Below, in pieces: positions 1 to 64,000 of a stretch of 64,000 nucleotides of DNA. The stretch is taken from positions 1,240,001 through 1,304,000 of the forward strand of contig NZ_JAHHDS010000003.1 of assembly GCF_019739195.1 (NCBI RefSeq), given 5' to 3'. The notes beneath the pieces are model-generated. The model did not search any database and was not told the DNA's origin. It was given only the letters and a program-made list of their open reading frames with translations. A program made the translations under genes and the position numbers. Each line of letters begins with the position of its first letter. The stretch's first letter is position 1. This stretch comes from Microcella sp. (GTDB lineage Bacteria; Actinomycetota; Actinomycetes; Actinomycetales; Microbacteriaceae).

Positions 1-505
1 GCTCACCGTCGAGTCGCACCATGGGCGGTGCGCCCCCCGCGACGTGCAGATCAGATGCACCGCGCGCGATCACGTCGTCGAGGGCCTCGAGCAGCAGAGG
101 GTGGATGCCCGCGAGCACGGTGCCGGAGGCCACCTGCGGGGGCGCGGCTGAGATGACGGCTCCAGCGGGAGGCGGAGCATCCACGATCGCGGCGTTCGAC
201 GTCGGTGCGGGAGCCGCGAGACCGACCGGGGGCGCGGAGACTGGCGCGGGCAAACTCGCGACGGCCGCCGGAGCGGGAGCCGCGACGGGCTGCCCGACGG
301 GCGGCGGAGGTGCGAGGTGCGGAGCACCGACCGCGAGCTCGGGCAACGGCGAGAACTCGGAAGGCACGACCGGAGTACCAGCGGGCGGAGCAGCGGTTGC
401 CGAGCCGACTGGTGCGCTCACGTCGGCCGTCACCGACCAGACCCGTCGGCCCTGCGAGGCTGGAGCCACATTCGGCTCGGCGCTGAAGCCCGTGGTGTCG
501 GTCAT
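1..505 (-). CDS. pilT: PilT-type twitching ATPase, partial (C-terminal part beyond the window)
   Basis: The reading frame opens with ATG at 505 and runs off the left edge, so only about 168 residues are visible. Residues 1 to about 130 are Ala/Pro-rich low-complexity sequence. They are followed by the start of the PilT N-terminal domain: LLLEALDDVIARGASDLHV and then GGAPPMVRLDGE, which is the family's conserved opening. PilT hexamers in the cytoplasm power type IV pilus retraction. The gene lies 45 bp downstream of pilB in the same direction, as in other pilus operons. The long Ala/Pro extension before the PilT domain is unusual compared with proteobacterial PilT. The Walker motifs are not visible, so assignment rests on the N-terminal domain and context. 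Confidence 0.8.
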   Translation of the reverse strand, partial: MTDTTGFSAEPNVAPASQGRRVWSVTADVSAPVGSATAAPPAGTPVVPSEFSPLPELAVGAPHLAPPPPVGQPVAAPAPAAVASLPAPVSAPPVGLAAPAPTSNAAIVDAPPPAGAVISAAPPQVASGTVLAGIHPLLLEALDDVIARGASDLHVAGGAPPMVRLDGE

Positions 506-550
506 GATGTCTCCCTCGTGAGTGCGAGATGCAAGGACGGGTGCAGATCG

Positions 551-2215
551 TCACGCGACGACGCGCAGAACCTCTTCGATCGAGGTGAGCCCGGCACGAA
601 CCTTCGCCCACCCGTCTTGCCGCAGCGTGAGCATGCCCTGGGCTGTGGCGGTGTGCATGATCTCGACGCTCGATGCACGAGCCACGGCGAGCCGCTCGAT
701 CTCTTCGGTCACCATCATCACCTCGTGCAGTGCAAGCCGGCCGCGGTAGCCGGTGCCCGAGCAGGCAGAGCACCCGACCGCGTGGTAGAGCCGGGGGCTG
801 AACTCGTCTTCTCGGCGCCCGAACCCCAGGTTGTCGAGGTGCTCGACCTCGTACTCCTGCAACTGCTTGCAGCGGTCGCAGAGCTTGCGGGCAAGTCGCT
901 GGGCGACGACGCAGTCGAGCGCCGAACCGACGAGGAAGGGCTCGATGTCCATCTCGATGAGACGCGTGATGGCGCTCGGCGCGTCGTTGGTGTGCAGTGT
1001 CGAGAGCACGAGGTGGCCGGTGAGCGACGCTTCGATGGCGATCTGCGCCGTCTCTTGGTCGCGGATCTCACCGATGAGCACGACGTCGGGGTCGGAGCGG
1101 AGGATGCTACGCAGCGCACTCGCGAAGGTGAGGCCCGCCTTAGGGTTCACCTGCACCTGGTTGATGCCCTCCATGCGGTATTCGACCGGGTCTTCGACCG
1201 TGATGACGTTGATCTCGGGTCGAGCGACCGCGTGCAGCGTCGTGTAGAGCGTGGTCGACTTTCCCGAACCCGTCGGCCCGGTGACAAGAATCATGCCGTA
1301 CGGCTTCGAATACGAGTTGCGGTAGACCGTCAGATTGCGCTCGAGCATGCCGAGGTCGCCGATGTCTTTGCGCGTCGCGTTGTTGTCGAGAATACGCATG
1401 ACGACTTTCTCGCCCCAGACCGTGGGCAGCGTCGCGACACGCAGGTCGATCACCTGCCCGCCGTGCTGCACCGACATGCGGCCGTCTTGCGGTCGACGCC
1501 GCTCGGCGATGTTGATGTCGCTCATGATCTTCAGACGCGAGATGACGCCGTTCTGAATGTTCTTGGGAGCCTTCTGCACGTCGTGCAGCACGCCGTCGAT
1601 GCGGTATCGCACGCGCATCTCGAACTCACCGGGCTCGATGTGGATGTCAGAGGCGAGGTCTTGGATCGCCTGACCGATGATGAGGTTCACGAACCGCACG
1701 ATCGGCGCGTCGTCGGGATCGGCATCACGTAGCGCGACCTCATCGGTCGTCGACGGCGCCGACTCTTCTTCGATCGCGGTGGTCAGGTCGCTGAGCTCGT
1801 TGTCGGCGCGGTGGAAGCGGTTGATCGCGGCCAGCAGGTCGCTTTTCTCGGCGACGACCGCGACCACGTGCATCCGGGCGATCGCACGAACGTCGTCCAT
1901 GGCGAGCACGTCGCCCGGCTCGACCATGGCGAGGGTGATGGTCGTGGCGGTGGCGTGGATGGGCAGCACGTTGTGACGCCGGCACAGTTGCGCGGGCACG
2001 AGAGCGACCGCGGCGCGATCGACGGGGTACTCGGCGAGTTCGACGAAAGAAAGCCCGGCGACCTCGGCTTTGGCCGATGCGACCTGTGATGGCGTGACGA
2101 GTCCGCGCTCGATGAAGTCGCCGACGACGACGTCGTCGCCCTCGTCACGAACCTTGTCGAGTGTCTCAATAGGCAGCAGCCCACGGATGATGAGCACTTC
2201 ACTGACGGAAACCAC
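551..2215 (-). CDS. pilB: PilB/GspE-type pilus assembly ATPase
   Basis: Cytoplasmic AAA+ ATPase that drives type IV pilus extension. It has an N-terminal MshEN/T2SSE-type domain, then the ATPase core with Walker A GPTGSGKST near residue 311, the aspartate box VLIGEIRD and the His box LSTLHTNDA. The tetracysteine zinc site of the PilB/GspE family (CDRC and CSAC, near residues 447 and 482) is intact. I choose the GTG at 2215 (554 residues): GGGGGGAGGG lies 6 bases upstream, and the 31 codons before it in the same frame (to an ATG at 2308) look non-coding. It is flanked by the pilin gene upstream and pilT downstream, all on the minus strand. Confidence 0.93.
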   Translation of the reverse strand: MVSVSEVLIIRGLLPIETLDKVRDEGDDVVVGDFIERGLVTPSQVASAKAEVAGLSFVELAEYPVDRAAVALVPAQLCRRHNVLPIHATATTITLAMVEPGDVLAMDDVRAIARMHVVAVVAEKSDLLAAINRFHRADNELSDLTTAIEEESAPSTTDEVALRDADPDDAPIVRFVNLIIGQAIQDLASDIHIEPGEFEMRVRYRIDGVLHDVQKAPKNIQNGVISRLKIMSDINIAERRRPQDGRMSVQHGGQVIDLRVATLPTVWGEKVVMRILDNNATRKDIGDLGMLERNLTVYRNSYSKPYGMILVTGPTGSGKSTTLYTTLHAVARPEINVITVEDPVEYRMEGINQVQVNPKAGLTFASALRSILRSDPDVVLIGEIRDQETAQIAIEASLTGHLVLSTLHTNDAPSAITRLIEMDIEPFLVGSALDCVVAQRLARKLCDRCKQLQEYEVEHLDNLGFGRREDEFSPRLYHAVGCSACSGTGYRGRLALHEVMMVTEEIERLAVARASSVEIMHTATAQGMLTLRQDGWAKVRAGLTSIEEVLRVVA

Positions 2216-2304
2216 GGCAAACCCTCCCCCCTGGATGCAGACGCCCCCACGGGGTCGCTTGCACGGACTGCCTGACCGCAAAGGTATGACACGCCGTACT
2301 GGCG

Positions 2305-2333
2305 ACAATAGTCCCGCATTCGGGGGTAGTCCA
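2305..2333 (-). promoter_or_regulatory. Candidate promoter for pilB-pilT
   Basis: On the minus strand TGGACT (2328-2333), a 17-base spacer and TATTGT (2305-2310) fit a sigma-70-like promoter at four of six positions each. Transcription would start near 2298, about 80 bases before the pilB GTG. The rest of the 200-bp interval 2216-2415 between the pilin stop and pilB shows nothing I recognise. Confidence 0.3.
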
Positions 2334-2415
2334 CACCAGTCACATTGTTAACATCAACCACAGCGCCCCGGCCGGGTCTGCATGTCATTCGTACCGGCGT
2401 GCGCTCGGGTTCGGT

Positions 2416-2865
2416 CTAGGGAAGCACAATGGCGCCGCCCGCGCCGCACGAGGCGCCCCGTGTGGGCACGACTGTCTGCGTGCTGGCCCACGGTTCGCCG
2501 ACGAGCGCATGCCGACCGCCCAGGCAGAACTCCGTGCCGGTCGCAGTCACGTCGAGGGAGATCTCCGGATCTCCGTGAGAGGCGAGGATCGCTGCCCGCT
2601 CTGCGCCCTCGGGCAGTGCTCCCCGCTCGACGAGCGCCAAGGCGAACTCGAGCCGTGTGGTCGCCATGGCCGCCTGGAGCGCGCTGGTGCGGGCCTGCTC
2701 GAGCGTGGAAAGGAACACCGGAACGGCGATCGCCGCCAGGATGCCGATGATGAGCGTCACGACGATGAGCTCGACGAGGGTGAAGCCCTGGTCGAGCCTC
2801 TCGCGTATCAGCTCGCGGCCCCGTGCGATCGCGCGAGCGCGGGTCTCTGCCGCAGTCTGGTTCAT
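2416..2865 (-). CDS. Type IV pilin-like protein with prepilin peptidase site
   Basis: 149-residue precursor. After a charged 27-residue leader ending in RERLDQG comes FTLVELIVV, the class III signal cleaved by prepilin peptidase after Gly27. Phe is then +1 and Glu is +5, the residue needed for pilin assembly. About 20 hydrophobic residues follow (to LAAIAVPVF), then an amphipathic helix and a globular tail with two cysteines near the end (FCLGG and ASCGA) that could form the disulfide loop of pilins. It is probably a major or minor pilin of the apparatus run by the downstream PilB and PilT. No pilC, prepilin peptidase or pilM is visible, so the rest of the machine must lie to the left. Confidence 0.85.
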   Translation of the reverse strand: MNQTAAETRARAIARGRELIRERLDQGFTLVELIVVTLIIGILAAIAVPVFLSTLEQARTSALQAAMATTRLEFALALVERGALPEGAERAAILASHGDPEISLDVTATGTEFCLGGRHALVGEPWASTQTVVPTRGASCGAGGAIVLP

Positions 2866-2912
2866 GAGGTCTATTCAACCTCACACTCGCCGACGTAGGT
2901 GCCCCCCCGAAC

Positions 2913-2950
2913 GAGTGCGCCCGCGGAACCGAGGTTCCGCGGGCGCACTC
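2913..2950 (-). terminator. Strong stem-loop terminator after rpoC
   Basis: Perfect 17-bp inverted repeat (2913-2929 with 2934-2950) with a 4-base loop, 30 bp beyond the rpoC stop and about 48 bp before the pilin start. It lacks a clear U-tract, which is common in GC-rich actinobacteria. It should separate the rpoBC transcript from the pilus genes. Confidence 0.75.
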
Positions 2951-2980
2951 AGGCTCGAGAGCCTCTCGGTGTGAGTACCG

Positions 2981-6829
<3,849 letters not shown>

Positions 6830-6881
6830 TAGTTCTTCTCTTCTCTAACGTCTCGTCAGTGTCTCGTGAATACCGGCCGGC

Positions 6882-9800
6882 TCAGATCTCGTCGATCGAC
6901 GAGGACTCGAAGCGGGTGGAGATGTTGATGCCCAGTTCTTCGGCAGCGCGGAAGACCTCGTCATCGGTGTCTTTCAGGCTGACGGGCGTGCCGTCGGCCG
7001 AGAGCACCTCGACGTTCAGGCAGAGCGACTGCATCTCTTTGATGAGCACCTTGAAGCTCTCGGGAATACCGGGCTCCTGGATGTTCTCGCCCTTGACGAT
7101 CGCCTCGTACACCTTGACGCGGCCAAGAATGTCGTCGGACTTGATCGTCAGCAGCTCTTGCAGCGCGTAGGCCGCACCGTACGCCTCGAGGGCCCACACC
7201 TCCATCTCGCCGAACCGCTGGCCGCCGAACTGGGCCTTACCGCCCAGGGGCTGCTGCGTGATCATCGAGTAGGGGCCCGTCGAGCGCGCGTGGATCTTGT
7301 CGTCGACGAGGTGGTGGAGCTTGAGGATGTACATGTAGCCGACCGAGATCGGGTCGGGGAACGGCTCGCCCGAGCGGCCGTCGAACAGGCGCGCCTTTCC
7401 GCTCGAGTCGATCATGCGCACGCCGTCGCGGTTAGGCAGGGTCGAGTCGAGCAGACCGGCGATCTCGTCTTCACGAGCACCATCGAACACCGGCGTGGCG
7501 ATCTTGGTGCCGGGTGCCGCCTCGCGAGCGTTCGCCGGAATACCCTCGGCCCACGCCGGGTTGCCCTCGATCTTCCAGCCGCGCGATGCCGCCCAGCCCA
7601 TGTGGATCTCGAGCACCTGGCCGAAGTTCATGCGACCGGGAACGCCCAGCGGGTTGAGCACGATGTCGACAGGCGTGCCGTCTTCGAGGAAGGGCATGTC
7701 TTCGACGGGCAGGATCTTCGAGATAACGCCCTTGTTGCCGTGGCGGCCGGCGAGCTTGTCGCCCTCGGAGATCTTGCGCTTCTGGGCGATGTAGACGACC
7801 ACGCGCTGGTTGACGCCCGAGCCGAGCTCGTCGTCACCGTCTTGCGCGTCGAACACCTTGACGCCGATGATCGTGCCCTGCTCGCCGTGGGGAACCTTGA
7901 GCGAGGTGTCGCGCACCTCTCGCGACTTCTCGTTGAAGATCGCGCGCAGCAGACGCTCTTCGGCGCTGAGCTCGGTCTCGCCCTTCGGCGTGACCTTGCC
8001 GACGAGGATGTCGCCGGGGCGAACCTCGGCACCGATGCGGATGATGCCGCGCTCGTCGAGATCGGCGAGCAGCTCGGGACTGACGTTCGGCAGATCGCGG
8101 GTGATCTCTTCTTTTCCGAGCTTCGTGTCGCGAGCATCCACTTCATATTCCTCGATGTGGATCGACGACATCGTGTCGTCTTTCACGAGGTTCTGGCTCA
8201 GGATGATCGCGTCTTCGAAGTTGTGGCCCTCCCACGACATGAACGCGACGAGCAGGTTCTTGCCGAGCGCGAGCTCACCGTTCTCGGTCGCGGGGCCATC
8301 GGCGATGACCTCGCCGACCTCGATGCGGTCACCCGCACTAACGACGACGCGGTGGTTGTAGTTCGTGCCCTGGTTCGAGCGGTCGAACTTGCGCAGAACG
8401 TAGTCTTGCGTTCCGCCCTCGTCGAGCTGCACGGTGACCGAGTCGGCCGAGACCGAAGCGACGACGCCAGCAGCCGTCGCGGTGATGACGTCGCCAGCAT
8501 CGACGGCCGCATAGCTCTCCATGCCGGTGCCGACGAGCGGCGACTCGGAACGGAGCAGCGGCACGGCCTGACGCTGCATGTTGGCGCCCATGAGCGCGCG
8601 GTTGGCATCGTCGTGCTCGAGGAACGGGATGAGCGACGTCGCGACCGAGACCATCTGACGCGGCGAGACATCCATGTAGTCGACCTGCTCGGCAGGAACG
8701 AGCTCGACCTCGCCACCCTTGCGACGCACGAGCACGCGATCGTCGGCGAACGAGCCGTCATTGTTGAGCGGCGCACCGGCCTGCGCGACGACGTGGTCGT
8801 CTTCTTCGCTGGCGGTGAGGTAGTCGATCGTCGAGCTGACCTTGCCCTTGGCGACGCGGCGGTACGGCGTCTCGATGAAGCCGAACGAGTTGATGCGCGC
8901 GAACGACGCGAGCGAGCCGATGAGACCGATGTTCGGGCCTTCCGGCGTCTCGATCGGGCACATGCGGCCGTAGTGGCTGGGGTGCACGTCGCGCACCTCG
9001 ACGCCCGCCCTTTCACGGGAGAGGCCGCCCGGGCCGAGGGCGCTCAGACGGCGCTTGTGGGTGAGGCCCGCGAGCGGGTTGTTCTGGTCCATGAACTGGC
9101 TCAGCTGCGAGGTGCCGAAGAACTCTTTGATCGCGGCGACGACGGGTCGTACGTTGATCAGGGTCTGCGGCGTGATCGCCTCGATGTCTTGCGTCGTCAT
9201 GCGCTCGCGCACCACGCGCTCCATGCGGCTGAGGCCGGTGCGCACCTGGTTCTGGATGAGCTCGCCGACGGCGCGGATGCGACGGTTGCCGAAGTGGTCG
9301 ATGTCGTCGACATCGAGACGCAGGTCGACCGGCTTGCCCGCGCGAACGCCGGGCATGGTCGTCTTGTTCTCGTGCAGCGACACCATGTAGCGGATGGTCG
9401 CGACGATGTCGTCGACGCTCAGCACCGAGTCGCTCAGCGGCGCGTCGAGACCGAGCTTGCGGTTGAGCTTGTAGCGGCCCACCTTCGCCAGGTCGTAACG
9501 CTTGGGGTTGAAGTAGAAGTTGTCGAGCAGCGCACGCGCGGCCTCGGCGGCAACCTGCTCGCCCGGGCGCAGCTTGCGGTAGATGTCTTTGAGCGCGTCT
9601 TCTTTGGTGAGGATCGGGTCTTTGTCGAGCGTCTGCTCGATCGAGTCGACCCCGGCGAACTTCTCGCGGATCTCTTCGGTGGTCAGGCCGAGGGCCTTGA
9701 GGAACACCGTGACCGACTGCTTGCGCTTGCGGTCGATGCGCACGCCGACCTGGTCGCGCTTGTCGATCTCGAACTCGAGCCAGGCACCGCGGCTGGGGAT

Positions 9801-10373
9801 GATGCGGGCGGTGTAGACATCTTTGTCGGTCGTCTTCTCGAGCTGACGCTCGAAGTAGACACCGGGCGAGCGCACGAGCTGCGACACGACGACGCGCTCG
9901 GTGCCGTTGATGATGAAGGTGCCCTTCTCGGTCATGAGCGGGAAGTCGCCCATGAAGACCGTCTGGGTCTTGATCTCGCCCGTCATGTGGTTCATGAACT
10001 CGGCCTCGACGTAGAGCGGCGCGGCGTAGGTCTTGCCGCGCTCTTTGCACTCGTCGATCGAGTACTTCTGCTCTTCGAGGTAGGGGTTCGTGAACGAGAG
10101 CTGCATGGTCTCGCCGAGGTCTTCGATCGGCGAGATCTCTTCGAAGATCTCGTCGAGGCCGCTCCGCGACGGCACGTCGGTGCGGCCGGCGGCCTGCGCC
10201 TCTTCGAGTCGCGCCTTCCATCCGTCGCCGCCGACGAGCCAGTTGAAGCTCTCGGTCTGCAGCGCCAGAAGGTCGGGCACAGTCAGCGTGTCGCTGATCT
10301 TGGCGAACGACACGCGCGATGCGGTGCGGCCGTTCTTGAGGGACTGGGTCTTAGCGGTGCGAGCAGCAGCCAA
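6882..10373 (-). CDS. rpoB: DNA-directed RNA polymerase subunit beta
   Basis: Beta subunit of RNA polymerase, 1163 residues. The start is TTG at 10373, supported by GGAGG at 10383-10387, nine bases upstream. The rifampicin-binding segment (residues about 423-455) reads [11 protein letters not shown] and then [13 protein letters not shown], so the residues matching E. coli D516, H526 and S531 are the sensitive ones. The C-terminal half carries the conserved [19 protein letters not shown] helix. rpoC follows 52 bp downstream. rplJ/rplL are not adjacent; the upstream side instead holds a divergent methyltransferase gene. Confidence 0.99.
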
Positions 10374-10460
10374 GGAACTAACCTCCGTGGGCGTCGAGGC
10401 CCGGATTCTGTCGATCGTCGACAGGTGAGTGCGGTCGAGTGAACGCGCCGAAACCCGTGG

Positions 10461-10483
10461 GGATTCTTCTCATGGAGGAATCC
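10461..10483 (-). other. Hairpin in the predicted rpoB 5' leader
   Basis: Nine-base arms GGATTCTTC and GAGGAATCC pair at eight of nine positions around a 5-base loop, and flanking GTGG/CCAC could extend it across a 2-base bulge. It would lie in the rpoBC mRNA leader, about 90 bases before the start codon. Whether it regulates anything is unknown. Confidence 0.3.
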
Positions 10484-10558
10484 ACCCCGCCGCTATACTC
10501 GGGGCACGATCGACGTCCGCTATTTGACGGCCGATCAGACATGGGAGCGCAAACCTCA

Positions 10559-10588
10559 ATACTAGGCGCGCTCGCCGTGCTGTGTCCA
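10559..10588 (-). promoter_or_regulatory. Candidate rpoBC promoter
   Basis: Minus strand: TGGACA (10583-10588), 18-base spacer, TAGTAT (10559-10564). This predicts a start near 10552 and a 5' leader of about 180 bases before the TTG of rpoB. It sits back to back with the plus-strand promoter at 10598-10626. Confidence 0.4.
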
Positions 10589-10597
10589 GTCAGATTC

Positions 10598-10626
10598 TTG
10601 ACCAATTCGGATCGCTGCGCTATAAC
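10598..10626 (+). promoter_or_regulatory. Consensus-like promoter for the spermidine-synthase-like gene
   Basis: TTGACC (10598-10603), exactly 17 bases, then TATAAC (10621-10626). This is the best sigma-70-type promoter seen in the window. Transcription should begin near 10633, giving a leader of about 63 bases to the ATG at 10696 and ruling out start codons further upstream. Confidence 0.7.
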
Positions 10627-10695
10627 CGCCCAGCTTGGCCTCTGAACGCCTCGCGCGTTGCCGGCACGGGCGCTCGATATGGCACGCTGTCGAGC

Positions 10696-11559
10696 ATGAC
10701 GGGTGCCGTGCAGTTGCGACTCGCGAACGGCATGTCGGCCGTCATCGAGCCCGACCGGTGGGCCGACGGCAGCTACACGCTCATCGTCGACGGCACGCCC
10801 CAGTCGCACGTCGACCTCGATGACCCCTCGCGCCTGTTCTTCGAGTACGTGCAGCGCATCGGACACGTGATCGACGAGTGGGGCGAGCCCGGGCAGCCGC
10901 TCACGGCATTGCACCTCGGCGGCGGCGCGCTCACTCTGCCGCGCTACGTACACGCCACCCGGCCGGGCTCGCGCCAGCAGGTGCTCGAGCTCGACGAGCA
11001 ACTCGTGACGTTCGTGCGCGAGCACCTGCCGCTGCCCCGCCAGTCGGGCATCCGGGTTCGCTACGGGGATGCTCGCGCTCTGCTCGCGCGCCTGCCCGCC
11101 GCCCTGCACGGCGCTGTCGACCTCATCGTGGTCGATGTGTTCGCCGGCGCCCGTATTCCGGCCCACGTCACGAGCGTCGAGTTCTATCGAGAGCTCGCGG
11201 TATTTCTCGCGCCCGACGGCATCATCGCCGTGAATATTGCCGACGGGCCGGGGCTCGCGTTCGCCCGCGGTCAGGCGGCGACGCTGCAGCTCGTTCTGCC
11301 CGATGTTGCCGCTCTCGCCGAAACGGGAGTTCTGAAGGGGCGCCGCTTCGGCAACGTCGTGTTGATCGGTTCTGCCTCGCAGCTGCCGCTCGAGTGGATG
11401 CCCCGCCTCATGGCGCGGGGACCTCACCCGGCCACGGTCACCGCAGGCGCCGACCTGACGCGCTGGATCGCAGGCGCATCCGTCGTCAGCGATCAGACCG
11501 CCGTGCCCTCGCCCTCACCGTCACTCGGACTGTTCACGACTCAGAAGCGGGGCGACTGA
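10696..11559 (+). CDS. Spermidine synthase-like SAM-dependent methyltransferase fold protein
   Basis: 287 residues from the ATG at 10696. The Rossmann core has LHLGGGALTLPRYV as the SAM or decarboxy-SAM glycine loop, VLELDEQLV as the acidic strand, YGDARALL and DLIVVDVFAGARIPAHV. This is the arrangement of the spermidine synthase/fused-MFS spermidine synthase family. Actinobacterial members of this type lack the membrane half and are mostly uncharacterised, so polyamine synthesis should not be assumed. The last 26 bases overlap the end of the convergent globin gene. Confidence 0.75.
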   Translation: MTGAVQLRLANGMSAVIEPDRWADGSYTLIVDGTPQSHVDLDDPSRLFFEYVQRIGHVIDEWGEPGQPLTALHLGGGALTLPRYVHATRPGSRQQVLELDEQLVTFVREHLPLPRQSGIRVRYGDARALLARLPAALHGAVDLIVVDVFAGARIPAHVTSVEFYRELAVFLAPDGIIAVNIADGPGLAFARGQAATLQLVLPDVAALAETGVLKGRRFGNVVLIGSASQLPLEWMPRLMARGPHPATVTAGADLTRWIAGASVVSDQTAVPSPSPSLGLFTTQKRGD

Positions 11560-11926
11560 CCTCGCCGACCGCGTTCGGGTCGACGATCACGGGCCGCAGC
11601 CGGTCGAGCAGGTCGAGCATCGCTCGTGCGGCCTCGGGCGCGATGCCGGCGGCATCGAGTGCTTCGCGCGCCAGCTGCAAGAAGCGCTCCATGTGCGCAT
11701 CGGTGAGCCGGAAGGGCCGGTGTGCATCGCGCATGCTCTGCCCGAGGTATTGCTCGGGCCCCCCGAGCACCGCCGCGAGGTAGCTGACGCGGTGTCGCTG
11801 CAGCGCCTCGTGGTCGACGCCGTCGAAGAGCGGGCCGAGCAGATCATCGGCCGCAAGACGATCGGCGAGGTCGTCGACGACGGCCCTGATGGTGGGTTCG
11901 CCCCCCAACGCGTCGTAGATGCTCAC
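11534..11926 (-). CDS. Group I truncated hemoglobin
   Basis: 130 residues from the GTG at 11926, reading MSIYDALGGEPTIRAVVDDL, with AGGAAAGGT about 5 bases upstream. Truncated globin 2-on-2 fold: the N-terminal IYDALGG motif, LFDGVDHEAL before helix E, and SMRDAH with His69 as the likely proximal heme ligand followed by LTDAHMERFL. Such cytoplasmic proteins bind O2 or NO. The frame could extend upstream to 12019, but that extension does not resemble globins. Its 3' end overlaps the convergent methyltransferase gene. Confidence 0.87.
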   Translation of the reverse strand: MSIYDALGGEPTIRAVVDDLADRLAADDLLGPLFDGVDHEALQRHRVSYLAAVLGGPEQYLGQSMRDAHRPFRLTDAHMERFLQLAREALDAAGIAPEAARAMLDLLDRLRPVIVDPNAVGEVSRPASES

Positions 11927-12039
11927 GGCCGACCTTTCCTCAGATTGTCCCTGACTGTACAGAGTAGACCTGTCAATGTTCACCGGGCGCACAGGGGCCG
12001 CTCCCAGAATGGGGGTCACCGTCCGTCTGGGGAGGACTC

Positions 12040-13185
12040 ATGGGTCGACCGTTGAATCGCTCGCTCGCCCTCGTCGTGGCGGCCGCGCTCACCGTGAGCG
12101 GCTGCGTGGCGACCGAGGGGTCGCGCACCCCCACGGGAGTCGGAACATCTGAACCGCGCCCACCCCTCAGCGAGCCCACCGAGCCCCCCGCGCCGCTCGG
12201 CACGGTATCGCCCACCGGCGAGCTCGAGGTGCTCGTGACCGGGCTGCGCACGCCGTGGTCGATCGCGCCGCTGCCCACGGGCTCGACGCTCATGAGCGAA
12301 CGTGACACTGGCCGCGTGCTCGAACTCCTGCCCGATGGCGCCGTGCGCGTGGTCGGCAGCGTGCCTGGAGTCGTGCCCGGCGGCGAGGGCGGGCTGCTGG
12401 GCATCGCCGCGCGCGACACCGAAACTCCGTACCTCTACGCCTACCTCACCGCTGCGAACGACAACCGCATCGTGCGCATGCCGCTCACCGGTGCACCCGG
12501 AACGTACGGCCTCGGCGGTGTCGAGGTGCTGCTCGCGGGCATCCCGAAAGCGCGAACGCACAATGGCGGTCGACTCGCGTTCGGTCCTGACGGGATGCTC
12601 TACGCGACCACGGGCGATGCGCAGCAGACTGAGCGCGCGCAAGATCGCAGCTCGCTCGCGGGCAAGATTCTGCGGCTCTCGCCCGACGGTGCCGTGCCCG
12701 CCGACAATCCTTTCGCCGACTCGCACGTCTATTCGCTCGGGCATCGCAACCCCCAGGGCCTCGTGTTCGACCGCACCGGGCAGCTGTGGGCGGCCGAGTT
12801 CGGTCAGAACACGTGGGATGAGCTGAACCGAATCGAGCCGGGCGCGAACTACGGCTGGCCCGTGGTTGAGGGCATCGGCGGCCGCTCGGGATTCACCGAC
12901 CCGGTGCAGCAGTGGGCGACGAGCGAGGCGAGCCCCAGCGGGCTCGGCATCGTGGGCGACACACTGTTCTTGGCGGCGCTGCGCGGGCAGCGGCTGTGGG
13001 CAATCGACATCGATACCCCCGGCTCGAGCACGGCATTCTTCGTGCGCGAGCTCGGTCGCATTCGCGACGCCGTCGGGGTGGACGACGACCGACTGCTCAT
13101 CGTGACGAGCAACACCGACGCCAACGGCCGCCCGGGCGCCGACGACGACCGGCTCATCGCTGTATCGCTCACGCCGCGCGGGTGA
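12040..13185 (+). CDS. PQQ-dependent sugar dehydrogenase family lipoprotein
   Basis: 381 residues. The N-terminus is a lipoprotein signal (basic start, LALVVAAALTVSGC) with Cys22 as the lipidation site, then a Pro/Thr-rich linker. The rest is the six-bladed propeller of the glucose/sorbosone dehydrogenase family: LRTPWSIAPLP, GEGGLLGIA, HNGGRLAFGPDGMLYATTGD, GHRNPQGLVFD and WAAEFGQNTWDELN are the typical blade motifs with the catalytic His and Arg positions. It should sit on the outer face of the membrane and oxidise an aldose or similar polyol. Its natural substrate is unknown. Confidence 0.85.
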   Translation: MGRPLNRSLALVVAAALTVSGCVATEGSRTPTGVGTSEPRPPLSEPTEPPAPLGTVSPTGELEVLVTGLRTPWSIAPLPTGSTLMSERDTGRVLELLPDGAVRVVGSVPGVVPGGEGGLLGIAARDTETPYLYAYLTAANDNRIVRMPLTGAPGTYGLGGVEVLLAGIPKARTHNGGRLAFGPDGMLYATTGDAQQTERAQDRSSLAGKILRLSPDGAVPADNPFADSHVYSLGHRNPQGLVFDRTGQLWAAEFGQNTWDELNRIEPGANYGWPVVEGIGGRSGFTDPVQQWATSEASPSGLGIVGDTLFLAALRGQRLWAIDIDTPGSSTAFFVRELGRIRDAVGVDDDRLLIVTSNTDANGRPGADDDRLIAVSLTPRG

Positions 13186-13228
13186 GCGGTCGCGTCCATT
13201 GTCGGTGGCACCGCCTACCATCGTGGGC

Positions 13229-13711
13229 GTGAGCGAGCTGAACCGGGTGCGGCACTGGGCTGAAGCCCTCATCGCGCTGCACCTCGACGAGTCGTGGAGC
13301 TTCGCTTTCGACCGCGCCACGCGCCGAGCGGGGTTGTGCGACTTCGGGCGCAAGCGCATCTCGGTCTCGCGTCACTTGGCCGAGCGGTTCGACGACGACG
13401 CCATTCACCAGACGCTGCTGCACGAAGTCGCGCACGCACTCGCCGGGCCGGGCACGGGGCACGGGGCCGAATGGCGGCGCATCGCGCGCGATCTCGGCTA
13501 CGTCGGCGGCACAACGCACGACGGCCCGATCGCTGACGACCGGGCGCGCTGGCGCGGCTCGTGCCCGAGAGGTCACGAGTTCGTGCGGTTTCGCCGCCCG
13601 AGAACAGATGTTTCATGCGGTCGATGCTCGCGCGGGTTCAGCCGCGCACACATCATCACGTGGCGCGATCAGGCTGGTCTTCTGCCTGGCGTTCGCACCG
13701 CGCGCGGGTGA
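13229..13711 (+). CDS. SprT-like zinc metalloprotease-fold protein
   Basis: 160 residues. HEVAHAL (residues 65-71) is the gluzincin zinc motif, followed by GHGAEWRRIARDLG, the conserved SprT region, and a C-terminal zinc ribbon (SCPRGHEF and CGRCSRGF). I choose the GTG at 13229 because TACCAT at 13216-13221 would place the transcription start on it, giving a leaderless mRNA; a TTG at 13199 is the alternative. Eukaryotic Spartan cleaves DNA-protein crosslinks; the bacterial role is not established. It converges on the DUF427 gene with one base between stops. Confidence 0.82.
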   Translation: MSELNRVRHWAEALIALHLDESWSFAFDRATRRAGLCDFGRKRISVSRHLAERFDDDAIHQTLLHEVAHALAGPGTGHGAEWRRIARDLGYVGGTTHDGPIADDRARWRGSCPRGHEFVRFRRPRTDVSCGRCSRGFSRAHIITWRDQAGLLPGVRTARG

Positions 13712-13712
13712 G

Positions 13713-14015
13713 TCACTCGCTGACGGTGACTTCTTTCCAGAACGCAACGTAGTTCGAGAAGTCTTTGCCGACGCGCTCGATGCCGCTCGCGTAGGGGGTC
13801 GGGTAGCTCCAGGCGCGGTCTTGCAGCGCCTGGCCGTCGACCGTGACGGTGAAGTACTGGCACTCGCCCTTCCAGGGGCAGGTGTAGGGCGTCGGGCTCT
13901 GCGAGAGAAAGCCCTCGACGATGCTCGACGGCGGAAAGTACCAGTTGCCCTCAATCTTGATGAGGTCGTCTTCTGCGGCCTCGGCGATGACGGTGCCGTT
14001 GACGTGAGCCTTCAT
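13713..14015 (-). CDS. DUF427 domain-containing protein
   Basis: 100 residues. Start at the ATG at 14015, with a GGAGGA ribosome site directly upstream. The sequence has the DUF427 pattern: VNGTVIAEAAEDDLIKIEGNWYFPP and then a CPWKGECQYFTV segment with W.YP.P near ASGIERVGKDFSNYVAFWKEV. Members are small beta-barrel cytoplasmic proteins of unknown function. The two cysteines in TCPWKGECQ are conserved in the family. Confidence 0.87.
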   Translation of the reverse strand: MKAHVNGTVIAEAAEDDLIKIEGNWYFPPSSIVEGFLSQSPTPYTCPWKGECQYFTVTVDGQALQDRAWSYPTPYASGIERVGKDFSNYVAFWKEVTVSE

Positions 14016-14058
14016 GGGTCCTCCTGCGGTCGAGACGGTCGATGTGCTGTGCACAACC

Positions 14059-14622
14059 TCAGGCTGGCAGGTCGAATTCCCGCAGCACCACGAGTTCGGT
14101 CGATTCCCAGCGCGCCCGGGCCGCCGCCACCGCCTCGGGTCCGTCGCTGAGAGCGAGTATCCGCCCTCCGACCGACGCGCTGAGCATGTGGGCGACGGCG
14201 CCGCGCAGGCCCTGGTACCCCGCCGCCGCGACGGCGGCCTCGGGGCTCGTGGCATCGATGCCGACCGCGCCGAGCGCGTCGATCACGGCACCCGCGAGCA
14301 AGTGGTCTTCGACGGGGATGCCCTCCGGAGCCTCCACGGGCGCCCCCGCCGCGACGACCGCGACCATCGTGCGCTCGCCGCGTGCAGCCTGAAGCGCGAG
14401 CAGGCGCTGGGCGATCGACGCCGCAGCACCGCACCGAGCATCGATGATCTCGAGGTGCGGTGGAAGGGCATCCGTCGGCACGGGTTCGGTCGCGAGACCA
14501 TCGCACCAGACGAGCAGGTGGGCGCTGGCGCCGATGCGGCGAGCGCCGTCGAGACCGACGTCGAACCGCACCTGGTAGCGGTGCTGGGCGTCGGGGCTGT
14601 CGTCGTCGTGCGGGCCGGTCAC
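14059..14622 (-). CDS. ComB-like (2-phosphosulfolactate phosphatase family) protein
   Basis: 187 residues. RYQVRFDVGLDGARRIGASAH followed by LLVWCDGL, a middle TMVAVVAAGAP and the C-terminal YQGLRGAVAHMLSASVGGRIL match the pattern I know from actinobacterial proteins annotated as 2-phosphosulfolactate phosphatase (ComB). No coenzyme M pathway is expected here, so the true activity is probably different. It lies 43 bp upstream of the DUF427 gene in the same direction and may be co-transcribed. Family recognition is moderate. Confidence 0.55.
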   Translation of the reverse strand: MTGPHDDDSPDAQHRYQVRFDVGLDGARRIGASAHLLVWCDGLATEPVPTDALPPHLEIIDARCGAAASIAQRLLALQAARGERTMVAVVAAGAPVEAPEGIPVEDHLLAGAVIDALGAVGIDATSPEAAVAAAGYQGLRGAVAHMLSASVGGRILALSDGPEAVAAARARWESTELVVLREFDLPA

Positions 14623-14657
14623 AGGTCGATCGTATCGACGTGCCGCAGACTGAGCGC

Positions 14658-15173
14658 ATGCGCGTGAGACTCGATCTGCTGCTCGACTGCCCGCCCGATG
14701 CGGCGTGGGAGGCCGTGCACTCCCCCGCCGTGTTCCGCGCCGTGTCGGGGCCCTTCACGAAGGCCGACTCGCTCGAGCCCGTTGGGTTTCCCGAGCGCTG
14801 GGCTGACACCGAGCACCGGGTTCGGCTGCGTCTGCTCGGAGTGCTGCCGATGGGCACTCAGCTCATCCGGCTGCGCGATGAGACCCGCGCAGACGGCACC
14901 CGCATCGTGCACGATGAAGGCGGCCCTCTAGGTGGGGCGATGAGCGTCGTCACCAGCTGGCATCACCGCATGGCGATCAGCCCCGACCCCTCCGCGCCGG
15001 ATGCCCGCACGCGATTTCGCGATGCCCTCGATGTCGGCGCCGGCGTGCTGACGCCGTTCGCGTGGCTGGGGTTCTGGATCTTCTGGCAGCTGCGCGCGCA
15101 GAAGCTGCGACGGCTCGCGCCGGGGTGGGCCGTGCAGTTCGGAACGCCGAGCCCACGGGATGGCGCGTCGTGA
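14658..15173 (+). CDS. SRPBCC-fold (START-like) protein
   Basis: 171 residues from the ATG at 14658, reading MRVRLDLLLDCPPDAAWEAVHSP. The N-terminal strand and helix 'VRLDLLLDCPPDAAWEAV' and the later HDEGGPLGG..V.TSWHH.M fit polyketide-cyclase/START-type lipid-binding folds. A hydrophobic stretch FAWLGFWIFWQL near residue 135 could bind membrane or ligand. Its stop overlaps the start of the next gene by 4 bases (GTGA), so the two are translationally coupled. Function unknown. Confidence 0.6.
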   Translation: MRVRLDLLLDCPPDAAWEAVHSPAVFRAVSGPFTKADSLEPVGFPERWADTEHRVRLRLLGVLPMGTQLIRLRDETRADGTRIVHDEGGPLGGAMSVVTSWHHRMAISPDPSAPDARTRFRDALDVGAGVLTPFAWLGFWIFWQLRAQKLRRLAPGWAVQFGTPSPRDGAS

Positions 15174-15826
15174 GCGCAGCATCCAGCACCCCAGACCGCG
15201 CCGTGAGCGCCCTCGCCGTCGCCGACTGGCGGCGCCGCACGGCCGCGCTCTATGCCGAACTGCGTTCCGCGACCGACCTGCCTGCCGCGCACGACCACTG
15301 GCGGCGCACGCGCGACGAGCTCTTCGCCCACCACCCCGCCTCGCCGCTGCTACCCGCCGACCGCGAGTCGTTCACGGGGCTACGCGTCAAGCCTTACGAC
15401 CCGGCGTGGCGGTTCGAGTGCGTGATTCAGGATGCTGAGCCAGCGCGCATCGACGTCGAGACCGGCACCGACGGGGTCGTGCCGTTCGAGCGGCTCGGGC
15501 TCGTCGAGGTGCCCGGCGTCGGCTCGCTCGACGTCTGGCGGCTCGCCTCCTACGGCGGCGGACTGTTCGTGCCCGTGCGCGACGCCCTCTCGCGCATGCC
15601 CGGCGGTACCTACGGCGGTGGGCGCTACCTGCTCGACACCGTCAAGGGCGCCGACCTCGGCGGAGGCCGAGCGCCGTGGTCACTCGTGCTCGACGTCAAC
15701 TTCGCCTACAACCCGTCATGCGCCTACGACGAAACCTGGGCGTGTCCCCTCGCGCCACCCGGCAACGTCATCGAGGTCGAGATCCCCGTCGGCGAGCGCT
15801 ACGGCGACGGACGGCTCACGCTCTGA
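15170..15826 (+). CDS. DUF1684 domain-containing protein
   Basis: 218 residues from the GTG at 15170, which overlaps the upstream stop. The DUF1684 signature is clear in the C-terminal half: YGGGRYLLDTVKGADLGGG, LDVNFAYNPSCAYDETWACPLAP and the closing IEVEIPVGE. The N-terminal part (VADWRRRTAALYAEL and DELFAHHPASPL) is also typical. It has no signal peptide. The family is found in actinobacteria and Bacteroidetes, with no established function. Confidence 0.87.
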   Translation: MSAASSTPDRAVSALAVADWRRRTAALYAELRSATDLPAAHDHWRRTRDELFAHHPASPLLPADRESFTGLRVKPYDPAWRFECVIQDAEPARIDVETGTDGVVPFERLGLVEVPGVGSLDVWRLASYGGGLFVPVRDALSRMPGGTYGGGRYLLDTVKGADLGGGRAPWSLVLDVNFAYNPSCAYDETWACPLAPPGNVIEVEIPVGERYGDGRLTL

Positions 15827-15851
15827 GGCCGGTCGTCAGACGATGCCGTGG

Positions 15852-16481
15852 TCAGCGCCGCGCGACCAGCGCAATGTCGTGCACCGTGATCGGCGCCGTC
15901 TCGCTGGGGCCGTCGACCTCTCGAGCGCGCGTGCTGGCCTCAGCGGTCGTGAACCCCGCGGCATAGGGCAGCAGATCGGATTCGTCGACGAGCAGATGAG
16001 CAGCGGGTCGCCCCACTCCCGATGTCGCGTCGCTCACTGCGTGTCCCACGAGCAGCAGAGTGCCGCCCGGCGCGACCGCGTCTGCAAGCCGCGCGAAGAC
16101 AAGGTCGCGCTCGTCGACCGGCAGGTGCACGAAGAAAGCGATGACGAGGTCGAAGGCGCGACGCTCGGGCACCCACTCGCGCAGGTCGGCACGCCGGAAC
16201 TCCGCGCTGCCCGCGAGCCCTAGCCCTCCCGACACCATGCGCGAGTGCGCTTCATCGCGGGCCCGGTCGATCGCCACGTCAGACACGTCGATGCCGAGCA
16301 CCTGCCACCCGCGCTCCGCCAGCCAGAGGGCATCAGCCCCCTCTCCGCACCCGATGTCGAGCGCACGCCCTGTCGCGAGGCTCGAGACCTCGTCGACCAG
16401 CACAGGGTTCGGTGAGCTGCTCCACACGCGCGGCCGTGCCAGGTACCGCTCATTCCACCGGTCACGCGCTTCGTCGCTCAT
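15852..16481 (-). CDS. Class I SAM-dependent methyltransferase
   Basis: 209 residues from the ATG at 16481. Motif I is ALDIGCGEGADALWLAERGW (residues about 40-60), followed by GIDVSDVAIDRARD and the FDLVIAFFVHLP strand; the TehB/UbiE-like core is complete. The N-terminal RDRWNERYLARPRVWSSSPNP is typical of small-molecule methyltransferases of this group. The frame stays open to 18044, but that part is antisense to the DEAD-box helicase and is not the gene. Substrate unknown. Confidence 0.85.
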   Translation of the reverse strand: MSDEARDRWNERYLARPRVWSSSPNPVLVDEVSSLATGRALDIGCGEGADALWLAERGWQVLGIDVSDVAIDRARDEAHSRMVSGGLGLAGSAEFRRADLREWVPERRAFDLVIAFFVHLPVDERDLVFARLADAVAPGGTLLLVGHAVSDATSGVGRPAAHLLVDESDLLPYAAGFTTAEASTRAREVDGPSETAPITVHDIALVARR

Positions 16482-16793
16482 GTCTCTATTCTCGCGCGCG
16501 TCGCTTCGCGCAGCCATGCCGTCGGGGCGACCTGCTACGGTGGAGCCATAGGCAGAACTGTTCTCAGCTCTCCTGCGTCGTAGAACGCTTCCTCTTCCCG
16601 CTGCACGCGCACCGACTCGCGCATCCAGACGGTTCGATACTTTCTCACGGCGAACGATGTCGGCCATTGCCGCCGTCGCCACTTCGATTCCTGATGGCGC
16701 GCACGGGGTTACTGAACCCAGGCGCACCCACCGCATCCTGACCACTCGGTCGCGGATGCCGGGGATCACCCCTGTTCGAAAGGCACCACCAGA
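16482..16793 (+). other. 312-bp gap: divergent upstream region, long leader of the helicase
   Basis: No coding frame is supported here. It separates the divergent methyltransferase and helicase genes. A small perfect hairpin GGGTT/AACCC with a 4-base loop lies at 16706-16719, and TACGGT near 16540 could be a minus-10 element, but no matching minus-35 was found. Long 5' leaders are common for DEAD-box helicase genes; nothing further can be assigned. Confidence 0.3.
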
Positions 16794-18356
16794 ATGACCA
16801 GCAGTTCTTCCACCACCACCTTCAGCGCGCTTGGCGTTCCCTATCCGCTCGTCGAGGTTCTCGAGGCTCAGGGCAAGACCGAGGCCTTTCCGATTCAGGT
16901 CGACACGCTCGCCGACACCCTCGCGGGTCGCGACGTGCTCGGCCGCGGCAAGACGGGCTCGGGCAAGACCCTGGCCTTCTCGATTCCGATGGTCGCGCGC
17001 CTCGGCATGCGCACAGGCCCGGCCCGTCGCCCCATGAAGCCGCTCGGCCTCGTGCTCGCGCCGACCCGTGAGCTCGCTACGCAGATTCTCGCCGTGATCG
17101 AGCCGATGGCCGAAGCCTACGGCCTGCGCGCCATGACGATCTTCGGCGGCGTCTCGCAGGGCAAGCAGGTGCAACAGCTGCAACGCGGCGTCGACATCGT
17201 CGTCGCAGCGCCCGGCCGCCTCGAAGACCTCATGAAGCAGGGCTTTGTTTCGCTCGACTCTGTCGAGGTCACCGTGCTCGACGAGGCCGACCACATGGCC
17301 GACCTCGGCTTCTTGCCGGGCGTCACCCGCATCTTGAAGGCCACGCCCGTGCGCGGTCAGCGCATGCTGTTCAGCGCGACCCTCGACAACGGGGTCGACA
17401 AGCTTGTGAAGCAGTTCTTGCACGACCCCATCACGCACTCGGTCGATGAGGCGAACTCGCCCGTCGCCGACATGACGCACCACGTCTTCGAGCTCTCGGG
17501 CACCGACGAGAAGAAGCGCATGATCACCGCGCTCGCCTCGGGCAGCGGCCGTCGCATCCTGTTCATGCGCACCAAGCACACCGCCAAGAAGCTCGCGAAG
17601 CAGCTCACGGCCGACGGCATTCCCGCCGTCGACCTGCATGGCAACCTCTCGCAGCCGGCGCGTGACCGCAACCTCGCTGCGTTCGGCGACGGTAGCGTGC
17701 GCGTGCTCGTGGCGACGGATGTCGCGGCACGAGGTGTTCACGTCGATGACATCGAGCTCGTCATCCACGTCGACCCGCCCACCGAGCACAAGGCATACCT
17801 GCACCGCTCGGGGCGCACCGCTCGCGCGGGAGCCGCAGGCGACGTCGTGACGCTCGTGCTGCCCGAGCAGCGCCGCGACACCGCCGACCTGCTGCGCAAG
17901 GCCTCGATTCGCGTGCAGCCCCAGCAGGTCACCGCGACCTCGCCGGCCGTGACGCGCCTCATCGGCGACGTCGCCCCACGCGTCGCCGAGCACGAGCTTC
18001 CGGCCGTGCTCAAGCGCCAGCCCGAGGGCGGCGGCAGCTCGCAAGGCGCCAACGCTCAGCGCAAGCGCGCCAACCGCTCAGGCCAGGGCGGTCAGGGTGG
18101 CCAACGCAGCGGACAGCGCTCGTCGCAGGGCGGCCAGCGCTCGAGCCAGCGCCGCACCGACGTCGCCCCGACGCGCACCGCGTCGAGCGGCGCCGCACCG
18201 GCCGCTCGCAGCACCGACGCCCCGAGCGCGGCACCCGCGCGCGCCCGTCAGGGCTCGCGCCGCGCTTCGGCACCCAGCGGCGGCTCGTCAGGCGGAATCC
18301 GCGTCGGCCAGGTCGTGCGGTCGAACTCGACCGGCGGCCAACGCCGCGGACGCTGA
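16794..18356 (+). CDS. DEAD-box ATP-dependent RNA helicase
   Basis: 520 residues. The full motif set is present: a Q-motif region before residue 40, Walker A GKTGSGKT (52-59), PTRELATQI, DEADHMADLGF, SAT in LFSATLD, and motif VI HRSGRTARAG in the second RecA domain. The last 110 or so residues are a Gly/Gln/Arg/Ser-rich tail with repeated GGQR and SSQ units, an RNA-binding extension as in cold-shock and ribosome-assembly helicases (RhlE/CsdA type). It should unwind structured RNA in the cytoplasm. A terminator follows 33 bp after the stop. Confidence 0.93.
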   Translation: MTSSSSTTTFSALGVPYPLVEVLEAQGKTEAFPIQVDTLADTLAGRDVLGRGKTGSGKTLAFSIPMVARLGMRTGPARRPMKPLGLVLAPTRELATQILAVIEPMAEAYGLRAMTIFGGVSQGKQVQQLQRGVDIVVAAPGRLEDLMKQGFVSLDSVEVTVLDEADHMADLGFLPGVTRILKATPVRGQRMLFSATLDNGVDKLVKQFLHDPITHSVDEANSPVADMTHHVFELSGTDEKKRMITALASGSGRRILFMRTKHTAKKLAKQLTADGIPAVDLHGNLSQPARDRNLAAFGDGSVRVLVATDVAARGVHVDDIELVIHVDPPTEHKAYLHRSGRTARAGAAGDVVTLVLPEQRRDTADLLRKASIRVQPQQVTATSPAVTRLIGDVAPRVAEHELPAVLKRQPEGGGSSQGANAQRKRANRSGQGGQGGQRSGQRSSQGGQRSSQRRTDVAPTRTASSGAAPAARSTDAPSAAPARARQGSRRASAPSGGSSGGIRVGQVVRSNSTGGQRRGR

Positions 18357-18388
18357 CCCGCGCCCCAGCAGCACCGAGCACGGCTCAC

Positions 18389-18422
18389 GGGCCCCGGAAG
18401 AGCATCCGCTCCTCCGGGGCCC
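18389..18422. terminator. Bidirectional stem-loop terminator
   Basis: GGGCCCCGGA (18389-18398) pairs perfectly with TCCGGGGCCC (18413-18422); GAGC/GCTC inside the loop adds four pairs. It lies between the converging ends of the helicase gene (stop 18356) and the giant surface protein gene (stop 18460) and could stop transcription from both sides. Confidence 0.7.
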
Positions 18423-18459
18423 GGCCGTCTCTGCGCCTTCGCGCCGAGCGTCAGAGGGC

Positions 18460-21400
18460 CTAGTGAGCTGCGGCCCGTCGGCGAGCAATGGTCATCATGA
18501 CCAGGCCGCCGAAGAGCAGTGCCGCGATCACCCAGAGCCACAGCATGATCTCGACGACCACGCCGGTCTCGGCGAGCGTGATCATGAACACGTTCGACAA
18601 GGTCGAGTCATTGAGGCCGTCGGCGAGCGTCAGGTCGCCGAGCTGCAGCACGCCGCCGAGCCAGACCAACTGCCCCGACGCCCCGCCGCTGTCGACCTCC
18701 GTGATCGAGCACACGGAGTTCGCCGGAAGGTTTTCGAACATGACCGTCGTGCCGTCGCGAATTTCGGAGGTCACCGTCGTCGGTGGCGCGACATCGCGAT
18801 CGTCTTCCGCGTCGACCTCGTCGGTGCCGCCCAGGTCGTCGTTGACGATCGGCCAACCGCTCGGCAGCAGCGGAACAAGCACTCCGTCGCGATCCCACAT
18901 GCAGGAGGTCTCGATGAGGAACACCGCGTCGCGCGCCTCGTTTGCGAAAGGCCCGGTCACGTCTTTTGTGATCGAGAACGCCGCAAGCAAGAACGTGTTC
19001 TCGATGCGGACCGTGTGGGTCTCTCCAGCCGCGACCGAGAACTCACCGTCGGTGGTGTCGCTGCGCGTCGCGCCGCCCGTGCGCGACTCGGTGACGGCGC
19101 ACTCGGCGCCCGCCGGAATCTGATCCCAGCCGTTGCGGTAGCCGTTGAGCTCGGTGAGCTCTCGAGTGGCTCCGCCGGGAATCTCGAGCTCGGTCACCAC
19201 GCCGTCGATCTCGAGCGTGCACGCGAGCGTCGCCTCGAACGGACCCTCGACGAAGATGCCAGTGCCATCGCCCGCAAAGGTCTTCTCGACCTCGACGGCG
19301 CCCACGTCGAACGTGTTCGTCACGGTGAAGTCCACCGGCTCAGCCGACACCGTCACCTCGTCGACGTCGACGCTCGTGCTCGTCGCTCCTGCCGTGCGGG
19401 TCTCGACGAGCGAGCACACCGCATCGAGAGGCAGGTCGGTGTAGGTCGCCCGGTAGAAGCCCTCCGACGTGAGTTCGCGCAGTGCACCGCCAGGCACCTC
19501 AACCGACTGCTCGACGCCGTCGACGTCGCGCACGCAGGTGAGCTCGACCTCGAACGGGCCGGCACCCCACGTGGCAGCGCCGTCACCGTCGCGCAGCTTT
19601 TCGACCTGCACCTCGCCGAGGGCGAAGGTGTTCGTCACGGTGGCTTCGATCAGTTCGTCGGCCACCACGACATCGGCGCTCAGGCCGTCGACGCTGCTGC
19701 CGTCAATGGTCACCGTCGTCGACGATGCTCCGCCGAACGCGGTCTCGGTAATCGTGCACAGCGCGCCCGTCGCGAGGTTCTCGATCGTCACCGGGTCATC
19801 ACCCTGCACGAACGTGAACGAGTCGCTGAAGACGGTGCGCTCGCCGGTGCTGTCGTCGAGCACGCACGTCACGTCAATCTCGAAGGGAGCATCCGCCCAT
19901 TCGGAGGCACCCTCCCCGACGACCGACTTGGCGAGCTCGATCGAGCCGACCGTGTAGTCGTTCTCGATCTCTGCCGTCGTCACCGTACCGAGCGTCACGA
20001 TGGCGGAGTCGCCGAGGAACGTCGTTGAACTGCCGCCATTGACGGCGGTGACGACTCGCGTGTCAGCCGCATCCATCGTGTCTGTCTCGGTGATGGTGCA
20101 GTCGGCGCCGTCGGGCAGCCCGGCGAGCGACCAGGTCTCGCCATCGGCGAGATCGCGCTGCATCGGGGAGTCGACGTTGTAGCCGGTACCGAAGACGGCG
20201 TCGCCTTCGAACGTGCAGGCGACCGAGACCGGGAAGGGACCGTAGTCGATCGCCGCACCGTCGGCGTCGACCGCTTCGCTCGAGACAGACTTGGTGACCG
20301 AAAGACCGGCCAGCTCGAAGGTGTTCTCGACCTCGAGGGCGGGCTGAGGCTGGTCGTCGACCAGCTGCGTCTCGTCGACCGTCACCGTGAAGGTGACGCC
20401 CGTCGCCACATCGGCGGTGAGCTCGGCACCGTTCTCATCGAGGATGCGACTCGACGTCGCCCCTGCCGGGTCAGTCTCGGTGAGAGTGCACTCGGCTCCC
20501 GAGGGCAGCAGCGTGTAGCTCGCTGTGCCGTCGGCGAGCAGCTCGCGGGTCGCGCCGCCCGCGATGTCGACCGCGATGCCGTCGCGCTCGCAGACCAGTG
20601 TGACCTCGAAGGGTCCGTCGCCGTAGGTCGCGCCCGCGCCGAGCACGGTCTTGGTGACCTCGAGCTCGCCCGTGAGGTAGTAATTCTCGAGAGTGACCGA
20701 GCCGGGCGCCGCGGTGGTGACCACGATGTCTTCTCCTGTGATCAACTCGCCCTCAGAGTCGACGATGCGGTGCGCGTCGGCGCCCGTTGCGGGCACATCG
20801 ACTTCGAACACCGTGCAGGTTGAGCCGTCGACGAGGTTCTCGATCGTCACGAAACCATTCGCCGGCACAATGACGTCACCGTCGAACGAGGTGCCGACGG
20901 TCGGCTCGGTGCAGACCACGTTGGCGGTGAAGGTCGCGGGAGCGAACTGCGTGCCACCGCCTCCGATGACGTCTTTCGAGATCGTGAAGCTCGTGACGCC
21001 GTAGCGATTGGTGAACTGCGCACTGTTGCGCGCGGCCGCGCTGGGTCCGTCTTCGGCGAGAGAGTCGATCGTCGTGATCGTGCCGTCGATCGAGGTCGAC
21101 GTCGCGCCGACCGTGCGAGAGATCGACGTCGAATCGGCCTCGTGATCCTCCGTCTCGGTGACCGTGCAGGAGGCACCTGCGGGAAGACCCGTGAGGGTGC
21201 GAGTCTCGTCGTGCCGCAGCTCGAATTCCATCGGTGAGGCGCTGAACCCGGCGGCGAGCACCGTCGCACCCTGGAAGGTGCAGTCCACCTCGAACGAGAA
21301 CGGGTCTACGGGGTAGACCGGCTGCCCTTCAGCGTCGACCGCGTCGGTGAGCACGGTCTTGCCGACGGTGATCGACGCCAAGGCGAAGCGGTTGGTGACC

Positions 21401-24400
21401 GAGCGCGATTGCGTCGGCGAGGCGGTGACGTTGACGCCGCCCTGTGTGATCACCTCTGTTGCTCCTGCACTGCCGGTTTCGGTCACCGTGCAGTTGGAGC
21501 CCACAGGGATGTTGTTGATCGTGCGGCTGAGACCGCTGGCGACGCTCAACGTGAACGATCCGTACCAGACCGAGGGCGAGACCGCCCCGGGCGGCAGCAC
21601 GGTCGTCGCGGCAGTGCGGGTGCAGTTCACGAGCACAGTGAAGGTGCCGGTACCGTACTGCGCCGCGCCGGCTCCGGTGAGCACCTTGTTCACGGTCAGT
21701 GAACCGACCGGAATGCTGTTCGTGTAGGCGACCGCGTTGGTGGAAGCACCGAGCTCGGTGTCGGGCGAGAGGGTGACGACTGCCGTTGTCGCGTTCGGTT
21801 GCGATGACGACCCGCCGGTGGTGATGGTCTTGGTCACCGTGGCGCCCCTGGCCTGCGTCTCGATCACGGTGCATACGGCACCGGCGGGAAGCCCAGTGAA
21901 GGTGCGCGACTGGCCGTCGTTGAGCACAAAGGTCGACGGGGCCACAGTGATCGCCTGGGCTCCGTTGCCGCGATCGAAGGTGCACGCGATGCTGAACCGG
22001 AAGTCGGTCTGCATGACCGGCAGCCCCGCAGCGTTGAGCGCACCGTTCATGTTCACAGACTTCGACACGGTCAGGCTGGCGAGCTCGTAGGTGTTGGTCA
22101 CCTCGCTCAACTCGATGGGGTCGCGCTCGGCGAAGGCGGGGCGAGGGTTGAACACGGTCGACGGGCTGTAGTCGAGTGACCGCACCGTGACCGTGTCGGG
22201 CAGCGCCGTCGTCGTCGTGGCACCCGTCGTGCCGACCTCGCTGATGTCGCACTCGGCATACAACGGAATACCGAGGATGCGCGTCGACGCGGCATTGCCG
22301 GTGATGGTGAACGGCGAACGGTTCGCACCGGTGCTGTCGAGCAGCGAGATGGGCACTCCGTCGACGGAGCAGGCAACCTCGATGTCGAAGTCACCCGGAG
22401 CGAAGGCGGCAGCGCCGCCGTCGACGATCTTGGCGAGATCGATCGCACCGGTGGCGAGCGCCACTCCGACCTTGCGGGGCTCAGTGACGAACCGGTAGGG
22501 CAGGTCGTTGTCGCCGTCGCGGCCGCGCGCGGCCCCTGCGATCGAGTTGTACGCGATCGAGTCGCGGGCAAGGTTGGCGTTCGTCTCGCGCAGCACGGGC
22601 TCGCGCGCCGTCTCGGAGCGGTAGACGATCGACACGTCGTCACCGGGCACGAGACCCTGGTCGGCGACGTCGACGCCGACCGTCAGGTCGATGACGAACT
22701 TGAGCGCGATGACGCTCTCGAGCAGCGCGGCGTCGGGCACGGCGGGCATGACCTGCCAGCCGGTCGTCGCGTTCGAGCGATCAGGCAGCCCGCCGGGCGA
22801 GCCACTGGTGATGCACGGCCAGTACTGCTCGACCATGGGCGGGTCAGAGCTCGGCGTCATGCCGAGCTCGAACTGGATGTCGGCGCCGTTGCAGGCGGGC
22901 GTAGCCAGGTTCAGGCGGTCGGTGTAGTAGACCGTCAGGGCTTCGTCGGGCCAGCCGACCAGGCGCGGGCGCTCGGTCAGAGTCGGCGCCCAACGCGAGC
23001 TGCGGGCATCGTTGATGATGACGCCGCGGTCGTTCTCACGCGGGAGAACGTCGATCGACACGATCTCGAACACGCGCACGTTACCGGCGTTGAAGAAGTT
23101 GCCGACCCATTCCTCGGTGCCACCCGGGCGCGTGATCGGCACACAGGGGTACCGGTAGTACTCCTCGCCGTTGACGGCGAGAGTCGGGTCGCTGCAGTCG
23201 ACACCGTTGTTGACCGTGCGGATGATGCCGAGGTCGTCGAACGGCTCACCGGTGTCGGGATTGATCACGGGCAGGCCAGCCTCGTCGAGCGGACCGGCCT
23301 CGACACCCTTGACGCCCTTGACGATGTTCATGGGAGCGCTCGGGAGAGCCCACACCTTGGTCGTCGCCGTGCAGCTCTCGACCTGCAATTGCGGGTCGAG
23401 CTCGAGCACGCCGTTGGTCGAGTACTCGCAACGGTCGAACTCTTGGTCGCTCGTCACGATGGCGCTGTTGAGCACGAAGCCCGAGTCGACCGAGCCCGCC
23501 TCGAGGAACTGGCGGAACAGCAGTGGTGCGTCGATCGTCAGGGTCCATCCCTTCTGCAGCACGAATGCTGGGTCAGGTGTGATCGTGAGGGGCTGGCCAC
23601 CCGGGCCGCTCGCCCCCAGCGCAGCCGTGAACGACGGCGCGGTCACCGGCTGGCCCGATGCGTTGACCACCGTGAGGGTGATGAGGTCTTCGGGGTCGAA
23701 CGTCGTGTTCGTCTCGGGGTCGGTGCCGAGCACGAGCATCGGCCCGGTGGCGTCGACGGGAATCAGATCGACGATCTGCAGCTCGGCCAGGTCTTTGTCT
23801 TGACCCGTGCCGAGGTTACGCACCTCGATCTCGTAGGGGATTGGTGCGCCGAGCGTCAGCGGCCCGAACGGCGTCTTGACGACGCGCACCTCGGCCGGGC
23901 GGTGCTGGAAGAGAATCTGCCGGGTGTCGTCGTCAGTCGCCTGCCAGAGCGGAGCATCCGGGCTGTTATCGGCCCACGAGGTCACCGTGACGTCGTTCGT
24001 GAAGACGCCGATCTGCGACTCGCCCGGTGCGGGGGCCGTGTAGATGTAGAGCGTCGACGGAACCGGTTCGGTGCTCGGCTCGACGAGCAGGTCGCGGCGC
24101 GTCACCGTGAAGCGCACCGTCTGAAGAGGGTTGTACGGGCGCTCCCACGCGGCACCGTCAGACCGGGTGTAGTGGAAGCGGATGCCGCGGATGTCGGCGG
24201 TGGTCGCGCCGGGCGGCAGCGTCGGCAGAGCGAGAGTCGAGCCGAACGCGCCCTCGACCCAGCACGCGTCGAGCACGGCCGAGCCGTTGCACTCGACGGA
24301 GATGCCGTCGGGCCCGCCGAGCACGTAGTCGACTCCGACGAGCACGTCGACCTTGACGCGGTTGAGCGGGCTCGCGAACGAATGCGAACCGAAGCCGTTG

Positions 24401-27400
24401 AAGTTGTAGGCATTCCAGAACGAGGGCGAGAGGTCTTCGAAGACCATGTCGGTCGACCGCACGTTGCCTGAGGGCTGACCCGTCAGCGTGATCGTCGCGA
24501 CGCGCGAGTTACCGTCGAACTGAGTGGCGGGAACGGTCGGCGTCGCCGTCGTGTCGGCCTGGATGCCCTTGGTGGCCGTCACACCGTACGACAGGTCTTC
24601 GACACGCACCTGCGCGCTGGCCTGAGCGGTGAGAGTGTTGACCGTCTCACCGACGGGCGGCTCGGAGAGTCCGCCCGGGTCGGTGATGGTGGCGCGCACG
24701 GTGTTTGCGACAACATCGCTGTTGACGCCGTCGACGCGTGTGCCGGGCGTGCTGCGCAGATCTTCTCGCAACTGAGTGTCGACGACGAGGCGGGTCGTGC
24801 CCTCGACCGCGATGCGGCCCGTGTGCACGACCTCGATGCCGACGACGTCGGCGAGCTGCGTCGAGGTGAGCGCGAGCGCGGCAGTGCGGGTGTACGAGTC
24901 GAACGCTCCCGACTCGCGCTCAAGCACCACGACCGTGTCGGTGGCGCCGCTCGGCACGGTGAGCGACACGATGTCGTAGAGGTTGACCGACTCGAAGGGG
25001 TCGGTGCCGGCGACGGGGTCGAGTATCGAGAGCTCGTCGACTCGCGAGACTGAGGTGTTCTCGGCGTCGATCGTCATGCGAGCGCGCGGGTAGAGAGCCT
25101 GCGGCGTACCGTCGGGCGGGGTGCCGAGCGGGCCGTCGACCCAGCTCTTCGTGACCTCGATCGTCAGCGGCTGGTCGAAGATCAGAATCGTGTCGCCTGC
25201 GGTGCGCGTGAGCAGCACGTTCGCGTCGGTGTCACGCCCGTCGAAACGCACGGTGTTGTCGACAACACCGAAAGCGCCCGTGTTGTAGAGCGCCTCGCGG
25301 GTCGAGCCCAGCACCGCGACGTCGGTGTCGGAGCGACGCACGTCGCGCACCTCGAAGACGAGGTCGAAGCGGCGGTCGAGACCCATTGAGGGGGCGACGC
25401 CCGAGCCGACTGGCGGCGCTGCGGGATTGGTTCCCACGCGCGACGATCGGGTCGGGCTCTCCTCGACGATCAGGCGCACGCCGGTCGCGGCCGCGCTCTC
25501 GGCGTCGCTGAGGGTGTAGCCGGGGAAGGTTCCGTCGCAGGCCGCGGGGCAAGGGTCGCCCGCTGCCCCGACCCAGCCCGAACCAGGCACGTAGAGCTCG
25601 ACGGCGACGACGCGGTCGAAGGTCAGCAGAGCATCCATGCCGCTCGTGATCGCGGGGATGCGCACCAGATCGAAGGCTTCGAAAACGGTGTCGGCGACCG
25701 GCGTCGTCGCCGGGTCGCTCGCGGTGTCAGAGAGCACGACCGAGTCGAAGAAGGTGCCAGCGGTACCCCATGTGATGCGCGCCGTCGCCTGGTCGGCGCT
25801 GCGCGCGTTCACGGCCTCAAAGCCCGTGCTCGCGACCGGCTGCCAGTTCTTGGCAATCGCCGAGATGTTGCCCGTGCCCGTGCCGCTGCCGTCATCGGTC
25901 GGCAACAACTCGATCGGCGCGTCTGCCTCGTCGGTGGCCTCAGAGGGCGTCGCGACGGGGTTCGAGACCCGCGACTGCACGGTGTTGTCAATCTCGATCG
26001 TGTCGACGCGCGTCGGTGACGCGGCCTCGCCGGTGCCGTCACGCAACTCGTCGCGCAGAGCGAACCGCAGGTTCGGCTGCACGCTGAAACCCGGGTTGAG
26101 CAGAGTGCCGACCGTGTCGTAGTTGGCGTGCTGGTACGTGAAGCGCACACCCTCGATGTCAGGGCGCAGCGCCGGATCGACGACAGTGGTCAGGAAGGTC
26201 GGGCCGACGAGCCCGGCGGCACCGGGCAGCGCGTTCCAGGTGGCACCGTCGAAGTACTCGACCGTGAGGGTCGTGTTGGCGGGCACGGCCGTTGCGACGA
26301 TGTCGGTGAGGTCGAAGTAGTTGTAGAAGTCGTCGGTGCCCGTGTCGACCGGGTCGGTGATGACGAGCGAGACCGAGCCCACGGTCGATGAGGTGGGGTC
26401 GACCGCCGTGGCCGGCAAGGGCGTGATGCTGCTCGGCAGCGAGATGAGAGTCGTCGCGCCGGCAATGCCGTAGATCGTGTCGGGCGTAATGCTCTTCTCG
26501 ACGAGCGTGTTCACGCGCGAAGTGCGGCGCGTGAGGTCGTCGGAGGCGACGGCCGATGCCGTCTGGTCGTCGAGTGCGACGACATCGACGCGCACCTGGT
26601 TCGTGGTGGTGACATCGCTCACGACCGGGTCGGTGAGCACGAGGAACGGCAACGAAGCGTACTGACCGGGCGTCATGCCCCCGGGTGCGGTGCTGAGGAA
26701 CCTGACGCGGATGCTCTGCACGAGCGCAGCATCCGTGGGTGCCGGAAGGGTGTCGACGGTCGTGGTGACGATCGGCGCGCTGAAGTCTGCGTCGCCCTCG
26801 TACCAGTAGCTCACCTCGGCGCTCGTCGCGCTCACGGGCCACTCGATGTCAGCAGTGATCCAGCTGTCGAAGCTCAGGCCCTGGTCGGCGAGGGAGGTCG
26901 TGCCGGGCGCCGGTTCGGTCAGCGTGAGCTCTTTGAGCGCGAAGTCGCCGCCGTTCTGGCCGCCGATGGTGGCGCGCTCGAGCGCGCCGCCGACGACGTA
27001 GGGGTTCTCGAAGAGCTTCGTCGCGATAGGCGAAACGCTCGAGGGGTCGAGACGGATGGTGTCGGCGGCGGGCTCAGGCGTCGTTGTCGTCGCGTCGAAG
27101 CGCACCCACGAGCTCGCGGTGTTGGTGAGGGTCAGGGTCGATACGAGTGCGGCGGCCGTCGACGTCAGCTCGCCCTCGATCGTGATGCCACCCACTGCGC
27201 CGCGGTCGACGCGGCCCGTGCTCGACGAGAAGGCGATGCGGATTCCGCGGATGTCGGCGGTGTCGACGCCGACCGGTAGCGCGGCCGTCGCGGCCGCCGT
27301 GCCGGTGTTCCAGTCGGTGCCGTCAAACCAGTCGATGCGCACGCGGTCGGCGCCGGCGGGCAGATCAAGATCGCTCAGACCCGTGATTTCGATGTAGTCA

Positions 27401-28146
27401 AGAATCGTCGACGAGGTGTCGGCGGGCTCTTGAATGACCAGCTCGTCGACCGAGCCGTTGCTCGTATTGGTCGCGCCCAGCGCGAACTCGGCCGCGCGGC
27501 CGAGGGCCGCAGGGCTCGATTCGGGCGTCACGGTCTTGGTGGTGTCAGAGCCGAGCACGCGCGGCACCGTGAGCAGCACCTGCGCGCTCGATTCGACGAG
27601 GTTCGGCCGCGGCGGGTCGAGCGTGAGATCGGCTCGGTTCGTCACTGTCACCTGTGCGGTGTTGTCGAGCAGCTCGCCGTCGAAATCGGCCGAGAGGTCG
27701 GCAGGAACGGTCGCGGTGGCATTGAGCTGGATGCCCGTACCGGCCTGCATGCCGGTGAAGCCGCCCCCCAACTCGTCGATGACCTCGACGGTGAAGTCGT
27801 TGCCCGAGATCTGGATGTCGATCGGCGGGTTTTGCGTCGCCATGGTGACCGACTGCAACACGAGCGGAGCGGGAATCGTGTCGGCGAGGGTCAGATCGAG
27901 GCAGTCGGTTTCGAGCGACGAGCAGTTGATCGTGAACTGGTACGTGATGGTTCCGCCGGCGGCGACTGCTGTCGGTGCAGCGGGAATTGCGTCTTTTTCG
28001 AACTGGATGAGTACGGGCTCGTCAGGGTCGCCTTCGGCAGCCACGGCGGGCTGGAACGCAATGAAGGGCGTGAAGAGCGTGACGAGCGCGAGTGCCGCGA
28101 TACCCGGCAGCAGTCGGCGCGTGCGGCGTGATGAAGACGTAGTCAT
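18460..28146 (-). CDS. Giant repetitive cell-surface protein with DUF5979 repeats and LAETG sorting signal
   Basis: 3228 residues, the largest gene in the window. A Sec signal peptide ends near residue 37 (FQPAVAA). Residues about 200-1410 hold six related modules of 180-225 residues, each with an acidic DP motif, a V.V.YFDG..W strand and a closing DIRGIR segment. Residues about 1415-1895 include a DUF11-like region (PIPYEIEVRNLGTG). Residues about 1900-3185 hold eleven DUF5979-type repeats of about 117 residues, each ending in C.(V/I)TE....GA. The C-terminus has LAETG (residues 3191-3195), a hydrophobic helix and RRRAA: a cell-wall sorting signal. Most likely a secreted, wall-anchored stalk or adhesin. 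It is transcribed alone. Confidence 0.87.
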   Translation of the reverse strand: MTTSSSRRTRRLLPGIAALALVTLFTPFIAFQPAVAAEGDPDEPVLIQFEKDAIPAAPTAVAAGGTITYQFTINCSSLETDCLDLTLADTIPAPLVLQSVTMATQNPPIDIQISGNDFTVEVIDELGGGFTGMQAGTGIQLNATATVPADLSADFDGELLDNTAQVTVTNRADLTLDPPRPNLVESSAQVLLTVPRVLGSDTTKTVTPESSPAALGRAAEFALGATNTSNGSVDELVIQEPADTSSTILDYIEITGLSDLDLPAGADRVRIDWFDGTDWNTGTAAATAALPVGVDTADIRGIRIAFSSSTGRVDRGAVGGITIEGELTSTAAALVSTLTLTNTASSWVRFDATTTTPEPAADTIRLDPSSVSPIATKLFENPYVVGGALERATIGGQNGGDFALKELTLTEPAPGTTSLADQGLSFDSWITADIEWPVSATSAEVSYWYEGDADFSAPIVTTTVDTLPAPTDAALVQSIRVRFLSTAPGGMTPGQYASLPFLVLTDPVVSDVTTTNQVRVDVVALDDQTASAVASDDLTRRTSRVNTLVEKSITPDTIYGIAGATTLISLPSSITPLPATAVDPTSSTVGSVSLVITDPVDTGTDDFYNYFDLTDIVATAVPANTTLTVEYFDGATWNALPGAAGLVGPTFLTTVVDPALRPDIEGVRFTYQHANYDTVGTLLNPGFSVQPNLRFALRDELRDGTGEAASPTRVDTIEIDNTVQSRVSNPVATPSEATDEADAPIELLPTDDGSGTGTGNISAIAKNWQPVASTGFEAVNARSADQATARITWGTAGTFFDSVVLSDTASDPATTPVADTVFEAFDLVRIPAITSGMDALLTFDRVVAVELYVPGSGWVGAAGDPCPAACDGTFPGYTLSDAESAAATGVRLIVEESPTRSSRVGTNPAAPPVGSGVAPSMGLDRRFDLVFEVRDVRRSDTDVAVLGSTREALYNTGAFGVVDNTVRFDGRDTDANVLLTRTAGDTILIFDQPLTIEVTKSWVDGPLGTPPDGTPQALYPRARMTIDAENTSVSRVDELSILDPVAGTDPFESVNLYDIVSLTVPSGATDTVVVLERESGAFDSYTRTAALALTSTQLADVVGIEVVHTGRIAVEGTTRLVVDTQLREDLRSTPGTRVDGVNSDVVANTVRATITDPGGLSEPPVGETVNTLTAQASAQVRVEDLSYGVTATKGIQADTTATPTVPATQFDGNSRVATITLTGQPSGNVRSTDMVFEDLSPSFWNAYNFNGFGSHSFASPLNRVKVDVLVGVDYVLGGPDGISVECNGSAVLDACWVEGAFGSTLALPTLPPGATTADIRGIRFHYTRSDGAAWERPYNPLQTVRFTVTRRDLLVEPSTEPVPSTLYIYTAPAPGESQIGVFTNDVTVTSWADNSPDAPLWQATDDDTRQILFQHRPAEVRVVKTPFGPLTLGAPIPYEIEVRNLGTGQDKDLAELQIVDLIPVDATGPMLVLGTDPETNTTFDPEDLITLTVVNASGQPVTAPSFTAALGASGPGGQPLTITPDPAFVLQKGWTLTIDAPLLFRQFLEAGSVDSGFVLNSAIVTSDQEFDRCEYSTNGVLELDPQLQVESCTATTKVWALPSAPMNIVKGVKGVEAGPLDEAGLPVINPDTGEPFDDLGIIRTVNNGVDCSDPTLAVNGEEYYRYPCVPITRPGGTEEWVGNFFNAGNVRVFEIVSIDVLPRENDRGVIINDARSSRWAPTLTERPRLVGWPDEALTVYYTDRLNLATPACNGADIQFELGMTPSSDPPMVEQYWPCITSGSPGGLPDRSNATTGWQVMPAVPDAALLESVIALKFVIDLTVGVDVADQGLVPGDDVSIVYRSETAREPVLRETNANLARDSIAYNSIAGAARGRDGDNDLPYRFVTEPRKVGVALATGAIDLAKIVDGGAAAFAPGDFDIEVACSVDGVPISLLDSTGANRSPFTITGNAASTRILGIPLYAECDISEVGTTGATTTTALPDTVTVRSLDYSPSTVFNPRPAFAERDPIELSEVTNTYELASLTVSKSVNMNGALNAAGLPVMQTDFRFSIACTFDRGNGAQAITVAPSTFVLNDGQSRTFTGLPAGAVCTVIETQARGATVTKTITTGGSSSQPNATTAVVTLSPDTELGASTNAVAYTNSIPVGSLTVNKVLTGAGAAQYGTGTFTVLVNCTRTAATTVLPPGAVSPSVWYGSFTLSVASGLSRTINNIPVGSNCTVTETGSAGATEVITQGGVNVTASPTQSRSVTNRFALASITVGKTVLTDAVDAEGQPVYPVDPFSFEVDCTFQGATVLAAGFSASPMEFELRHDETRTLTGLPAGASCTVTETEDHEADSTSISRTVGATSTSIDGTITTIDSLAEDGPSAAARNSAQFTNRYGVTSFTISKDVIGGGGTQFAPATFTANVVCTEPTVGTSFDGDVIVPANGFVTIENLVDGSTCTVFEVDVPATGADAHRIVDSEGELITGEDIVVTTAAPGSVTLENYYLTGELEVTKTVLGAGATYGDGPFEVTLVCERDGIAVDIAGGATRELLADGTASYTLLPSGAECTLTETDPAGATSSRILDENGAELTADVATGVTFTVTVDETQLVDDQPQPALEVENTFELAGLSVTKSVSSEAVDADGAAIDYGPFPVSVACTFEGDAVFGTGYNVDSPMQRDLADGETWSLAGLPDGADCTITETDTMDAADTRVVTAVNGGSSTTFLGDSAIVTLGTVTTAEIENDYTVGSIELAKSVVGEGASEWADAPFEIDVTCVLDDSTGERTVFSDSFTFVQGDDPVTIENLATGALCTITETAFGGASSTTVTIDGSSVDGLSADVVVADELIEATVTNTFALGEVQVEKLRDGDGAATWGAGPFEVELTCVRDVDGVEQSVEVPGGALRELTSEGFYRATYTDLPLDAVCSLVETRTAGATSTSVDVDEVTVSAEPVDFTVTNTFDVGAVEVEKTFAGDGTGIFVEGPFEATLACTLEIDGVVTELEIPGGATRELTELNGYRNGWDQIPAGAECAVTESRTGGATRSDTTDGEFSVAAGETHTVRIENTFLLAAFSITKDVTGPFANEARDAVFLIETSCMWDRDGVLVPLLPSGWPIVNDDLGGTDEVDAEDDRDVAPPTTVTSEIRDGTTVMFENLPANSVCSITEVDSGGASGQLVWLGGVLQLGDLTLADGLNDSTLSNVFMITLAETGVVVEIMLWLWVIAALLFGGLVMMTIARRRAAAH
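18562..18576 (-). other. LAETG sortase recognition motif
   Basis: Codons for Leu3191-Ala-Glu-Thr-Gly3195 of the giant protein. LAxTG is the motif recognised by class E sortases of GC-rich actinobacteria, in place of LPxTG. It is followed by a 20-residue hydrophobic stretch and a basic tail. No sortase gene is in the window. Confidence 0.8.
18580..22450 (-). repeat. Eleven DUF5979-type protein repeats inside the giant gene
   Basis: Eleven diverged units encode roughly 105-135 residues each. The shared frame is L..(V/I)(T/E)K.V.........F...V.C, then a (L/I)P.GA.C.(V/I)TE turn and a closing V.N.(F/Y). Units 2, 4 and 7 carry an extra linker such as AVDAEGQPV. The units are diverged at DNA level, so they are old and not prone to easy recombination. 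Confidence 0.8.
24150..27560 (-). repeat. Six N-terminal modules inside the giant gene
   Basis: Six related modules. Their closing segments (DIRGIR, SIRVRF, DIEGVRF, GVRLIV, VGIEVV, DIRGIR) are encoded near 27250, 26700, 26150, 25480, 24835 and 24185. Each is preceded by a strand such as YFDGATW or WFDGTDW. I do not recognise this module as a named domain. Confidence 0.6.
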
Positions 28147-28344
28147 GGTGTGCGTTTCCCCCCCGGGTGACTCCGGAGACGCGTGACGGGGGCACTGTTC
28201 CGAAGACGTGAAGACGGCTCGCCACTAAGCGAACCACGTTCAACCTATCTCGCAGGATTCGACGCGCGCGTACCCCGGCAGGGGGGCATTCGTGTCCCAC
28301 TTCGGGGGGTACGAACCTTCACTTTTGGGGCACAGAGGTGCCCG

Positions 28345-28887
28345 CTAGGGCAGCACACCGACCGACGCGAGGCCCGCGCGCAAGAGTGCGCCCCGGCCGC
28401 CCTCGAGCTCATCTGCCACGCGCTGCGATGCCGCTTCGTCGGGCGTCATCCAGGTGAGCTCGAGCGCATCCTGCCGCGGCTCGCAGGTGCCCGTGACGGG
28501 CACCACGTAGGCGAGGGCGACCGCGTGCTGCCGATCGTCGCTGAACCGCGTCGGGCTCGGGAACGGGAAGTACTCGGCCACGGAGAAAGGCGTGGGCGAG
28601 GCCGGAAGCTGCGGGAAGGCCATGGGCCCGAGGTCTTTCTCGAGGTGGCGAAAGAGCGCGTCGCGCAGCGTCTCGCCGTACATCACCCGGCCGCTCACGA
28701 GGGTGCGCGTGATGCTACCCGCGTCGTTGACGCGCAGCAGAACCCCCACCTCGGTCACCGAGCCCATGCCGTCGACGCGCACCGGAATCGCTTCGACGTA
28801 GACGAGGGGCAGTCGCTGCCGAATCTGCTCGAGCTCGTCGTCAGAAAGCCAGCCCGGGTTCGGGTCAGGAGTGCGCACAGAGGCCAT
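28345..28887 (-). CDS. Nudix-fold (DUF4916-type) protein with degenerate Nudix box
   Basis: 180 residues from the ATG at 28887. The pattern PGWLSDDELEQIRQRLPLVYVEAIPV and later HAVALAYVVPVTG...WMTPDEA matches an actinobacterial Nudix family annotated as DUF4916. The region in the place of the Nudix box reads GRVMYGETLRDALFRHLEKDLGP: the G-x5-E spacing and the Arg are kept, but the REUxEE core has become RHLEKD, so metal-dependent hydrolysis is doubtful. A 6-bp hairpin (28328-28343) follows two bases after the stop. The 198-bp gap to the giant gene (28147-28344) shows no convincing promoter. Confidence 0.72.
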   Translation of the reverse strand: MASVRTPDPNPGWLSDDELEQIRQRLPLVYVEAIPVRVDGMGSVTEVGVLLRVNDAGSITRTLVSGRVMYGETLRDALFRHLEKDLGPMAFPQLPASPTPFSVAEYFPFPSPTRFSDDRQHAVALAYVVPVTGTCEPRQDALELTWMTPDEAASQRVADELEGGRGALLRAGLASVGVLP

Positions 28888-28941
28888 GCCCCATTCTGAC
28901 CCGTTCGGCGGCCTCGCGGGCGCACCTGACACGATGGAGCC

Positions 28942-29577
28942 ATGAGCTTCATGCAGTTGATCGATGAGAGCGCTGTGCTGTGGTCGGCTGCCGAAGCCGA
29001 ACGCGCCGATCGCCCGCTGCTCGTGCTGCTGCACGGCTACGGCTCGCACGAGGGCGATCTGTTCGGGCTCGCGCCGCACCTGCCCCTGCAGCCCGTCATC
29101 GCCTCGGTGCGCGCGCCCCTTCGCGCGGGCCCTGGCTACGCCTGGTATGAGTTGAACGGCGCGACGAACGAGAGCAGATCCGAGGGCGCCGACGCCGCCG
29201 CGCGCGGCCTTCTGCACTGGCTCGACGGGGTGCGCGCGACCTCTGTCGGATTGCTGGGGTTTTCGCAGGGCGGGGCGATGAGCATCCACCTCATGCGGCA
29301 CGCGCCCGAGCGCTTCGCGTTCGCCGTCTCGCTCGCGGGTTTCGTCGTGCCCGGCGAAGCGCCGGCCGACGCACGGCTGGCCGAGCTCGCACCGCCGGTG
29401 TTCTGGGGGCGGGGCACGCACGACACGGTGATTCCCGACTCGTTCGTCGAGGCGACCCAGCGGTGGCTGCCCCACCACGTCACCCTCACCGAGCGCATTT
29501 ACGAGGGTGTCGGGCACTCGGTGAGTGAGCCCGAGCTCGCGGACGTGCTGACGTTCATGCGCGCTCAATACGCCTGA
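28942..29577 (+). CDS. Alpha/beta hydrolase, phospholipase/carboxylesterase family
   Basis: 211 residues, complete. The oxyanion strand LLVLLHGYGSHEGD (residues 27-39), the nucleophile elbow GFSQGG with Ser108, Asp161 (GTHDTVIP) and His192 (GVGHSV) form the triad of the YpfH/carboxylesterase family. There is no signal peptide, so it acts in the cytoplasm on short-chain esters or lysophospholipids. It is divergent from the Nudix-like gene with 54 bp between starts, and 40 bp upstream of lhr. Confidence 0.9.
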   Translation: MSFMQLIDESAVLWSAAEAERADRPLLVLLHGYGSHEGDLFGLAPHLPLQPVIASVRAPLRAGPGYAWYELNGATNESRSEGADAAARGLLHWLDGVRATSVGLLGFSQGGAMSIHLMRHAPERFAFAVSLAGFVVPGEAPADARLAELAPPVFWGRGTHDTVIPDSFVEATQRWLPHHVTLTERIYEGVGHSVSEPELADVLTFMRAQYA

Positions 29578-29617
29578 CCGCGGGCGGGCTGTCAGCGGGC
29601 AGGGCCAGAATGGGCGG

Positions 29618-32600
29618 ATGATCGAACCGGCTGCCGACGACGTGCTGGGGCGGTTCGCGCCCGCCACGCGCGAGTGGTTCTCGGGGGCGTTCCCCGCCCC
29701 GACACCCGCGCAGCTCGGAGCCTGGAATGCCATCTCGACCGGCGGTGACGCGCTCGTCATCGCGCCGACCGGCTCGGGCAAGACTCTCGCCGCGTTCTTG
29801 TGGTCGATTGACCGGCTCGCGGCCGAGCCGCCGCCCGACGACGCCCGTCACCGCACCCGCGTGCTCTACATCAGCCCGCTCAAGGCGCTCGGCGTCGACG
29901 TCGAGCGCAACCTGCGATCACCGCTCATCGGCATCACCCAGACCGCGCTGCGTCTCGGGGGCACCGCCCCGACCATCACGGTCGGTGTGCGCAGCGGAGA
30001 CACCCCGAGCGCCGACCGCCGCGCGCTGCAGAAGTCGCCGCCCGACATTCTCATCACCACTCCCGAGAGCCTCTACCTCATGCTCACGGCGAGCGCCCGC
30101 GAGACGCTCGAGGGGGTGACGACCGTCATCATCGACGAGGTGCACGCCGTCGCCGGCACGAAGCGCGGCGCGCACCTGGCGCTCACCCTCGAGCGGCTCG
30201 ATGCCCGCCTGGCTCGCCCTGCTCAGCGGATCGGACTCTCGGCCACGGTACGACCGCCGGAGGAGGTTGCGCGCTACCTGGGCGGCGGTCGCCCCGTGAC
30301 GATCGTGCAGCCGCCGGCGGCGAAGACCTTCGACCTGAGCGTCGTCGTGCCCGTCGACGACATGACGCAGCCGCCCGTGATCGGCGGCGACGACCCGACC
30401 GAGACCTCGGGTGCGCCGCAGGCGCCGTCGATCTGGCCGCACGTCGAAGAGAGCATCGTCGACCGGGTGCTCGAGCACCGCTCGACGATCGTGTTCGCGA
30501 ACTCGCGGCGGCTCGCCGAGCGGTTGACGGCGCGACTCAACGAGATCTACTCCCTTCGCCTCGGCCTCGACCTGCCCGAGCGCGGGGTCCCTGCCACTGT
30601 GATGGCCCAAGCCGGCTCAACGGGGGGCGCCGAACCGCTCTTGGCCCGAGCCCACCACGGCTCGGTCAGCAAAGAGCAGCGCGGCGAGATCGAAGAGGCT
30701 CTCAAGACCGGCCGACTGCGCTGCGTCGTGGCGACGAGCAGTCTCGAGCTCGGCATCGACATGGGCGCCGTCGACCTCGTCATACAGGTCGAGGCGCCGC
30801 CGAGCGTCGCGAGCGGCCTGCAGCGCGTCGGCCGCGCCGGGCACCAGGTCGGCGAGATCAGCCGCGGCGTGCTCGTGCCCAAGCACCGACTCGACGTGCT
30901 GCACGCCACGGTCACGAGCGAGCGCATGACCGCGGGCCTCATCGAAGAGCTGCACGTGCTCTCGAACCCGCTCGACGTGCTCGCGCAACAGACCGTCGCG
31001 CACGTGGCCCTCGAGCCCTGCGACGTCGAAGAATGGTTCGACCAGGTGCGCCGCGCCGCGCCCTTCTCGACCCTGCCCCGCAGCGCTTTCGACGCCGTGC
31101 TCGATCTGCTGAGCGGCCGGTACCCGAGCGACCGTTTCAGTGAACTGCGGCCGCGCATCGTGTGGGACCGCGTCGCGGGTACACTCACCGGTCGGCCGGG
31201 CGCACAGCGACTTGCGGTGACGAGCGGCGGCACGATTCCTGATCGCGGCCTGTTCGGCGTCTTCATCGCGGGCGAGGGCGTCGGCCGCCGCGTCGGCGAG
31301 CTCGACGAAGAGATGGTCTACGAGTCTCGCGTCGGCGACGTCTTCGCGCTCGGCACGACGAGCTGGCGCATTCACGAGATCACGCACGACCAAGTGATCG
31401 TGACCCCCGCCTACGGGCAGCCCGGCAAAGTGCCGTTCTGGAAGGGCGACGGGCTCGGTCGCCCCGCCGAGCTCGGCCGCGCGGTCGGGCGCACGACGCG
31501 CGAACTCGCGGCCGCATCGACGGATGCCCGCCGCGAGCGCCTCGCCGCAGCTGGCCTCGACGATCGCGCGGTCGCGAACCTCGAGGCGCTCTTGACCGAG
31601 CAGGCCGCAGCCACCGGGCAGGTGCCCAGCGAGCAGACGCTCATCATCGAGCGGTTCCGTGACGAGCTCGGCGACTGGCGCGTCGTGCTGCACTCGCCCT
31701 ACGGCCTCGCCGTGCACGCGCCCTGGGCGCTCGCGATCTCGGCGCGCATCCGCGAGCGGCACGGCTACGACGGCGCCGCGATCGCCGCCGATGACGGCAT
31801 CGTCGTGCGGCTGCCCGACACCGAGGCGCAGCCGCCCGGGGCCGAGCTGTTCCTCTTCGAGGCCGATGAACTGCACGACCTGGTCACGGCAGAGGTCGGC
31901 GGGTCGGCGGTCTTCGCCTCGCGGTTCCGCGAGTGCGCGGCGCGCGCCCTGCTGCTGCCGCGCCGCGACCCCGGGCGACGCAGTCCGCTCTGGCAGCAGC
32001 GCCAGCGCGCGAGCCAGTTGCTCGAGGTCGCGCGCGAGTTTGCCGACTTTCCGATCATTCTCGAGACGGTGCGCGAGGTGCTGAGCGACGTCTACGACCT
32101 GCCGTCGCTCATCGAGGTCGCCGCGAGCATCGCCCAGCGCAGCATCCGCATCATCGAAGTCGAGACCGACCTGCCCTCGCCCTTCGCACGCAGCCTGTTG
32201 TTCGGCTACGTCGCGGCGTTTCTCTACGAGGGCGACAGCCCGCTCGCCGAGCGCCGCGCCGCAGCGCTCAGCATCGACCCCGCACTGCTCGCCGAGCTTC
32301 TCGGTCGCGCCGAGCTACGCGAGGTGCTCGACCCCGCCGTCATCGAGCAGACCGAGGCCGAAATGCAGCGCCTCGCGCCCGATCGCCGCGCGCGCGACCT
32401 CGAGGGCGTCGTCGACCTGCTGCGCATCCTGGGTCCGCTCTCGGTCGCCGAGGTCGACGACCGCACGCTCGACGAGGTCGATGTGACCACCGCGCTCGAG
32501 CAGCTCGCCCGTACCAATCGGGTGTTCGCCGCGACCATCGCGGGCGATGCGCGCTGGGCCGTCGTCGAAGACGCCGCACGCCTGCGCGATGCGCTCGGCA

Positions 32601-34192
32601 CCCCGATTCCGCACGGCGTGCCGAGCGCCTTCCTCGACCCCGTGCCCGACCCGATCGGCGACCTCATGGCGCGCTACGCCCGCACGCACACGCCCTTCGC
32701 CGCGAGCGACGCGGCGACGCGCTACGGCGTCGGCATCGCGGTGGCGACGGATGCCCTGCGCAGGCTCGCCGCCGATCGGCGCATCATCGAAGGCGAGTTT
32801 CGCCCAGGCGCCTCGGGCACCGAGTGGGTCGACGCCGAGGTGCTACGGCGCCTGCGCTCACGCAGCCTCGCGGCACTGCGCAAAGAGATCGAGCCCGTCA
32901 GTCACGGAACCCTCGGTCGATTCCTGCCCACCTGGCAGCATGTGGGTTCGGCCGGCCCCGGCACCGCGTCTCGACGGCCGGCGCTACAGGGCATCGATGG
33001 CGTGCTGCAGTCGATCGAGCAACTGCAAGGGGCCGCGCTGCCCGCGAGCACGTGGGAGACCCTCGTGCTGCCGAGCCGCGTGCACGACTACTCACCCGCG
33101 TGGCTCGACGAGCTCTGCGCGAGCGGCGAGGTCGTCTGGGCCGGCGGCGGCAGCTTGCCAGGCAGCGACGGCTGGGTGAGTCTGCACCTTGCCGGAGCGG
33201 CGCCCCTGAGCCTGCCCGAACCCGACGACATCGAGCTCACCGACCGCCAGCAGCGCATGCTCGACGCCCTCGCGGGCGGCGGAGGCTACTTCTACCGGCA
33301 ACTCGCCGCCGCAGTCGGCGAGAGCGGGGGCGACGACGCCGCGGTCGTCGCCGAGCTATGGCAGCTGGTGTGGGCAGGGCACCTCACGAACGACACGCTC
33401 GCTCCGCTGCGGGCGACGCTCGGCGGGAGCTCGGCAACCCGCAGGCCCGCGCCGCGCACGCGCGGGTATCGGGGCTACGCGCGGCCAGCATCCGTCGCCG
33501 CTGCGGGCCCGCCGACCGCCGCGGGCCGCTGGTCGTTGCTGCCCGACCGCGAGGCCGACGCGACACGGCGCACCGCGTTCGCGGTCGACCGCATGCTCGA
33601 CCGGCACGGCGTCGTGACGCGGGGCGCCGTGCAGGCCGAGGGGCTGCGCGGCGGCTTCGCGCTCGCCTACTCAGTGCTCGCCCGCATGGAAGAAGCGGGC
33701 TCGGTGCGGCGCGGCTACGTCGTCGAGGGTCTCGGCGCGGCCCAGTTCGCGACGCCCGCCACCGTCGACCGGGTGCGCACCTTCTCGCGCGACGCGGATG
33801 CGGCCCCCGCCCTCGCACCTCTCGTGCTCGCCGCGACCGACCCCGCGAACCCCTACGGCGCCGCGCTGCCGTGGCCCGCGAGCCTGCCCGACGCGGCCGC
33901 GGGGTCGACAGCGCACAGGCCCGGCCGCAAAGCGGGTGCGCTCGTGGTTCTCGTCGACGGGCACCTGGCTCTCTACCTCGAGCGCGGCGGTAAGAGCGTG
34001 CTCACCTTCACCGATGAGCCTGCGGTGCTCGAACCCGCGGCCGCCGAGCTGGCCGCCGTCGTGCGCGCCCGGTTGCGATCACTGCGGGTCGAGCGCGTCA
34101 ACGGCGCGAGCGCGTTCGGCACGCCGCTCGCCGAGGCACTGCAGGCCGCGGGGTTCGTCGCCACCCCGCAGGGCCTGCGCATCAGAATCTGA
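29618..34192 (+). CDS. lhr: Lhr-type ATP-dependent DNA helicase (long form)
   Basis: 1524 residues, the length of mycobacterial Lhr. The core has APTGSGKT near residue 48 (Walker A), IIDEVHAVAGTKRG near 171 (DEVH box), GLSATVRPPEEVA (motif III) and, in the second RecA domain, VATSSLELGIDMGAVDLVIQ and QRVGRAGHQVG (motifs V and VI). A winged-helix/beta-barrel Lhr core follows, then the roughly 650-residue C-terminal domain found only in long Lhr proteins. Mycobacterial Lhr is a 3'-to-5' helicase used in DNA repair. Only 10 bp separate it from nei2, so they are probably translated together. Confidence 0.95.
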   Translation: MIEPAADDVLGRFAPATREWFSGAFPAPTPAQLGAWNAISTGGDALVIAPTGSGKTLAAFLWSIDRLAAEPPPDDARHRTRVLYISPLKALGVDVERNLRSPLIGITQTALRLGGTAPTITVGVRSGDTPSADRRALQKSPPDILITTPESLYLMLTASARETLEGVTTVIIDEVHAVAGTKRGAHLALTLERLDARLARPAQRIGLSATVRPPEEVARYLGGGRPVTIVQPPAAKTFDLSVVVPVDDMTQPPVIGGDDPTETSGAPQAPSIWPHVEESIVDRVLEHRSTIVFANSRRLAERLTARLNEIYSLRLGLDLPERGVPATVMAQAGSTGGAEPLLARAHHGSVSKEQRGEIEEALKTGRLRCVVATSSLELGIDMGAVDLVIQVEAPPSVASGLQRVGRAGHQVGEISRGVLVPKHRLDVLHATVTSERMTAGLIEELHVLSNPLDVLAQQTVAHVALEPCDVEEWFDQVRRAAPFSTLPRSAFDAVLDLLSGRYPSDRFSELRPRIVWDRVAGTLTGRPGAQRLAVTSGGTIPDRGLFGVFIAGEGVGRRVGELDEEMVYESRVGDVFALGTTSWRIHEITHDQVIVTPAYGQPGKVPFWKGDGLGRPAELGRAVGRTTRELAAASTDARRERLAAAGLDDRAVANLEALLTEQAAATGQVPSEQTLIIERFRDELGDWRVVLHSPYGLAVHAPWALAISARIRERHGYDGAAIAADDGIVVRLPDTEAQPPGAELFLFEADELHDLVTAEVGGSAVFASRFRECAARALLLPRRDPGRRSPLWQQRQRASQLLEVAREFADFPIILETVREVLSDVYDLPSLIEVAASIAQRSIRIIEVETDLPSPFARSLLFGYVAAFLYEGDSPLAERRAAALSIDPALLAELLGRAELREVLDPAVIEQTEAEMQRLAPDRRARDLEGVVDLLRILGPLSVAEVDDRTLDEVDVTTALEQLARTNRVFAATIAGDARWAVVEDAARLRDALGTPIPHGVPSAFLDPVPDPIGDLMARYARTHTPFAASDAATRYGVGIAVATDALRRLAADRRIIEGEFRPGASGTEWVDAEVLRRLRSRSLAALRKEIEPVSHGTLGRFLPTWQHVGSAGPGTASRRPALQGIDGVLQSIEQLQGAALPASTWETLVLPSRVHDYSPAWLDELCASGEVVWAGGGSLPGSDGWVSLHLAGAAPLSLPEPDDIELTDRQQRMLDALAGGGGYFYRQLAAAVGESGGDDAAVVAELWQLVWAGHLTNDTLAPLRATLGGSSATRRPAPRTRGYRGYARPASVAAAGPPTAAGRWSLLPDREADATRRTAFAVDRMLDRHGVVTRGAVQAEGLRGGFALAYSVLARMEEAGSVRRGYVVEGLGAAQFATPATVDRVRTFSRDADAAPALAPLVLAATDPANPYGAALPWPASLPDAAAGSTAHRPGRKAGALVVLVDGHLALYLERGGKSVLTFTDEPAVLEPAAAELAAVVRARLRSLRVERVNGASAFGTPLAEALQAAGFVATPQGLRIRI

Positions 34193-34202
34193 GGGGGCTG
34201 AC

Positions 34203-34994
34203 GTGCCTGAAGGCGACACCGTTCACCGCGCAGCCGCACGACTGCACTCCGCGCTCGCGGGGCAGACCGTGCTGCGCAGCGACGTGCGCGTGCCGCGCTT
34301 CGCGACCGCCGACCTCAGCGGCGAGCGCGTCGACGAGATCGTCGCCCGCGGCAAGCACCTGCTCATGCGCATCGGCGACGTCACCGTGCACTCTCACCTC
34401 AAGATGGAGGGCGCGTGGCACGTGATGAGGCTCGGCGAGCGCTGGCGCCGCCCGGCGTTCGAGGCCCGCATGGTGCTCGAGACGACAGCGGCCGAGGGTG
34501 CGCCGTGGCAGGTCGTGGGCTTCGCGCTCGGCGAGCTCGATCTCGTTGCACGCGACGCGGAGGACGAGGTCGTCGGCTACCTCGGTCCTGACCCTCTCGG
34601 CCCCGACTTCGATCGCGATGAAGCGCTGAACCGGCTCACCGCAGACCCAGCGCGGGCCATCGGGCTCGCATTGCTCGACCAGCGCAACGTGGCCGGCTTC
34701 GGCAACGACTACCGCAACGAGCTGCTCTTCTTGCGCGGAGTGCTGCCCGAGACCCCGGTCGGCGACGTCGACGTCGAGGCGGCCCTCGATCTTGGTGTGC
34801 GTCTGATTCGCGCCAACCGCGATCGCGACGAGCGCACCACGACGGGCAACACACGGCGGGGCGAGCGTCTCTGGGTTGCGCACCGCGACGGCAAGCCGTG
34901 CCGACGCTGCGGCACGCGCATCCGTCGCGGTCTTCTCGGTGATGACGTGCTGACCGAGCGCATCACGTGGTTCTGCCCGAGCTGCCAGCGCTAG
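34203..34994 (+). CDS. Nei2-type DNA glycosylase/AP lyase (Fpg/Nei family)
   Basis: 263 residues from the GTG at 34203, which gives the obligatory N-terminus (M)PEGDTVH, with Pro as the catalytic amine after Met removal and Glu next to it. The H2TH region reads LLDQRNVAGFGNDYRNELLF, and the C-terminus is the zinc finger CRRCG...CPSCQR. It excises oxidised bases and nicks the strand by beta-elimination. It sits 10 bp after lhr; the same pairing (lhr-nei2) is known in Mycobacterium, supporting a joint repair role. Confidence 0.92.
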   Translation: MPEGDTVHRAAARLHSALAGQTVLRSDVRVPRFATADLSGERVDEIVARGKHLLMRIGDVTVHSHLKMEGAWHVMRLGERWRRPAFEARMVLETTAAEGAPWQVVGFALGELDLVARDAEDEVVGYLGPDPLGPDFDRDEALNRLTADPARAIGLALLDQRNVAGFGNDYRNELLFLRGVLPETPVGDVDVEAALDLGVRLIRANRDRDERTTTGNTRRGERLWVAHRDGKPCRRCGTRIRRGLLGDDVLTERITWFCPSCQR

Positions 34995-35506
34995 CTGCCG
35001 ACTTGATCGGTCTCGACGACCCGGGCGCCGCTCGGCCGCCAGGCGACGAGCCGCAGAGTCGTGGCCGCGACGAGCGCGACGACGCCCGCGATCACGAGCG
35101 GCAGCGCAATCGCCTCGGCCACCCTCGGCACGATGTACACGCTCGGGTCGTAGATGCCCGATGCAGGTGGCACGCTGAACGCGAACTCGGCATAGAAGGT
35201 GAGCACGAAGCCGAGTAGGGTCGTGACCCCGCCGACAAGCCACAGGGCACGCAACCACGGGTTGCCGGCGACGATGATCTCGAAGTGTCGCTCATCGGGA
35301 CTGACGGCGTCGAAGGCGAGGGGGTCGCGGCGAGCGGAGGGAAGACCGTCACGCACCGTGCGAGCGCCCGCGACGGCGACACCGTCGTCGAGCACCGGAG
35401 CGGCGAGCGGCACGTCGGCGCGCGGTGCCGGTGCCGAGCCCGACCCGCCGCGCTGAAAGGCTGGGTCGAATCGTGGATCGATACTGTCTGACTGCTTCGT
35501 CGCCAT
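34991..35506 (-). CDS. Two-helix membrane protein of unknown function
   Basis: 171 residues. The first 80 are polar and Ala/Pro-rich. Two hydrophobic segments follow, ALWLVGGVTTLLGFVLTF and the VIAGVVALVAATTL region, so the protein is probably an inner-membrane protein with a cytoplasmic N-terminus. GGAGCAGCC precedes the ATG at 35506. Its stop overlaps the convergent nei2 stop by 4 bases. I recognise no family. Confidence 0.65.
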   Translation of the reverse strand: MATKQSDSIDPRFDPAFQRGGSGSAPAPRADVPLAAPVLDDGVAVAGARTVRDGLPSARRDPLAFDAVSPDERHFEIIVAGNPWLRALWLVGGVTTLLGFVLTFYAEFAFSVPPASGIYDPSVYIVPRVAEAIALPLVIAGVVALVAATTLRLVAWRPSGARVVETDQVGS

Positions 35507-35581
35507 GGCTGCTCCTTCGCCGTGCCGCCAGTGTAGGCCGGTCGAGGCGCGGTGTCAGGGGTCGCCGGGTAGCCTCACAGC

Positions 35582-36097
35582 ATGCACCGGTGGCCGCGTC
35601 GACTCAGTGCGGCCGCGCTCATCATCGGCCTCGTTGCCGGGGTCGACGGGTGCCTGCAGGGCGAAAACGAGAGCACGACTCCCCCGGCACTCGCGCAGAC
35701 CGACGGCACGGGCACCGTCGTCTCGGTGACCGACGGCGACACGCTGAGGCTCGAAGTCGACGGCCGCGAGCTGCGCGTGCGGCTGATCGGCATCGACACA
35801 CCCGAGGTCTACCCCGAGGTCGAGTGCTTCGGGCCCGAGGCCGAAGCCGCTCTCGCCGCGTTCGCCCCACCGGGCAGCACGCTCGGCTACACCTACGACC
35901 GCGACCCGCGCGACCAGTACGACCGCGAGCTGCTCTACCTCTTCGCGACCGACGGCACCTCGATCAACCTCGAGCTCGTCGCGCAAGGCTTCGCGCGCGC
36001 CGTGCTGTTCGAGCCGAACGACCGCTACTGGAACGAGCTGCAAGCCGCTGAGCGCGCGGCACAGGATGCCCGCCTGGGCCTCTGGGGCAGCTGCTAG
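35582..36097 (+). CDS. Thermonuclease (SNase-like) family protein, probable lipoprotein
   Basis: 171 residues. The N-terminus is a signal sequence (LSAAALIIGLVAGVDGC) whose Cys23 could be lipidated, though VDGC is a weak lipobox. The nuclease domain starts with GTGTVVSVTDGDTLRLEVDG and carries VRLIGIDTPE (first catalytic Arg plus Asp), EAEAALAAF and YDRDPRDQYDRELLYLF with the second catalytic Arg. It is an exported Ca-dependent nuclease of the Staphylococcus nuclease fold. TAGCCT lies 6 bases before the ATG, so the mRNA may be leaderless. Its stop overlaps the convergent YedK gene by 4 bases. Confidence 0.88.
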   Translation: MHRWPRRLSAAALIIGLVAGVDGCLQGENESTTPPALAQTDGTGTVVSVTDGDTLRLEVDGRELRVRLIGIDTPEVYPEVECFGPEAEAALAAFAPPGSTLGYTYDRDPRDQYDRELLYLFATDGTSINLELVAQGFARAVLFEPNDRYWNELQAAERAAQDARLGLWGSC

Positions 36098-36801
36098 ACA
36101 GGCTCGATCAGCTGCGGTCCGTCGCCCCGCAGGGGCGCGACCGGGTGAAACTCGAGCCGCTCGAGCACCGTCTCACTCTCGGCCACAATCATGTCGACAA
36201 GCGACTGATCACCCTCGACCGTCGGGTCGAGCCATTCATCCCACACCTCGCGCGGCAGCATGACCGGAGCCCGGTCGTGGATGCTGGCCGCGGGTCCGTG
36301 CGCCGCCCGCGTCAGCATCGTCGCCGTGAGTACCCACGGCCCCGGCTCGGCACCCTCGGCAACAGGAGCACGCCACCACGAGTAGAGCCCGGCGAACGCG
36401 AGCTCACCGGCTTCGGGGTCGGTGATGTAGTGCGGAGTCTTGGTCGTACCGACTGTGTGCCACTCGTAGTAGCCGTCGGCGGGCAGGATCGCGCGCGAAC
36501 GGACGACGGCGTTCTTAAACGTGCTCTTCTCGGTGACCGTCTCACTGCGCGCGTTGAACGTGGGGTACTTCGAGGTGAGCTCGGTCGCCCACCGCGGCAC
36601 GAGCGACCAGCGCGCCGAGGTGACCAAGCGGGAGGGCATCCCGTCGGGATCGTCTTTCGGCACTCGGTCGACGACGACCGGCACCTGCTGCGTCGGCGCG
36701 ATGTTCCAGCTCGGCGGCATGGCCACATCGTCGACCTCGTCGGCCTCGAAGTAGGCACCGAGCTCGTCACCGCTCTTGGTGTTGGCGTAGCGACCGCACA
36801 T
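36094..36801 (-). CDS. SOS response-associated peptidase family protein (YedK/HMCES)
   Basis: 235 residues. Cys2 in MCGRYA, Asn83 (FNARSETV), Glu113 (ADGYYEWH) and His175 (SIHDRAPVML) are the four active-site residues of the SRAP fold. The protein makes a covalent thiazolidine bond to abasic sites in single-stranded DNA and so shields them. Its ATG shares one base with the stop of the upstream glutaredoxin gene, so translation is coupled. No LexA-box-like sequence was evident upstream. Confidence 0.93.
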   Translation of the reverse strand: MCGRYANTKSGDELGAYFEADEVDDVAMPPSWNIAPTQQVPVVVDRVPKDDPDGMPSRLVTSARWSLVPRWATELTSKYPTFNARSETVTEKSTFKNAVVRSRAILPADGYYEWHTVGTTKTPHYITDPEAGELAFAGLYSWWRAPVAEGAEPGPWVLTATMLTRAAHGPAASIHDRAPVMLPREVWDEWLDPTVEGDQSLVDMIVAESETVLERLEFHPVAPLRGDGPQLIEPV

Positions 36802-37055
36802 CAGCGGCTCCTCTCGGCGAGCGCCGCTCGCAGTCGGTCGACATCGACCCGATAGATGGTGTGCACGTCGTCATCGATGAGCACGACCGGAATCTCGTCC
36901 CAGTATCGGGCGTGCAGCTGCGGGTCGTCGAGAATCGACTTCTCGACGAGCTCGGCGTCCGCGAACTCGGCGATCACGGCATGCACGATCTCGCGAGCGT
37001 CGTCGCACAAATGGCAGCCCGGCTTGCTCAGCAGGGTCACGGTCGTCGGGGGCAC
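36801..37055 (-). CDS. Glutaredoxin family protein
   Basis: 84 residues. TVTLLSKPGCHLCDDAREIV carries the CxxC active site (CHLC), and EIPVVLIDDD is the cis-Pro strand of the thioredoxin fold. This short type is common in actinobacteria and resembles the DUF836/glutaredoxin-like group. It is a cytoplasmic thiol-disulfide carrier; the partner is unknown. It overlaps the start of the YedK gene by one base (TGATG), and both run on the minus strand. Confidence 0.87.
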   Translation of the reverse strand: MPPTTVTLLSKPGCHLCDDAREIVHAVIAEFADAELVEKSILDDPQLHARYWDEIPVVLIDDDVHTIYRVDVDRLRAALAERSR

Positions 37056-37090
37056 ACGACCACCCTAGACACCTGCCTATGCTTGTCAGG

Positions 37091-37807
37091 ATGTCTACCC
37101 CCGACGATGGCGCCGGCTCCGCTGCGCTCGCGCGCGCCGACCGGCCCGTCATCGCGTTCTTCGACGTCGACAACACGCTCATGCGCGGCGCAAGCGTGTA
37201 CCACCTGGGGCGCGTCGCGTGGCAGCGCGGGCATCTCGGCTGGCGCGACCTGGCCCGATTCGCCTGGCAGCAGGCCCGCTTCACGTCGGTCGGCGAGAAC
37301 TACCGACACCAGCTGGCCGTGCGCGATCGGGCACTCGAACTCGTCGCCGGGCACTCGGTGCTCGAGCTCGAAGCCATCGCGGTCGAGACCTACGACAAAC
37401 ACCTGCACTCGCTGCTGCACCCCTCTGTCGTCGCGCGTGCCCATGAGCACCTCGCGCAGGGGCACGAGGTGTGGCTCATCACCGCCACCCCCGAAGCGTG
37501 CGCACGGGTGATCGCCGAACGCCTCGGGCTCACCGGAGCCATCGGCACCCAGATCGAGAGCGTCGACGGCGTGTTCACGGGGGCCCTGCTCGGCCCCGTC
37601 ATGCACGCCGGGCACAAAGCCGACGCGGCCGGGCGCATCGCAGGCGAAAAGGGCGTGAGGCTTTCAGACTGCTGGGCGTACAGCGACTCGCGCAACGATA
37701 TTCCCCTGCTCGAGCTCGTCGGGCATCAGCAGGTCGTGAACCCCGATGCCGCGCTGGCCCGCTACGCAGCGGCGCGCGGCTGGCCGGTCATGCGCGACCG
37801 CCCCTGA
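37091..37807 (+). CDS. HAD-IB family phosphatase
   Basis: 238 residues from the ATG at 37091; an ATG four codons earlier (37079) is the alternative. TATGCT at 37078-37083 would put a leaderless start on 37091. Motif I is FFDVDNTLMRG with the nucleophile Asp25 and acid Asp27; motif II is LITATPEA, the lysine is in GHKADAAGRIAGEKG, and motif IV is AYSDSRNDIPLL. This is the HAD-IB/SerB-like subfamily, with an all-helical cap containing GENYRHQLAVRD. Members include phosphoserine phosphatases and acid-phosphatase-like proteins; the substrate is not predictable. Confidence 0.88.
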   Translation: MSTPDDGAGSAALARADRPVIAFFDVDNTLMRGASVYHLGRVAWQRGHLGWRDLARFAWQQARFTSVGENYRHQLAVRDRALELVAGHSVLELEAIAVETYDKHLHSLLHPSVVARAHEHLAQGHEVWLITATPEACARVIAERLGLTGAIGTQIESVDGVFTGALLGPVMHAGHKADAAGRIAGEKGVRLSDCWAYSDSRNDIPLLELVGHQQVVNPDAALARYAAARGWPVMRDRP

Positions 37808-37824
37808 GCATCCCCAGCATGACA

Positions 37825-37854
37825 AAAGCGCCCGACCGAGAGGTCGAGCGCTTT
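37825..37854. terminator. Bidirectional intrinsic terminator
   Basis: Thirteen-base arms (37825-37837 and 37842-37854) pair at twelve positions around a GAGA loop. AAA opens and TTT closes the stem. It lies between the HAD phosphatase stop (37807) and the bS22 stop (37868) and fits termination in both directions. Confidence 0.8.
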
Positions 37855-37867
37855 CGGGGCGGATGCC

Positions 37868-37966
37868 CTACTTCTTGTTGCGACGCTGGTGACGCGTCTT
37901 GCGCAGCAGCTTGCGGTGCTTCTTCTTCGCCATACGCTTGCGACGCTTCTTGATGACTGAACCCAT
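37868..37966 (-). CDS. Small ribosomal subunit protein bS22 (AURKAIP1/COX24 domain)
   Basis: A 32-residue, extremely basic protein, shorter than most gene finders report. It begins MGSVIKKRRKRMAKKKHRKL and ends in HQRRNKK, almost the same as the bS22 protein seen in mycobacterial 30S ribosomes. Seventeen or more residues are Lys or Arg. It binds 16S rRNA in the small subunit of actinobacteria. It has its own terminator downstream and a 9-bp hairpin in its leader. Identity is certain from the sequence; the exact start is the only ATG. Confidence 0.97.
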   Translation of the reverse strand: MGSVIKKRRKRMAKKKHRKLLRKTRHQRRNKK

Positions 37967-37987
37967 AGAAAATCCTCTGATCGTCGA

Positions 37988-38013
37988 CTGAACGGGAGCA
38001 ACGGCCCGTTCAG
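37988..38013 (-). promoter_or_regulatory. Hairpin between bldC-like gene and bS22 gene
   Basis: CTGAACGGG (37988-37996) pairs perfectly with CCCGTTCAG (38005-38013). It lies 22 bases before the bS22 start and 24 bases after the BldC-like stop, so it could end the upstream transcript or fold in the bS22 leader. Confidence 0.4.
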
Positions 38014-38037
38014 GACCGTGTCTAGTACCGAGCGAGT

Positions 38038-38238
38038 CTAGCCGACGTCGGCGATGGGCGTCTCGATGGCCGCGGCGACCGCCGACTCAGGGATGCGAAA
38101 GCTGCGCCCGAAGCGGATGGCGGGCAGATCGCCCGCGTGGACCATGCGGTAGACCGTCATGGTCGACACGCGCATCATGTCGGCCACTTCGGCGACGGTG
38201 AGAAACCGCACATCAGACAGGTCGCGAGTCATAGTCAC
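38038..38238 (-). CDS. BldC-family helix-turn-helix DNA-binding protein
   Basis: 66 residues made up of a single MerR/excisionase-type winged helix: FLTVAEVADMMRVSTMTVYRMVHAGDL, then PAIRFGRSFRIPESAV. This is the BldC family, small head-to-tail DNA binders that control development in Streptomyces and are conserved across actinobacteria. The start could also be the third codon (MTRDLSD). It is followed by the bS22 gene on the same strand, and this pair is often seen together in actinobacteria. Confidence 0.87.
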   Translation of the reverse strand: MTMTRDLSDVRFLTVAEVADMMRVSTMTVYRMVHAGDLPAIRFGRSFRIPESAVAAAIETPIADVG

Positions 38239-38367
38239 GGGGTCCTTCGGGCATCGGGGGCGGCACGCCGGTGTGGCGCGAGTGCCTGCCGTTCAGGGTA
38301 GGGGCTGGTGTGACTCGTGTAAAGACGCGCTTTGTCACCCATCAGGGCCACGACGTCGTCGGACCCG

Positions 38368-38399
38368 CGATTCACCGATTCACCGATTCACCGATTCAC
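38368..38399. repeat. Four perfect tandem copies of an 8-bp unit
   Basis: CGATTCAC is repeated four times without change (38368-38399), plus one extra C. It lies in the 283-bp non-coding stretch 38239-38521, between the BldC-like gene and the first gene of the accessory island. Nothing else was recognised in this stretch. It could be a slippage-prone array or a scar of insertion. Confidence 0.8.
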
Positions 38400-38521
38400 C
38401 ATGTTGCTAGGTCAGAAGGGCAGTGCATCACCTACGGACTCAACGCCTGGTTGTTCTCCACGCTCGTCGAGGAACAGATCGGCAGACATCTCAAAGGAGT
38501 CGTGGGATTTCAGGACTGCGT

Positions 38522-39910
38522 TTACACGGCTGCGTTTGGACCGAAGACTTCGAGCTGACGAAGCCATAGCCTGTTCGGGTATCGAGGCGATCCGCCACCT
38601 GCGGCCTGCACGATGTGTATCCCGATGGCGAGCATGCCGGGGAACTCCACAAATGTGTAGGGCCTCTCTTGCCCTGCCGCTTCATGAAGAACTACTTCAC
38701 GGCCTCCGTCAATCGACTCCACTTCGATTCGGAACACCTGGCTAGATTCATAGAAGTCGCCTCGCTCGCCCCAGTGGATCGCGATCTGACCAACGGCGCG
38801 AGGACCCGGAAAACGTATCGAAGCGGTCTGTGCACGTCCAGAGTCATCAGATGCCCATGCAGTCCGCAAATTGCCGTCTGTGAGCACAGGCGCCTCGTTC
38901 GTAAAGGGCTGCGCAACGACAACTGGGCCCATGAGGTGGGGTTGGAGGGCGTTGTCTGAACCTCGGTGCCACAATATCGGCGTAGCAATCTCGTCGACAG
39001 GGTGCGCAATCGGCACCGGTCCGCTCGGGTCGGTCAAGAAGTCGTTGCGCATGAGCAGCGACACGTGGGCGTAATACGACGGCAACTCGGTGCTGAAGAA
39101 GAAGTCGTCGTCTGTGCGCACTTCACCCGTGGCCGCGAAGGCCGCAGAGCGAGGACCACGGTTGACCGTGAGCTGGTCGAGACGCCCGGTGGCGAACGCG
39201 GTGTGAATGTCCCACGCGGAGCACGGCCGACCATCGATCTCGTAATCGCAGTCGAAGTCGGCATCCATGAGCACCCACGTGCCGGCCTCCTCGCACCACA
39301 CTTCGGCCACGACGTGCTCGTCGACGGGCGGGTCAGCGATGGCTTCATCGCCGATGCGGTACGAGTCCGCGATGCCGCGGTGAAGGTTCACCATGCGCGC
39401 CTGCATGCCGAGCGCCAGCGCGCACTGCACGAGCGAGACCGAGTAGTGAATGCAAATGAAGTGGTCGACGCCGGTGGATGCCCGATGCAAGATGAGCGAT
39501 GCGTTCCACTCGGGCATCCGCTCGGGGATGCCATGTTGCCATAGCGACTTCAGCCAAATGCGCAGCCGTCGTGCCTTCTCGACATCGCTACCCTCGCCCG
39601 CGACTGTTTCGAGGTCGTATCGCTCACGTAGCGACCGCAGCACGGGGTGCTCGGGGTTCTCGTAGGTGAACGGAATCGTTCCGAACCACTGTGTCTCGTG
39701 CGGCTCAGGCCGCGCATACACCGAGGAAACCTCTGCGACGTTCTGTGTGCCGAGAAAGCTCGACACCGAGGTGCGCGCACCGAACTCTCGCGCGAGGTTT
39801 ACGCGCGTGACTGGGGGCAACAACGGCAGTTCGGATGGTCGATCCATTCGCGTCAAGATCTCCCGCCGCCATTCGGCCAGCCGCTCGTACAAGTCTCGAT
39901 AGACGGTCAA
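38522..39910 (-). CDS. Transglutaminase-core protein with C-terminal discoidin-like domain
   Basis: 462 residues with no signal peptide. Residues about 120-240 form a transglutaminase-like cysteine-protease core: Cys in GVDHFICIHYSVSLVQCALALG, His in DEHVVAEVWCE and Asp in WVLMDADFDCDYE give a complete Cys-His-Asp triad. The C-terminal 120 residues (LRTAWASDDS, IRFPGPRAVGQIAIHWGERG, RIEVESIDGG) resemble an F5/8-type carbohydrate-binding jelly roll. It may hydrolyse or transfer an amide or peptide bond on a glycan-linked substrate. It is divergent from the AraC gene (230-bp gap) at the left end of the catabolic island. Exact family not recognised. Confidence 0.65.
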   Translation of the reverse strand: MTVYRDLYERLAEWRREILTRMDRPSELPLLPPVTRVNLAREFGARTSVSSFLGTQNVAEVSSVYARPEPHETQWFGTIPFTYENPEHPVLRSLRERYDLETVAGEGSDVEKARRLRIWLKSLWQHGIPERMPEWNASLILHRASTGVDHFICIHYSVSLVQCALALGMQARMVNLHRGIADSYRIGDEAIADPPVDEHVVAEVWCEEAGTWVLMDADFDCDYEIDGRPCSAWDIHTAFATGRLDQLTVNRGPRSAAFAATGEVRTDDDFFFSTELPSYYAHVSLLMRNDFLTDPSGPVPIAHPVDEIATPILWHRGSDNALQPHLMGPVVVAQPFTNEAPVLTDGNLRTAWASDDSGRAQTASIRFPGPRAVGQIAIHWGERGDFYESSQVFRIEVESIDGGREVVLHEAAGQERPYTFVEFPGMLAIGIHIVQAAGGGSPRYPNRLWLRQLEVFGPNAAV

Positions 39911-40098
39911 GGAAGCTGCATCCCCTCGCTCGGGTCATGGTCGCGCACCGCTCATCGGTGATCGCAATATTCGACCAGACTCGCGGCTTTCACGCTCCGC
40001 CACCATGCTGAATCCTGCGCTGCTGGAGTCGCGTCTTGCACACTTCTCCTTCAAGCGTTCCTTAGCCCATGCTGAGCCGAATCGGCGAGGATTCCTGT

Positions 40099-40107
40099 TG
40101 GTATGAT
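40099..40107 (+). promoter_or_regulatory. Extended minus-10 promoter of the AraC-type gene
   Basis: TGGTATGAT, an extended minus-10 element with no clear minus-35. It lies about 35 bases upstream of the GTG at 40141, which supports that start over the ATG at 40069 (which would lie upstream of the promoter). Confidence 0.5.
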
Positions 40108-40140
40108 CCAAGGCACCCGTGCCCTCCCGAGAGGTTCGCC

Positions 40141-41346
40141 GTGCTGACATCTTCATTGCTAGGCCCCTCTTCGACGAGCGTGCTGCGTCGGCTCGACGAA
40201 TTTGAGTTCGTGCAAGTCGTCGCCCTCGATCTCGACGACTACGAACAAATGCGGGCCGAGCAAGGTGAGGCCGAGCTCAGAGCCGTCGTCGACGCATTCG
40301 ATACCGTCGTCCGCTCGGTAGCGCACGCAGTCGCCGGTCCTAAAGCGGCAGTCGTCATTCCCATCGACCCCGACGCGTGGGTCGTCTCGTTCCATTCCCA
40401 TGACGCTCAAGAGTTGTCGCAGCTCGTCACGAGCTTCATCGAAGCGGTCGTTCCCGCCTCGACAGGTTCTTTGCTGACGGTCACGGCTGGCGTCGGCAAA
40501 GCTCGTTCGGGCGAAAGCAAGTTCGACATGAGTCTCAAGAGCGCCTTCCGCGCGATGGAGCGCAAGCTCGTCGAAGGGGGCAACTCGGTATATGAAGACC
40601 ACCCGGTGTTCTCCTCCGAAGCGGAGTTCGCCGCCTTGTCGCGAGCACGCGACCGATTCCAGAGCGAGTTGCTCGCGTGCATCAGAACCGCCGACGCCGA
40701 ACGCGCCGTACAAGCCGCAACTGGATGGATCGAGTTTGTGAGCGCCTCGTCGGGTAGCTCACCTGACCTCGTACGACAAGCGACGGTGGCCGCGATGATC
40801 TTCGTCGCCGACAATTCACTCGCCGCCGCTGACATCGGCGGTGAGGCCGAAGACCGCGTTCGCAAGAACCTTGAAGACTCGCGTCAGGCTTTCACCGAGC
40901 TAGGCATTTTGCTAGAGGCACACGATCTCTCGTATCTCACCTTGTGGCTGAGCTCATACTTGCGCCGCGTCATCTCGAAACACTCGAGTGACGAACGCTC
41001 ACCGCTCATGAACGCCGTCGAGACTTACCTGCGTCAGAATTACGCCTCTGCAGAGTTGCAGCTCTCGGACGTCGCGAAGGCCGTGCACGCAAGCCCGTTC
41101 TACATCAGCCACCTGTTTCAGCGAGAGATGCAGACGACCTTCCTCAAATACGTCACCAATCTTCGCACTGAGCACGGTCGACGACTGCTTGAGACGACCG
41201 ATCTGCCCATCGAGGTCATCGCACACGGTGTTGGCTACGGCTCAGCTCGTAGGTTCCGCGAGTTGTTCAAGAAGTCGACCGGCCTCTCGCCGCGGGAGTA
41301 TCGCGAGCGCATCGGTCGACCTGAACTCGACCTGCCCGAAGGGTGA
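40141..41346 (+). CDS. AraC-family regulator with degenerate GGDEF-like N-terminal domain
   Basis: 401 residues from the GTG at 40141, which has AGAGG about 6 bases upstream. Residues about 15-155 resemble a nucleotide-cyclase/GGDEF fold (VVALDLDDYEQMRAEQGEAEL, then SLLTVTAGVGKA and AFRAMERKLVEGGNSVY), but the GGDEF loop itself is replaced by PIDPDAWVV, so no cyclase activity is expected. A helical region follows. Residues about 300-395 are the AraC DNA-binding domain: LQLSDVAKAVHASPFYISHLFQ and the second helix-turn-helix ending in GYGSARRFRELFKKSTGLSP. It is the likely regulator of the island and converges on the operon end. Confidence 0.87.
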   Translation: MLTSSLLGPSSTSVLRRLDEFEFVQVVALDLDDYEQMRAEQGEAELRAVVDAFDTVVRSVAHAVAGPKAAVVIPIDPDAWVVSFHSHDAQELSQLVTSFIEAVVPASTGSLLTVTAGVGKARSGESKFDMSLKSAFRAMERKLVEGGNSVYEDHPVFSSEAEFAALSRARDRFQSELLACIRTADAERAVQAATGWIEFVSASSGSSPDLVRQATVAAMIFVADNSLAAADIGGEAEDRVRKNLEDSRQAFTELGILLEAHDLSYLTLWLSSYLRRVISKHSSDERSPLMNAVETYLRQNYASAELQLSDVAKAVHASPFYISHLFQREMQTTFLKYVTNLRTEHGRRLLETTDLPIEVIAHGVGYGSARRFRELFKKSTGLSPREYRERIGRPELDLPEG

Positions 41347-41381
41347 TGCCGGGGCGGCCACCGTCTTTCGCCCCGGCATCA
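41344..41381. terminator. Bidirectional stem-loop terminator of the catabolic operon
   Basis: TGATGCCGGGGC (41344-41355) pairs perfectly with GCCCCGGCATCA (41370-41381). It starts in the AraC stop codon and ends just before the FAH-family stop at 41383, so it can serve both converging genes. Confidence 0.75.
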
Positions 41382-41382
41382 G

Positions 41383-42240
41383 TCAGGAAGCGCGCAGCGC
41401 TTGATTGCGCAGAACGCCGATTCCCTGCACAGCCGCCGCCATGGTCTCGCCGTGCTCGACCGGCCCGATGCCCGAGGGCGTGCCGGTCGCGATAATGTCT
41501 CCCGGCTCGAGCGTCATGACTGACGACAGCAGTTCAATGAGGCGGCCAACGCCGAACACCATGTGCTTTGTGCTCGAGTCCTGCAACACGCGGTCGCCAA
41601 TGGACAGCGAGAGCGAGAGATTGCTGGGGTCGTCGATCGCGTCGGCAGTGGCGAGGTATGGCCCACAGGGCGAAAAGGTGTCGAACGCCTTAGTGAGATC
41701 CCACGGGTGGTTGCGATCCATCGCCTCGATTTGCAGGTCACGCGCCGTGATGTCGTTGACGATCGTGAAGCCTGCCACGTAATCGCGCCACTGCTCGGCC
41801 GTGACGTTGCGCGCCGAACGGCCGATGACGATTGCGAGCTCGACTTCGTAATCCACGCGCTTCGACTGGGGCGGCAACGCCACCGGGTGGTTGTGTGGCA
41901 CGAGCGACGACGGCGGCAAGAAGAACACGACCGGTTCGGTCGGTACTTCGAGGTTGCCTTCCGCCGCGTGGGCGGCATAGTTCAACGAGATGCCGATGAG
42001 CTTTTGAGGGTCTTGCACGGGCAGTTCGAAGTGCGCGTCGTCTTCGTGGGCAACGACATCGCCGGCGGCCTCTGCCTGTCGCACTCGCTCATCGAGCTGA
42101 GCACGAGGGACCGTGTTGAGAATGCTCACCAAATCGTTCTGGTCAGCAGCCACGGTGTCGGCGAGCGCCACCAGGTTTCCGTCGGCGATCCTGGCGACGG
42201 CAATGATGCCGGCGTCGGTGCGCACGCGAGCGAGTTGCAT
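41383..42240 (-). CDS. Fumarylacetoacetate hydrolase (FAH) family protein
   Basis: 285 residues from the ATG at 42240, with GGAAGGAAC upstream. Signature: LIGISLNYAAHAAEGN, VDYEVELAIVIGRSARNV with metal-binding Glu residues, YVAGFTIVNDITARDLQ and IIATGTPSGIG near the end. FAH enzymes cleave C-C bonds of 2,4-diketo or 2-keto acids. In non-phosphorylative L-rhamnose and L-fucose pathways an FAH enzyme splits 2,4-diketo-3-deoxy sugar acids. Here it is the last gene of the operon, next to an amidohydrolase (possible lactonase), which fits such a step. Specific substrate is inference. Confidence 0.85.
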   Translation of the reverse strand: MQLARVRTDAGIIAVARIADGNLVALADTVAADQNDLVSILNTVPRAQLDERVRQAEAAGDVVAHEDDAHFELPVQDPQKLIGISLNYAAHAAEGNLEVPTEPVVFFLPPSSLVPHNHPVALPPQSKRVDYEVELAIVIGRSARNVTAEQWRDYVAGFTIVNDITARDLQIEAMDRNHPWDLTKAFDTFSPCGPYLATADAIDDPSNLSLSLSIGDRVLQDSSTKHMVFGVGRLIELLSSVMTLEPGDIIATGTPSGIGPVEHGETMAAAVQGIGVLRNQALRAS

Positions 42241-42275
42241 GGTTGTTCCTTCCGTGGAGACGAGATTGGGGTGAG

Positions 42276-43823
42276 TCAGGTGGTCGGTGTCGGTGGTGTT
42301 GGGGAGAGAGCGAGCAGTCGAGCGGCATTGCCGACGAGCACGAGGTACTGGTCGTGCTGCGATAGATCGGCAGACTCGACACGGCCGCGGCTGTAGCGCG
42401 GGTCGATGAGGCACGAGTCGGTGCCGAAGAGCACTCGCTCGGCACCGAGCTCTCGCACGAGGGTCGACAACCACCGGCCGGTCAACCACGAGCCGCAGAT
42501 CTCTGCCATGAGATTAGGGTGTCGCTGCGCGACATCGATCGTGGCGCGAAAGCCGTCGGTGTTGGCGCCCGAGTGCCCGATGACCAAGCGTAGATCGGGG
42601 AACCGTTCTGCGACCGCACCGAATCGAGACGGATCGCTCCAGGGACTTCCTCCGAAGCCGTGCGAGAGCACGGGAGTGTTCGTCTCGACGGCAAGCTGCC
42701 AGATCCACCCATATCGTTCATCGTCGATTGGGCAGAGGTGAGTGTCGGGGTGCACTTTGATACCGCGCACGACGGGATCGGCGAGCTGGTCTCGCAGCAC
42801 CTCGGCGTGGTCGGTAAAGTGGGGGTTAGCCACGAGATGCACCGAGAGCGCTTCGGGATGCTGCCGTGCGGCGGCGATCGCTCGCTCGTTGCCGTGGCGA
42901 GCATCCACCCAGATGCCCTCGAGGTGCGAGATCACGCTGTGCACGATGCCGACGCGGGCGGCAGAATGCAGCACTGCCTCGTGAGTTATCGCGGGCATCC
43001 AACTCGAGGGCCAGGCTCCAATGTGGGCGTGGAAATCGATAGCTGGCGCCAGGTGCGTCGGAGCGCTCGGCACCGTGGAGTTGACGTCGTCAAGTCCGAG
43101 CAATCGCGCGGCCGTGTCGCCACCGACCAGTCGGCGTTCGTCGTCGCTGAGGTCAGAGTGCTCGAGCACGAACCACGGTGCACGGTGGTCTTTCGCCGGG
43201 GCTCCCGTTGCCATGACCACACGGTCGGCACCGTACCGTCGCACAAACCGCTCGATGCCATCGCTGCAAGCGAGGTACGAGAGATCGACGTGCACGCGCG
43301 GGTGAGCATCCATGACGGCGAAGGCCTGTCGAATCGTGCGATAGCCGAGACCAGTGACGATGACGTCGACGTCGGGTGCGCGCGAGCAGAGCTGATCGAT
43401 CGAGTTCCAATCGGTGTCGTCGAGCTCGATGAGAACGGGTAGCCCAGTTGCGCTCAGCAGCGCAGGCAGGCCGTCGGATTCGCGACCTGTCAGTGACCAA
43501 CCGTGTCGCCCAGGGCTCAACCAGAACGCTCGAGCACCCGCAGCGGCCAGATCACCTCCGAGGTCGGAGAGCTCTGCTGTGGCCCCCCAGTGTTCCGGGG
43601 TCAGCACAAACGAGGGCAGAACGCGAGGATGCTCTGCCGCAAGTGCCACGATGGCCGCGTTACCCTCGGGCGCGTTGTACAGCACGGAGGTGCTCGACCG
43701 AGCTACGACGACGTCGGCTTTCACGGCATCGAGATAGAGATCGACGTCGGCCGTCGACCACGCAGCGTGGTCGTCGGTCGGCCAGGCTCCGAGCGTGACC
43801 CACAAGTCGATGCGCAGGCTCAT
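42276..43823 (-). CDS. Tandem-duplicated amidohydrolase (amidohydrolase_2 family)
   Basis: 515 residues from the ATG at 43823. It holds two amidohydrolase-2 TIM-barrel halves. The C-terminal half (from about residue 262) has the full motif set: IDFHAHIGAW with HAH at 265-267, VKVHPDTHL-like RGIKVHPDTHLCP, LSHGFGG, LVIGHSGANTDGF and LFGTDSCLIDPRYSRG. The N-terminal half starts in the same way (MSLRIDLWVTLGAWPTDD) but lacks HxH and has VVMATGAPA where the catalytic Asp should be, so it is probably inactive. Single-domain relatives include lactonases (rhamnono- or fuconolactone) and decarboxylases. Its start overlaps the upstream stop (ATGA). Confidence 0.82.
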   Translation of the reverse strand: MSLRIDLWVTLGAWPTDDHAAWSTADVDLYLDAVKADVVVARSSTSVLYNAPEGNAAIVALAAEHPRVLPSFVLTPEHWGATAELSDLGGDLAAAGARAFWLSPGRHGWSLTGRESDGLPALLSATGLPVLIELDDTDWNSIDQLCSRAPDVDVIVTGLGYRTIRQAFAVMDAHPRVHVDLSYLACSDGIERFVRRYGADRVVMATGAPAKDHRAPWFVLEHSDLSDDERRLVGGDTAARLLGLDDVNSTVPSAPTHLAPAIDFHAHIGAWPSSWMPAITHEAVLHSAARVGIVHSVISHLEGIWVDARHGNERAIAAARQHPEALSVHLVANPHFTDHAEVLRDQLADPVVRGIKVHPDTHLCPIDDERYGWIWQLAVETNTPVLSHGFGGSPWSDPSRFGAVAERFPDLRLVIGHSGANTDGFRATIDVAQRHPNLMAEICGSWLTGRWLSTLVRELGAERVLFGTDSCLIDPRYSRGRVESADLSQHDQYLVLVGNAARLLALSPTPPTPTT

Positions 43824-46066
43824 GACGCACCCCCCGCCATGTCCCCGAGCAGGCCGGCGCGGCGGGCGCGCTCGAGGAAGGGCAAGTGCCCGCGCCACTC
43901 GGCGATGTCGTTACTGAGAGCCGGGCCCGAACCGCGCGGACGATACCAGCGGTCGCCGCCATCGAGTCCCGCGCGTAGGTAGTCGTCGTCAGCATCGTGA
44001 TCCCACGCCAGCGCGAGAGCTTCTCTGATGAGGGCTGACCGGTTGGCCCAGCGGTAGTCGAATCGACCGAGAAACACGAAGGTGCCGTCGGGATTACGGC
44101 CGGTCGTGATGAGCGCACGCGCACCGGCGATTGCTCCGTCGCGCGCTACGGCGTCGCCGGTCACTTCGGCGCCGCGCAACAGCCCCGAGATGAGAACCGC
44201 GTTCTGCCACGCGCAGTAATCGCGCAAGTGACCAAGCCGCATGAGCCACCGGCCGTCGGCCGACTGGGCGCTGAGGGCCAGTTCGCTGATGTCGCGAATC
44301 GCGGCGATGACGCGTGGTTCGTGATCGAGTCGTGCGAGTGCGGAGAGAGCGAGCAACGGCCACCCTGCGTTGCGTGGGCCCGGTTGCGGTCTGGTCCAGC
44401 CGAGTTCGTGCAGACGCAGGATGCACTCGCCGACCCCGCGCGCGGCCTCGAGGTAACGCTCGTCTCCCGTGAGCTGGCCCAACAGCACGAGACCCTCTGT
44501 CCACATGTGGCCCGTATCGATGCTTGTGAGCACCTGCCCGTTCACGGTGTGGGCGGCTACACGGTGCACGTGTGCGCGACCGTGGGCGCGCAAGCCCCCG
44601 ACCTCGGCAGCAAACTGCGAGCTGCTGTGAATGCGATCGATGTCGATGAGGTGATCGGCGTAGGCCTTGGCCGACTCGAAGTAGGCGCGCTCGCCCGAGC
44701 GCAGGTACTGCAGCACGAGAGCGAGCAGAGCGTCGTGCTCATTATTGGCGCTGTATCCGGTGCGCGGCCCCGTGGTGATTCCTTGCACACCGTCGCCGTA
44801 GTCATGGAATCCGAGCGACTGACCTGACTGGTACCAGCTGAATAGTTCTTCGCGAATGTGCGATTCGAGCATCGGGCGCGCGGCGGCGTCGAGAGCGAGC
44901 ACCTCGTAGACGTCAAATCGACGTGCGGCAAGGCCGGGGTGGGGCACAAGCGGCATGTCGAGCCGCTCTCCCGCCGTCGAGTCGATGCCGGCGGTCACCG
45001 AGACAGTCATGGTCTTCGCCGACCCCTCGGTCATGATGAGCGGTGCCGCGCTTTCAGGCCAGAACGCGACGGTCACGCCTTCGTGGTCGACGCGGATCTC
45101 GCCGGGATGATTCTCGGTGAAGCGCTGCACCGCCACCGTGATGGGGTGTTCAGAATGCGCAGAAACCCAATTGGTCGGCGTGATGCCCTGCAGCTCTGAC
45201 CATTCCCACGAAGACCAGTAGTCATCGGCACCCGCGAACTGCCAGGCGGTGCCTCCTTCGAGTTGGGCGACGGCAAACACTCCGCGAGCGTGCCCGACCC
45301 CGTTCGCGCGAATCGTGGCAGGAACCTGACCGCGATACACAGCATCGAAAGCACCGCAGGTGAGCTCCGAAACCGGCTCGCCTTGTACCTGCAAAGCCCA
45401 GTGCGTTAGCTCTGCGTCATCGCTCGAGCCCGACGCATTGATGAGTTGCAGCTGCACCGTCGCGGTCGACTGGCTCGCCGCCGCAGAGATCTTCGCGCGG
45501 AATCGCCAGCCCGTCGGCCTCTGTGACTCGTCGACAAAGTCACCCGAGATGGTGAGCTCGGCGAGAAGAGGCCCCTCGTGGTGCACCACGACCGTGGAGG
45601 GATCAACGAGAGCCCACGCGCTCGAGCCGTCGGGCATCCCGATCGACGACGACACCGTGCGTCGGCCGACCTCGGAGCCCTCGATGACCAGTAGCGAGTC
45701 GCCCGTCGACACACTGAACTGCGGGTGATGAAGAACGACCTTCTCTGTCAACGCCGTCGTCGAGACAGCGGCACCGTGGTCGGGAGCCGTCGCAGAGTCG
45801 AGCGCTGTGACGGAGATAGCGGTGGCACCGCGAGCACCCACCGACACCGGCACGGCGATGACGGCCTCACGAATCCAGCCGTCGCTGTCGCGACTCGCTG
45901 CCAACGGCTGCACAGGCAATGGCGCGCCGTCAGCGGTGGCGGCCGCGAAAGCTGAGAGCTCGCGCGCGACTGCAGTCGCGACGGGGAAGGTGAGTCGAAC
46001 GAGCTCGTGAGCACGAGCAAGCCCGATCTCCTCCACGACGCTGAAGTCGGCGACGAACGATGTCAT
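43820..46066 (-). CDS. PcRGLX/YetA-like glycan lyase-type enzyme
   Basis: 748 residues from the ATG at 46066, which overlaps the permease stop (ATGA). The N-terminal 400 residues are a beta-rich RIFT-barrel-type domain (ELVRLTFPVATAVARELSAF at the start). The C-terminal half is an (alpha/alpha) toroid: GYSANNEHDALLALVLQYLR, AYFESAKAYADHLIDID and HMWTEGLVLLGQLTGDERYLE are the pattern of exo-rhamnogalacturonan lyase PcRGLX (PL26) and B. subtilis YetA. There is no signal peptide, so it would act in the cytoplasm on imported oligosaccharides. A glycoside hydrolase of the same fold cannot be excluded. Confidence 0.6.
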   Translation of the reverse strand: MTSFVADFSVVEEIGLARAHELVRLTFPVATAVARELSAFAAATADGAPLPVQPLAASRDSDGWIREAVIAVPVSVGARGATAISVTALDSATAPDHGAAVSTTALTEKVVLHHPQFSVSTGDSLLVIEGSEVGRRTVSSSIGMPDGSSAWALVDPSTVVVHHEGPLLAELTISGDFVDESQRPTGWRFRAKISAAASQSTATVQLQLINASGSSDDAELTHWALQVQGEPVSELTCGAFDAVYRGQVPATIRANGVGHARGVFAVAQLEGGTAWQFAGADDYWSSWEWSELQGITPTNWVSAHSEHPITVAVQRFTENHPGEIRVDHEGVTVAFWPESAAPLIMTEGSAKTMTVSVTAGIDSTAGERLDMPLVPHPGLAARRFDVYEVLALDAAARPMLESHIREELFSWYQSGQSLGFHDYGDGVQGITTGPRTGYSANNEHDALLALVLQYLRSGERAYFESAKAYADHLIDIDRIHSSSQFAAEVGGLRAHGRAHVHRVAAHTVNGQVLTSIDTGHMWTEGLVLLGQLTGDERYLEAARGVGECILRLHELGWTRPQPGPRNAGWPLLALSALARLDHEPRVIAAIRDISELALSAQSADGRWLMRLGHLRDYCAWQNAVLISGLLRGAEVTGDAVARDGAIAGARALITTGRNPDGTFVFLGRFDYRWANRSALIREALALAWDHDADDDYLRAGLDGGDRWYRPRGSGPALSNDIAEWRGHLPFLERARRAGLLGDMAGGAS

Positions 46067-46965
46067 CCCTTGATGCCCCCGATCGCGACGCCCTTCGCGA
46101 TGCGCTCTTGCAAGATCGAGAAGAGGATGAGCATCGGGATCATCGTGATGACGAGGCCGGCGAAGAGCTGCACCCACATCGCGCTATAGGTGGCGTTGAC
46201 CGAGAGACCGAGAATACCTACCGGAATGGTCCACGCCGAGGGGTCAGAGAGCAACACGAGCGCAAAGAAGAACTCGTTCCAGATTGTCAGCGTGTTGAGC
46301 AGAGCGACACTCGCGAGTGCCGGAACCATCTGCGGCACGACCACCGAGAAGAATGTACGGAACGAGCTGGCTCCGTCGAGCGCCGCGGCCTCTTCGAGTT
46401 CCATAGGCAACGACGAGAAGAAGCTCGTCAACAAGTAGACGCTGAATGGAATCTGGATCGCGATGTACACGAGGATGAGGCCGTTGAGTGAGCCGAGAAG
46501 GCCGAGGTTTCCTAGGAGTGCGTAGAGCGGGATGATGACGAGGAACGGCGGCATCATGAGCCCGAAGAGGAAGACGAGTCGCGTGAGCTCGCGGCCGCGG
46601 AACGAGATGGTCGCGAGAACGTACGCGGCCATGGCCGCGATGATGAGACTCACCGTCACGCTCACCGCCGTCACGTAGAAGCTATTCACGAAGAACTGGC
46701 CGATCTTGGCGCCGTTCCACGCGTCGGCAAAGTTGCTGAACTGCGGCTCGCTCGGGGGCTGCCACGGGCTCGTGGAGAAGAACTCTGGGTTGGTCTTAAG
46801 CGAGACCATCACCGTCCACGCGAACGCCGCAGCCGACGTCAAGCAGTACATCACCAGCACGAGGTGCAGGCCGATGCGACCGCCGGTCGTGCGAGCAGGC
46901 TTGCGGCGCACCGGTCGCTGGCGAGCGATGAAGTCGGCGGTGGCGAGGGGGCTGTTGGTCGACAT
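46063..46965 (-). CDS. Carbohydrate ABC transporter permease (MalG/CUT1 type)
   Basis: 300 residues with six predicted membrane helices. The ATPase-docking loop is EEAAALDGASSFRTFFSVVVP, the EAA motif of CUT1 permeases. It is the second permease of the importer; its ATG shares one base with the upstream permease stop and its own stop overlaps the next start, so the operon is tightly coupled. Substrate is expected to be an oligosaccharide or sugar acid. Confidence 0.93.
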   Translation of the reverse strand: MSTNSPLATADFIARQRPVRRKPARTTGGRIGLHLVLVMYCLTSAAAFAWTVMVSLKTNPEFFSTSPWQPPSEPQFSNFADAWNGAKIGQFFVNSFYVTAVSVTVSLIIAAMAAYVLATISFRGRELTRLVFLFGLMMPPFLVIIPLYALLGNLGLLGSLNGLILVYIAIQIPFSVYLLTSFFSSLPMELEEAAALDGASSFRTFFSVVVPQMVPALASVALLNTLTIWNEFFFALVLLSDPSAWTIPVGILGLSVNATYSAMWVQLFAGLVITMIPMLILFSILQERIAKGVAIGGIKG

Positions 46966-47870
46966 CAGTAGGTGGTCCTCTCTCGACGCGTCAGCCGTTG
47001 CGAGACGAGCGTCAGCACGAGGATCGTCAGGAACAGTGCGACGGCGATCGCACCCGCGTAGCCAAACTCGCGTGAGCCAAAGGCAACGCGGTACAGGTAG
47101 GTGCCGACCACTTCAGTGGCACCGAGCGGACCGCCGTTCGTGAGGGCGATGACGAAAGTGAAGGTCTGGAAGGCCTGAATCACCCAGAGGATGAGCAGCG
47201 TGCGAGTGACCTCCCAAATGAGCGGCCAGACGATGTGCCAAAAGACTTGCCACGCCGAGGCACCGTCGAGGCGCGCGGCCTCTTTCACGTCTTCGGGAAC
47301 TCGGGCATACGCGGCCGAGAAGTAGAGCATCCAGATGCCGACGCCATGCCAGATCGAGACGAGCACCACCATGAGCATCGCGGTCTGCGGCCTGCCGAGC
47401 ACTTCGAAGCCCGCAAGATCGTCGAGGCCCACGAACCTCAGTAATTCAGGGATCGCCCCGAAGGTGGGGTCGACGAGAAACTTCCACATGAGGGCGGCAG
47501 TGGTGACCGAGAGCGCGATAGGCGCGAGGATCATGAAGCGGTAGACGCCGCCGAAGCGGATGCGCTGGGTCACGTAGCCCAGGAACATCGCGACGGGAAA
47601 CAGGATGAGCGCGCCGAGCACCGTGAACAGCACTGTGTTGCCGACGCTGCGCATGAAGAGACCGTCGTCGCCGAGTCGCAGATAGTTGGCCGGGCCGACC
47701 CACTCGGGTGCCGTAACTCCGTTCCAGTCGAGCGCTGAAACGACGAAGGTCGTGGCGGCAGGGTAAAGCGTGAAGGTTCCGTAGACGAGCAGAGCGGGAA
47801 GCAGGAACGGCAGGATCAGTTTGCGTCGCTGGCGCTCCAGCAAGCTGTACTTGCTGGGTTTCTTCGTCAT
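46965..47870 (-). CDS. Carbohydrate ABC transporter permease (MalF/CUT1 type)
   Basis: 301 residues with six membrane helices; the N-terminus reads LLERQRRKLILPFLLPALLVYG. The EAA loop is KEAARLDGASAWQVFWHIVWP. It pairs with the downstream MalG-type permease and with the binding lipoprotein encoded upstream. No ATPase gene is in the cluster; actinobacterial CUT1 importers usually share a general ATPase of the MsiK type encoded elsewhere. Confidence 0.93.
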   Translation of the reverse strand: MTKKPSKYSLLERQRRKLILPFLLPALLVYGTFTLYPAATTFVVSALDWNGVTAPEWVGPANYLRLGDDGLFMRSVGNTVLFTVLGALILFPVAMFLGYVTQRIRFGGVYRFMILAPIALSVTTAALMWKFLVDPTFGAIPELLRFVGLDDLAGFEVLGRPQTAMLMVVLVSIWHGVGIWMLYFSAAYARVPEDVKEAARLDGASAWQVFWHIVWPLIWEVTRTLLILWVIQAFQTFTFVIALTNGGPLGATEVVGTYLYRVAFGSREFGYAGAIAVALFLTILVLTLVSQRLTRRERTTY

Positions 47871-47907
47871 GCTCTCCGGTCTCCTCGTCAGCGTCTCGTC
47901 GGGGTGC

Positions 47908-47942
47908 TGCCGGCCCGGCCCCCAGGGCGGGCCGGGCCGGCA
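47908..47942 (-). other. Stable stem-loop between binding-protein gene and permease genes
   Basis: Perfect 14-bp stem (47908-47921 with 47929-47942), all G/C-rich, with a 7-base loop. It starts 10 bases after the stop of the binding-protein gene and ends 38 bases before the first permease. Such structures usually protect the upstream mRNA or partly stop transcription, so that more binding protein than permease is made. Confidence 0.7.
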
Positions 47943-47951
47943 GGTCTGGTG

Positions 47952-49286
47952 CTAGCCGTTCGCGGCCAGGAGCCTCTCTGACATCTCGGCGAGCATCTGC
48001 TCGCCGCTGATCTCATTGAAGAAGAGCTTGGCGATCGGCTCTTGGTACGCCGCCTGTACTTCAGGGGTGTCACCGAAGATGCCCATGTACGAGGGGGCGA
48101 ACGTCGCTCCCTCCTCGAGCGCTGCTGTCACGCTTTCGAAGCCTTCCGGCGCGGGCACACCGCTGTATGCCGAGATCGACTTGGCGGTTTCGACCATGGC
48201 GATCTGGTTCTCCTTGTCGGCGAGGAACTGGAGGAAAGCGACGCCTGCCTCCGGGTTCTCCGACTCGGCGGCGACGACGTAAGTGTTCACGAAGCCGAAG
48301 ATGCCAGAACTGTCGACTGCCGCGCCATCAACGGCGGGGAAGGGGAAGGTGCCCACTTCGAAGCCTTCAGGAATCGAGTCGGCCATCTCACCAAGCAACC
48401 ACGAGCCCATGAGGATCATCGCGGCGTTGCCCTGGAAGAAGTTGACCTGCGCCGACGTGAAGTCGATGCCTCGGAAGCCGTCGACGAAGTTGCCCTCTTG
48501 CGTGAGGTCTTCGAGGGCTGCTGCTGCCTCAGCCGCACCCGGCAGCGTGGCCAGTTCGACATCGCCGTTCATGGCGGCGCGTACGTTGTCGTAGCCGATG
48601 TGACGCAGGGCCAAGTAGTCCCAATACATCTGCATGTAGGCGAGGAACGTGCCTGTTACGGTAAACGGCGTCTGACCGGCCTCGCGCAGAGTGTCGGCAG
48701 CGGTGACGAGTTCATCGATCGTTTGTGGAACCTCGATGCCGTACTCCTCGAAGATCGCCTCGTTGTAGAAGAACTGCAGCGTGGTCACCGACTCGGGAGC
48801 ACCGTACACGTTGCCGTCAGCCGGCACAGTGAGCAGAGGCAGCACGCCCGGCAGCACGGCGTCTTGCCACGTCGAACCGTACGACGGTAGCTCTTGAGCC
48901 ATGGCGTCAGACAGTGAGAGCACCTGCCCGGCCTCGACGTAGGCTCCACCGGTTTCGGTGTTTGCCTCAAGGAATCCGAGGTTGACCTCGGGCGGGTCGC
49001 CCGCCGTCCACCTTGCTTGGATCTGCGGAACGTCTTGACCGCCACCGAAGGTCAGGGTGGTGGTGACGCCGGGGTTGAGCTCTTCGAACTCTGCCGCGAG
49101 GCCGGCAATGCGGTCGTATTCAGAGGTGCCCTCGGGGTAGAAGCTGACAATCTCCACGTTGCCACTGAGTTCTTCGCCGGTCGAGCCAGATGGTTCGTCT
49201 GGCCCGCCGCCGAAGACACAGCCGGATAGAACCAGTAGTGCGGCCACGCTCACAGCAATTGCGCCGTGCTTAGAAGGTCTAAACAC
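47952..49286 (-). CDS. Extracellular sugar-binding lipoprotein (family 1 SBP)
   Basis: 444 residues from the GTG at 49286: AAAGGAGA lies directly upstream, inside the codons that follow an earlier ATG (49307), so that ATG cannot be the start. The signal ends in LLVLSGC with Cys23 as the lipid anchor. The mature part has the CUT1 binding-protein layout: FEELNPGVTTTLTF, GDPPEVNLGF, YGAPESVTTLQFFYNEAIFEEYGIEVPQT and a late AGVAFLQFLADKENQ. It presents substrate to the two permeases encoded next. It follows the oxidoreductase gene by 45 bp. Confidence 0.93.
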   Translation of the reverse strand: MFRPSKHGAIAVSVAALLVLSGCVFGGGPDEPSGSTGEELSGNVEIVSFYPEGTSEYDRIAGLAAEFEELNPGVTTTLTFGGGQDVPQIQARWTAGDPPEVNLGFLEANTETGGAYVEAGQVLSLSDAMAQELPSYGSTWQDAVLPGVLPLLTVPADGNVYGAPESVTTLQFFYNEAIFEEYGIEVPQTIDELVTAADTLREAGQTPFTVTGTFLAYMQMYWDYLALRHIGYDNVRAAMNGDVELATLPGAAEAAAALEDLTQEGNFVDGFRGIDFTSAQVNFFQGNAAMILMGSWLLGEMADSIPEGFEVGTFPFPAVDGAAVDSSGIFGFVNTYVVAAESENPEAGVAFLQFLADKENQIAMVETAKSISAYSGVPAPEGFESVTAALEEGATFAPSYMGIFGDTPEVQAAYQEPIAKLFFNEISGEQMLAEMSERLLAANG

Positions 49287-49331
49287 CGGTGTCTCCTTTC
49301 GATGCAATACGGGATAGATGTGCCCTGGTCT

Positions 49332-50342
49332 TTAGGATGACGCGGTGCCTATCATGCGTACGGGCTGACCCGTGCGGCACGACTCGTCGATGGCGACCAG
49401 CACCTCTGTGACGTGCACCGAAGAGTCCACGGTGACGAGCGCGGGTCGATCGTCGACGACGGCGTCGATGAAGTCATGAATCGCCATTGCCACCGAACCG
49501 GTGAGCTTGCCGTCGATGTTCGAGAGCAACTGGTTGCGGGGGTAACGAAAGGCATCGTTCGTCGCTATCTCGATCTGCTCTGTGACCCGATCGAGTCGAA
49601 TCGTGCCCTCCGTGAAAATGAGCTCGATGAACGAGTCAGTCATCGTCGGAAAGGTGTTTGGCAGGATCCAGCATGCCTCGAGGGTGATGACCCCGCCGCC
49701 CGCGAGTTTGAGCTGGGCGTGCACCGCATCGGGAGTCTCGACTCCGCGATCGCGCAGCACCCCCCACACGGCGGTGGCATACACCTCGACGACTCGATCC
49801 TGAAAGCACCAGAGCACGAGGTCGAGGTCGTGGCTCGAGAGAAAGAACGAGGGTGTTGTGCGGTCGGCCCAGTCGATCATCTCGGTGGGTACGTAGATGG
49901 TGTCGTTCTTGCGCGCGTAGGCGAGCACGGGCGCACCCAACTGGCTGTCGCGACTCAAGGCACGCGCTTGCGAGTAGGCGGGGACCCAGCGGTGGTTGAA
50001 GAGGGTGGTAGCCACGACGCCCGCATCACGAGCGGCATCGCGGATACGCCGCGCATCGTCAGCGGTCGTGGCAAGCGGCTTCTCGATGAGCACGTGCTTG
50101 CCCGCGGCCGCTGCTCGAACGGCAAGTTCGGCGTGCGCGAAGTCCGGGGTGGCGATGATGACCGCGTCGAGCTCGTCAAGCGCAAGCAGGGCGTCTGCTG
50201 TCATGACGGGCGCTTCGACAGGCAGATCAGTGGGAGTGCCGCGGCTGCCCCAGGCCAGCAATTCACTGCGGTGGTAGGCGTCGACGATCTGCGCGTGCTG
50301 ACGCGCCATGATCCCGGTTCCGATAACGCCGACCTTAAGCAC
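49332..50342 (-). CDS. Gfo/Idh/MocA family oxidoreductase
   Basis: 336 residues from the GTG at 50342, with GAAAGGG 6 bases upstream. The N-terminal Rossmann domain has VGVIGTGIMARQH; ATPDFAHAELAVRAAAAGKHVLIEKPLATT contains the EKP motif (87-89) with the catalytic Lys. The C-terminal domain carries HDLDLVLWCF. Members oxidise or epimerise sugars, inositols or their acids with NAD(P). It is the first gene of the seven-gene catabolic operon, so it probably acts on the imported sugar. An 11-bp-arm palindrome lies between its start and the divergent aminotransferase. Confidence 0.9.
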   Translation of the reverse strand: MLKVGVIGTGIMARQHAQIVDAYHRSELLAWGSRGTPTDLPVEAPVMTADALLALDELDAVIIATPDFAHAELAVRAAAAGKHVLIEKPLATTADDARRIRDAARDAGVVATTLFNHRWVPAYSQARALSRDSQLGAPVLAYARKNDTIYVPTEMIDWADRTTPSFFLSSHDLDLVLWCFQDRVVEVYATAVWGVLRDRGVETPDAVHAQLKLAGGGVITLEACWILPNTFPTMTDSFIELIFTEGTIRLDRVTEQIEIATNDAFRYPRNQLLSNIDGKLTGSVAMAIHDFIDAVVDDRPALVTVDSSVHVTEVLVAIDESCRTGQPVRMIGTASS

Positions 50343-50356
50343 GATGACCCTTTCGC

Positions 50357-50383
50357 TCGATACCTCCCAGCTGGAGGTTTCGA
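50357..50383. promoter_or_regulatory. Operator-like palindrome in the divergent control region
   Basis: TCGATACCTCC (50357-50367), five bases, GGAGGTTTCGA (50373-50383): arms match at ten of eleven positions. It lies 15 bases upstream of the oxidoreductase start, in the 209-bp divergent gap 50343-50551. A second smaller inverted repeat, GCTCGG/CCGAGC, is at 50507-50523. Either a repressor operator or an mRNA hairpin near the ribosome site. Confidence 0.55.
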
Positions 50384-50551
50384 TAACAGTAGGCGACAGT
50401 TTCGTGGCCGGGAGAGGACAAAACGTGCGCACCCCGAACCGCATCTTGCACACTGTGCCGCTGCTCTGGCCCCCGCCGGATGATGTGATTGAGGATGGGC
50501 GAAACAGCTCGGCAGCACCGAGCAGCACCCGCTTGTCTGACAGGAGCGAAC

Positions 50552-51865
50552 GTGAATGCACTGAAGTTGTCCGACTTTCCCATCGGCGCGAGCCTCGCCG
50601 CCCGCGCATCTCAGGTGCTCGCCGGCGGAGTGTCGAGCGATGCTCGCCGAGGCATGCCCCTACCCGTGTACATGAGTCACGGCAGCGGCAGCCATCTCAC
50701 CGATGTCGACGGGCACGACTATGTCGATTTTGTGCTCGGCCAGGGGCCGCTCGTGCTCGGCCACAGTGCGCCAGCGATCGTTGACGCCGTGTCGACGCAA
50801 GTCGCGCTCGGCCAAACGTACGCAGGCCAGCACGCCCTCGAAGTCGATGCGGCCGAGTTGGTTGCCGAACTCGTGCCCTGCGCCGAGCTCGTGCGCTTCA
50901 ACACGGTGGGGTCTGAAGCCGCCCTCGGCGCGTGGCGCATCGCTCGCGGCTACACGGGTCGCTCGAAGGTCTTGAAGTTCGAGGGTCACTATCACGGCTG
51001 GCTTGACCCGGCCCTCTTCAGCCTGCACCCTGCACTCGAGCTCGCGGGCCCTGCCGATACGCCGCACGTGGTGCCCGGTACTGGTGGTCAGCAGATGTCG
51101 GGAGGCTTCGATCTCGTCATCGCGCCGTGGAACGACCTGGGCGCGCTCACCTCGCTGCTCGTCAAGCACCACGACGACATCGCCGCGATCGTGCTCGAGC
51201 CGCTGCTCTGCAACACCGGATGCATCTCTCCAGCCCCCGGCTTCCTCGAGGCCGTGCGGGCATTGTGCGACGAGTACGGCATCGTGCTGATCTTCGATGA
51301 AGTCATCACGGGCTTCCGCCTCGCGCCCGGTGGCGCGCAAGAGTACTTCGGCGTCACGCCCGACCTCGCCGTCTTCGGTAAGGCGATCGCGGGCGGTATT
51401 CCTGTGGCCGCTATTGCCGGCTCAGCGAAGGTCATGGGGGTGGTCGCAGGCGGCACGGTCTCACACGCCGGCACGTTCAACAGCAACCCGGTGGGTATGG
51501 CCGCGACGGTCGCCACACTCACGCACCTACGTGATCACCGCGATGAGGTCTACTCCCACATGCAGTCGCTCGGCGGCATGTTGATGCAGGGCATCCGCGA
51601 GCGCGCTCAAGCGGCAGGGGTCGACGTGCTCGTCGACGGGCCCGGTCAGGTGTTCCAGACCTACTTCACCTCAGAGCCCGCGGTTCGCAACTACCGCGAC
51701 TTCGCCCAGACCGATCTGCCGCTCGGACGCCGCTTCCACGGCGAATTGCTGAGCCGAGGGGTCAACATCGTTCCGCGAGGCTTGTGGTTCTTGTCGGCCG
51801 CCCACAGCGTCGCCGATGTCGAGCACGCGCTCGACGCGGTCGAGCAGGCGTTCGCGGCGCTCTAG
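50552..51865 (+). CDS. Class III PLP aminotransferase (glutamate-1-semialdehyde aminomutase-like)
   Basis: 437 residues from the GTG at 50552, with CAGGAG 6 bases upstream. FEGHYHGW (143-150), the PLP phosphate region around NTVGSEAA, DEVITGFR (249-256) and VFGKAIAGG with the PLP Lys277 are the HemL-type pattern. In a catabolic island it is more likely a transaminase or aminomutase for an amino-sugar or beta-amino acid product than the heme enzyme. It diverges from the oxidoreductase operon and shares its control region. Confidence 0.85.
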   Translation: MNALKLSDFPIGASLAARASQVLAGGVSSDARRGMPLPVYMSHGSGSHLTDVDGHDYVDFVLGQGPLVLGHSAPAIVDAVSTQVALGQTYAGQHALEVDAAELVAELVPCAELVRFNTVGSEAALGAWRIARGYTGRSKVLKFEGHYHGWLDPALFSLHPALELAGPADTPHVVPGTGGQQMSGGFDLVIAPWNDLGALTSLLVKHHDDIAAIVLEPLLCNTGCISPAPGFLEAVRALCDEYGIVLIFDEVITGFRLAPGGAQEYFGVTPDLAVFGKAIAGGIPVAAIAGSAKVMGVVAGGTVSHAGTFNSNPVGMAATVATLTHLRDHRDEVYSHMQSLGGMLMQGIRERAQAAGVDVLVDGPGQVFQTYFTSEPAVRNYRDFAQTDLPLGRRFHGELLSRGVNIVPRGLWFLSAAHSVADVEHALDAVEQAFAAL

Positions 51866-51884
51866 GCACCGTCGCCCCCACCCG

Positions 51885-52232
51885 ATGCCGACGATGATGA
51901 CGGCTGATCCGAAGGATGCTCCGGCACCGCTGCCCGCGGTCTTCCGAGCCCTGGCCCACGCCGAGCGCCTGCACATCATGTCGCTCTTCGTCGCGGCCAA
52001 TGCTCACGACCCTGGCGCGTGCCTGTCAATTACGCAGGTCGCCGAGCTGGCAGAGGTCTCACGGTTTTGCGCCTCGCGTCACCTCGCGATCTTGCGTGAA
52101 GCGGGCTTTCTCACTGCACAGCGCGACGGCAACTTCGCGCTGCACGCACTCTCGCCGGTGGCCCCGGATCAAATCGACGAGTGGATCTCTCCGCTGCTCG
52201 AAACGACGGAGCGCTTGCACGCTCGGCTCTGA
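51885..52232 (+). CDS. ArsR-like winged-helix regulator
   Basis: 115 residues from the ATG at 51885 (an ATG at 51897 is possible). VFRALAHAERLHIMSLFVAAN starts the domain, and the recognition helix is ITQVAELAEVSRFCASRHLAILREAGFL. No ArsR metal-site cysteine pair is present. It begins 19 bp after the aminotransferase stop, so the two are probably one transcript, and it may sense an intermediate of the pathway. A 6-bp hairpin (52250-52265) follows. Confidence 0.8.
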   Translation: MPTMMTADPKDAPAPLPAVFRALAHAERLHIMSLFVAANAHDPGACLSITQVAELAEVSRFCASRHLAILREAGFLTAQRDGNFALHALSPVAPDQIDEWISPLLETTERLHARL

Positions 52233-52249
52233 GGCGGGGCCTCGCGACC

Positions 52250-52265
52250 GAGCGCGCAAGCGCTC
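52250..52265. terminator. Short hairpin between converging genes
   Basis: GAGCGC and GCGCTC pair around a GCAA tetraloop, 18 bases after the ArsR-like stop and just before the stop of the secreted BNR protein gene. Weak terminator candidate without a U-tract. Confidence 0.4.
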
Positions 52266-52277
52266 CTGCTGCTCTCG

Positions 52278-53639
52278 TTAGTCGACCTCCACCGTCGTGA
52301 AGAGCAGGCTTGTGTAGGGCGAGCTCGTGCCGCTCGCCGACGCCGCCATGATCATCGAAAACACTTCCGACCCCTGGGAGTGGAAGGTGCCTGACTCAGG
52401 GCGCAACAGGTTCGGCGAGTAGATGTCACCGAAGCCCGAGATGTCGAACGACTCGTCGGTCCAGCCGCCGCCCGAATTGTCGCGCAGCATGACCAGGTCG
52501 TTGCTCATTCCGGCGAACTCGTGGCCGAACACGAACTTCTCACCGGTTCCGACGCCCGCTATTTGCGAGTGGTTGTCGTACGGCCCCAAGTCGGTCGGGC
52601 TGCCCGTGAGCGTAACGCTGCCGGCTGATCCCTTCCAGTAGTACAGGTGCGGTTCGTCGTTCGTCAGCGTGAAGTAGAGAACATGCGGCACGTTGTTCGA
52701 GTCGATGACAAGGTCAGCGGCATCACACCAGTTCTCGTCGTCGGGCGACGGACACGAGGCCACCATGAACGCGCTCCACGTGGCTCCGCCGTCGGCGCTG
52801 CGCCAGAGCTGGACACCAAAGTTCGAGGTGCTCGAGATGCCGACGTAGTTCTGGGTGAAGAGCATCCACACCTCACCGGCACTTGTTCCGGGCCGCACTC
52901 GTGGATAGAGGTAGGCCTCTTGTGGGCTCGAACCGGGGGTTGCGATCGAACTGGTCGTCTCGGTGTTGTTCCACGTGTCGAAAGTGCTGAACTTCAGGCC
53001 CCATCCGTTCACCGAGTACGCGTGGTAGATGTATCGACGGTTGGGGTCGATCGCGAGGCCACCATAATATCGTTCGGCCGTCGTCGTTCTGATGGAGTGA
53101 TCGTTCCAACTCGAGAAGTTGAACGAGCCGTCACCGAGCTTCGAGGTGAACTGCAAGCGCTGCAGGTAGACGTACTGATTCGAGCCGCCCGAGAGCGTGG
53201 TGACACCGGGGTAGCACTCGCCCCCGGTGAAGCACGGCACATACAGCCAGAGACGGTTGCCTGAATCGAGAATCAGTCCGGGCGCTTGATAGACGCGTGA
53301 ACCGAGTGTCTGCGCAAGGGTCCAAGTCTCACCATCGCTCGACTTCCAGATGCGCGCGAGCCAGGGGTACGACGTGCCGCTGCCGTCCAACGTGACTGTG
53401 TAGTACCAGCTGCCGTCGTAGACGATCTTCGGCGTTTGCGGGCCCCACGTTGGGGTCACATTCGTGGACCCGATCGTAGAACTGATTGTGTCGGTGGTCT
53501 CGACCGACGCCGCGTGCGCGGCTGACGGAGAGATCGTCACTGCCAGGGCAATCGCGGCGACCAGCGCCTGTGCCCGGAGCAGTACGACTGCCACGCGTCG
53601 GCGCATCGGCCGAGGGTGACGCTCGATCACACACTTCAT
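52278..53639 (-). CDS. Secreted BNR/Asp-box propeller protein
   Basis: 453 residues from the ATG at 53639, chosen because GAGGAA is 5 bases upstream (an ATG at 53651 overlaps that site). The Sec signal ends in PSAAHA (cleavage after residue 43). The mature part is a beta-propeller with Asp boxes WKSSDGETWT and WRSADGGATWS and the repeated YGGLAIDPNRRYIYHAY-type strands. Such folds occur in sialidases and in several polysaccharide lyases (PL24/PL25-type). No catalytic residues can be named with confidence. It probably acts outside the cell on the polymer whose fragments the ABC importer takes up. Confidence 0.7.
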   Translation of the reverse strand: MKCVIERHPRPMRRRVAVVLLRAQALVAAIALAVTISPSAAHAASVETTDTISSTIGSTNVTPTWGPQTPKIVYDGSWYYTVTLDGSGTSYPWLARIWKSSDGETWTLAQTLGSRVYQAPGLILDSGNRLWLYVPCFTGGECYPGVTTLSGGSNQYVYLQRLQFTSKLGDGSFNFSSWNDHSIRTTTAERYYGGLAIDPNRRYIYHAYSVNGWGLKFSTFDTWNNTETTSSIATPGSSPQEAYLYPRVRPGTSAGEVWMLFTQNYVGISSTSNFGVQLWRSADGGATWSAFMVASCPSPDDENWCDAADLVIDSNNVPHVLYFTLTNDEPHLYYWKGSAGSVTLTGSPTDLGPYDNHSQIAGVGTGEKFVFGHEFAGMSNDLVMLRDNSGGGWTDESFDISGFGDIYSPNLLRPESGTFHSQGSEVFSMIMAASASGTSSPYTSLLFTTVEVD

Positions 53640-53819
53640 TGTGTTCCTCATGGTTTCAGCGTCCCACCGAACTTCTCAGTCGCGACGGGCGAATTCCTGC
53701 CTACTGTGCCCGAGAACTTGCGAGGCCCAGTTTGCGCAATCATCTCCCGACTACGCTCGCGCTCGTGAAGCACATTCCTCGGGACAAAAGGCCGAAGTTC
53801 CCGCCTGTCGCCAAGAGCC

Positions 53820-54983
53820 ATGAACCGTGACCTGAACGACATCCGCGCGATGATCGCGTCGTCTTGCCGTCGCGAGGAGCGGCACCTCCGCGAATTGAGT
53901 CTGAGCATTCACCGGGAGCCAGAACTCGCCTTCCAAGAACGTCGGGCGTCCGGGTTGATTGCTGACTATCTCGAGCAACGCGGCTGGCACGTCGAACGGG
54001 GTTGGCTCGGCCTGGAAACGGCGCTGCGCGCAAGTGTTGGAGAGGGTAGACACATCGCCCTCTGCGCAGAATATGACGCACTCCCAGAGATCGGGCACGG
54101 ATGCGGCCACCACCTGATCGCGGCGATGAGCATAGGCGCTGCTATCGCGCTAGGAGAGCTTGCGAGCGAGCTCGGTGTGCGTGTGTCATTGTTTGGCACT
54201 CCGGCCGAAGAGCATGGGGGCGGCAAGATTGCGCTGCTCGACCGTGGAGCGTGGGATGACGTCGACGTCACGGGACTGGTGCACCCATGGGCAGCACCAT
54301 ACGATCGATCAGCAGAGTACGTAATGATGTCTGCGGTGGCTCGGTGGTCTGTCGAGTTCCGCGGGCGGTCCAGTCATGCTGCGGCGAGCCCTGAAGAAGG
54401 CGTGAACGCTTCCGATGCGGCCACCATTGCTTCGGTCGCATTCGGCTTGCTTCGCCAGCAGACCGGGCCCGACGTGCGGTTCAACGCGAACGTGGTGAGT
54501 GTCGGCACTGAGTCGAACATCATTCCCGACCGTTCTCACATGACTGTCGAGGCCCGTTCTGTGAGCGGCGTGCAGCTCTCTGCCCTGCAATCGCGATTGC
54601 GCGCTTGCTTGGAGGGAGCCGCGATCGCCACCGGATGCTCGCTAGCCGTGGAGGATGCCGAAGTTCCCTACCGCGAGCTGCGTCAGGATCCGATTCTCGC
54701 GCAGTTCTGGGATGCCGAGCTCTCGCACCTCGGCCGCGACGTCCGCGCCGAGCAGCACCCGGGCGGTTCGACCGACATGGGTGACGTCTCGCATACCGTT
54801 CGTACACTCCATGCGTACCTAGCGATTCCTGGCGATGTCGTCGTCTCGCATACTGCGGACTTCGCACAGCACTCGGCGAGCGAGGTGGCCCTTGAGACCA
54901 TGATTCTCGGTGCCCAGGTGCTCGCCTCGACGTTCGCGGCAGACGCACTGCACCACCGCACACTGCAGGCGGGGCAATCATGA
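53820..54983 (+). CDS. M20 family metallopeptidase/amidohydrolase (AbgB/ACY1L2-like)
   Basis: 387 residues. EYDALPEIGHGCGHH (84-98) holds the first metal ligands, GTPAEEHGGG (127-135) the catalytic Glu pair, His155 a further ligand, and HSASEVALETM at the C-terminus the last. The dimerisation domain lies between (SAEYVMMSAVARWSVEFRGRSSHAA). The closest named relatives are p-aminobenzoyl-glutamate hydrolase subunits and ACY1L2, which cut amide bonds of N-acyl or dipeptide-like compounds. Its stop overlaps the start of the serine ammonia-lyase gene (ATGA), so the amide product may contain serine. Confidence 0.87.
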   Translation: MNRDLNDIRAMIASSCRREERHLRELSLSIHREPELAFQERRASGLIADYLEQRGWHVERGWLGLETALRASVGEGRHIALCAEYDALPEIGHGCGHHLIAAMSIGAAIALGELASELGVRVSLFGTPAEEHGGGKIALLDRGAWDDVDVTGLVHPWAAPYDRSAEYVMMSAVARWSVEFRGRSSHAAASPEEGVNASDAATIASVAFGLLRQQTGPDVRFNANVVSVGTESNIIPDRSHMTVEARSVSGVQLSALQSRLRACLEGAAIATGCSLAVEDAEVPYRELRQDPILAQFWDAELSHLGRDVRAEQHPGGSTDMGDVSHTVRTLHAYLAIPGDVVVSHTADFAQHSASEVALETMILGAQVLASTFAADALHHRTLQAGQS

Positions 54984-56341
54984 GCCCGGCTGGCGATTAC
55001 ACGTCAGCGCTCGACTTGTTCTCGATCGGCATCGGACCATCCAGCTCTCACACTGTCGGCCCGATGCGCGCTGCCCGGAGCTTTCGCAGCGAGCTAGAAC
55101 TCCATGGTCTACTTCGAACCTCGATTACCATCGAGTGCACGCTCGGCGGCTCGCTCGGCGCGACGGGCGTCGGGCACGGCACACCCGCTGCCGTGCTGGC
55201 CGGCCTGGATGGACTCGAACCCGAAACGTGCGATCCCGAGGCCCTGGTCGCACGGTGGGAGTGCCTCGCAGACGATCCAACGTCTCCTCTACAGGGTGGC
55301 GGAGCGCTCATCGGTCGGAGCAGCATCCGTCTTGAGCCGGCATGGCGCCACCCTGAACACCCGAACTGCATGCGGCTCACCGCCCGAGATGGCTCGACAG
55401 TCGTGCATGAGCGGGTATTTCTGTCAGTAGGTGGCGGCTTCATCAGGGAAGCGGGAACCACAACCTCCACTTCGGTTGAGACGGCGGTCGTGTTCCCGAT
55501 GAGGTGCTTCGACGACGTGCTGTCGCACGCAGCACAGAGAGGCCTGACCATCACGCAGCTCGCCATGGCCAATGAAGTGGCACGAGGCCTCAGTCCCTCC
55601 GAAGTAGATGCCGCACTCGCGTCGATTTGGAACGCAATGGATGCGTCGATCGAACGTGGACTCGCTACCAGTGGGGTGCTGCCCGGTCGCCTGAAAGTTC
55701 CCCGCAGGGCGGCCGACGCTCGTGCCGTACTTGACGAACGCGCCGCGCTCGACTCGGAGGAGTGGCTCACGGTCTATGCAATGGCCGTGAACGAGGAGAA
55801 CGCTGCCGGCTCTCGAGTCGTCACGGCTCCGACGAACGGTGCAGCCGGTATCGTGCCGGCCGTGCTCAAGGACGTGCAGCGAAGGTGGGGGCCGCTGGCG
55901 CCGGAATCCGTTCGAACCTACCTGCTGACTGCGACGGTGGTGGGGCACGTCATCAAGCGCAACGCCTCGATCTCTGGTGCCGAAGTGGGGTGTCAGGGAG
56001 AAGTCGGGTCGGCATGTGCCATGGCGGCTGCTGGACTCACTAGCTTGCACGGAGGCACACCCGAGCAGGTCGAGAATGCAGCCGAGATCGCGCTGGAGCA
56101 CCATCTTGGGCTCACGTGTGACCCAGTGGGCGGCCTCGTGCAGATTCCGTGCATCGAGCGCAATGGAATAGCCGCCGCGACCGCGCGAACCGCGTCACGG
56201 CTTGCCTTGCTCGGCAACGGTGGCCATTCTGTAAGCCTCGACGTGGCAATTGAGACGCTTCGATCGACTGGCGCCGATATGAGCCACCGCTACAAGGAGA
56301 CGAGCCTTGCCGGTCTCGCCGTCAACGTGGTCGAGTGCTGA
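54980..56341 (+). CDS. sdaA: L-serine ammonia-lyase (iron-sulfur type, single chain)
   Basis: 453 residues. The beta domain opens with [22 protein letters not shown] (residues 14-35), and the alpha domain has [17 protein letters not shown] (near 337-353) and [18 protein letters not shown] (near 378-395), which carry the cysteines of the [4Fe-4S] cluster. It deaminates L-serine to pyruvate. It is translationally coupled to the M20 enzyme. By eye the codon use in this pair is less GC-biased than in the flanking genes, and the next gene is ordinary chromosome, so this is the right end of the island. Confidence 0.95.
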
Positions 56342-56360
56342 CTTTCGCGAACGGGGGAGG

Positions 56361-56846
56361 TCAGTCGCTGTGCTTCCAGGGGAGCCGCTTCGTGACGGCC
56401 TCGCCTACGTCGTGCAACTTCTCTTGCGCCCCGTGAATGACCGACTGCGCGCGGTGCGAGGCGTCGGCGGCAACCCGCCCGACAGTGCTGCCCGCGGTCG
56501 TCACCTCGGTGCCGGCCCACGCCGCGAAGACGGGCGACTGAGTGTCATCGTTCGGGTCGAACCCGGCGCTCAGGAAAGAGATGACCCAGTCTTCGACCTC
56601 TTCGAGCGGGCCTGCGTCGACCGCGTAGTAGCGGTGCTGGCCCTCTTCGCGCACGGTCACCAGCCCGTGGTCGCGCAGCACCTTGAGGTGCTTCGACACG
56701 GTGGGCTGCGTCGCGTCCATGCGCTCGACGAGCTCACCCACGCTGAGTTCGCCAGCGCCGGTATCGTCTCTGAGCGAAGCATCGAGCAGGTGCTGCAGCA
56801 GTTCGCGTCGCGTAGCGTCGGCGATCACGTCGAAGATGTCGGCCAT
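56361..56846 (-). CDS. ArsR/SmtB-type transcriptional regulator with C-terminal extension
   Basis: 161 residues. The winged helix is at the N-terminus: IFDVIADATRRELLQHLLD, then SVGELVERMDATQPTVSKHLKVLRDHGLVTVREEGQHRYY. A 70-residue extension follows (ASHRAQSVIHGAQEKLHDVGEAVTKRLPWK), a possible amphipathic helix. No metal-binding cysteine motif (ELCVCDL) is visible, so it is not an arsenic sensor. It diverges from the TrkH gene (69 bp between starts) and may control it. Confidence 0.87.
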   Translation of the reverse strand: MADIFDVIADATRRELLQHLLDASLRDDTGAGELSVGELVERMDATQPTVSKHLKVLRDHGLVTVREEGQHRYYAVDAGPLEEVEDWVISFLSAGFDPNDDTQSPVFAAWAGTEVTTAGSTVGRVAADASHRAQSVIHGAQEKLHDVGEAVTKRLPWKHSD

Positions 56847-56915
56847 GACACCAGGCTAGTCAGCCTCGGCCGGGAGTACCATGACACGCGGTCTGCGGGC
56901 CGGTGAGGAGCGTCG

Positions 56916-58367
56916 ATGGCTACGAGCAATCGCATTCGCGGCAACCGTCGCGAAGAGGCGACGAGCCCGCTTGCGCGAGGGTGGAAGTCGCTCGCCGAAG
57001 CGGCCACCGCCTCGCCGGCGCGCTTTGCGATCCTCGTGTTCACGGGGCTCATCATCATCACGACCGTGCTGCTGACGTTGCCCATCGCACGCGCGGGCGA
57101 AGCCTCGAGCACCCCCCTCGCCGATGCCGTCTTCACCGCCGTCTCCGCCATCTGCGTGACAGGCCTCGTCACGGTCGACATGTCGACCTACTGGTCGCCC
57201 TTCGGCAACGTCGTCATCATTCTCGCGATGCAGATCGGCGGCATCGGCGTGCTGACCATGGCGAGCATCCTCGGCCTCGTGGTCGCCCGCCGCATCGGGC
57301 TGCGGGCCAGGCTCATCGCGGCGAGCGACACCAACCCGGCCCGAGGTCATGCGGGCCCTGTCTCTGAGTCGCAGGCCGTACGGCTCGGCGAGATCGGCTC
57401 GCTGCTCGCGACCGTCGCGCTCAGCGCCATCATCATCGAGCTCGCCATCACCGCGCTCGTCGTGCCCCGCCTGCTGCTCATGGGCTTCGACGTGTGGACG
57501 GCCCTGTGGCAAGGCTTCTACATCTCGCTCTCGGCCTTCACCAACACGGGCTTCGTGCCCTTCGCCGACGGCATGGAGCAGTTCGCCTCCGACCCGTGGA
57601 TGCTCTCGGTGCTCGCCATCGCCGTGTTTCTGGGCGCCATCGGGTTTCCGGTCATCTTCGCGCTCGCTCGCTGGGCGCGGTCGCGGGCCCGGCTGAGCAT
57701 CCACGCCCGCATCACGCTCGTCACCACGCTCATTCTCATTGTGCTCGGAGCGATCGCGATTCTTCTGCTTGAGTGGGCGAACACGGCGACGCTCGGCGGG
57801 CAAGACGGTGCCGTGCGACCGATGACCGCCGTCTTCACGTCGATCATGACGCGCTCGGGCGGGCTGAGCACCATCGACATCGGCGCCATGAACGGCTCAA
57901 CGTTGCTCGTGCTCGACATGCTCATGTTCGTCGGCGGCGGCTCGGCCTCGACCGCTGGCGGCATCAAGGTCACAACGCTCGCCGTGCTGTTCTTCGCGGC
58001 CGTCGCCGAAGCGCGCGGCGTCGACGACATGGAAGCCTTCGATCGCCGTATTCCGAACGACGTGCTGCGTCTCGCCGTGAGCATCGTGCTGTGGGGCGCG
58101 ACGATCGTGGCGATCTCGACTGTGACCATCCTGCACATCACCAAGGCCCCACTCGATTACGTGCTGTTCGATGTCATCTCGGCCTTTGCCACCTGCGGGC
58201 TCTCGACCGGCCTGACGAGCAACGACTTGCCCGATTCGGCGAAGTACGTGCTCGCAGCCACGATGTGGGCAGGGCGCGTTGGTACAGTGACCCTCGCCGC
58301 GGCCTTGGCCGCGAGTCAGAAGCGACAACTGTTCCGCAGAGCAGAAGAGAGGCCCATCGTTGGTTGA
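56916..58367 (+). CDS. TrkH/KtrB-type potassium uptake membrane subunit
   Basis: 483 residues, eight transmembrane helices and four pore loops. The four filter regions are SAICVTGLVTVD, SAFTNTGFVPF, MTRSGGLSTIDI and SAFATCGLSTGLT, each with the conserved Gly. It forms the K+-conducting pore at the membrane and is driven by the cytoplasmic RCK subunit encoded next (8-base overlap). The short N-terminus and single-domain layout fit KtrB rather than proteobacterial TrkH. Confidence 0.95.
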   Translation: MATSNRIRGNRREEATSPLARGWKSLAEAATASPARFAILVFTGLIIITTVLLTLPIARAGEASSTPLADAVFTAVSAICVTGLVTVDMSTYWSPFGNVVIILAMQIGGIGVLTMASILGLVVARRIGLRARLIAASDTNPARGHAGPVSESQAVRLGEIGSLLATVALSAIIIELAITALVVPRLLLMGFDVWTALWQGFYISLSAFTNTGFVPFADGMEQFASDPWMLSVLAIAVFLGAIGFPVIFALARWARSRARLSIHARITLVTTLILIVLGAIAILLLEWANTATLGGQDGAVRPMTAVFTSIMTRSGGLSTIDIGAMNGSTLLVLDMLMFVGGGSASTAGGIKVTTLAVLFFAAVAEARGVDDMEAFDRRIPNDVLRLAVSIVLWGATIVAISTVTILHITKAPLDYVLFDVISAFATCGLSTGLTSNDLPDSAKYVLAATMWAGRVGTVTLAAALAASQKRQLFRRAEERPIVG

Positions 58368-59031
58368 GCGCATTCGCCACGACGCACCCGTTCTCGTCAT
58401 CGGGCTCGGCCGCTTCGGCGCCGCCACCGCCGGTCAGCTTCAGCGGCTTGGCCGTGAAGTGCTCGCCGTCGATGAAGACCCGAACCTCGTGCAGAAGTGG
58501 GCTGAACGCGTCACGCACGCGGTGCAGGCCGACGCTCGATCACTCGATGCTCTGCGCCAGATCGGCGCCGACGAGTTCAGCATCGCCGTTGTCGCGACCG
58601 GCTCGTCGATCGAGTCGAGCGTGCTCATCACGGCAAACCTCGTCGACCTCAAGGTGCCGCAGATCTGGTCGAAGGCGATCAGCCAGTCGCACGGCAAGAT
58701 TCTCGCGCGCATCGGGGCGAACCACGTGATCTACCCCGAAGCCGAGGCTGGCGAGCGCGTCGCACACCTGGTGTCGGGCCGCATGATCGACTTCATCGAG
58801 TTCGACGACGACTTCGTGCTCGTCAAGATGTACCCGCCCAAGCCGATTCGTGGCCTCTCGCTCACCGATTCTCAAGTGCGCACGAAGTACAACATCACGG
58901 TCGTCGGCGTGAAGAGCCCCGGTAAGCCGTTCACCTATGCGACCGAGCACACGGTGGTCTCGAACCACGATCTCATCATCGTGTCGGGCACCGAGAGCGA
59001 CATCGACCGGTTCGCCTCGCTCGACAACTGA
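58360..59031 (+). CDS. TrkA/KtrA-type RCK potassium-channel regulator
   Basis: 223 residues. It starts with TTG at 58360, inside the last codons of the TrkH gene. The RCK N domain begins PVLVIGLGRFGAATAGQL (GxGxxG nucleotide-binding loop) and ends DVIYPEAEAGERVAH-like; the TrkA-C domain follows (FVLVKMYPPKPIRGLSL...HDLIIVSG). It binds NAD(H)/ATP/ADP and gates the K+ pore. A ring of eight RCK domains is expected. Confidence 0.93.
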   Translation: MVERIRHDAPVLVIGLGRFGAATAGQLQRLGREVLAVDEDPNLVQKWAERVTHAVQADARSLDALRQIGADEFSIAVVATGSSIESSVLITANLVDLKVPQIWSKAISQSHGKILARIGANHVIYPEAEAGERVAHLVSGRMIDFIEFDDDFVLVKMYPPKPIRGLSLTDSQVRTKYNITVVGVKSPGKPFTYATEHTVVSNHDLIIVSGTESDIDRFASLDN

Positions 59032-59076
59032 GTCGAGACGCTCGCCGGTCGATGCCGGGCTCGGGTGGTCGGGTCG

Positions 59077-59463
59077 CTACTCGCTCGGCTCGACGGGCGC
59101 GCTCGGGTCGATGCCCTGCTCTTCGAGCCACTGCTCGAACAGCTCTCGACGCTCGTCGGAGCGAGCATCGCGACGCTCGCCGCGCTCGTCCATGCGCTCG
59201 TCCATGCGCTGCTCGACCCGCTCCTGCACCTGCCCGCCTCCCGGGCCGCGCACCTCGACGGTGATCGGCCCGCGGTGGTCGGGCAGCAGGCGGCCGACGC
59301 CGACACCCGCGGCGAAGACGAGGCCGAGGCCGAGCACGCCGGCGAGAGCGATGCCGGTGATGGCGAGCGCGCGAGGTGCCCGCGAGCGCTCGGGCTCTGG
59401 GGCCTGGCTGGTCGGCGGGGTCGGGTCGTCGGCGGGTACCGGCGTGGTGTTCTGATCGGTCAT
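59077..59463 (-). CDS. Single-pass membrane protein with charged C-terminal helix
   Basis: 128 residues. The first 30 are Pro/Glu-rich; ALAITGIALAGVLGLGLVFAAG is one transmembrane helix; the remainder is a strongly charged helix (QMDERMDERGERRDARSDERREL) likely to form a coiled coil. GGGAG precedes the ATG. No known family is recognised. Confidence 0.6.
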   Translation of the reverse strand: MTDQNTTPVPADDPTPPTSQAPEPERSRAPRALAITGIALAGVLGLGLVFAAGVGVGRLLPDHRGPITVEVRGPGGGQVQERVEQRMDERMDERGERRDARSDERRELFEQWLEEQGIDPSAPVEPSE

Positions 59464-59555
59464 GGGGATGCTCCCTCGCGGTCGGTGACCCGCGATGCTT
59501 CGCGAGTCGATGCCCCTACCGTGAGGCCGTTCTCTATGACCTTTCTATGTGGCGT

Positions 59556-60383
59556 CTATGACTCGGCGGCCAGTTGCCTTGCTCGTTGCAGAGCGGCCTC
59601 AGCCGCGCGCGTAAACAGGTCAGCGAGGTCAGCCTGCTGCAGCACGGCGATCGCCTGCTCGGTCGTGCCCTTCGGGCTCGTCACCCGCCGCCGCAGCTCA
59701 GCGGGCTCGTCGCCTGTCGACTCGAGCAGCAGAGCTGCCCCGAGCACCGTCTGCTGCACGAGCAGCGAGGCCACGTCGTCGTCGAAGCCCATCGCCTCGG
59801 CGGCGCGAGTGAACTCCTCGATGAGCAGGAAGACGTAGGCCGGGCCCGAACCGCTAATGGTCGACAGCGCGTCGATCTGCGACTCCGGTAGCTCGACGAC
59901 CGTTCCGACGGTGCGGAACAGGTCGTCGGCGAGTGCAAGATGCGCGGTCGTGGCGCGCGAGCCGCCGCTGATGCCGGTGACGCCGCGGCCGATGAGAGCC
60001 GGCGTGTTCGGCATGGCCCGCACGACGGCGTTCGGCACGACCGCCTGCATCGCCTCGGTCGTGACCCCGGCAGCCACGCTGACCACGAGTGCCTCCGGGT
60101 GCAGACTCGGCGCGATCTCGGCCAGAAGACCGGTGATCTGAGCGGGTTTGACGCCGAGCAGCACGAGACGGGCATCCGTCACCGCCCAGGCGTTCGCGTC
60201 TGCGTCGTGCTCGACGCCACGGGCTTCGATGCCCTGCGACCGCAACTCAGCGGCCGTCGCGTCAGAACGCGTCGTCGCTCGCAGCCCCTCCACCGAGACG
60301 CCGGGCTGCCGGAGCCCGGCGAGAATCGCGCCTCCCATCGAGCCCGAGCCGAGGATCGCGATGCGGGGCAACATTTCGGTCAT
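59556..60383 (-). CDS. proC: Pyrroline-5-carboxylate reductase
   Basis: 275 residues. The Rossmann loop is LGSGSMGGAI (11-20), LLGVKPAQI follows, and the C-terminal dimer domain has STISGSGPAYVFLLIEEFTRAAEAMG and TSPKGTTEQAI. It reduces 1-pyrroline-5-carboxylate to L-proline, the last step of proline synthesis. I choose the ATG at 60383 (MTEMLPRIAI); a second ATG three codons later is possible. Confidence 0.95.
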   Translation of the reverse strand: MTEMLPRIAILGSGSMGGAILAGLRQPGVSVEGLRATTRSDATAAELRSQGIEARGVEHDADANAWAVTDARLVLLGVKPAQITGLLAEIAPSLHPEALVVSVAAGVTTEAMQAVVPNAVVRAMPNTPALIGRGVTGISGGSRATTAHLALADDLFRTVGTVVELPESQIDALSTISGSGPAYVFLLIEEFTRAAEAMGFDDDVASLLVQQTVLGAALLLESTGDEPAELRRRVTSPKGTTEQAIAVLQQADLADLFTRAAEAALQRARQLAAES

Positions 60384-60444
60384 GCCACGAGTGTAGGTTG
60401 GAGAGCAGTCGCAGCACGGGGAACTGACGGCCGAGGAGGCAGAC

Positions 60445-60735
60445 ATGCTCGCATCGACGATTCGTGAGGTGCTGCTGGCAGCGCCGGGAGTACAGAGCGT
60501 CGGCACGGTCGACGTCGTCACCGCCGCGAGCGGCGCGCCTGTTGTGATCGCTCGCCTCGGCTTCGGCCCCAGCACCTCGGTCGCCGACGTGGTCGCCATC
60601 TCGGGCGTAGTTCGCGCCGCGATCCGCACCGAGGCCCCCGAGGTCGTTGACGTCGTTCTCGAGCCCGAGATCGCCGCACCTCGCGACGACGCCAACCCCC
60701 CCACCGACATCTTCGTCATTCGCGGCGCCGACTAG
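60445..60735 (+). CDS. Small conserved-looking protein of unknown function
   Basis: 96 residues. GAGGAGG lies 6 bases before the ATG, so it is translated. TIREVLLAAPGVQSVGTVDVV, a middle helix-strand pair and VVDVVLEPEI resemble the ferredoxin-like fold of Asp23 or cation-efflux C-terminal domains; this is only a fold impression. Function unknown. Confidence 0.6.
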   Translation: MLASTIREVLLAAPGVQSVGTVDVVTAASGAPVVIARLGFGPSTSVADVVAISGVVRAAIRTEAPEVVDVVLEPEIAAPRDDANPPTDIFVIRGAD

Positions 60736-60819
60736 GTTCGCGCGGTCAGCACGACCGATAACCTGAGAAGACCGCGCACTCGCGCGCGATCCACTACGTC
60801 TCTCAGGGAGGGTCACTCC

Positions 60820-61206
60820 ATGGAATTCATGGATGTTCTGCGCTCGTTCTTCCTCGTCGCTCACTTCGTCGGCCTCGCGGCCATCATCGGCCCGTTCCTG
60901 CTGCAGGCGCGGTGGAAGGGCCAGTACGCCTTCCCGGTCGTGCTCGGCGGAGCGATCACCCAGCTCGTGACCGGCCTGGTTCTGGTGGGCCTCGCCGAGA
61001 TGCGTGCCGCCCAGCTCGACTTCGAGGTCGACCACGTCAAGGTGGCCGTCAAGCTCGTGATCGCCCTCATCGTGTTCGTGGTCGCGTTGCTCGGGTTCCT
61101 CAAGCAGCGCAAGACCGAGGGGGGCGGCGGCCGCGAACTGCTGCCGTTCTTCCACACCGCGGGTGGGCTCGCCCTCATCAACACCGCCCTCGCGGTGTTT
61201 TGGTGA
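60820..61206 (+). CDS. Four-helix integral membrane protein
   Basis: 128 residues, starting at the ATG at 60820 with AGGGAGGG about 7 bases upstream. Hydrophobic segments are SFFLVAHFVGLAAIIGPFLL, VVLGGAITQLVTGLVLVGL, VKLVIALIVFVVALLGF and the FHTAGGLALINTALAVFW end. No catalytic or transport motif is visible. Function unknown. Confidence 0.7.
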   Translation: MEFMDVLRSFFLVAHFVGLAAIIGPFLLQARWKGQYAFPVVLGGAITQLVTGLVLVGLAEMRAAQLDFEVDHVKVAVKLVIALIVFVVALLGFLKQRKTEGGGGRELLPFFHTAGGLALINTALAVFW

Positions 61207-61235
61207 GCAGAGCTTGGTGACGAGAGCCTGGTGAG

Positions 61236-61724
61236 CTAGGTACTGACAGCACCGTCGCGGCGCTGCTGAGCGAAGAACTCGCGCAGCAGCGCCGCACTCG
61301 TTTCTTGCTCCACACCACCGACGACTTCGGCGACGCGGTGGGGCAGCCGGCGCTCCCGCAGCAGGTCGACGACGCTGCCCGCGGCGCCGGCCTTCGCGTC
61401 CCACGCGCCGAAGACCACTCGGTCGATGCGTGCGGCCAGGATGGCGCCGGCGCACAGCACGCACGGTTCGAGGGTGACGACGAGCGTGCATCCGTTCAGC
61501 TGCCAGTCGCCGATGGCGGCGGCCGCCTCGCGCAACGCGACCACTTCGGCGTGCGCGGTCGGGTCGCGGTGCTTCTCACGCTCGTTGCGGCCCCGGCCGA
61601 TGACGGCGCCGGCGGCGTCGAGCACGAGAGCGCCGACGGGCACATCGCCCGAGAGCAGAGCGCCGCGAGCCTCGCCGAGGGCGGCGTGCATCGCGGCCCG
61701 ATCGCCGTCAGAGACCGTGGTCAT
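61236..61724 (-). CDS. tadA: tRNA(adenosine34) deaminase-type cytidine/deoxycytidylate deaminase
   Basis: 162 residues from the ATG at 61724, with GGAAGGGCG upstream. The zinc site is TAHAEV (His58 as ligand with catalytic Glu60) and EPCVLCAGA (Cys88 and Cys91). GDVPVGALVLD and GAWDAKAGAAGS are typical of TadA. It converts A34 to inosine in tRNA-Arg(ACG). It is divergent from upp, 27 bp apart. Confidence 0.9.
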   Translation of the reverse strand: MTTVSDGDRAAMHAALGEARGALLSGDVPVGALVLDAAGAVIGRGRNEREKHRDPTAHAEVVALREAAAAIGDWQLNGCTLVVTLEPCVLCAGAILAARIDRVVFGAWDAKAGAAGSVVDLLRERRLPHRVAEVVGGVEQETSAALLREFFAQQRRDGAVST

Positions 61725-61751
61725 GCCCCGCCCTTCCGTTAGATTGAGCCT

Positions 61752-62387
61752 ATGCGAGTACACGTTGCCGACCACCCTCTGATCACCCACAAGCTCACAG
61801 TGCTGCGTGATCAGAACACCCCCTCGGCGACCTTCCGGGCGCTCACCGAAGAACTCGTGACGCTGCTCGCCTACGAGGCCACCCGGCACGTGCGCACGCA
61901 CGAGGTGACGATCACGACTCCTGTGACCGAGACCGTCGGGCTGGCGATCAGCGAGCCGCGACCTCTCATCGTGCCTATTCTGCGCGCGGGGCTCGGCATG
62001 CTTGAGGGCATGGTGAAGCTCGTGCCGAGTGCCGAGGTGGGCTTTCTCGGCATGGTGCGTGACCACGACACTCTCGAGCCGAGCGTGTACGCCGAGCGGC
62101 TGCCCGACCACCTCGAGGGCCGGCAGTGCTTCGTGCTCGACCCCATGCTCGCGACCGGCGGCTCGCTGCTCGCCGCGATCGAGTTCTTATTCCAGCGCGG
62201 AGCCGACGACGTCACGGCTGTGTGCCTGCTTGGCGCGCCCGAAGGTCTCGCCATGATCGAGAAGGCCACGGAGGGCCGCGACGTCACGATCGTGCTCGGC
62301 GCGCTCGACGAGAAGCTCAACGAGAAGGGCTACATCGTTCCGGGCCTCGGCGACGCCGGAGACCGTCTCTACGGCACGGTCGGCTGA
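61752..62387 (+). CDS. upp: Uracil phosphoribosyltransferase
   Basis: 211 residues. [22 protein letters not shown] is the family N-terminus, [13 protein letters not shown] the substrate loop, and [18 protein letters not shown] the PRPP-binding motif; [16 protein letters not shown] closes the protein. It makes UMP from uracil and PRPP in pyrimidine salvage. Confidence 0.97.
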
Positions 62388-62399
62388 CCCCGCATCGAC

Positions 62400-62429
62400 T
62401 TGACGGTCTACAGCGCGCTCGGGAATACT
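62400..62429 (+). promoter_or_regulatory. Promoter placing a leaderless start on the small Cys-containing peptide
   Basis: TTGACG (62400-62405), 18-base spacer, AATACT (62424-62429). The start point seven bases later falls on the A of the ATG at 62437, which would give a leaderless mRNA, a common arrangement in actinobacteria. Confidence 0.5.
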
Positions 62430-62436
62430 GAGCGGC

Positions 62437-62538
62437 ATGACCGTCACCGCGAAGCTCCTGACCGCCTCTGAGGCTGCGGAGACCGCCGGCATGATGATGC
62501 CGGTGAGCGCTGACGCGTGCTGTCGAATGTGCGCTTGA
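62437..62538 (+). CDS. Candidate leaderless small peptide (33 residues) with C-terminal Cys cluster
   Basis: ATG at 62437, stop TGA at 62536-62538. The peptide begins MTVTAKLLTASEAAETAG, has three consecutive Met and ends in ADACCRMCA. It has no Shine-Dalgarno site; instead the promoter directly upstream predicts transcription from the start codon. The CCRMC end resembles Cys-containing upstream peptides that act as attenuators in actinobacteria. It lies 52 bp upstream of the winged-helix regulator gene. It may also be a chance frame. Confidence 0.45.
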   Translation: MTVTAKLLTASEAAETAGMMMPVSADACCRMCA

Positions 62539-62590
62539 TCGGCTGCCCACCCGCCCGAGTGCCCCTGATTCGCCGTACCCTCGTCTCACG

Positions 62591-63445
62591 ATGAGTGAGA
62601 ACGACGAGCGGGCCCTCCCCGCATCGGGGCCGGATGCTCCGGCTCGAGATGCGCGCACCCTCGACTCCACATCCCGAACCGCCGACGCCCCGACGGGCGA
62701 CGAGCCGTTCGATTCTGCAGAAAGCGTCTCGACGATGTCTCTCGCCTCTCTCTCCTCCCGCCCCGCTCCCCCGCCCGCCGCGCCCGCGCCGCCCGCGCTC
62801 GAACCCGCCGCCCCGCGCTTGCGCGCCGTGCCCGAGGGCACGGAAGCCCGTGGCTTCGTGCTCTACGTCGGCTTCGACGAGGCCAAGGCCGCCGCCGCCG
62901 GCATCGACCTCGGTCGGCTCGTCACCGAGTTGAAGAAGGTCACCGCCGAGCTCGCTCCTGGGTCGGAGACCCACGCCGCTGTGGCTCTCGCCCCCACCGG
63001 TGCAGGAGGTCGCGATGTCGAGGTCGTGCGGCTCGCACTGCAAGACCCCGCCGCGCTCGCGCGCTACCGCCGCACGGCTGAGGCGCCGCCCGAGCCCCCC
63101 TCGCTCGGCGTCGTCATCGACATCTCGCGCAAGCGGGTACTGCTCGACGGTGAGAGCGCCTCCCTCACCTACAAAGAGTTCGAGCTGCTGCAGTACCTCG
63201 TGCTGCGCGAGGGCCGCACGATCGAGCGTGCCGAGCTCATCGGCTCGCTATGGGCCGACGGCGCCGAGGGCGACGACGACGTGCCGAACGAGCGCACCAT
63301 CGATGTGCACGTGCGCCGACTGCGGTCGAAGCTCGGCGGCTACGAAGACATCGTGCGCACCGTGCGCGGCTCGGGGTACCGGTTCGACCGGCACGCCGAC
63401 GTGTCGATCCGCTACGCGTCGACGCCGAGCCCCGACTTCTTCTGA
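62591..63445 (+). CDS. Orphan OmpR/PhoB-type winged-helix DNA-binding protein
   Basis: 284 residues. The first 85 are Ala/Pro/Ser-rich and disordered. A middle domain (ARGFVLYVGFDEAKAAAAGIDLGRLVTELKKVTAEL) is not a receiver domain. The C-terminal 95 residues are the winged helix: LTYKEFELLQYLVLREGRTIERAELIGSLW, then RTIDVHVRRLRSKLG and TVRGSGYRFD. It binds DNA but has no phosphorylation domain or sensor kinase neighbour. No Shine-Dalgarno site is visible; TACCCT (62576-62581) nine bases before the ATG suggests a short or absent leader. Confidence 0.85.
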   Translation: MSENDERALPASGPDAPARDARTLDSTSRTADAPTGDEPFDSAESVSTMSLASLSSRPAPPPAAPAPPALEPAAPRLRAVPEGTEARGFVLYVGFDEAKAAAAGIDLGRLVTELKKVTAELAPGSETHAAVALAPTGAGGRDVEVVRLALQDPAALARYRRTAEAPPEPPSLGVVIDISRKRVLLDGESASLTYKEFELLQYLVLREGRTIERAELIGSLWADGAEGDDDVPNERTIDVHVRRLRSKLGGYEDIVRTVRGSGYRFDRHADVSIRYASTPSPDFF

Positions 63446-63455
63446 CGCCGGCCGC

Positions 63456-64000
63456 TCAGCAGTCGATGTTGCTGTTCACCGCGATCGGCAGACCCATGTT
63501 CTGCACGATGCCGCTGTCGGCGAAGGCGGCGACCCCGGCGGTGTAGCCCGAGTCGAGCCAGCCGATCTCGAGCAGCACGATGTCGCTCGACTCGTAGGTC
63601 TCGACATAGCTCGGGTTGCTCGAGGCGATGAAGGCCGAGAGGTCATCGCCGACCTGCTCGCCACCCGGACCCTGCAGAGCGACCGTCTGGCCCTCCGCCC
63701 CCGTGAGAGATTCAGCGAACAGGCGCAGGCTGAAGACCCCGATGCCCGTCGTCGGTGCGTCGAGCCGGATGCCATCGAGCCAGATCCACCGCTCGAACTC
63801 GAGACTGCACTCGCTCGCCGGGAATGCTTCGTAGTCGGGCTCACCGAACACGTCGGTGAGACCGTCGACGGTCTGCTCGACGTCGAGTGCCGAGAGCTCG
63901 TCGAGCACCTGCCCCTCGCTCACGATCTCGATGCTCTCTGCCCTGAGCACGATCGCGTCGACAACGGTGGGGGCTTCTGCCGTCGGCGTGGGGGTCACGA
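63456..64000 (-). CDS. Unknown secreted-type protein, 5' end beyond the window
   Basis: At least 180 residues, open to the right edge. The visible N-terminal TPTPTAEAP looks like the linker after a lipoprotein signal, which would lie outside the window; a GTG at 63998 is therefore probably not the start. Two cysteines (ECSLEFERW and the C-terminal SNIDC) could form a disulfide. The rest is a soluble alpha/beta sequence (LDGIRLDAPTTGIGVFSLRLF, VLLEIGWLDSGYTAG). No family recognised. Its stop is 10 bp from the winged-helix gene stop, converging. Confidence 0.6.
   Translation of the reverse strand, partial: VTPTPTAEAPTVVDAIVLRAESIEIVSEGQVLDELSALDVEQTVDGLTDVFGEPDYEAFPASECSLEFERWIWLDGIRLDAPTTGIGVFSLRLFAESLTGAEGQTVALQGPGGEQVGDDLSAFIASSNPSYVETYESSDIVLLEIGWLDSGYTAGVAAFADSGIVQNMGLPIAVNSNIDC

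Follow-up and report, generated by a model that had tools for sequence, protein, structure and literature searches.

What do the thirteen genes lying together in the window analyzed here, a stretch of 64,000 nucleotides from Microcella sp., do for their host, and do they belong together at all? We favor, at a probability of roughly one in two, the reading that the host gained the 18-kb block holding them by horizontal transfer, as a locus of the polysaccharide-utilisation type directed at an acidic heteroglycan that contains uronate. The block probably lets its host feed on an acid-sugar polymer. No described locus with this gene set was found in a narrow literature search. The features are as follows (percentages are identities of relatives in syntenic loci of other genomes).

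38331..56345, no strand: whole insertion, 18,015 bp, no counterpart in congeners (blastn)
38522..39910, minus: TG, transglutaminase-core protein with discoidin-like C terminus (PF01841, 25.4 bits, cut-off 23)
40069..41346, plus: AraC-family regulator (PF12833, 78 bits; 36-39% in 9 of 9 loci)
41383..42240, minus: FAH-family hydrolase that probably splits a C-C bond of a 2,4-diketo acid (PF01557, 214 bits; 52-54% in 9 of 9)
42276..43823, minus: fused amidohydrolase (AH) couple (PF04909, Amidohydro_2, 142 bits, two stretches)
43820..46066, minus: X, a PcRGLX/GH127-like probable intracellular enzyme (50-52% in nine loci)
46063..46965, minus: ABC importer permease B (PF00528; 66-74%)
46965..47870, minus: ABC importer permease A (PF00528; 61-69%)
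47952..49307, minus: ABC importer solute-binding protein, SBP (PF01547, 117 bits; 50-63%)
49332..50345, minus: Gfo/Idh/MocA dehydrogenase (PF01408 and C-terminal models; 62-67%)
50489..51865, plus: class III aminotransferase (AT), HemL-like clade (PF00202, 199 bits)
52278..53651, minus: propeller, probable glycan lyase, N-terminal export signal by eye (structure model, fold comparison)
53820..54983, plus: M20 amidohydrolase (TIGR01891, 180.2 against a cut-off of 153.75)
54980..56341, plus: one-chain iron-sulfur L-serine ammonia-lyase (TIGR00720, 514.1 against a cut-off of 345.1)

Profile scans recovered all thirteen genes in the families given by the initial annotation, as a single block with sharp edges against six congeners. 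In three of these (L042-L044), blastn homology runs up to 38330 and resumes at 56346, with a 3-base overlap; in the other three, it runs up to 38328 and resumes from 56358-56407. The insertion is present in 1 of the 26 genomes of the genus that were searched, in keeping with the accessory nature proposed for it, and 24 of the remaining 25 have an empty site, where the spacing between the matched flank and TrkH, derived by hand from the flank matches across the 25 congeners, is 564-754 bp. The GC3 of the block is foreign (0.77 vs 0.875), and is lowest (0.70-0.73) in the AraC, TG, M20, and serine lyase genes. Neither a tRNA nor an Rfam family was found near the edges, nor an integrase among the genes scanned. 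The thirteen genes came in as one inserted piece. Two regulators had been assigned to it; the AraC gene is inside, but the ArsR gene (56361-56846) lies outside, within DNA common to the congeners.

Is the insert a private assembly of this lineage? The two Dactylosporangium genomes found and seven from a single genus (g360) also have eleven of the thirteen genes clustered, at 36-74% identity to their counterparts. Ten of them keep the same order there, with AT followed by Gfo-SBP-PermA-PermB-X-AH-FAH and then by AraC and TG (AT is cut by the contig end in the G839 locus), and the propeller gene sits on the opposite side of the core. Because these nine loci were retrieved via X or the AH couple, their agreement in X and AH is by selection. 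The co-occurrence of the eleven genes in nine other genomes exceeds chance. They represent a more extensive conserved locus in condensed form, and the bulk of the insert is not a private assembly but an uncharacterised set of genes conserved in other actinomycetes. The claim of one coherent unit is borne out to this extent, and the independent scattering in relatives that was to speak against it is not seen for 11 of the 13 genes.

The larger loci also encode an enolase-superfamily dehydratase and a KdgD-like DHDPS enzyme, the latter scoring below the model's cut-off; both are usual in oxidative sugar-acid routes. A DegT aminotransferase, whose nearest models are 4-amino-sugar transaminases with every score below cut-off, occurs in the Dactylosporangium, g360, and Halomontanus loci and is absent from the Microcella island. 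Further members are a protein with a sub-threshold polysaccharide-deacetylase match, a creatininase (9/9), and a nitrilase-like enzyme (7/9: weakly matched in every one of the seven g360 loci, with the frame read in one). TG has relatives at 55-60% in all nine; its transglutaminase core is above cut-off, as annotated, but the discoidin part is sub-threshold (F5_F8_type_C, 17.5, under a cut-off of 28.2). A nitrogen theme recurs across the loci, with amidases of changing type and two aminotransferase families.

Which proteins would attack the polymer? The propeller has relatives at 56-59% in all seven g360 loci and at 41% in Dactylosporangium, and a Pfam scan gives one weak BNR repeat. Its structure model is of low confidence (pLDDT 56.6, pTM 0.61). 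In a PDB fold comparison, the nearest structures are BT3686-type proteins and FoRham1 (Z 22-24), then lectins and CylK (Z 21-23, barely under the enzymes), and PL25 (19.5); PL24 is among the near folds in another comparison. The best rows against the seven-bladed PL42/GH145 fold give Z 23-24 over 325-352 residues at an rmsd of 3.6-3.8, with lectins and CylK within Z 1-2 and the model's pLDDT at 56.6. With the low confidence of that model, the propeller appears to fold like rhamnose-glucuronate and ulvan lyases. As to PL42/GH145 membership by sequence, none of the six members scanned lists PF15892 (BNR_4) at E <= 10, and a PDB sequence search with the propeller gave no match to PL42/PL24/PL25-type enzymes. 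In PMC8377490, the near fold match BACCELL_00856 is described as lacking hydrolytic activity, and the catalytic residues of FoRham1 are given as His85, His105, and Arg166.

X, whose start codon is probably at 46066, matches nothing in Pfam at E <= 10 or in NCBIfam at E <= 1, and has, by eye, no signal peptide. It is probably an enzyme that works inside the cell and, judging from its relatives, has distant ties to PcRGLX and GH127. A single-sequence structure model, poor at pLDDT 37, has a strand-rich N part and a helical C part with the look of an alpha/alpha toroid, which makes the annotated "pectin-type lyase fold" a loose label. The PcRGLX/YetA-like assignment holds as a distant relation via relatives, not as a profile match of the protein itself. 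Domain models place X in no PL26/PcRGLX family at E <= 10; for GH127, the cut-off of PF07944 is 24.9 bits, Microcella X has no match, and the L003 relative reaches 15.8 bits.

As annotated, neither a kinase nor an aldolase is found among the block genes. The amidohydrolase described as duplicated indeed has two halves, but they form one fused gene, whose N half lacks the HxH metal motif carried by the C half in 10 of 10 X-type loci; the couple is one stop-free frame in all nine relatives, with linkers of 75-474 nt. The FAH enzyme scores 188.8 of the 500 bits required by NF053535, and is therefore outside the L-2,4-diketo-3-deoxyrhamnonate hydrolase equivalog. The AT, with relatives at 65-69% in the syntenic loci, ranks GSA aminomutases first in a PDB profile search. 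It scores 378.1 against the 527.3 bits of the glutamate-1-semialdehyde aminomutase model TIGR00713, and nearly reaches the broader subfamily model NF000818 (383.2, cut-off 398). The dehydratase and 4-dehydrogenase of a complete 2,4-diketo route are absent from the thirteen genes; nine MR_MLE matches lie elsewhere in the Microcella genome. The importer is CUT1-type, with SBP_bac_1, two BPD_transp_1 permeases, and no ATPase among the thirteen genes.

In three sister loci (L103, L104, and L105), a heparinase II/III protein stands between Gfo and AH, in the slot of X (assigned by Pfam in L103 and L104; L105 is 64% identical to L104), and the AT is 57-60% identical. No TG, M20, or serine lyase was found in their 19.5-kb stretches. 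Since the heparinase II/III protein stands beside the same core, the core most likely yields pyruvate from a uronate-type product with neither a kinase nor an aldolase. This slot and the propeller fold, on its low-confidence model, support the uronic-type glycan of the initial annotation.

We propose that the exported propeller would cut the polymer outside the cell, probably at a sugar-uronate bond by beta-elimination, and that the binding protein and two permeases, with an ATPase presumably encoded elsewhere, would bring in oligosaccharides, which X may cleave inside the cell to release a uronate-type unit. Gfo/Idh would oxidise this unit, and a lactone or cyclic ester would be opened by the AH couple. 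Splitting of a 2,4-diketo acid by the FAH enzyme would give pyruvate and a C3 fragment, making a kinase or aldolase unnecessary. The AT may add or remove nitrogen on a keto or aldehyde intermediate, AraC may sense an intermediate, and the pair of M20 and serine lyase, probably added in this lineage, might free L-serine and convert it to pyruvate. For this explanation we counted the insertion and foreign composition, the conserved gene order, the sister loci, the relatives of X and its lack of a signal peptide by eye, the propeller fold, and the dehydratase and KdgD-like enzyme of the larger loci. Counted against it were that none of X, the propeller, and the AH couple taken whole matches a curated specific family, that the island is missing the dehydratase and 4-dehydrogenase, that the propeller model is of low confidence with lectins and CylK near the enzymes in Z and the inactive BACCELL_00856 among its near matches, that M20 and serine lyase fit the route only loosely, and that the nine loci were selected for X or the AH couple.

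Could the nitrogen genes define the substrate instead? In one reading, which we consider unlikely, the polymer would be a glycan of uronic acids that carries serine or another amino acid in amide linkage; the TG-like protein and M20 would split the amide, serine lyase would yield pyruvate, and the rest would handle the sugar acid. The M20 and serine lyase genes overlap by 4 bases, the D. sucinum serine lyase (50%) sits 83 bases ahead of where the DegT match begins, four upstream ORFs scanned there include no glycine-cleavage gene, and the creatininase, nitrilase-like, and TG distributions count in favor of this reading. However, within the fetched stretches M20 is in 0/9 and serine lyase in 1/9 syntenic loci (M20 matches in the two Dactylosporangium genomes are weak, 47 bits or less), the host owns a second serine lyase (54% identical) of native composition, and amide hydrolases of such families act on many small molecules. 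M20 and serine lyase are the least conserved genes of the block, and the seryl-amide reading rests on both; the amidated or seryl polymer first suggested is not established.

A glycan with an amino sugar, either an N-acylated amino-uronate or a 4-amino-6-deoxy sugar, is similarly unlikely. Amidases would deacylate it, and its nitrogen would be removed by the aminotransferases (class III in the island, DegT in the larger loci). The AT ranks with the best-conserved genes and occurs in X-type and heparinase-type loci alike, and DegT and the deacetylase-like match point the same way, but the island itself lacks DegT, HemL-clade enzymes are known for aldehyde and beta- or gamma-keto acid substrates, not for sugars, and no amino-sugar-specific CAZyme was recognised.

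It is tempting, if quite improbable, to see in the core (Gfo/Idh, the AH pseudo-enzyme/enzyme couple, FAH, and the HemL-type AT) an undescribed route that would take a uronate freed by a lyase to two pyruvates with no kinase or aldolase. Oxidation would lead to a 2,4-diketo acid, FAH would give pyruvate and a C3 hydroxy-oxo acid, transamination of the latter would give serine, and serine lyase the second pyruvate, with X or heparinase II/III as interchangeable glycan-cutters on the same core.

Plant arabinogalactan or rhamnogalacturonan debris is a decidedly doubtful substrate. Here, the propeller would take rhamnose off Rha-GlcA caps, X would act on rhamnose-uronate oligosaccharides, and another locus would burn the rhamnose. 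The propeller fold, the relation of X to PcRGLX, and a second low-GC3 catabolic region (C3, about 818-845 kb, holding MR_MLE and FAH genes and others that look by eye like those of a fuconolactonase and a mutarotase) fit, but the propeller has no BNR_4 match in the six members scanned and no PDB sequence match to BT3686-type proteins, FoRham1, or ulvan lyases, and the AT and amidases are left unexplained. A chance gathering from unrelated pathways, to which the low GC3 of four genes and the lack of an M20 partner in the other loci could point, is highly improbable, being contradicted for the eleven genes by their conservation; one insertion carries all thirteen, though chance may still account for M20 and serine lyase.

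The preferred reading, a locus for a uronate-containing heteroglycan, concerns a movable catabolic block delimited nearly to the base and tied to a more extensive locus that other actinomycetes conserve; a single substrate experiment would therefore bear on many genomes. X, the fused AH couple, and the propeller fit none of the curated specific families searched and may represent new carbohydrate-active families. Because heparinase II/III takes the place of X next to an unchanged core, whether lyase products share a downstream route can be tested directly.

How does the island compare with known systems? With PL42 (formerly GH145) and the PL24/PL25 lyases, the propeller, on its low-confidence model, appears to share its fold, since these proteins head both PDB comparisons, and it has an export signal by eye, but identity is only about 8-14%, and the BNR_4 match is missing. 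X may resemble the exo-rhamnogalacturonan lyase PcRGLX/PL26 and YetA relatives in its beta-rich then alpha/alpha toroid order (poor model), and 4 of 10 X-family members match PcRGLX_2nd weakly and 1 of 10 PcRGLX_3rd, at E 0.05 or worse; Microcella X itself has no such match, no signal peptide by eye, and other gene neighbours. Likewise, 6 of 10 members match GH127_cat of the beta-L-arabinofuranosidases weakly (best E 0.0011), Microcella X not among them, and a Lachnospira relative annotated as GH127 and above cut-off is only 23.5% identical to X over part of the protein. The non-phosphorylative L-rhamnose/L-fucose pathway reaches pyruvate through a dehydrogenase, an amidohydrolase-type lactonase, and a FAH hydrolase, with no kinase or aldolase. 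The island has the same three kinds of enzyme and neither of the latter two, but its FAH reaches 189 of 500 bits for the rhamnonate equivalog, the dehydratase and 4-dehydrogenase are missing, and an aminotransferase is added. The sister loci share Gfo, the AH couple, FAH, AT, importer permeases, and AraC with the island, and differ in that heparinase II/III replaces X and the AH halves are separate, unfused genes.

The thirteen genes considered here lie at 38522-56341 of the window (G000:C3:1240001-1304000, in a host genome of 2.88 Mb) and entered it as a single insertion carrying a conserved locus. Their arrangement is as follows.

38522-39910, minus strand: transglutaminase-core protein (TG)
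40069-41346, plus strand: AraC regulator
from 50345 downward, minus strand: Gfo/Idh oxidoreductase, binding protein (SBP), two permeases (PermA, PermB), X (43820-46066), double amidohydrolase (AH), FAH hydrolase
50489-51865, plus strand: class III aminotransferase (AT), divergent from Gfo
52278-53651, minus strand: propeller protein, with an export signal recognized by eye
53820-56341, plus strand: M20 amidase and L-serine ammonia-lyase, genes overlapping by 4 bases

The initial annotation counted two regulators. AraC is the single one within the insertion, and the other was probably the ArsR gene at 56361.

In congeners the DNA on either side of the insertion (left of 38330, right of 56346) is continuous, as seen in the six stretches compared (L042-L047). 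Homology stops at 38330 and restarts at 56346 in three of these, the two matches overlapping by three bases; in the other three it stops at 38328 and restarts at 56358-56407. Worked out by hand from the coordinates, the distance from the matched left flank to TrkH is 564-754 bp in 24 of 25 other congeners, against 18,586 bp in the window; G793 is the exception, as its left flank was not properly found. Composition also sets the insert apart: mean GC3 is 0.77 for the thirteen genes versus 0.875 for fifteen hand-picked flanking ORFs (Mann-Whitney p 2.8e-5), and GC is 63.5% versus 68%. X was found in one of 398 genomes of the family and one of 396 of the order (E <= 1e-20), each time our own. Since the congeners are contiguous at the site and X was found only in this one of the family and order genomes searched, gain of the island is far likelier than repeated loss. 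Scans for tRNAs and Rfam families found neither at the edges, and no integrase was found among the genes scanned. Just within the left edge, at 38368-38399, are four head-to-tail copies of CGATTCAC, possibly a scar of the insertion event.

Some neighboring features deserve mention in their own right. The roughly 500 bases left of the insertion (37818-38330) are well conserved at the DNA level in several congeners, at 82-87% over parts, where the adjoining gene is only 71-75% identical; no Rfam family reaches its gathering score there. An open frame of 3228 aa at 18460-28146 has an N terminus resembling an export signal, and the ARAGORN tRNA at 10103-10200, which lacks a proper anticodon and lies within a long open frame, is probably false. 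The same genome has another catabolic region of low GC3 at about 818-845 kb of G000:C3 (L123, L124, L125), where several MR/MLE genes lie with an FAH gene and an ABC importer; genes resembling fuconolactonase and mutarotase were recognized there by eye.

Loci of the same type occur in other actinomycetes. A pattern-based scan of named genomes found X in Dactylosporangium fulvum and D. sucinum, both with AT divergent from Gfo-SBP-PermA-PermB-X-AH-FAH in the order of the island, together with a propeller (41%) and AraC; the TG gene, at 56% identity, is 5-6 kb further along. When the class was searched for the double amidohydrolase, 23 of 394 genomes gave a match, our own included. Stretches were compared from 15 of the 22 others, plus another from our own, with additional flanks taken for seven genomes; G380, G847, G912, G935, G973, G980 and G1121 lay outside the comparison. 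X is present in seven of the 15, all of genus g360 of family f96, and absent from the compared stretch in eight (G868, G898, G905, G910, G919, G942, G965, G989). Five further g360 genomes matched, namely G868, G905 and G919, compared in stretches lacking X, and G912 and G980, left out. The seven g360 loci keep the gene order of the island (X 50-52%, AT 67-69%, Gfo 64-67% identity; in G839 the AT is cut by the contig end), and further along have AraC, TG and a second propeller that is nearer to the window's (56-59%). A phylum-wide search with X matched seven of 396 genomes, including our own, the match in the other six being confined to its N-terminal part (up to position 187). Relatives of the aminotransferase on plasmids gave 103 records, and both contexts inspected (L016, L017) were unlike the island.

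Eleven of the thirteen island genes thus recur together in all nine loci with X; the order is kept for ten genes, with the propeller on the opposite side of the core. The larger loci add an enolase-superfamily dehydratase, a KdgD-like DHDPS enzyme (229 bits versus a cut-off of 278), a DegT aminotransferase, a protein matching a deacetylase model below threshold, another propeller-like protein that is exported, a second amidohydrolase couple, a second Gfo, a GntR regulator and a creatininase. A nitrilase-like enzyme, a weak match whose frame was read in one locus, follows FAH in all seven g360 loci. The island is a reduced version of this larger locus, with an M20-serine lyase pair of its own.

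That pair bears on the proposal, made in the initial annotation, that the substrate is a seryl-amide polymer. The nitrogen theme does repeat across lineages. However, the two direct witnesses of the proposal are the least conserved genes: M20 is absent from the compared stretches of all nine X loci and has only weak matches in the two Dactylosporangium genomes, and the serine lyase occurs in one of the nine, ahead of DegT in D. sucinum. On the other side of that lyase, four ORFs, a CHAT protein and an alcohol dehydrogenase among them, contain no glycine-cleavage gene. Moreover, the host has a second serine lyase, of native composition. We keep the seryl-amide as a rival; whether an amide or a C3 fragment would be the source of serine is a guess, as are the identity of the glycan and the role of the aminotransferase. 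Inositol catabolism (Gfo reaches 110 of 355 bits for IolG), mycothiol and extensin arabinosides (the relation to GH127 is too weak) were considered and dropped.

The best evidence for the roles of X and of the four-enzyme core is a swap. In three sister loci of g360 and g384 (L103, L104, L105), a heparinase II/III protein stands between Gfo and AH, identified by PF16889 and PF07940 in L103 and L104 and, in L105, by 64% identity to the L104 protein. Shared with the island are Gfo at 48-52%, FAH at 46-49%, AT at 57-60% and AraC at 25-26%, plus the AH couple and importer permeases. Given this exchange beside a common core, it is likely that X too frees a uronate-type unit, which the four-enzyme core would process. 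Judging from the protein families, the pathway would run through export, import, cutting within the cell, oxidation, lactone opening and FAH cleavage.

Even with loose thresholds, neither Pfam nor NCBIfam has a family that matches X itself. A Lachnospira eligens relative (23.5% over residues 309-665) matches GH127_cat above the cut-off and the PcRGLX domains just under it. Among ten members of the X family, counting the window's own, weak matches were found to GH127_cat in six, PcRGLX_2nd in four and PcRGLX_3rd in one, the window's X having neither GH127_cat nor PcRGLX. X is thus distantly related to these families but does not qualify for membership in them. Against PDB sequences neither X nor its L005 relative had a convincing match, X giving just weak short ones, YteR and a six-hairpin glycosidase among them, and the single-sequence fold model of X (pLDDT 37) is too poor for use.

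The propeller had no convincing counterpart among PDB sequences and no match in a plasmid search; in a viral fold library, other propeller-like proteins matched. A low-confidence model from three sequences (pLDDT 56.6, pTM 0.61) is nearest to a putative neuraminidase, BACINT_00347, BACCELL_00856, BT3686 and FoRham1 (Z 23-24), followed by lectins and CylK (Z 21-23) and PL25 ulvan lyase (Z 19.5), with PL24 in another comparison. According to PMC8377490, FoRham1 is a rhamnose-alpha-1,4-glucuronate lyase for which His85, His105 and Arg166 are important; BT3686 attacks this bond too, BACCELL_00856 lacks hydrolase activity, and GH145 is renamed PL42. By its modelled fold, the island's propeller is a putative lyase.

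The N-terminal half of the amidohydrolase couple has D-x-(N/W)-V at the HxH position of active enzymes, and the C-terminal half keeps HxH, in ten of ten X-type loci; PDB searches gave no convincing sequence match at E <= 1e-5. Each of the nine relatives has both halves in one reading frame without stops, joined by a linker of 75-474 nucleotides; in the three sister loci they are separate genes. Similar halves are overlapping but separate genes in Nonomuraea gerenzanensis, whose related locus (L013, 3053-16656) also has importer permeases, propeller-like proteins and two DegT genes. A cluster of the haloarchaeon Halomontanus rarus (plasmid L014, 10196-21363) combines two amidohydrolase-family proteins, long ones of 541 and 562 aa, with MR/MLE, class III aminotransferase and DegT proteins and a carbon-nitrogen hydrolase. 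A search of the open-licence literature with few terms did not find the gene set, in line with the initial annotation, to which no such described locus was known. We rate the island as a catabolic glycan locus with an unusual core.
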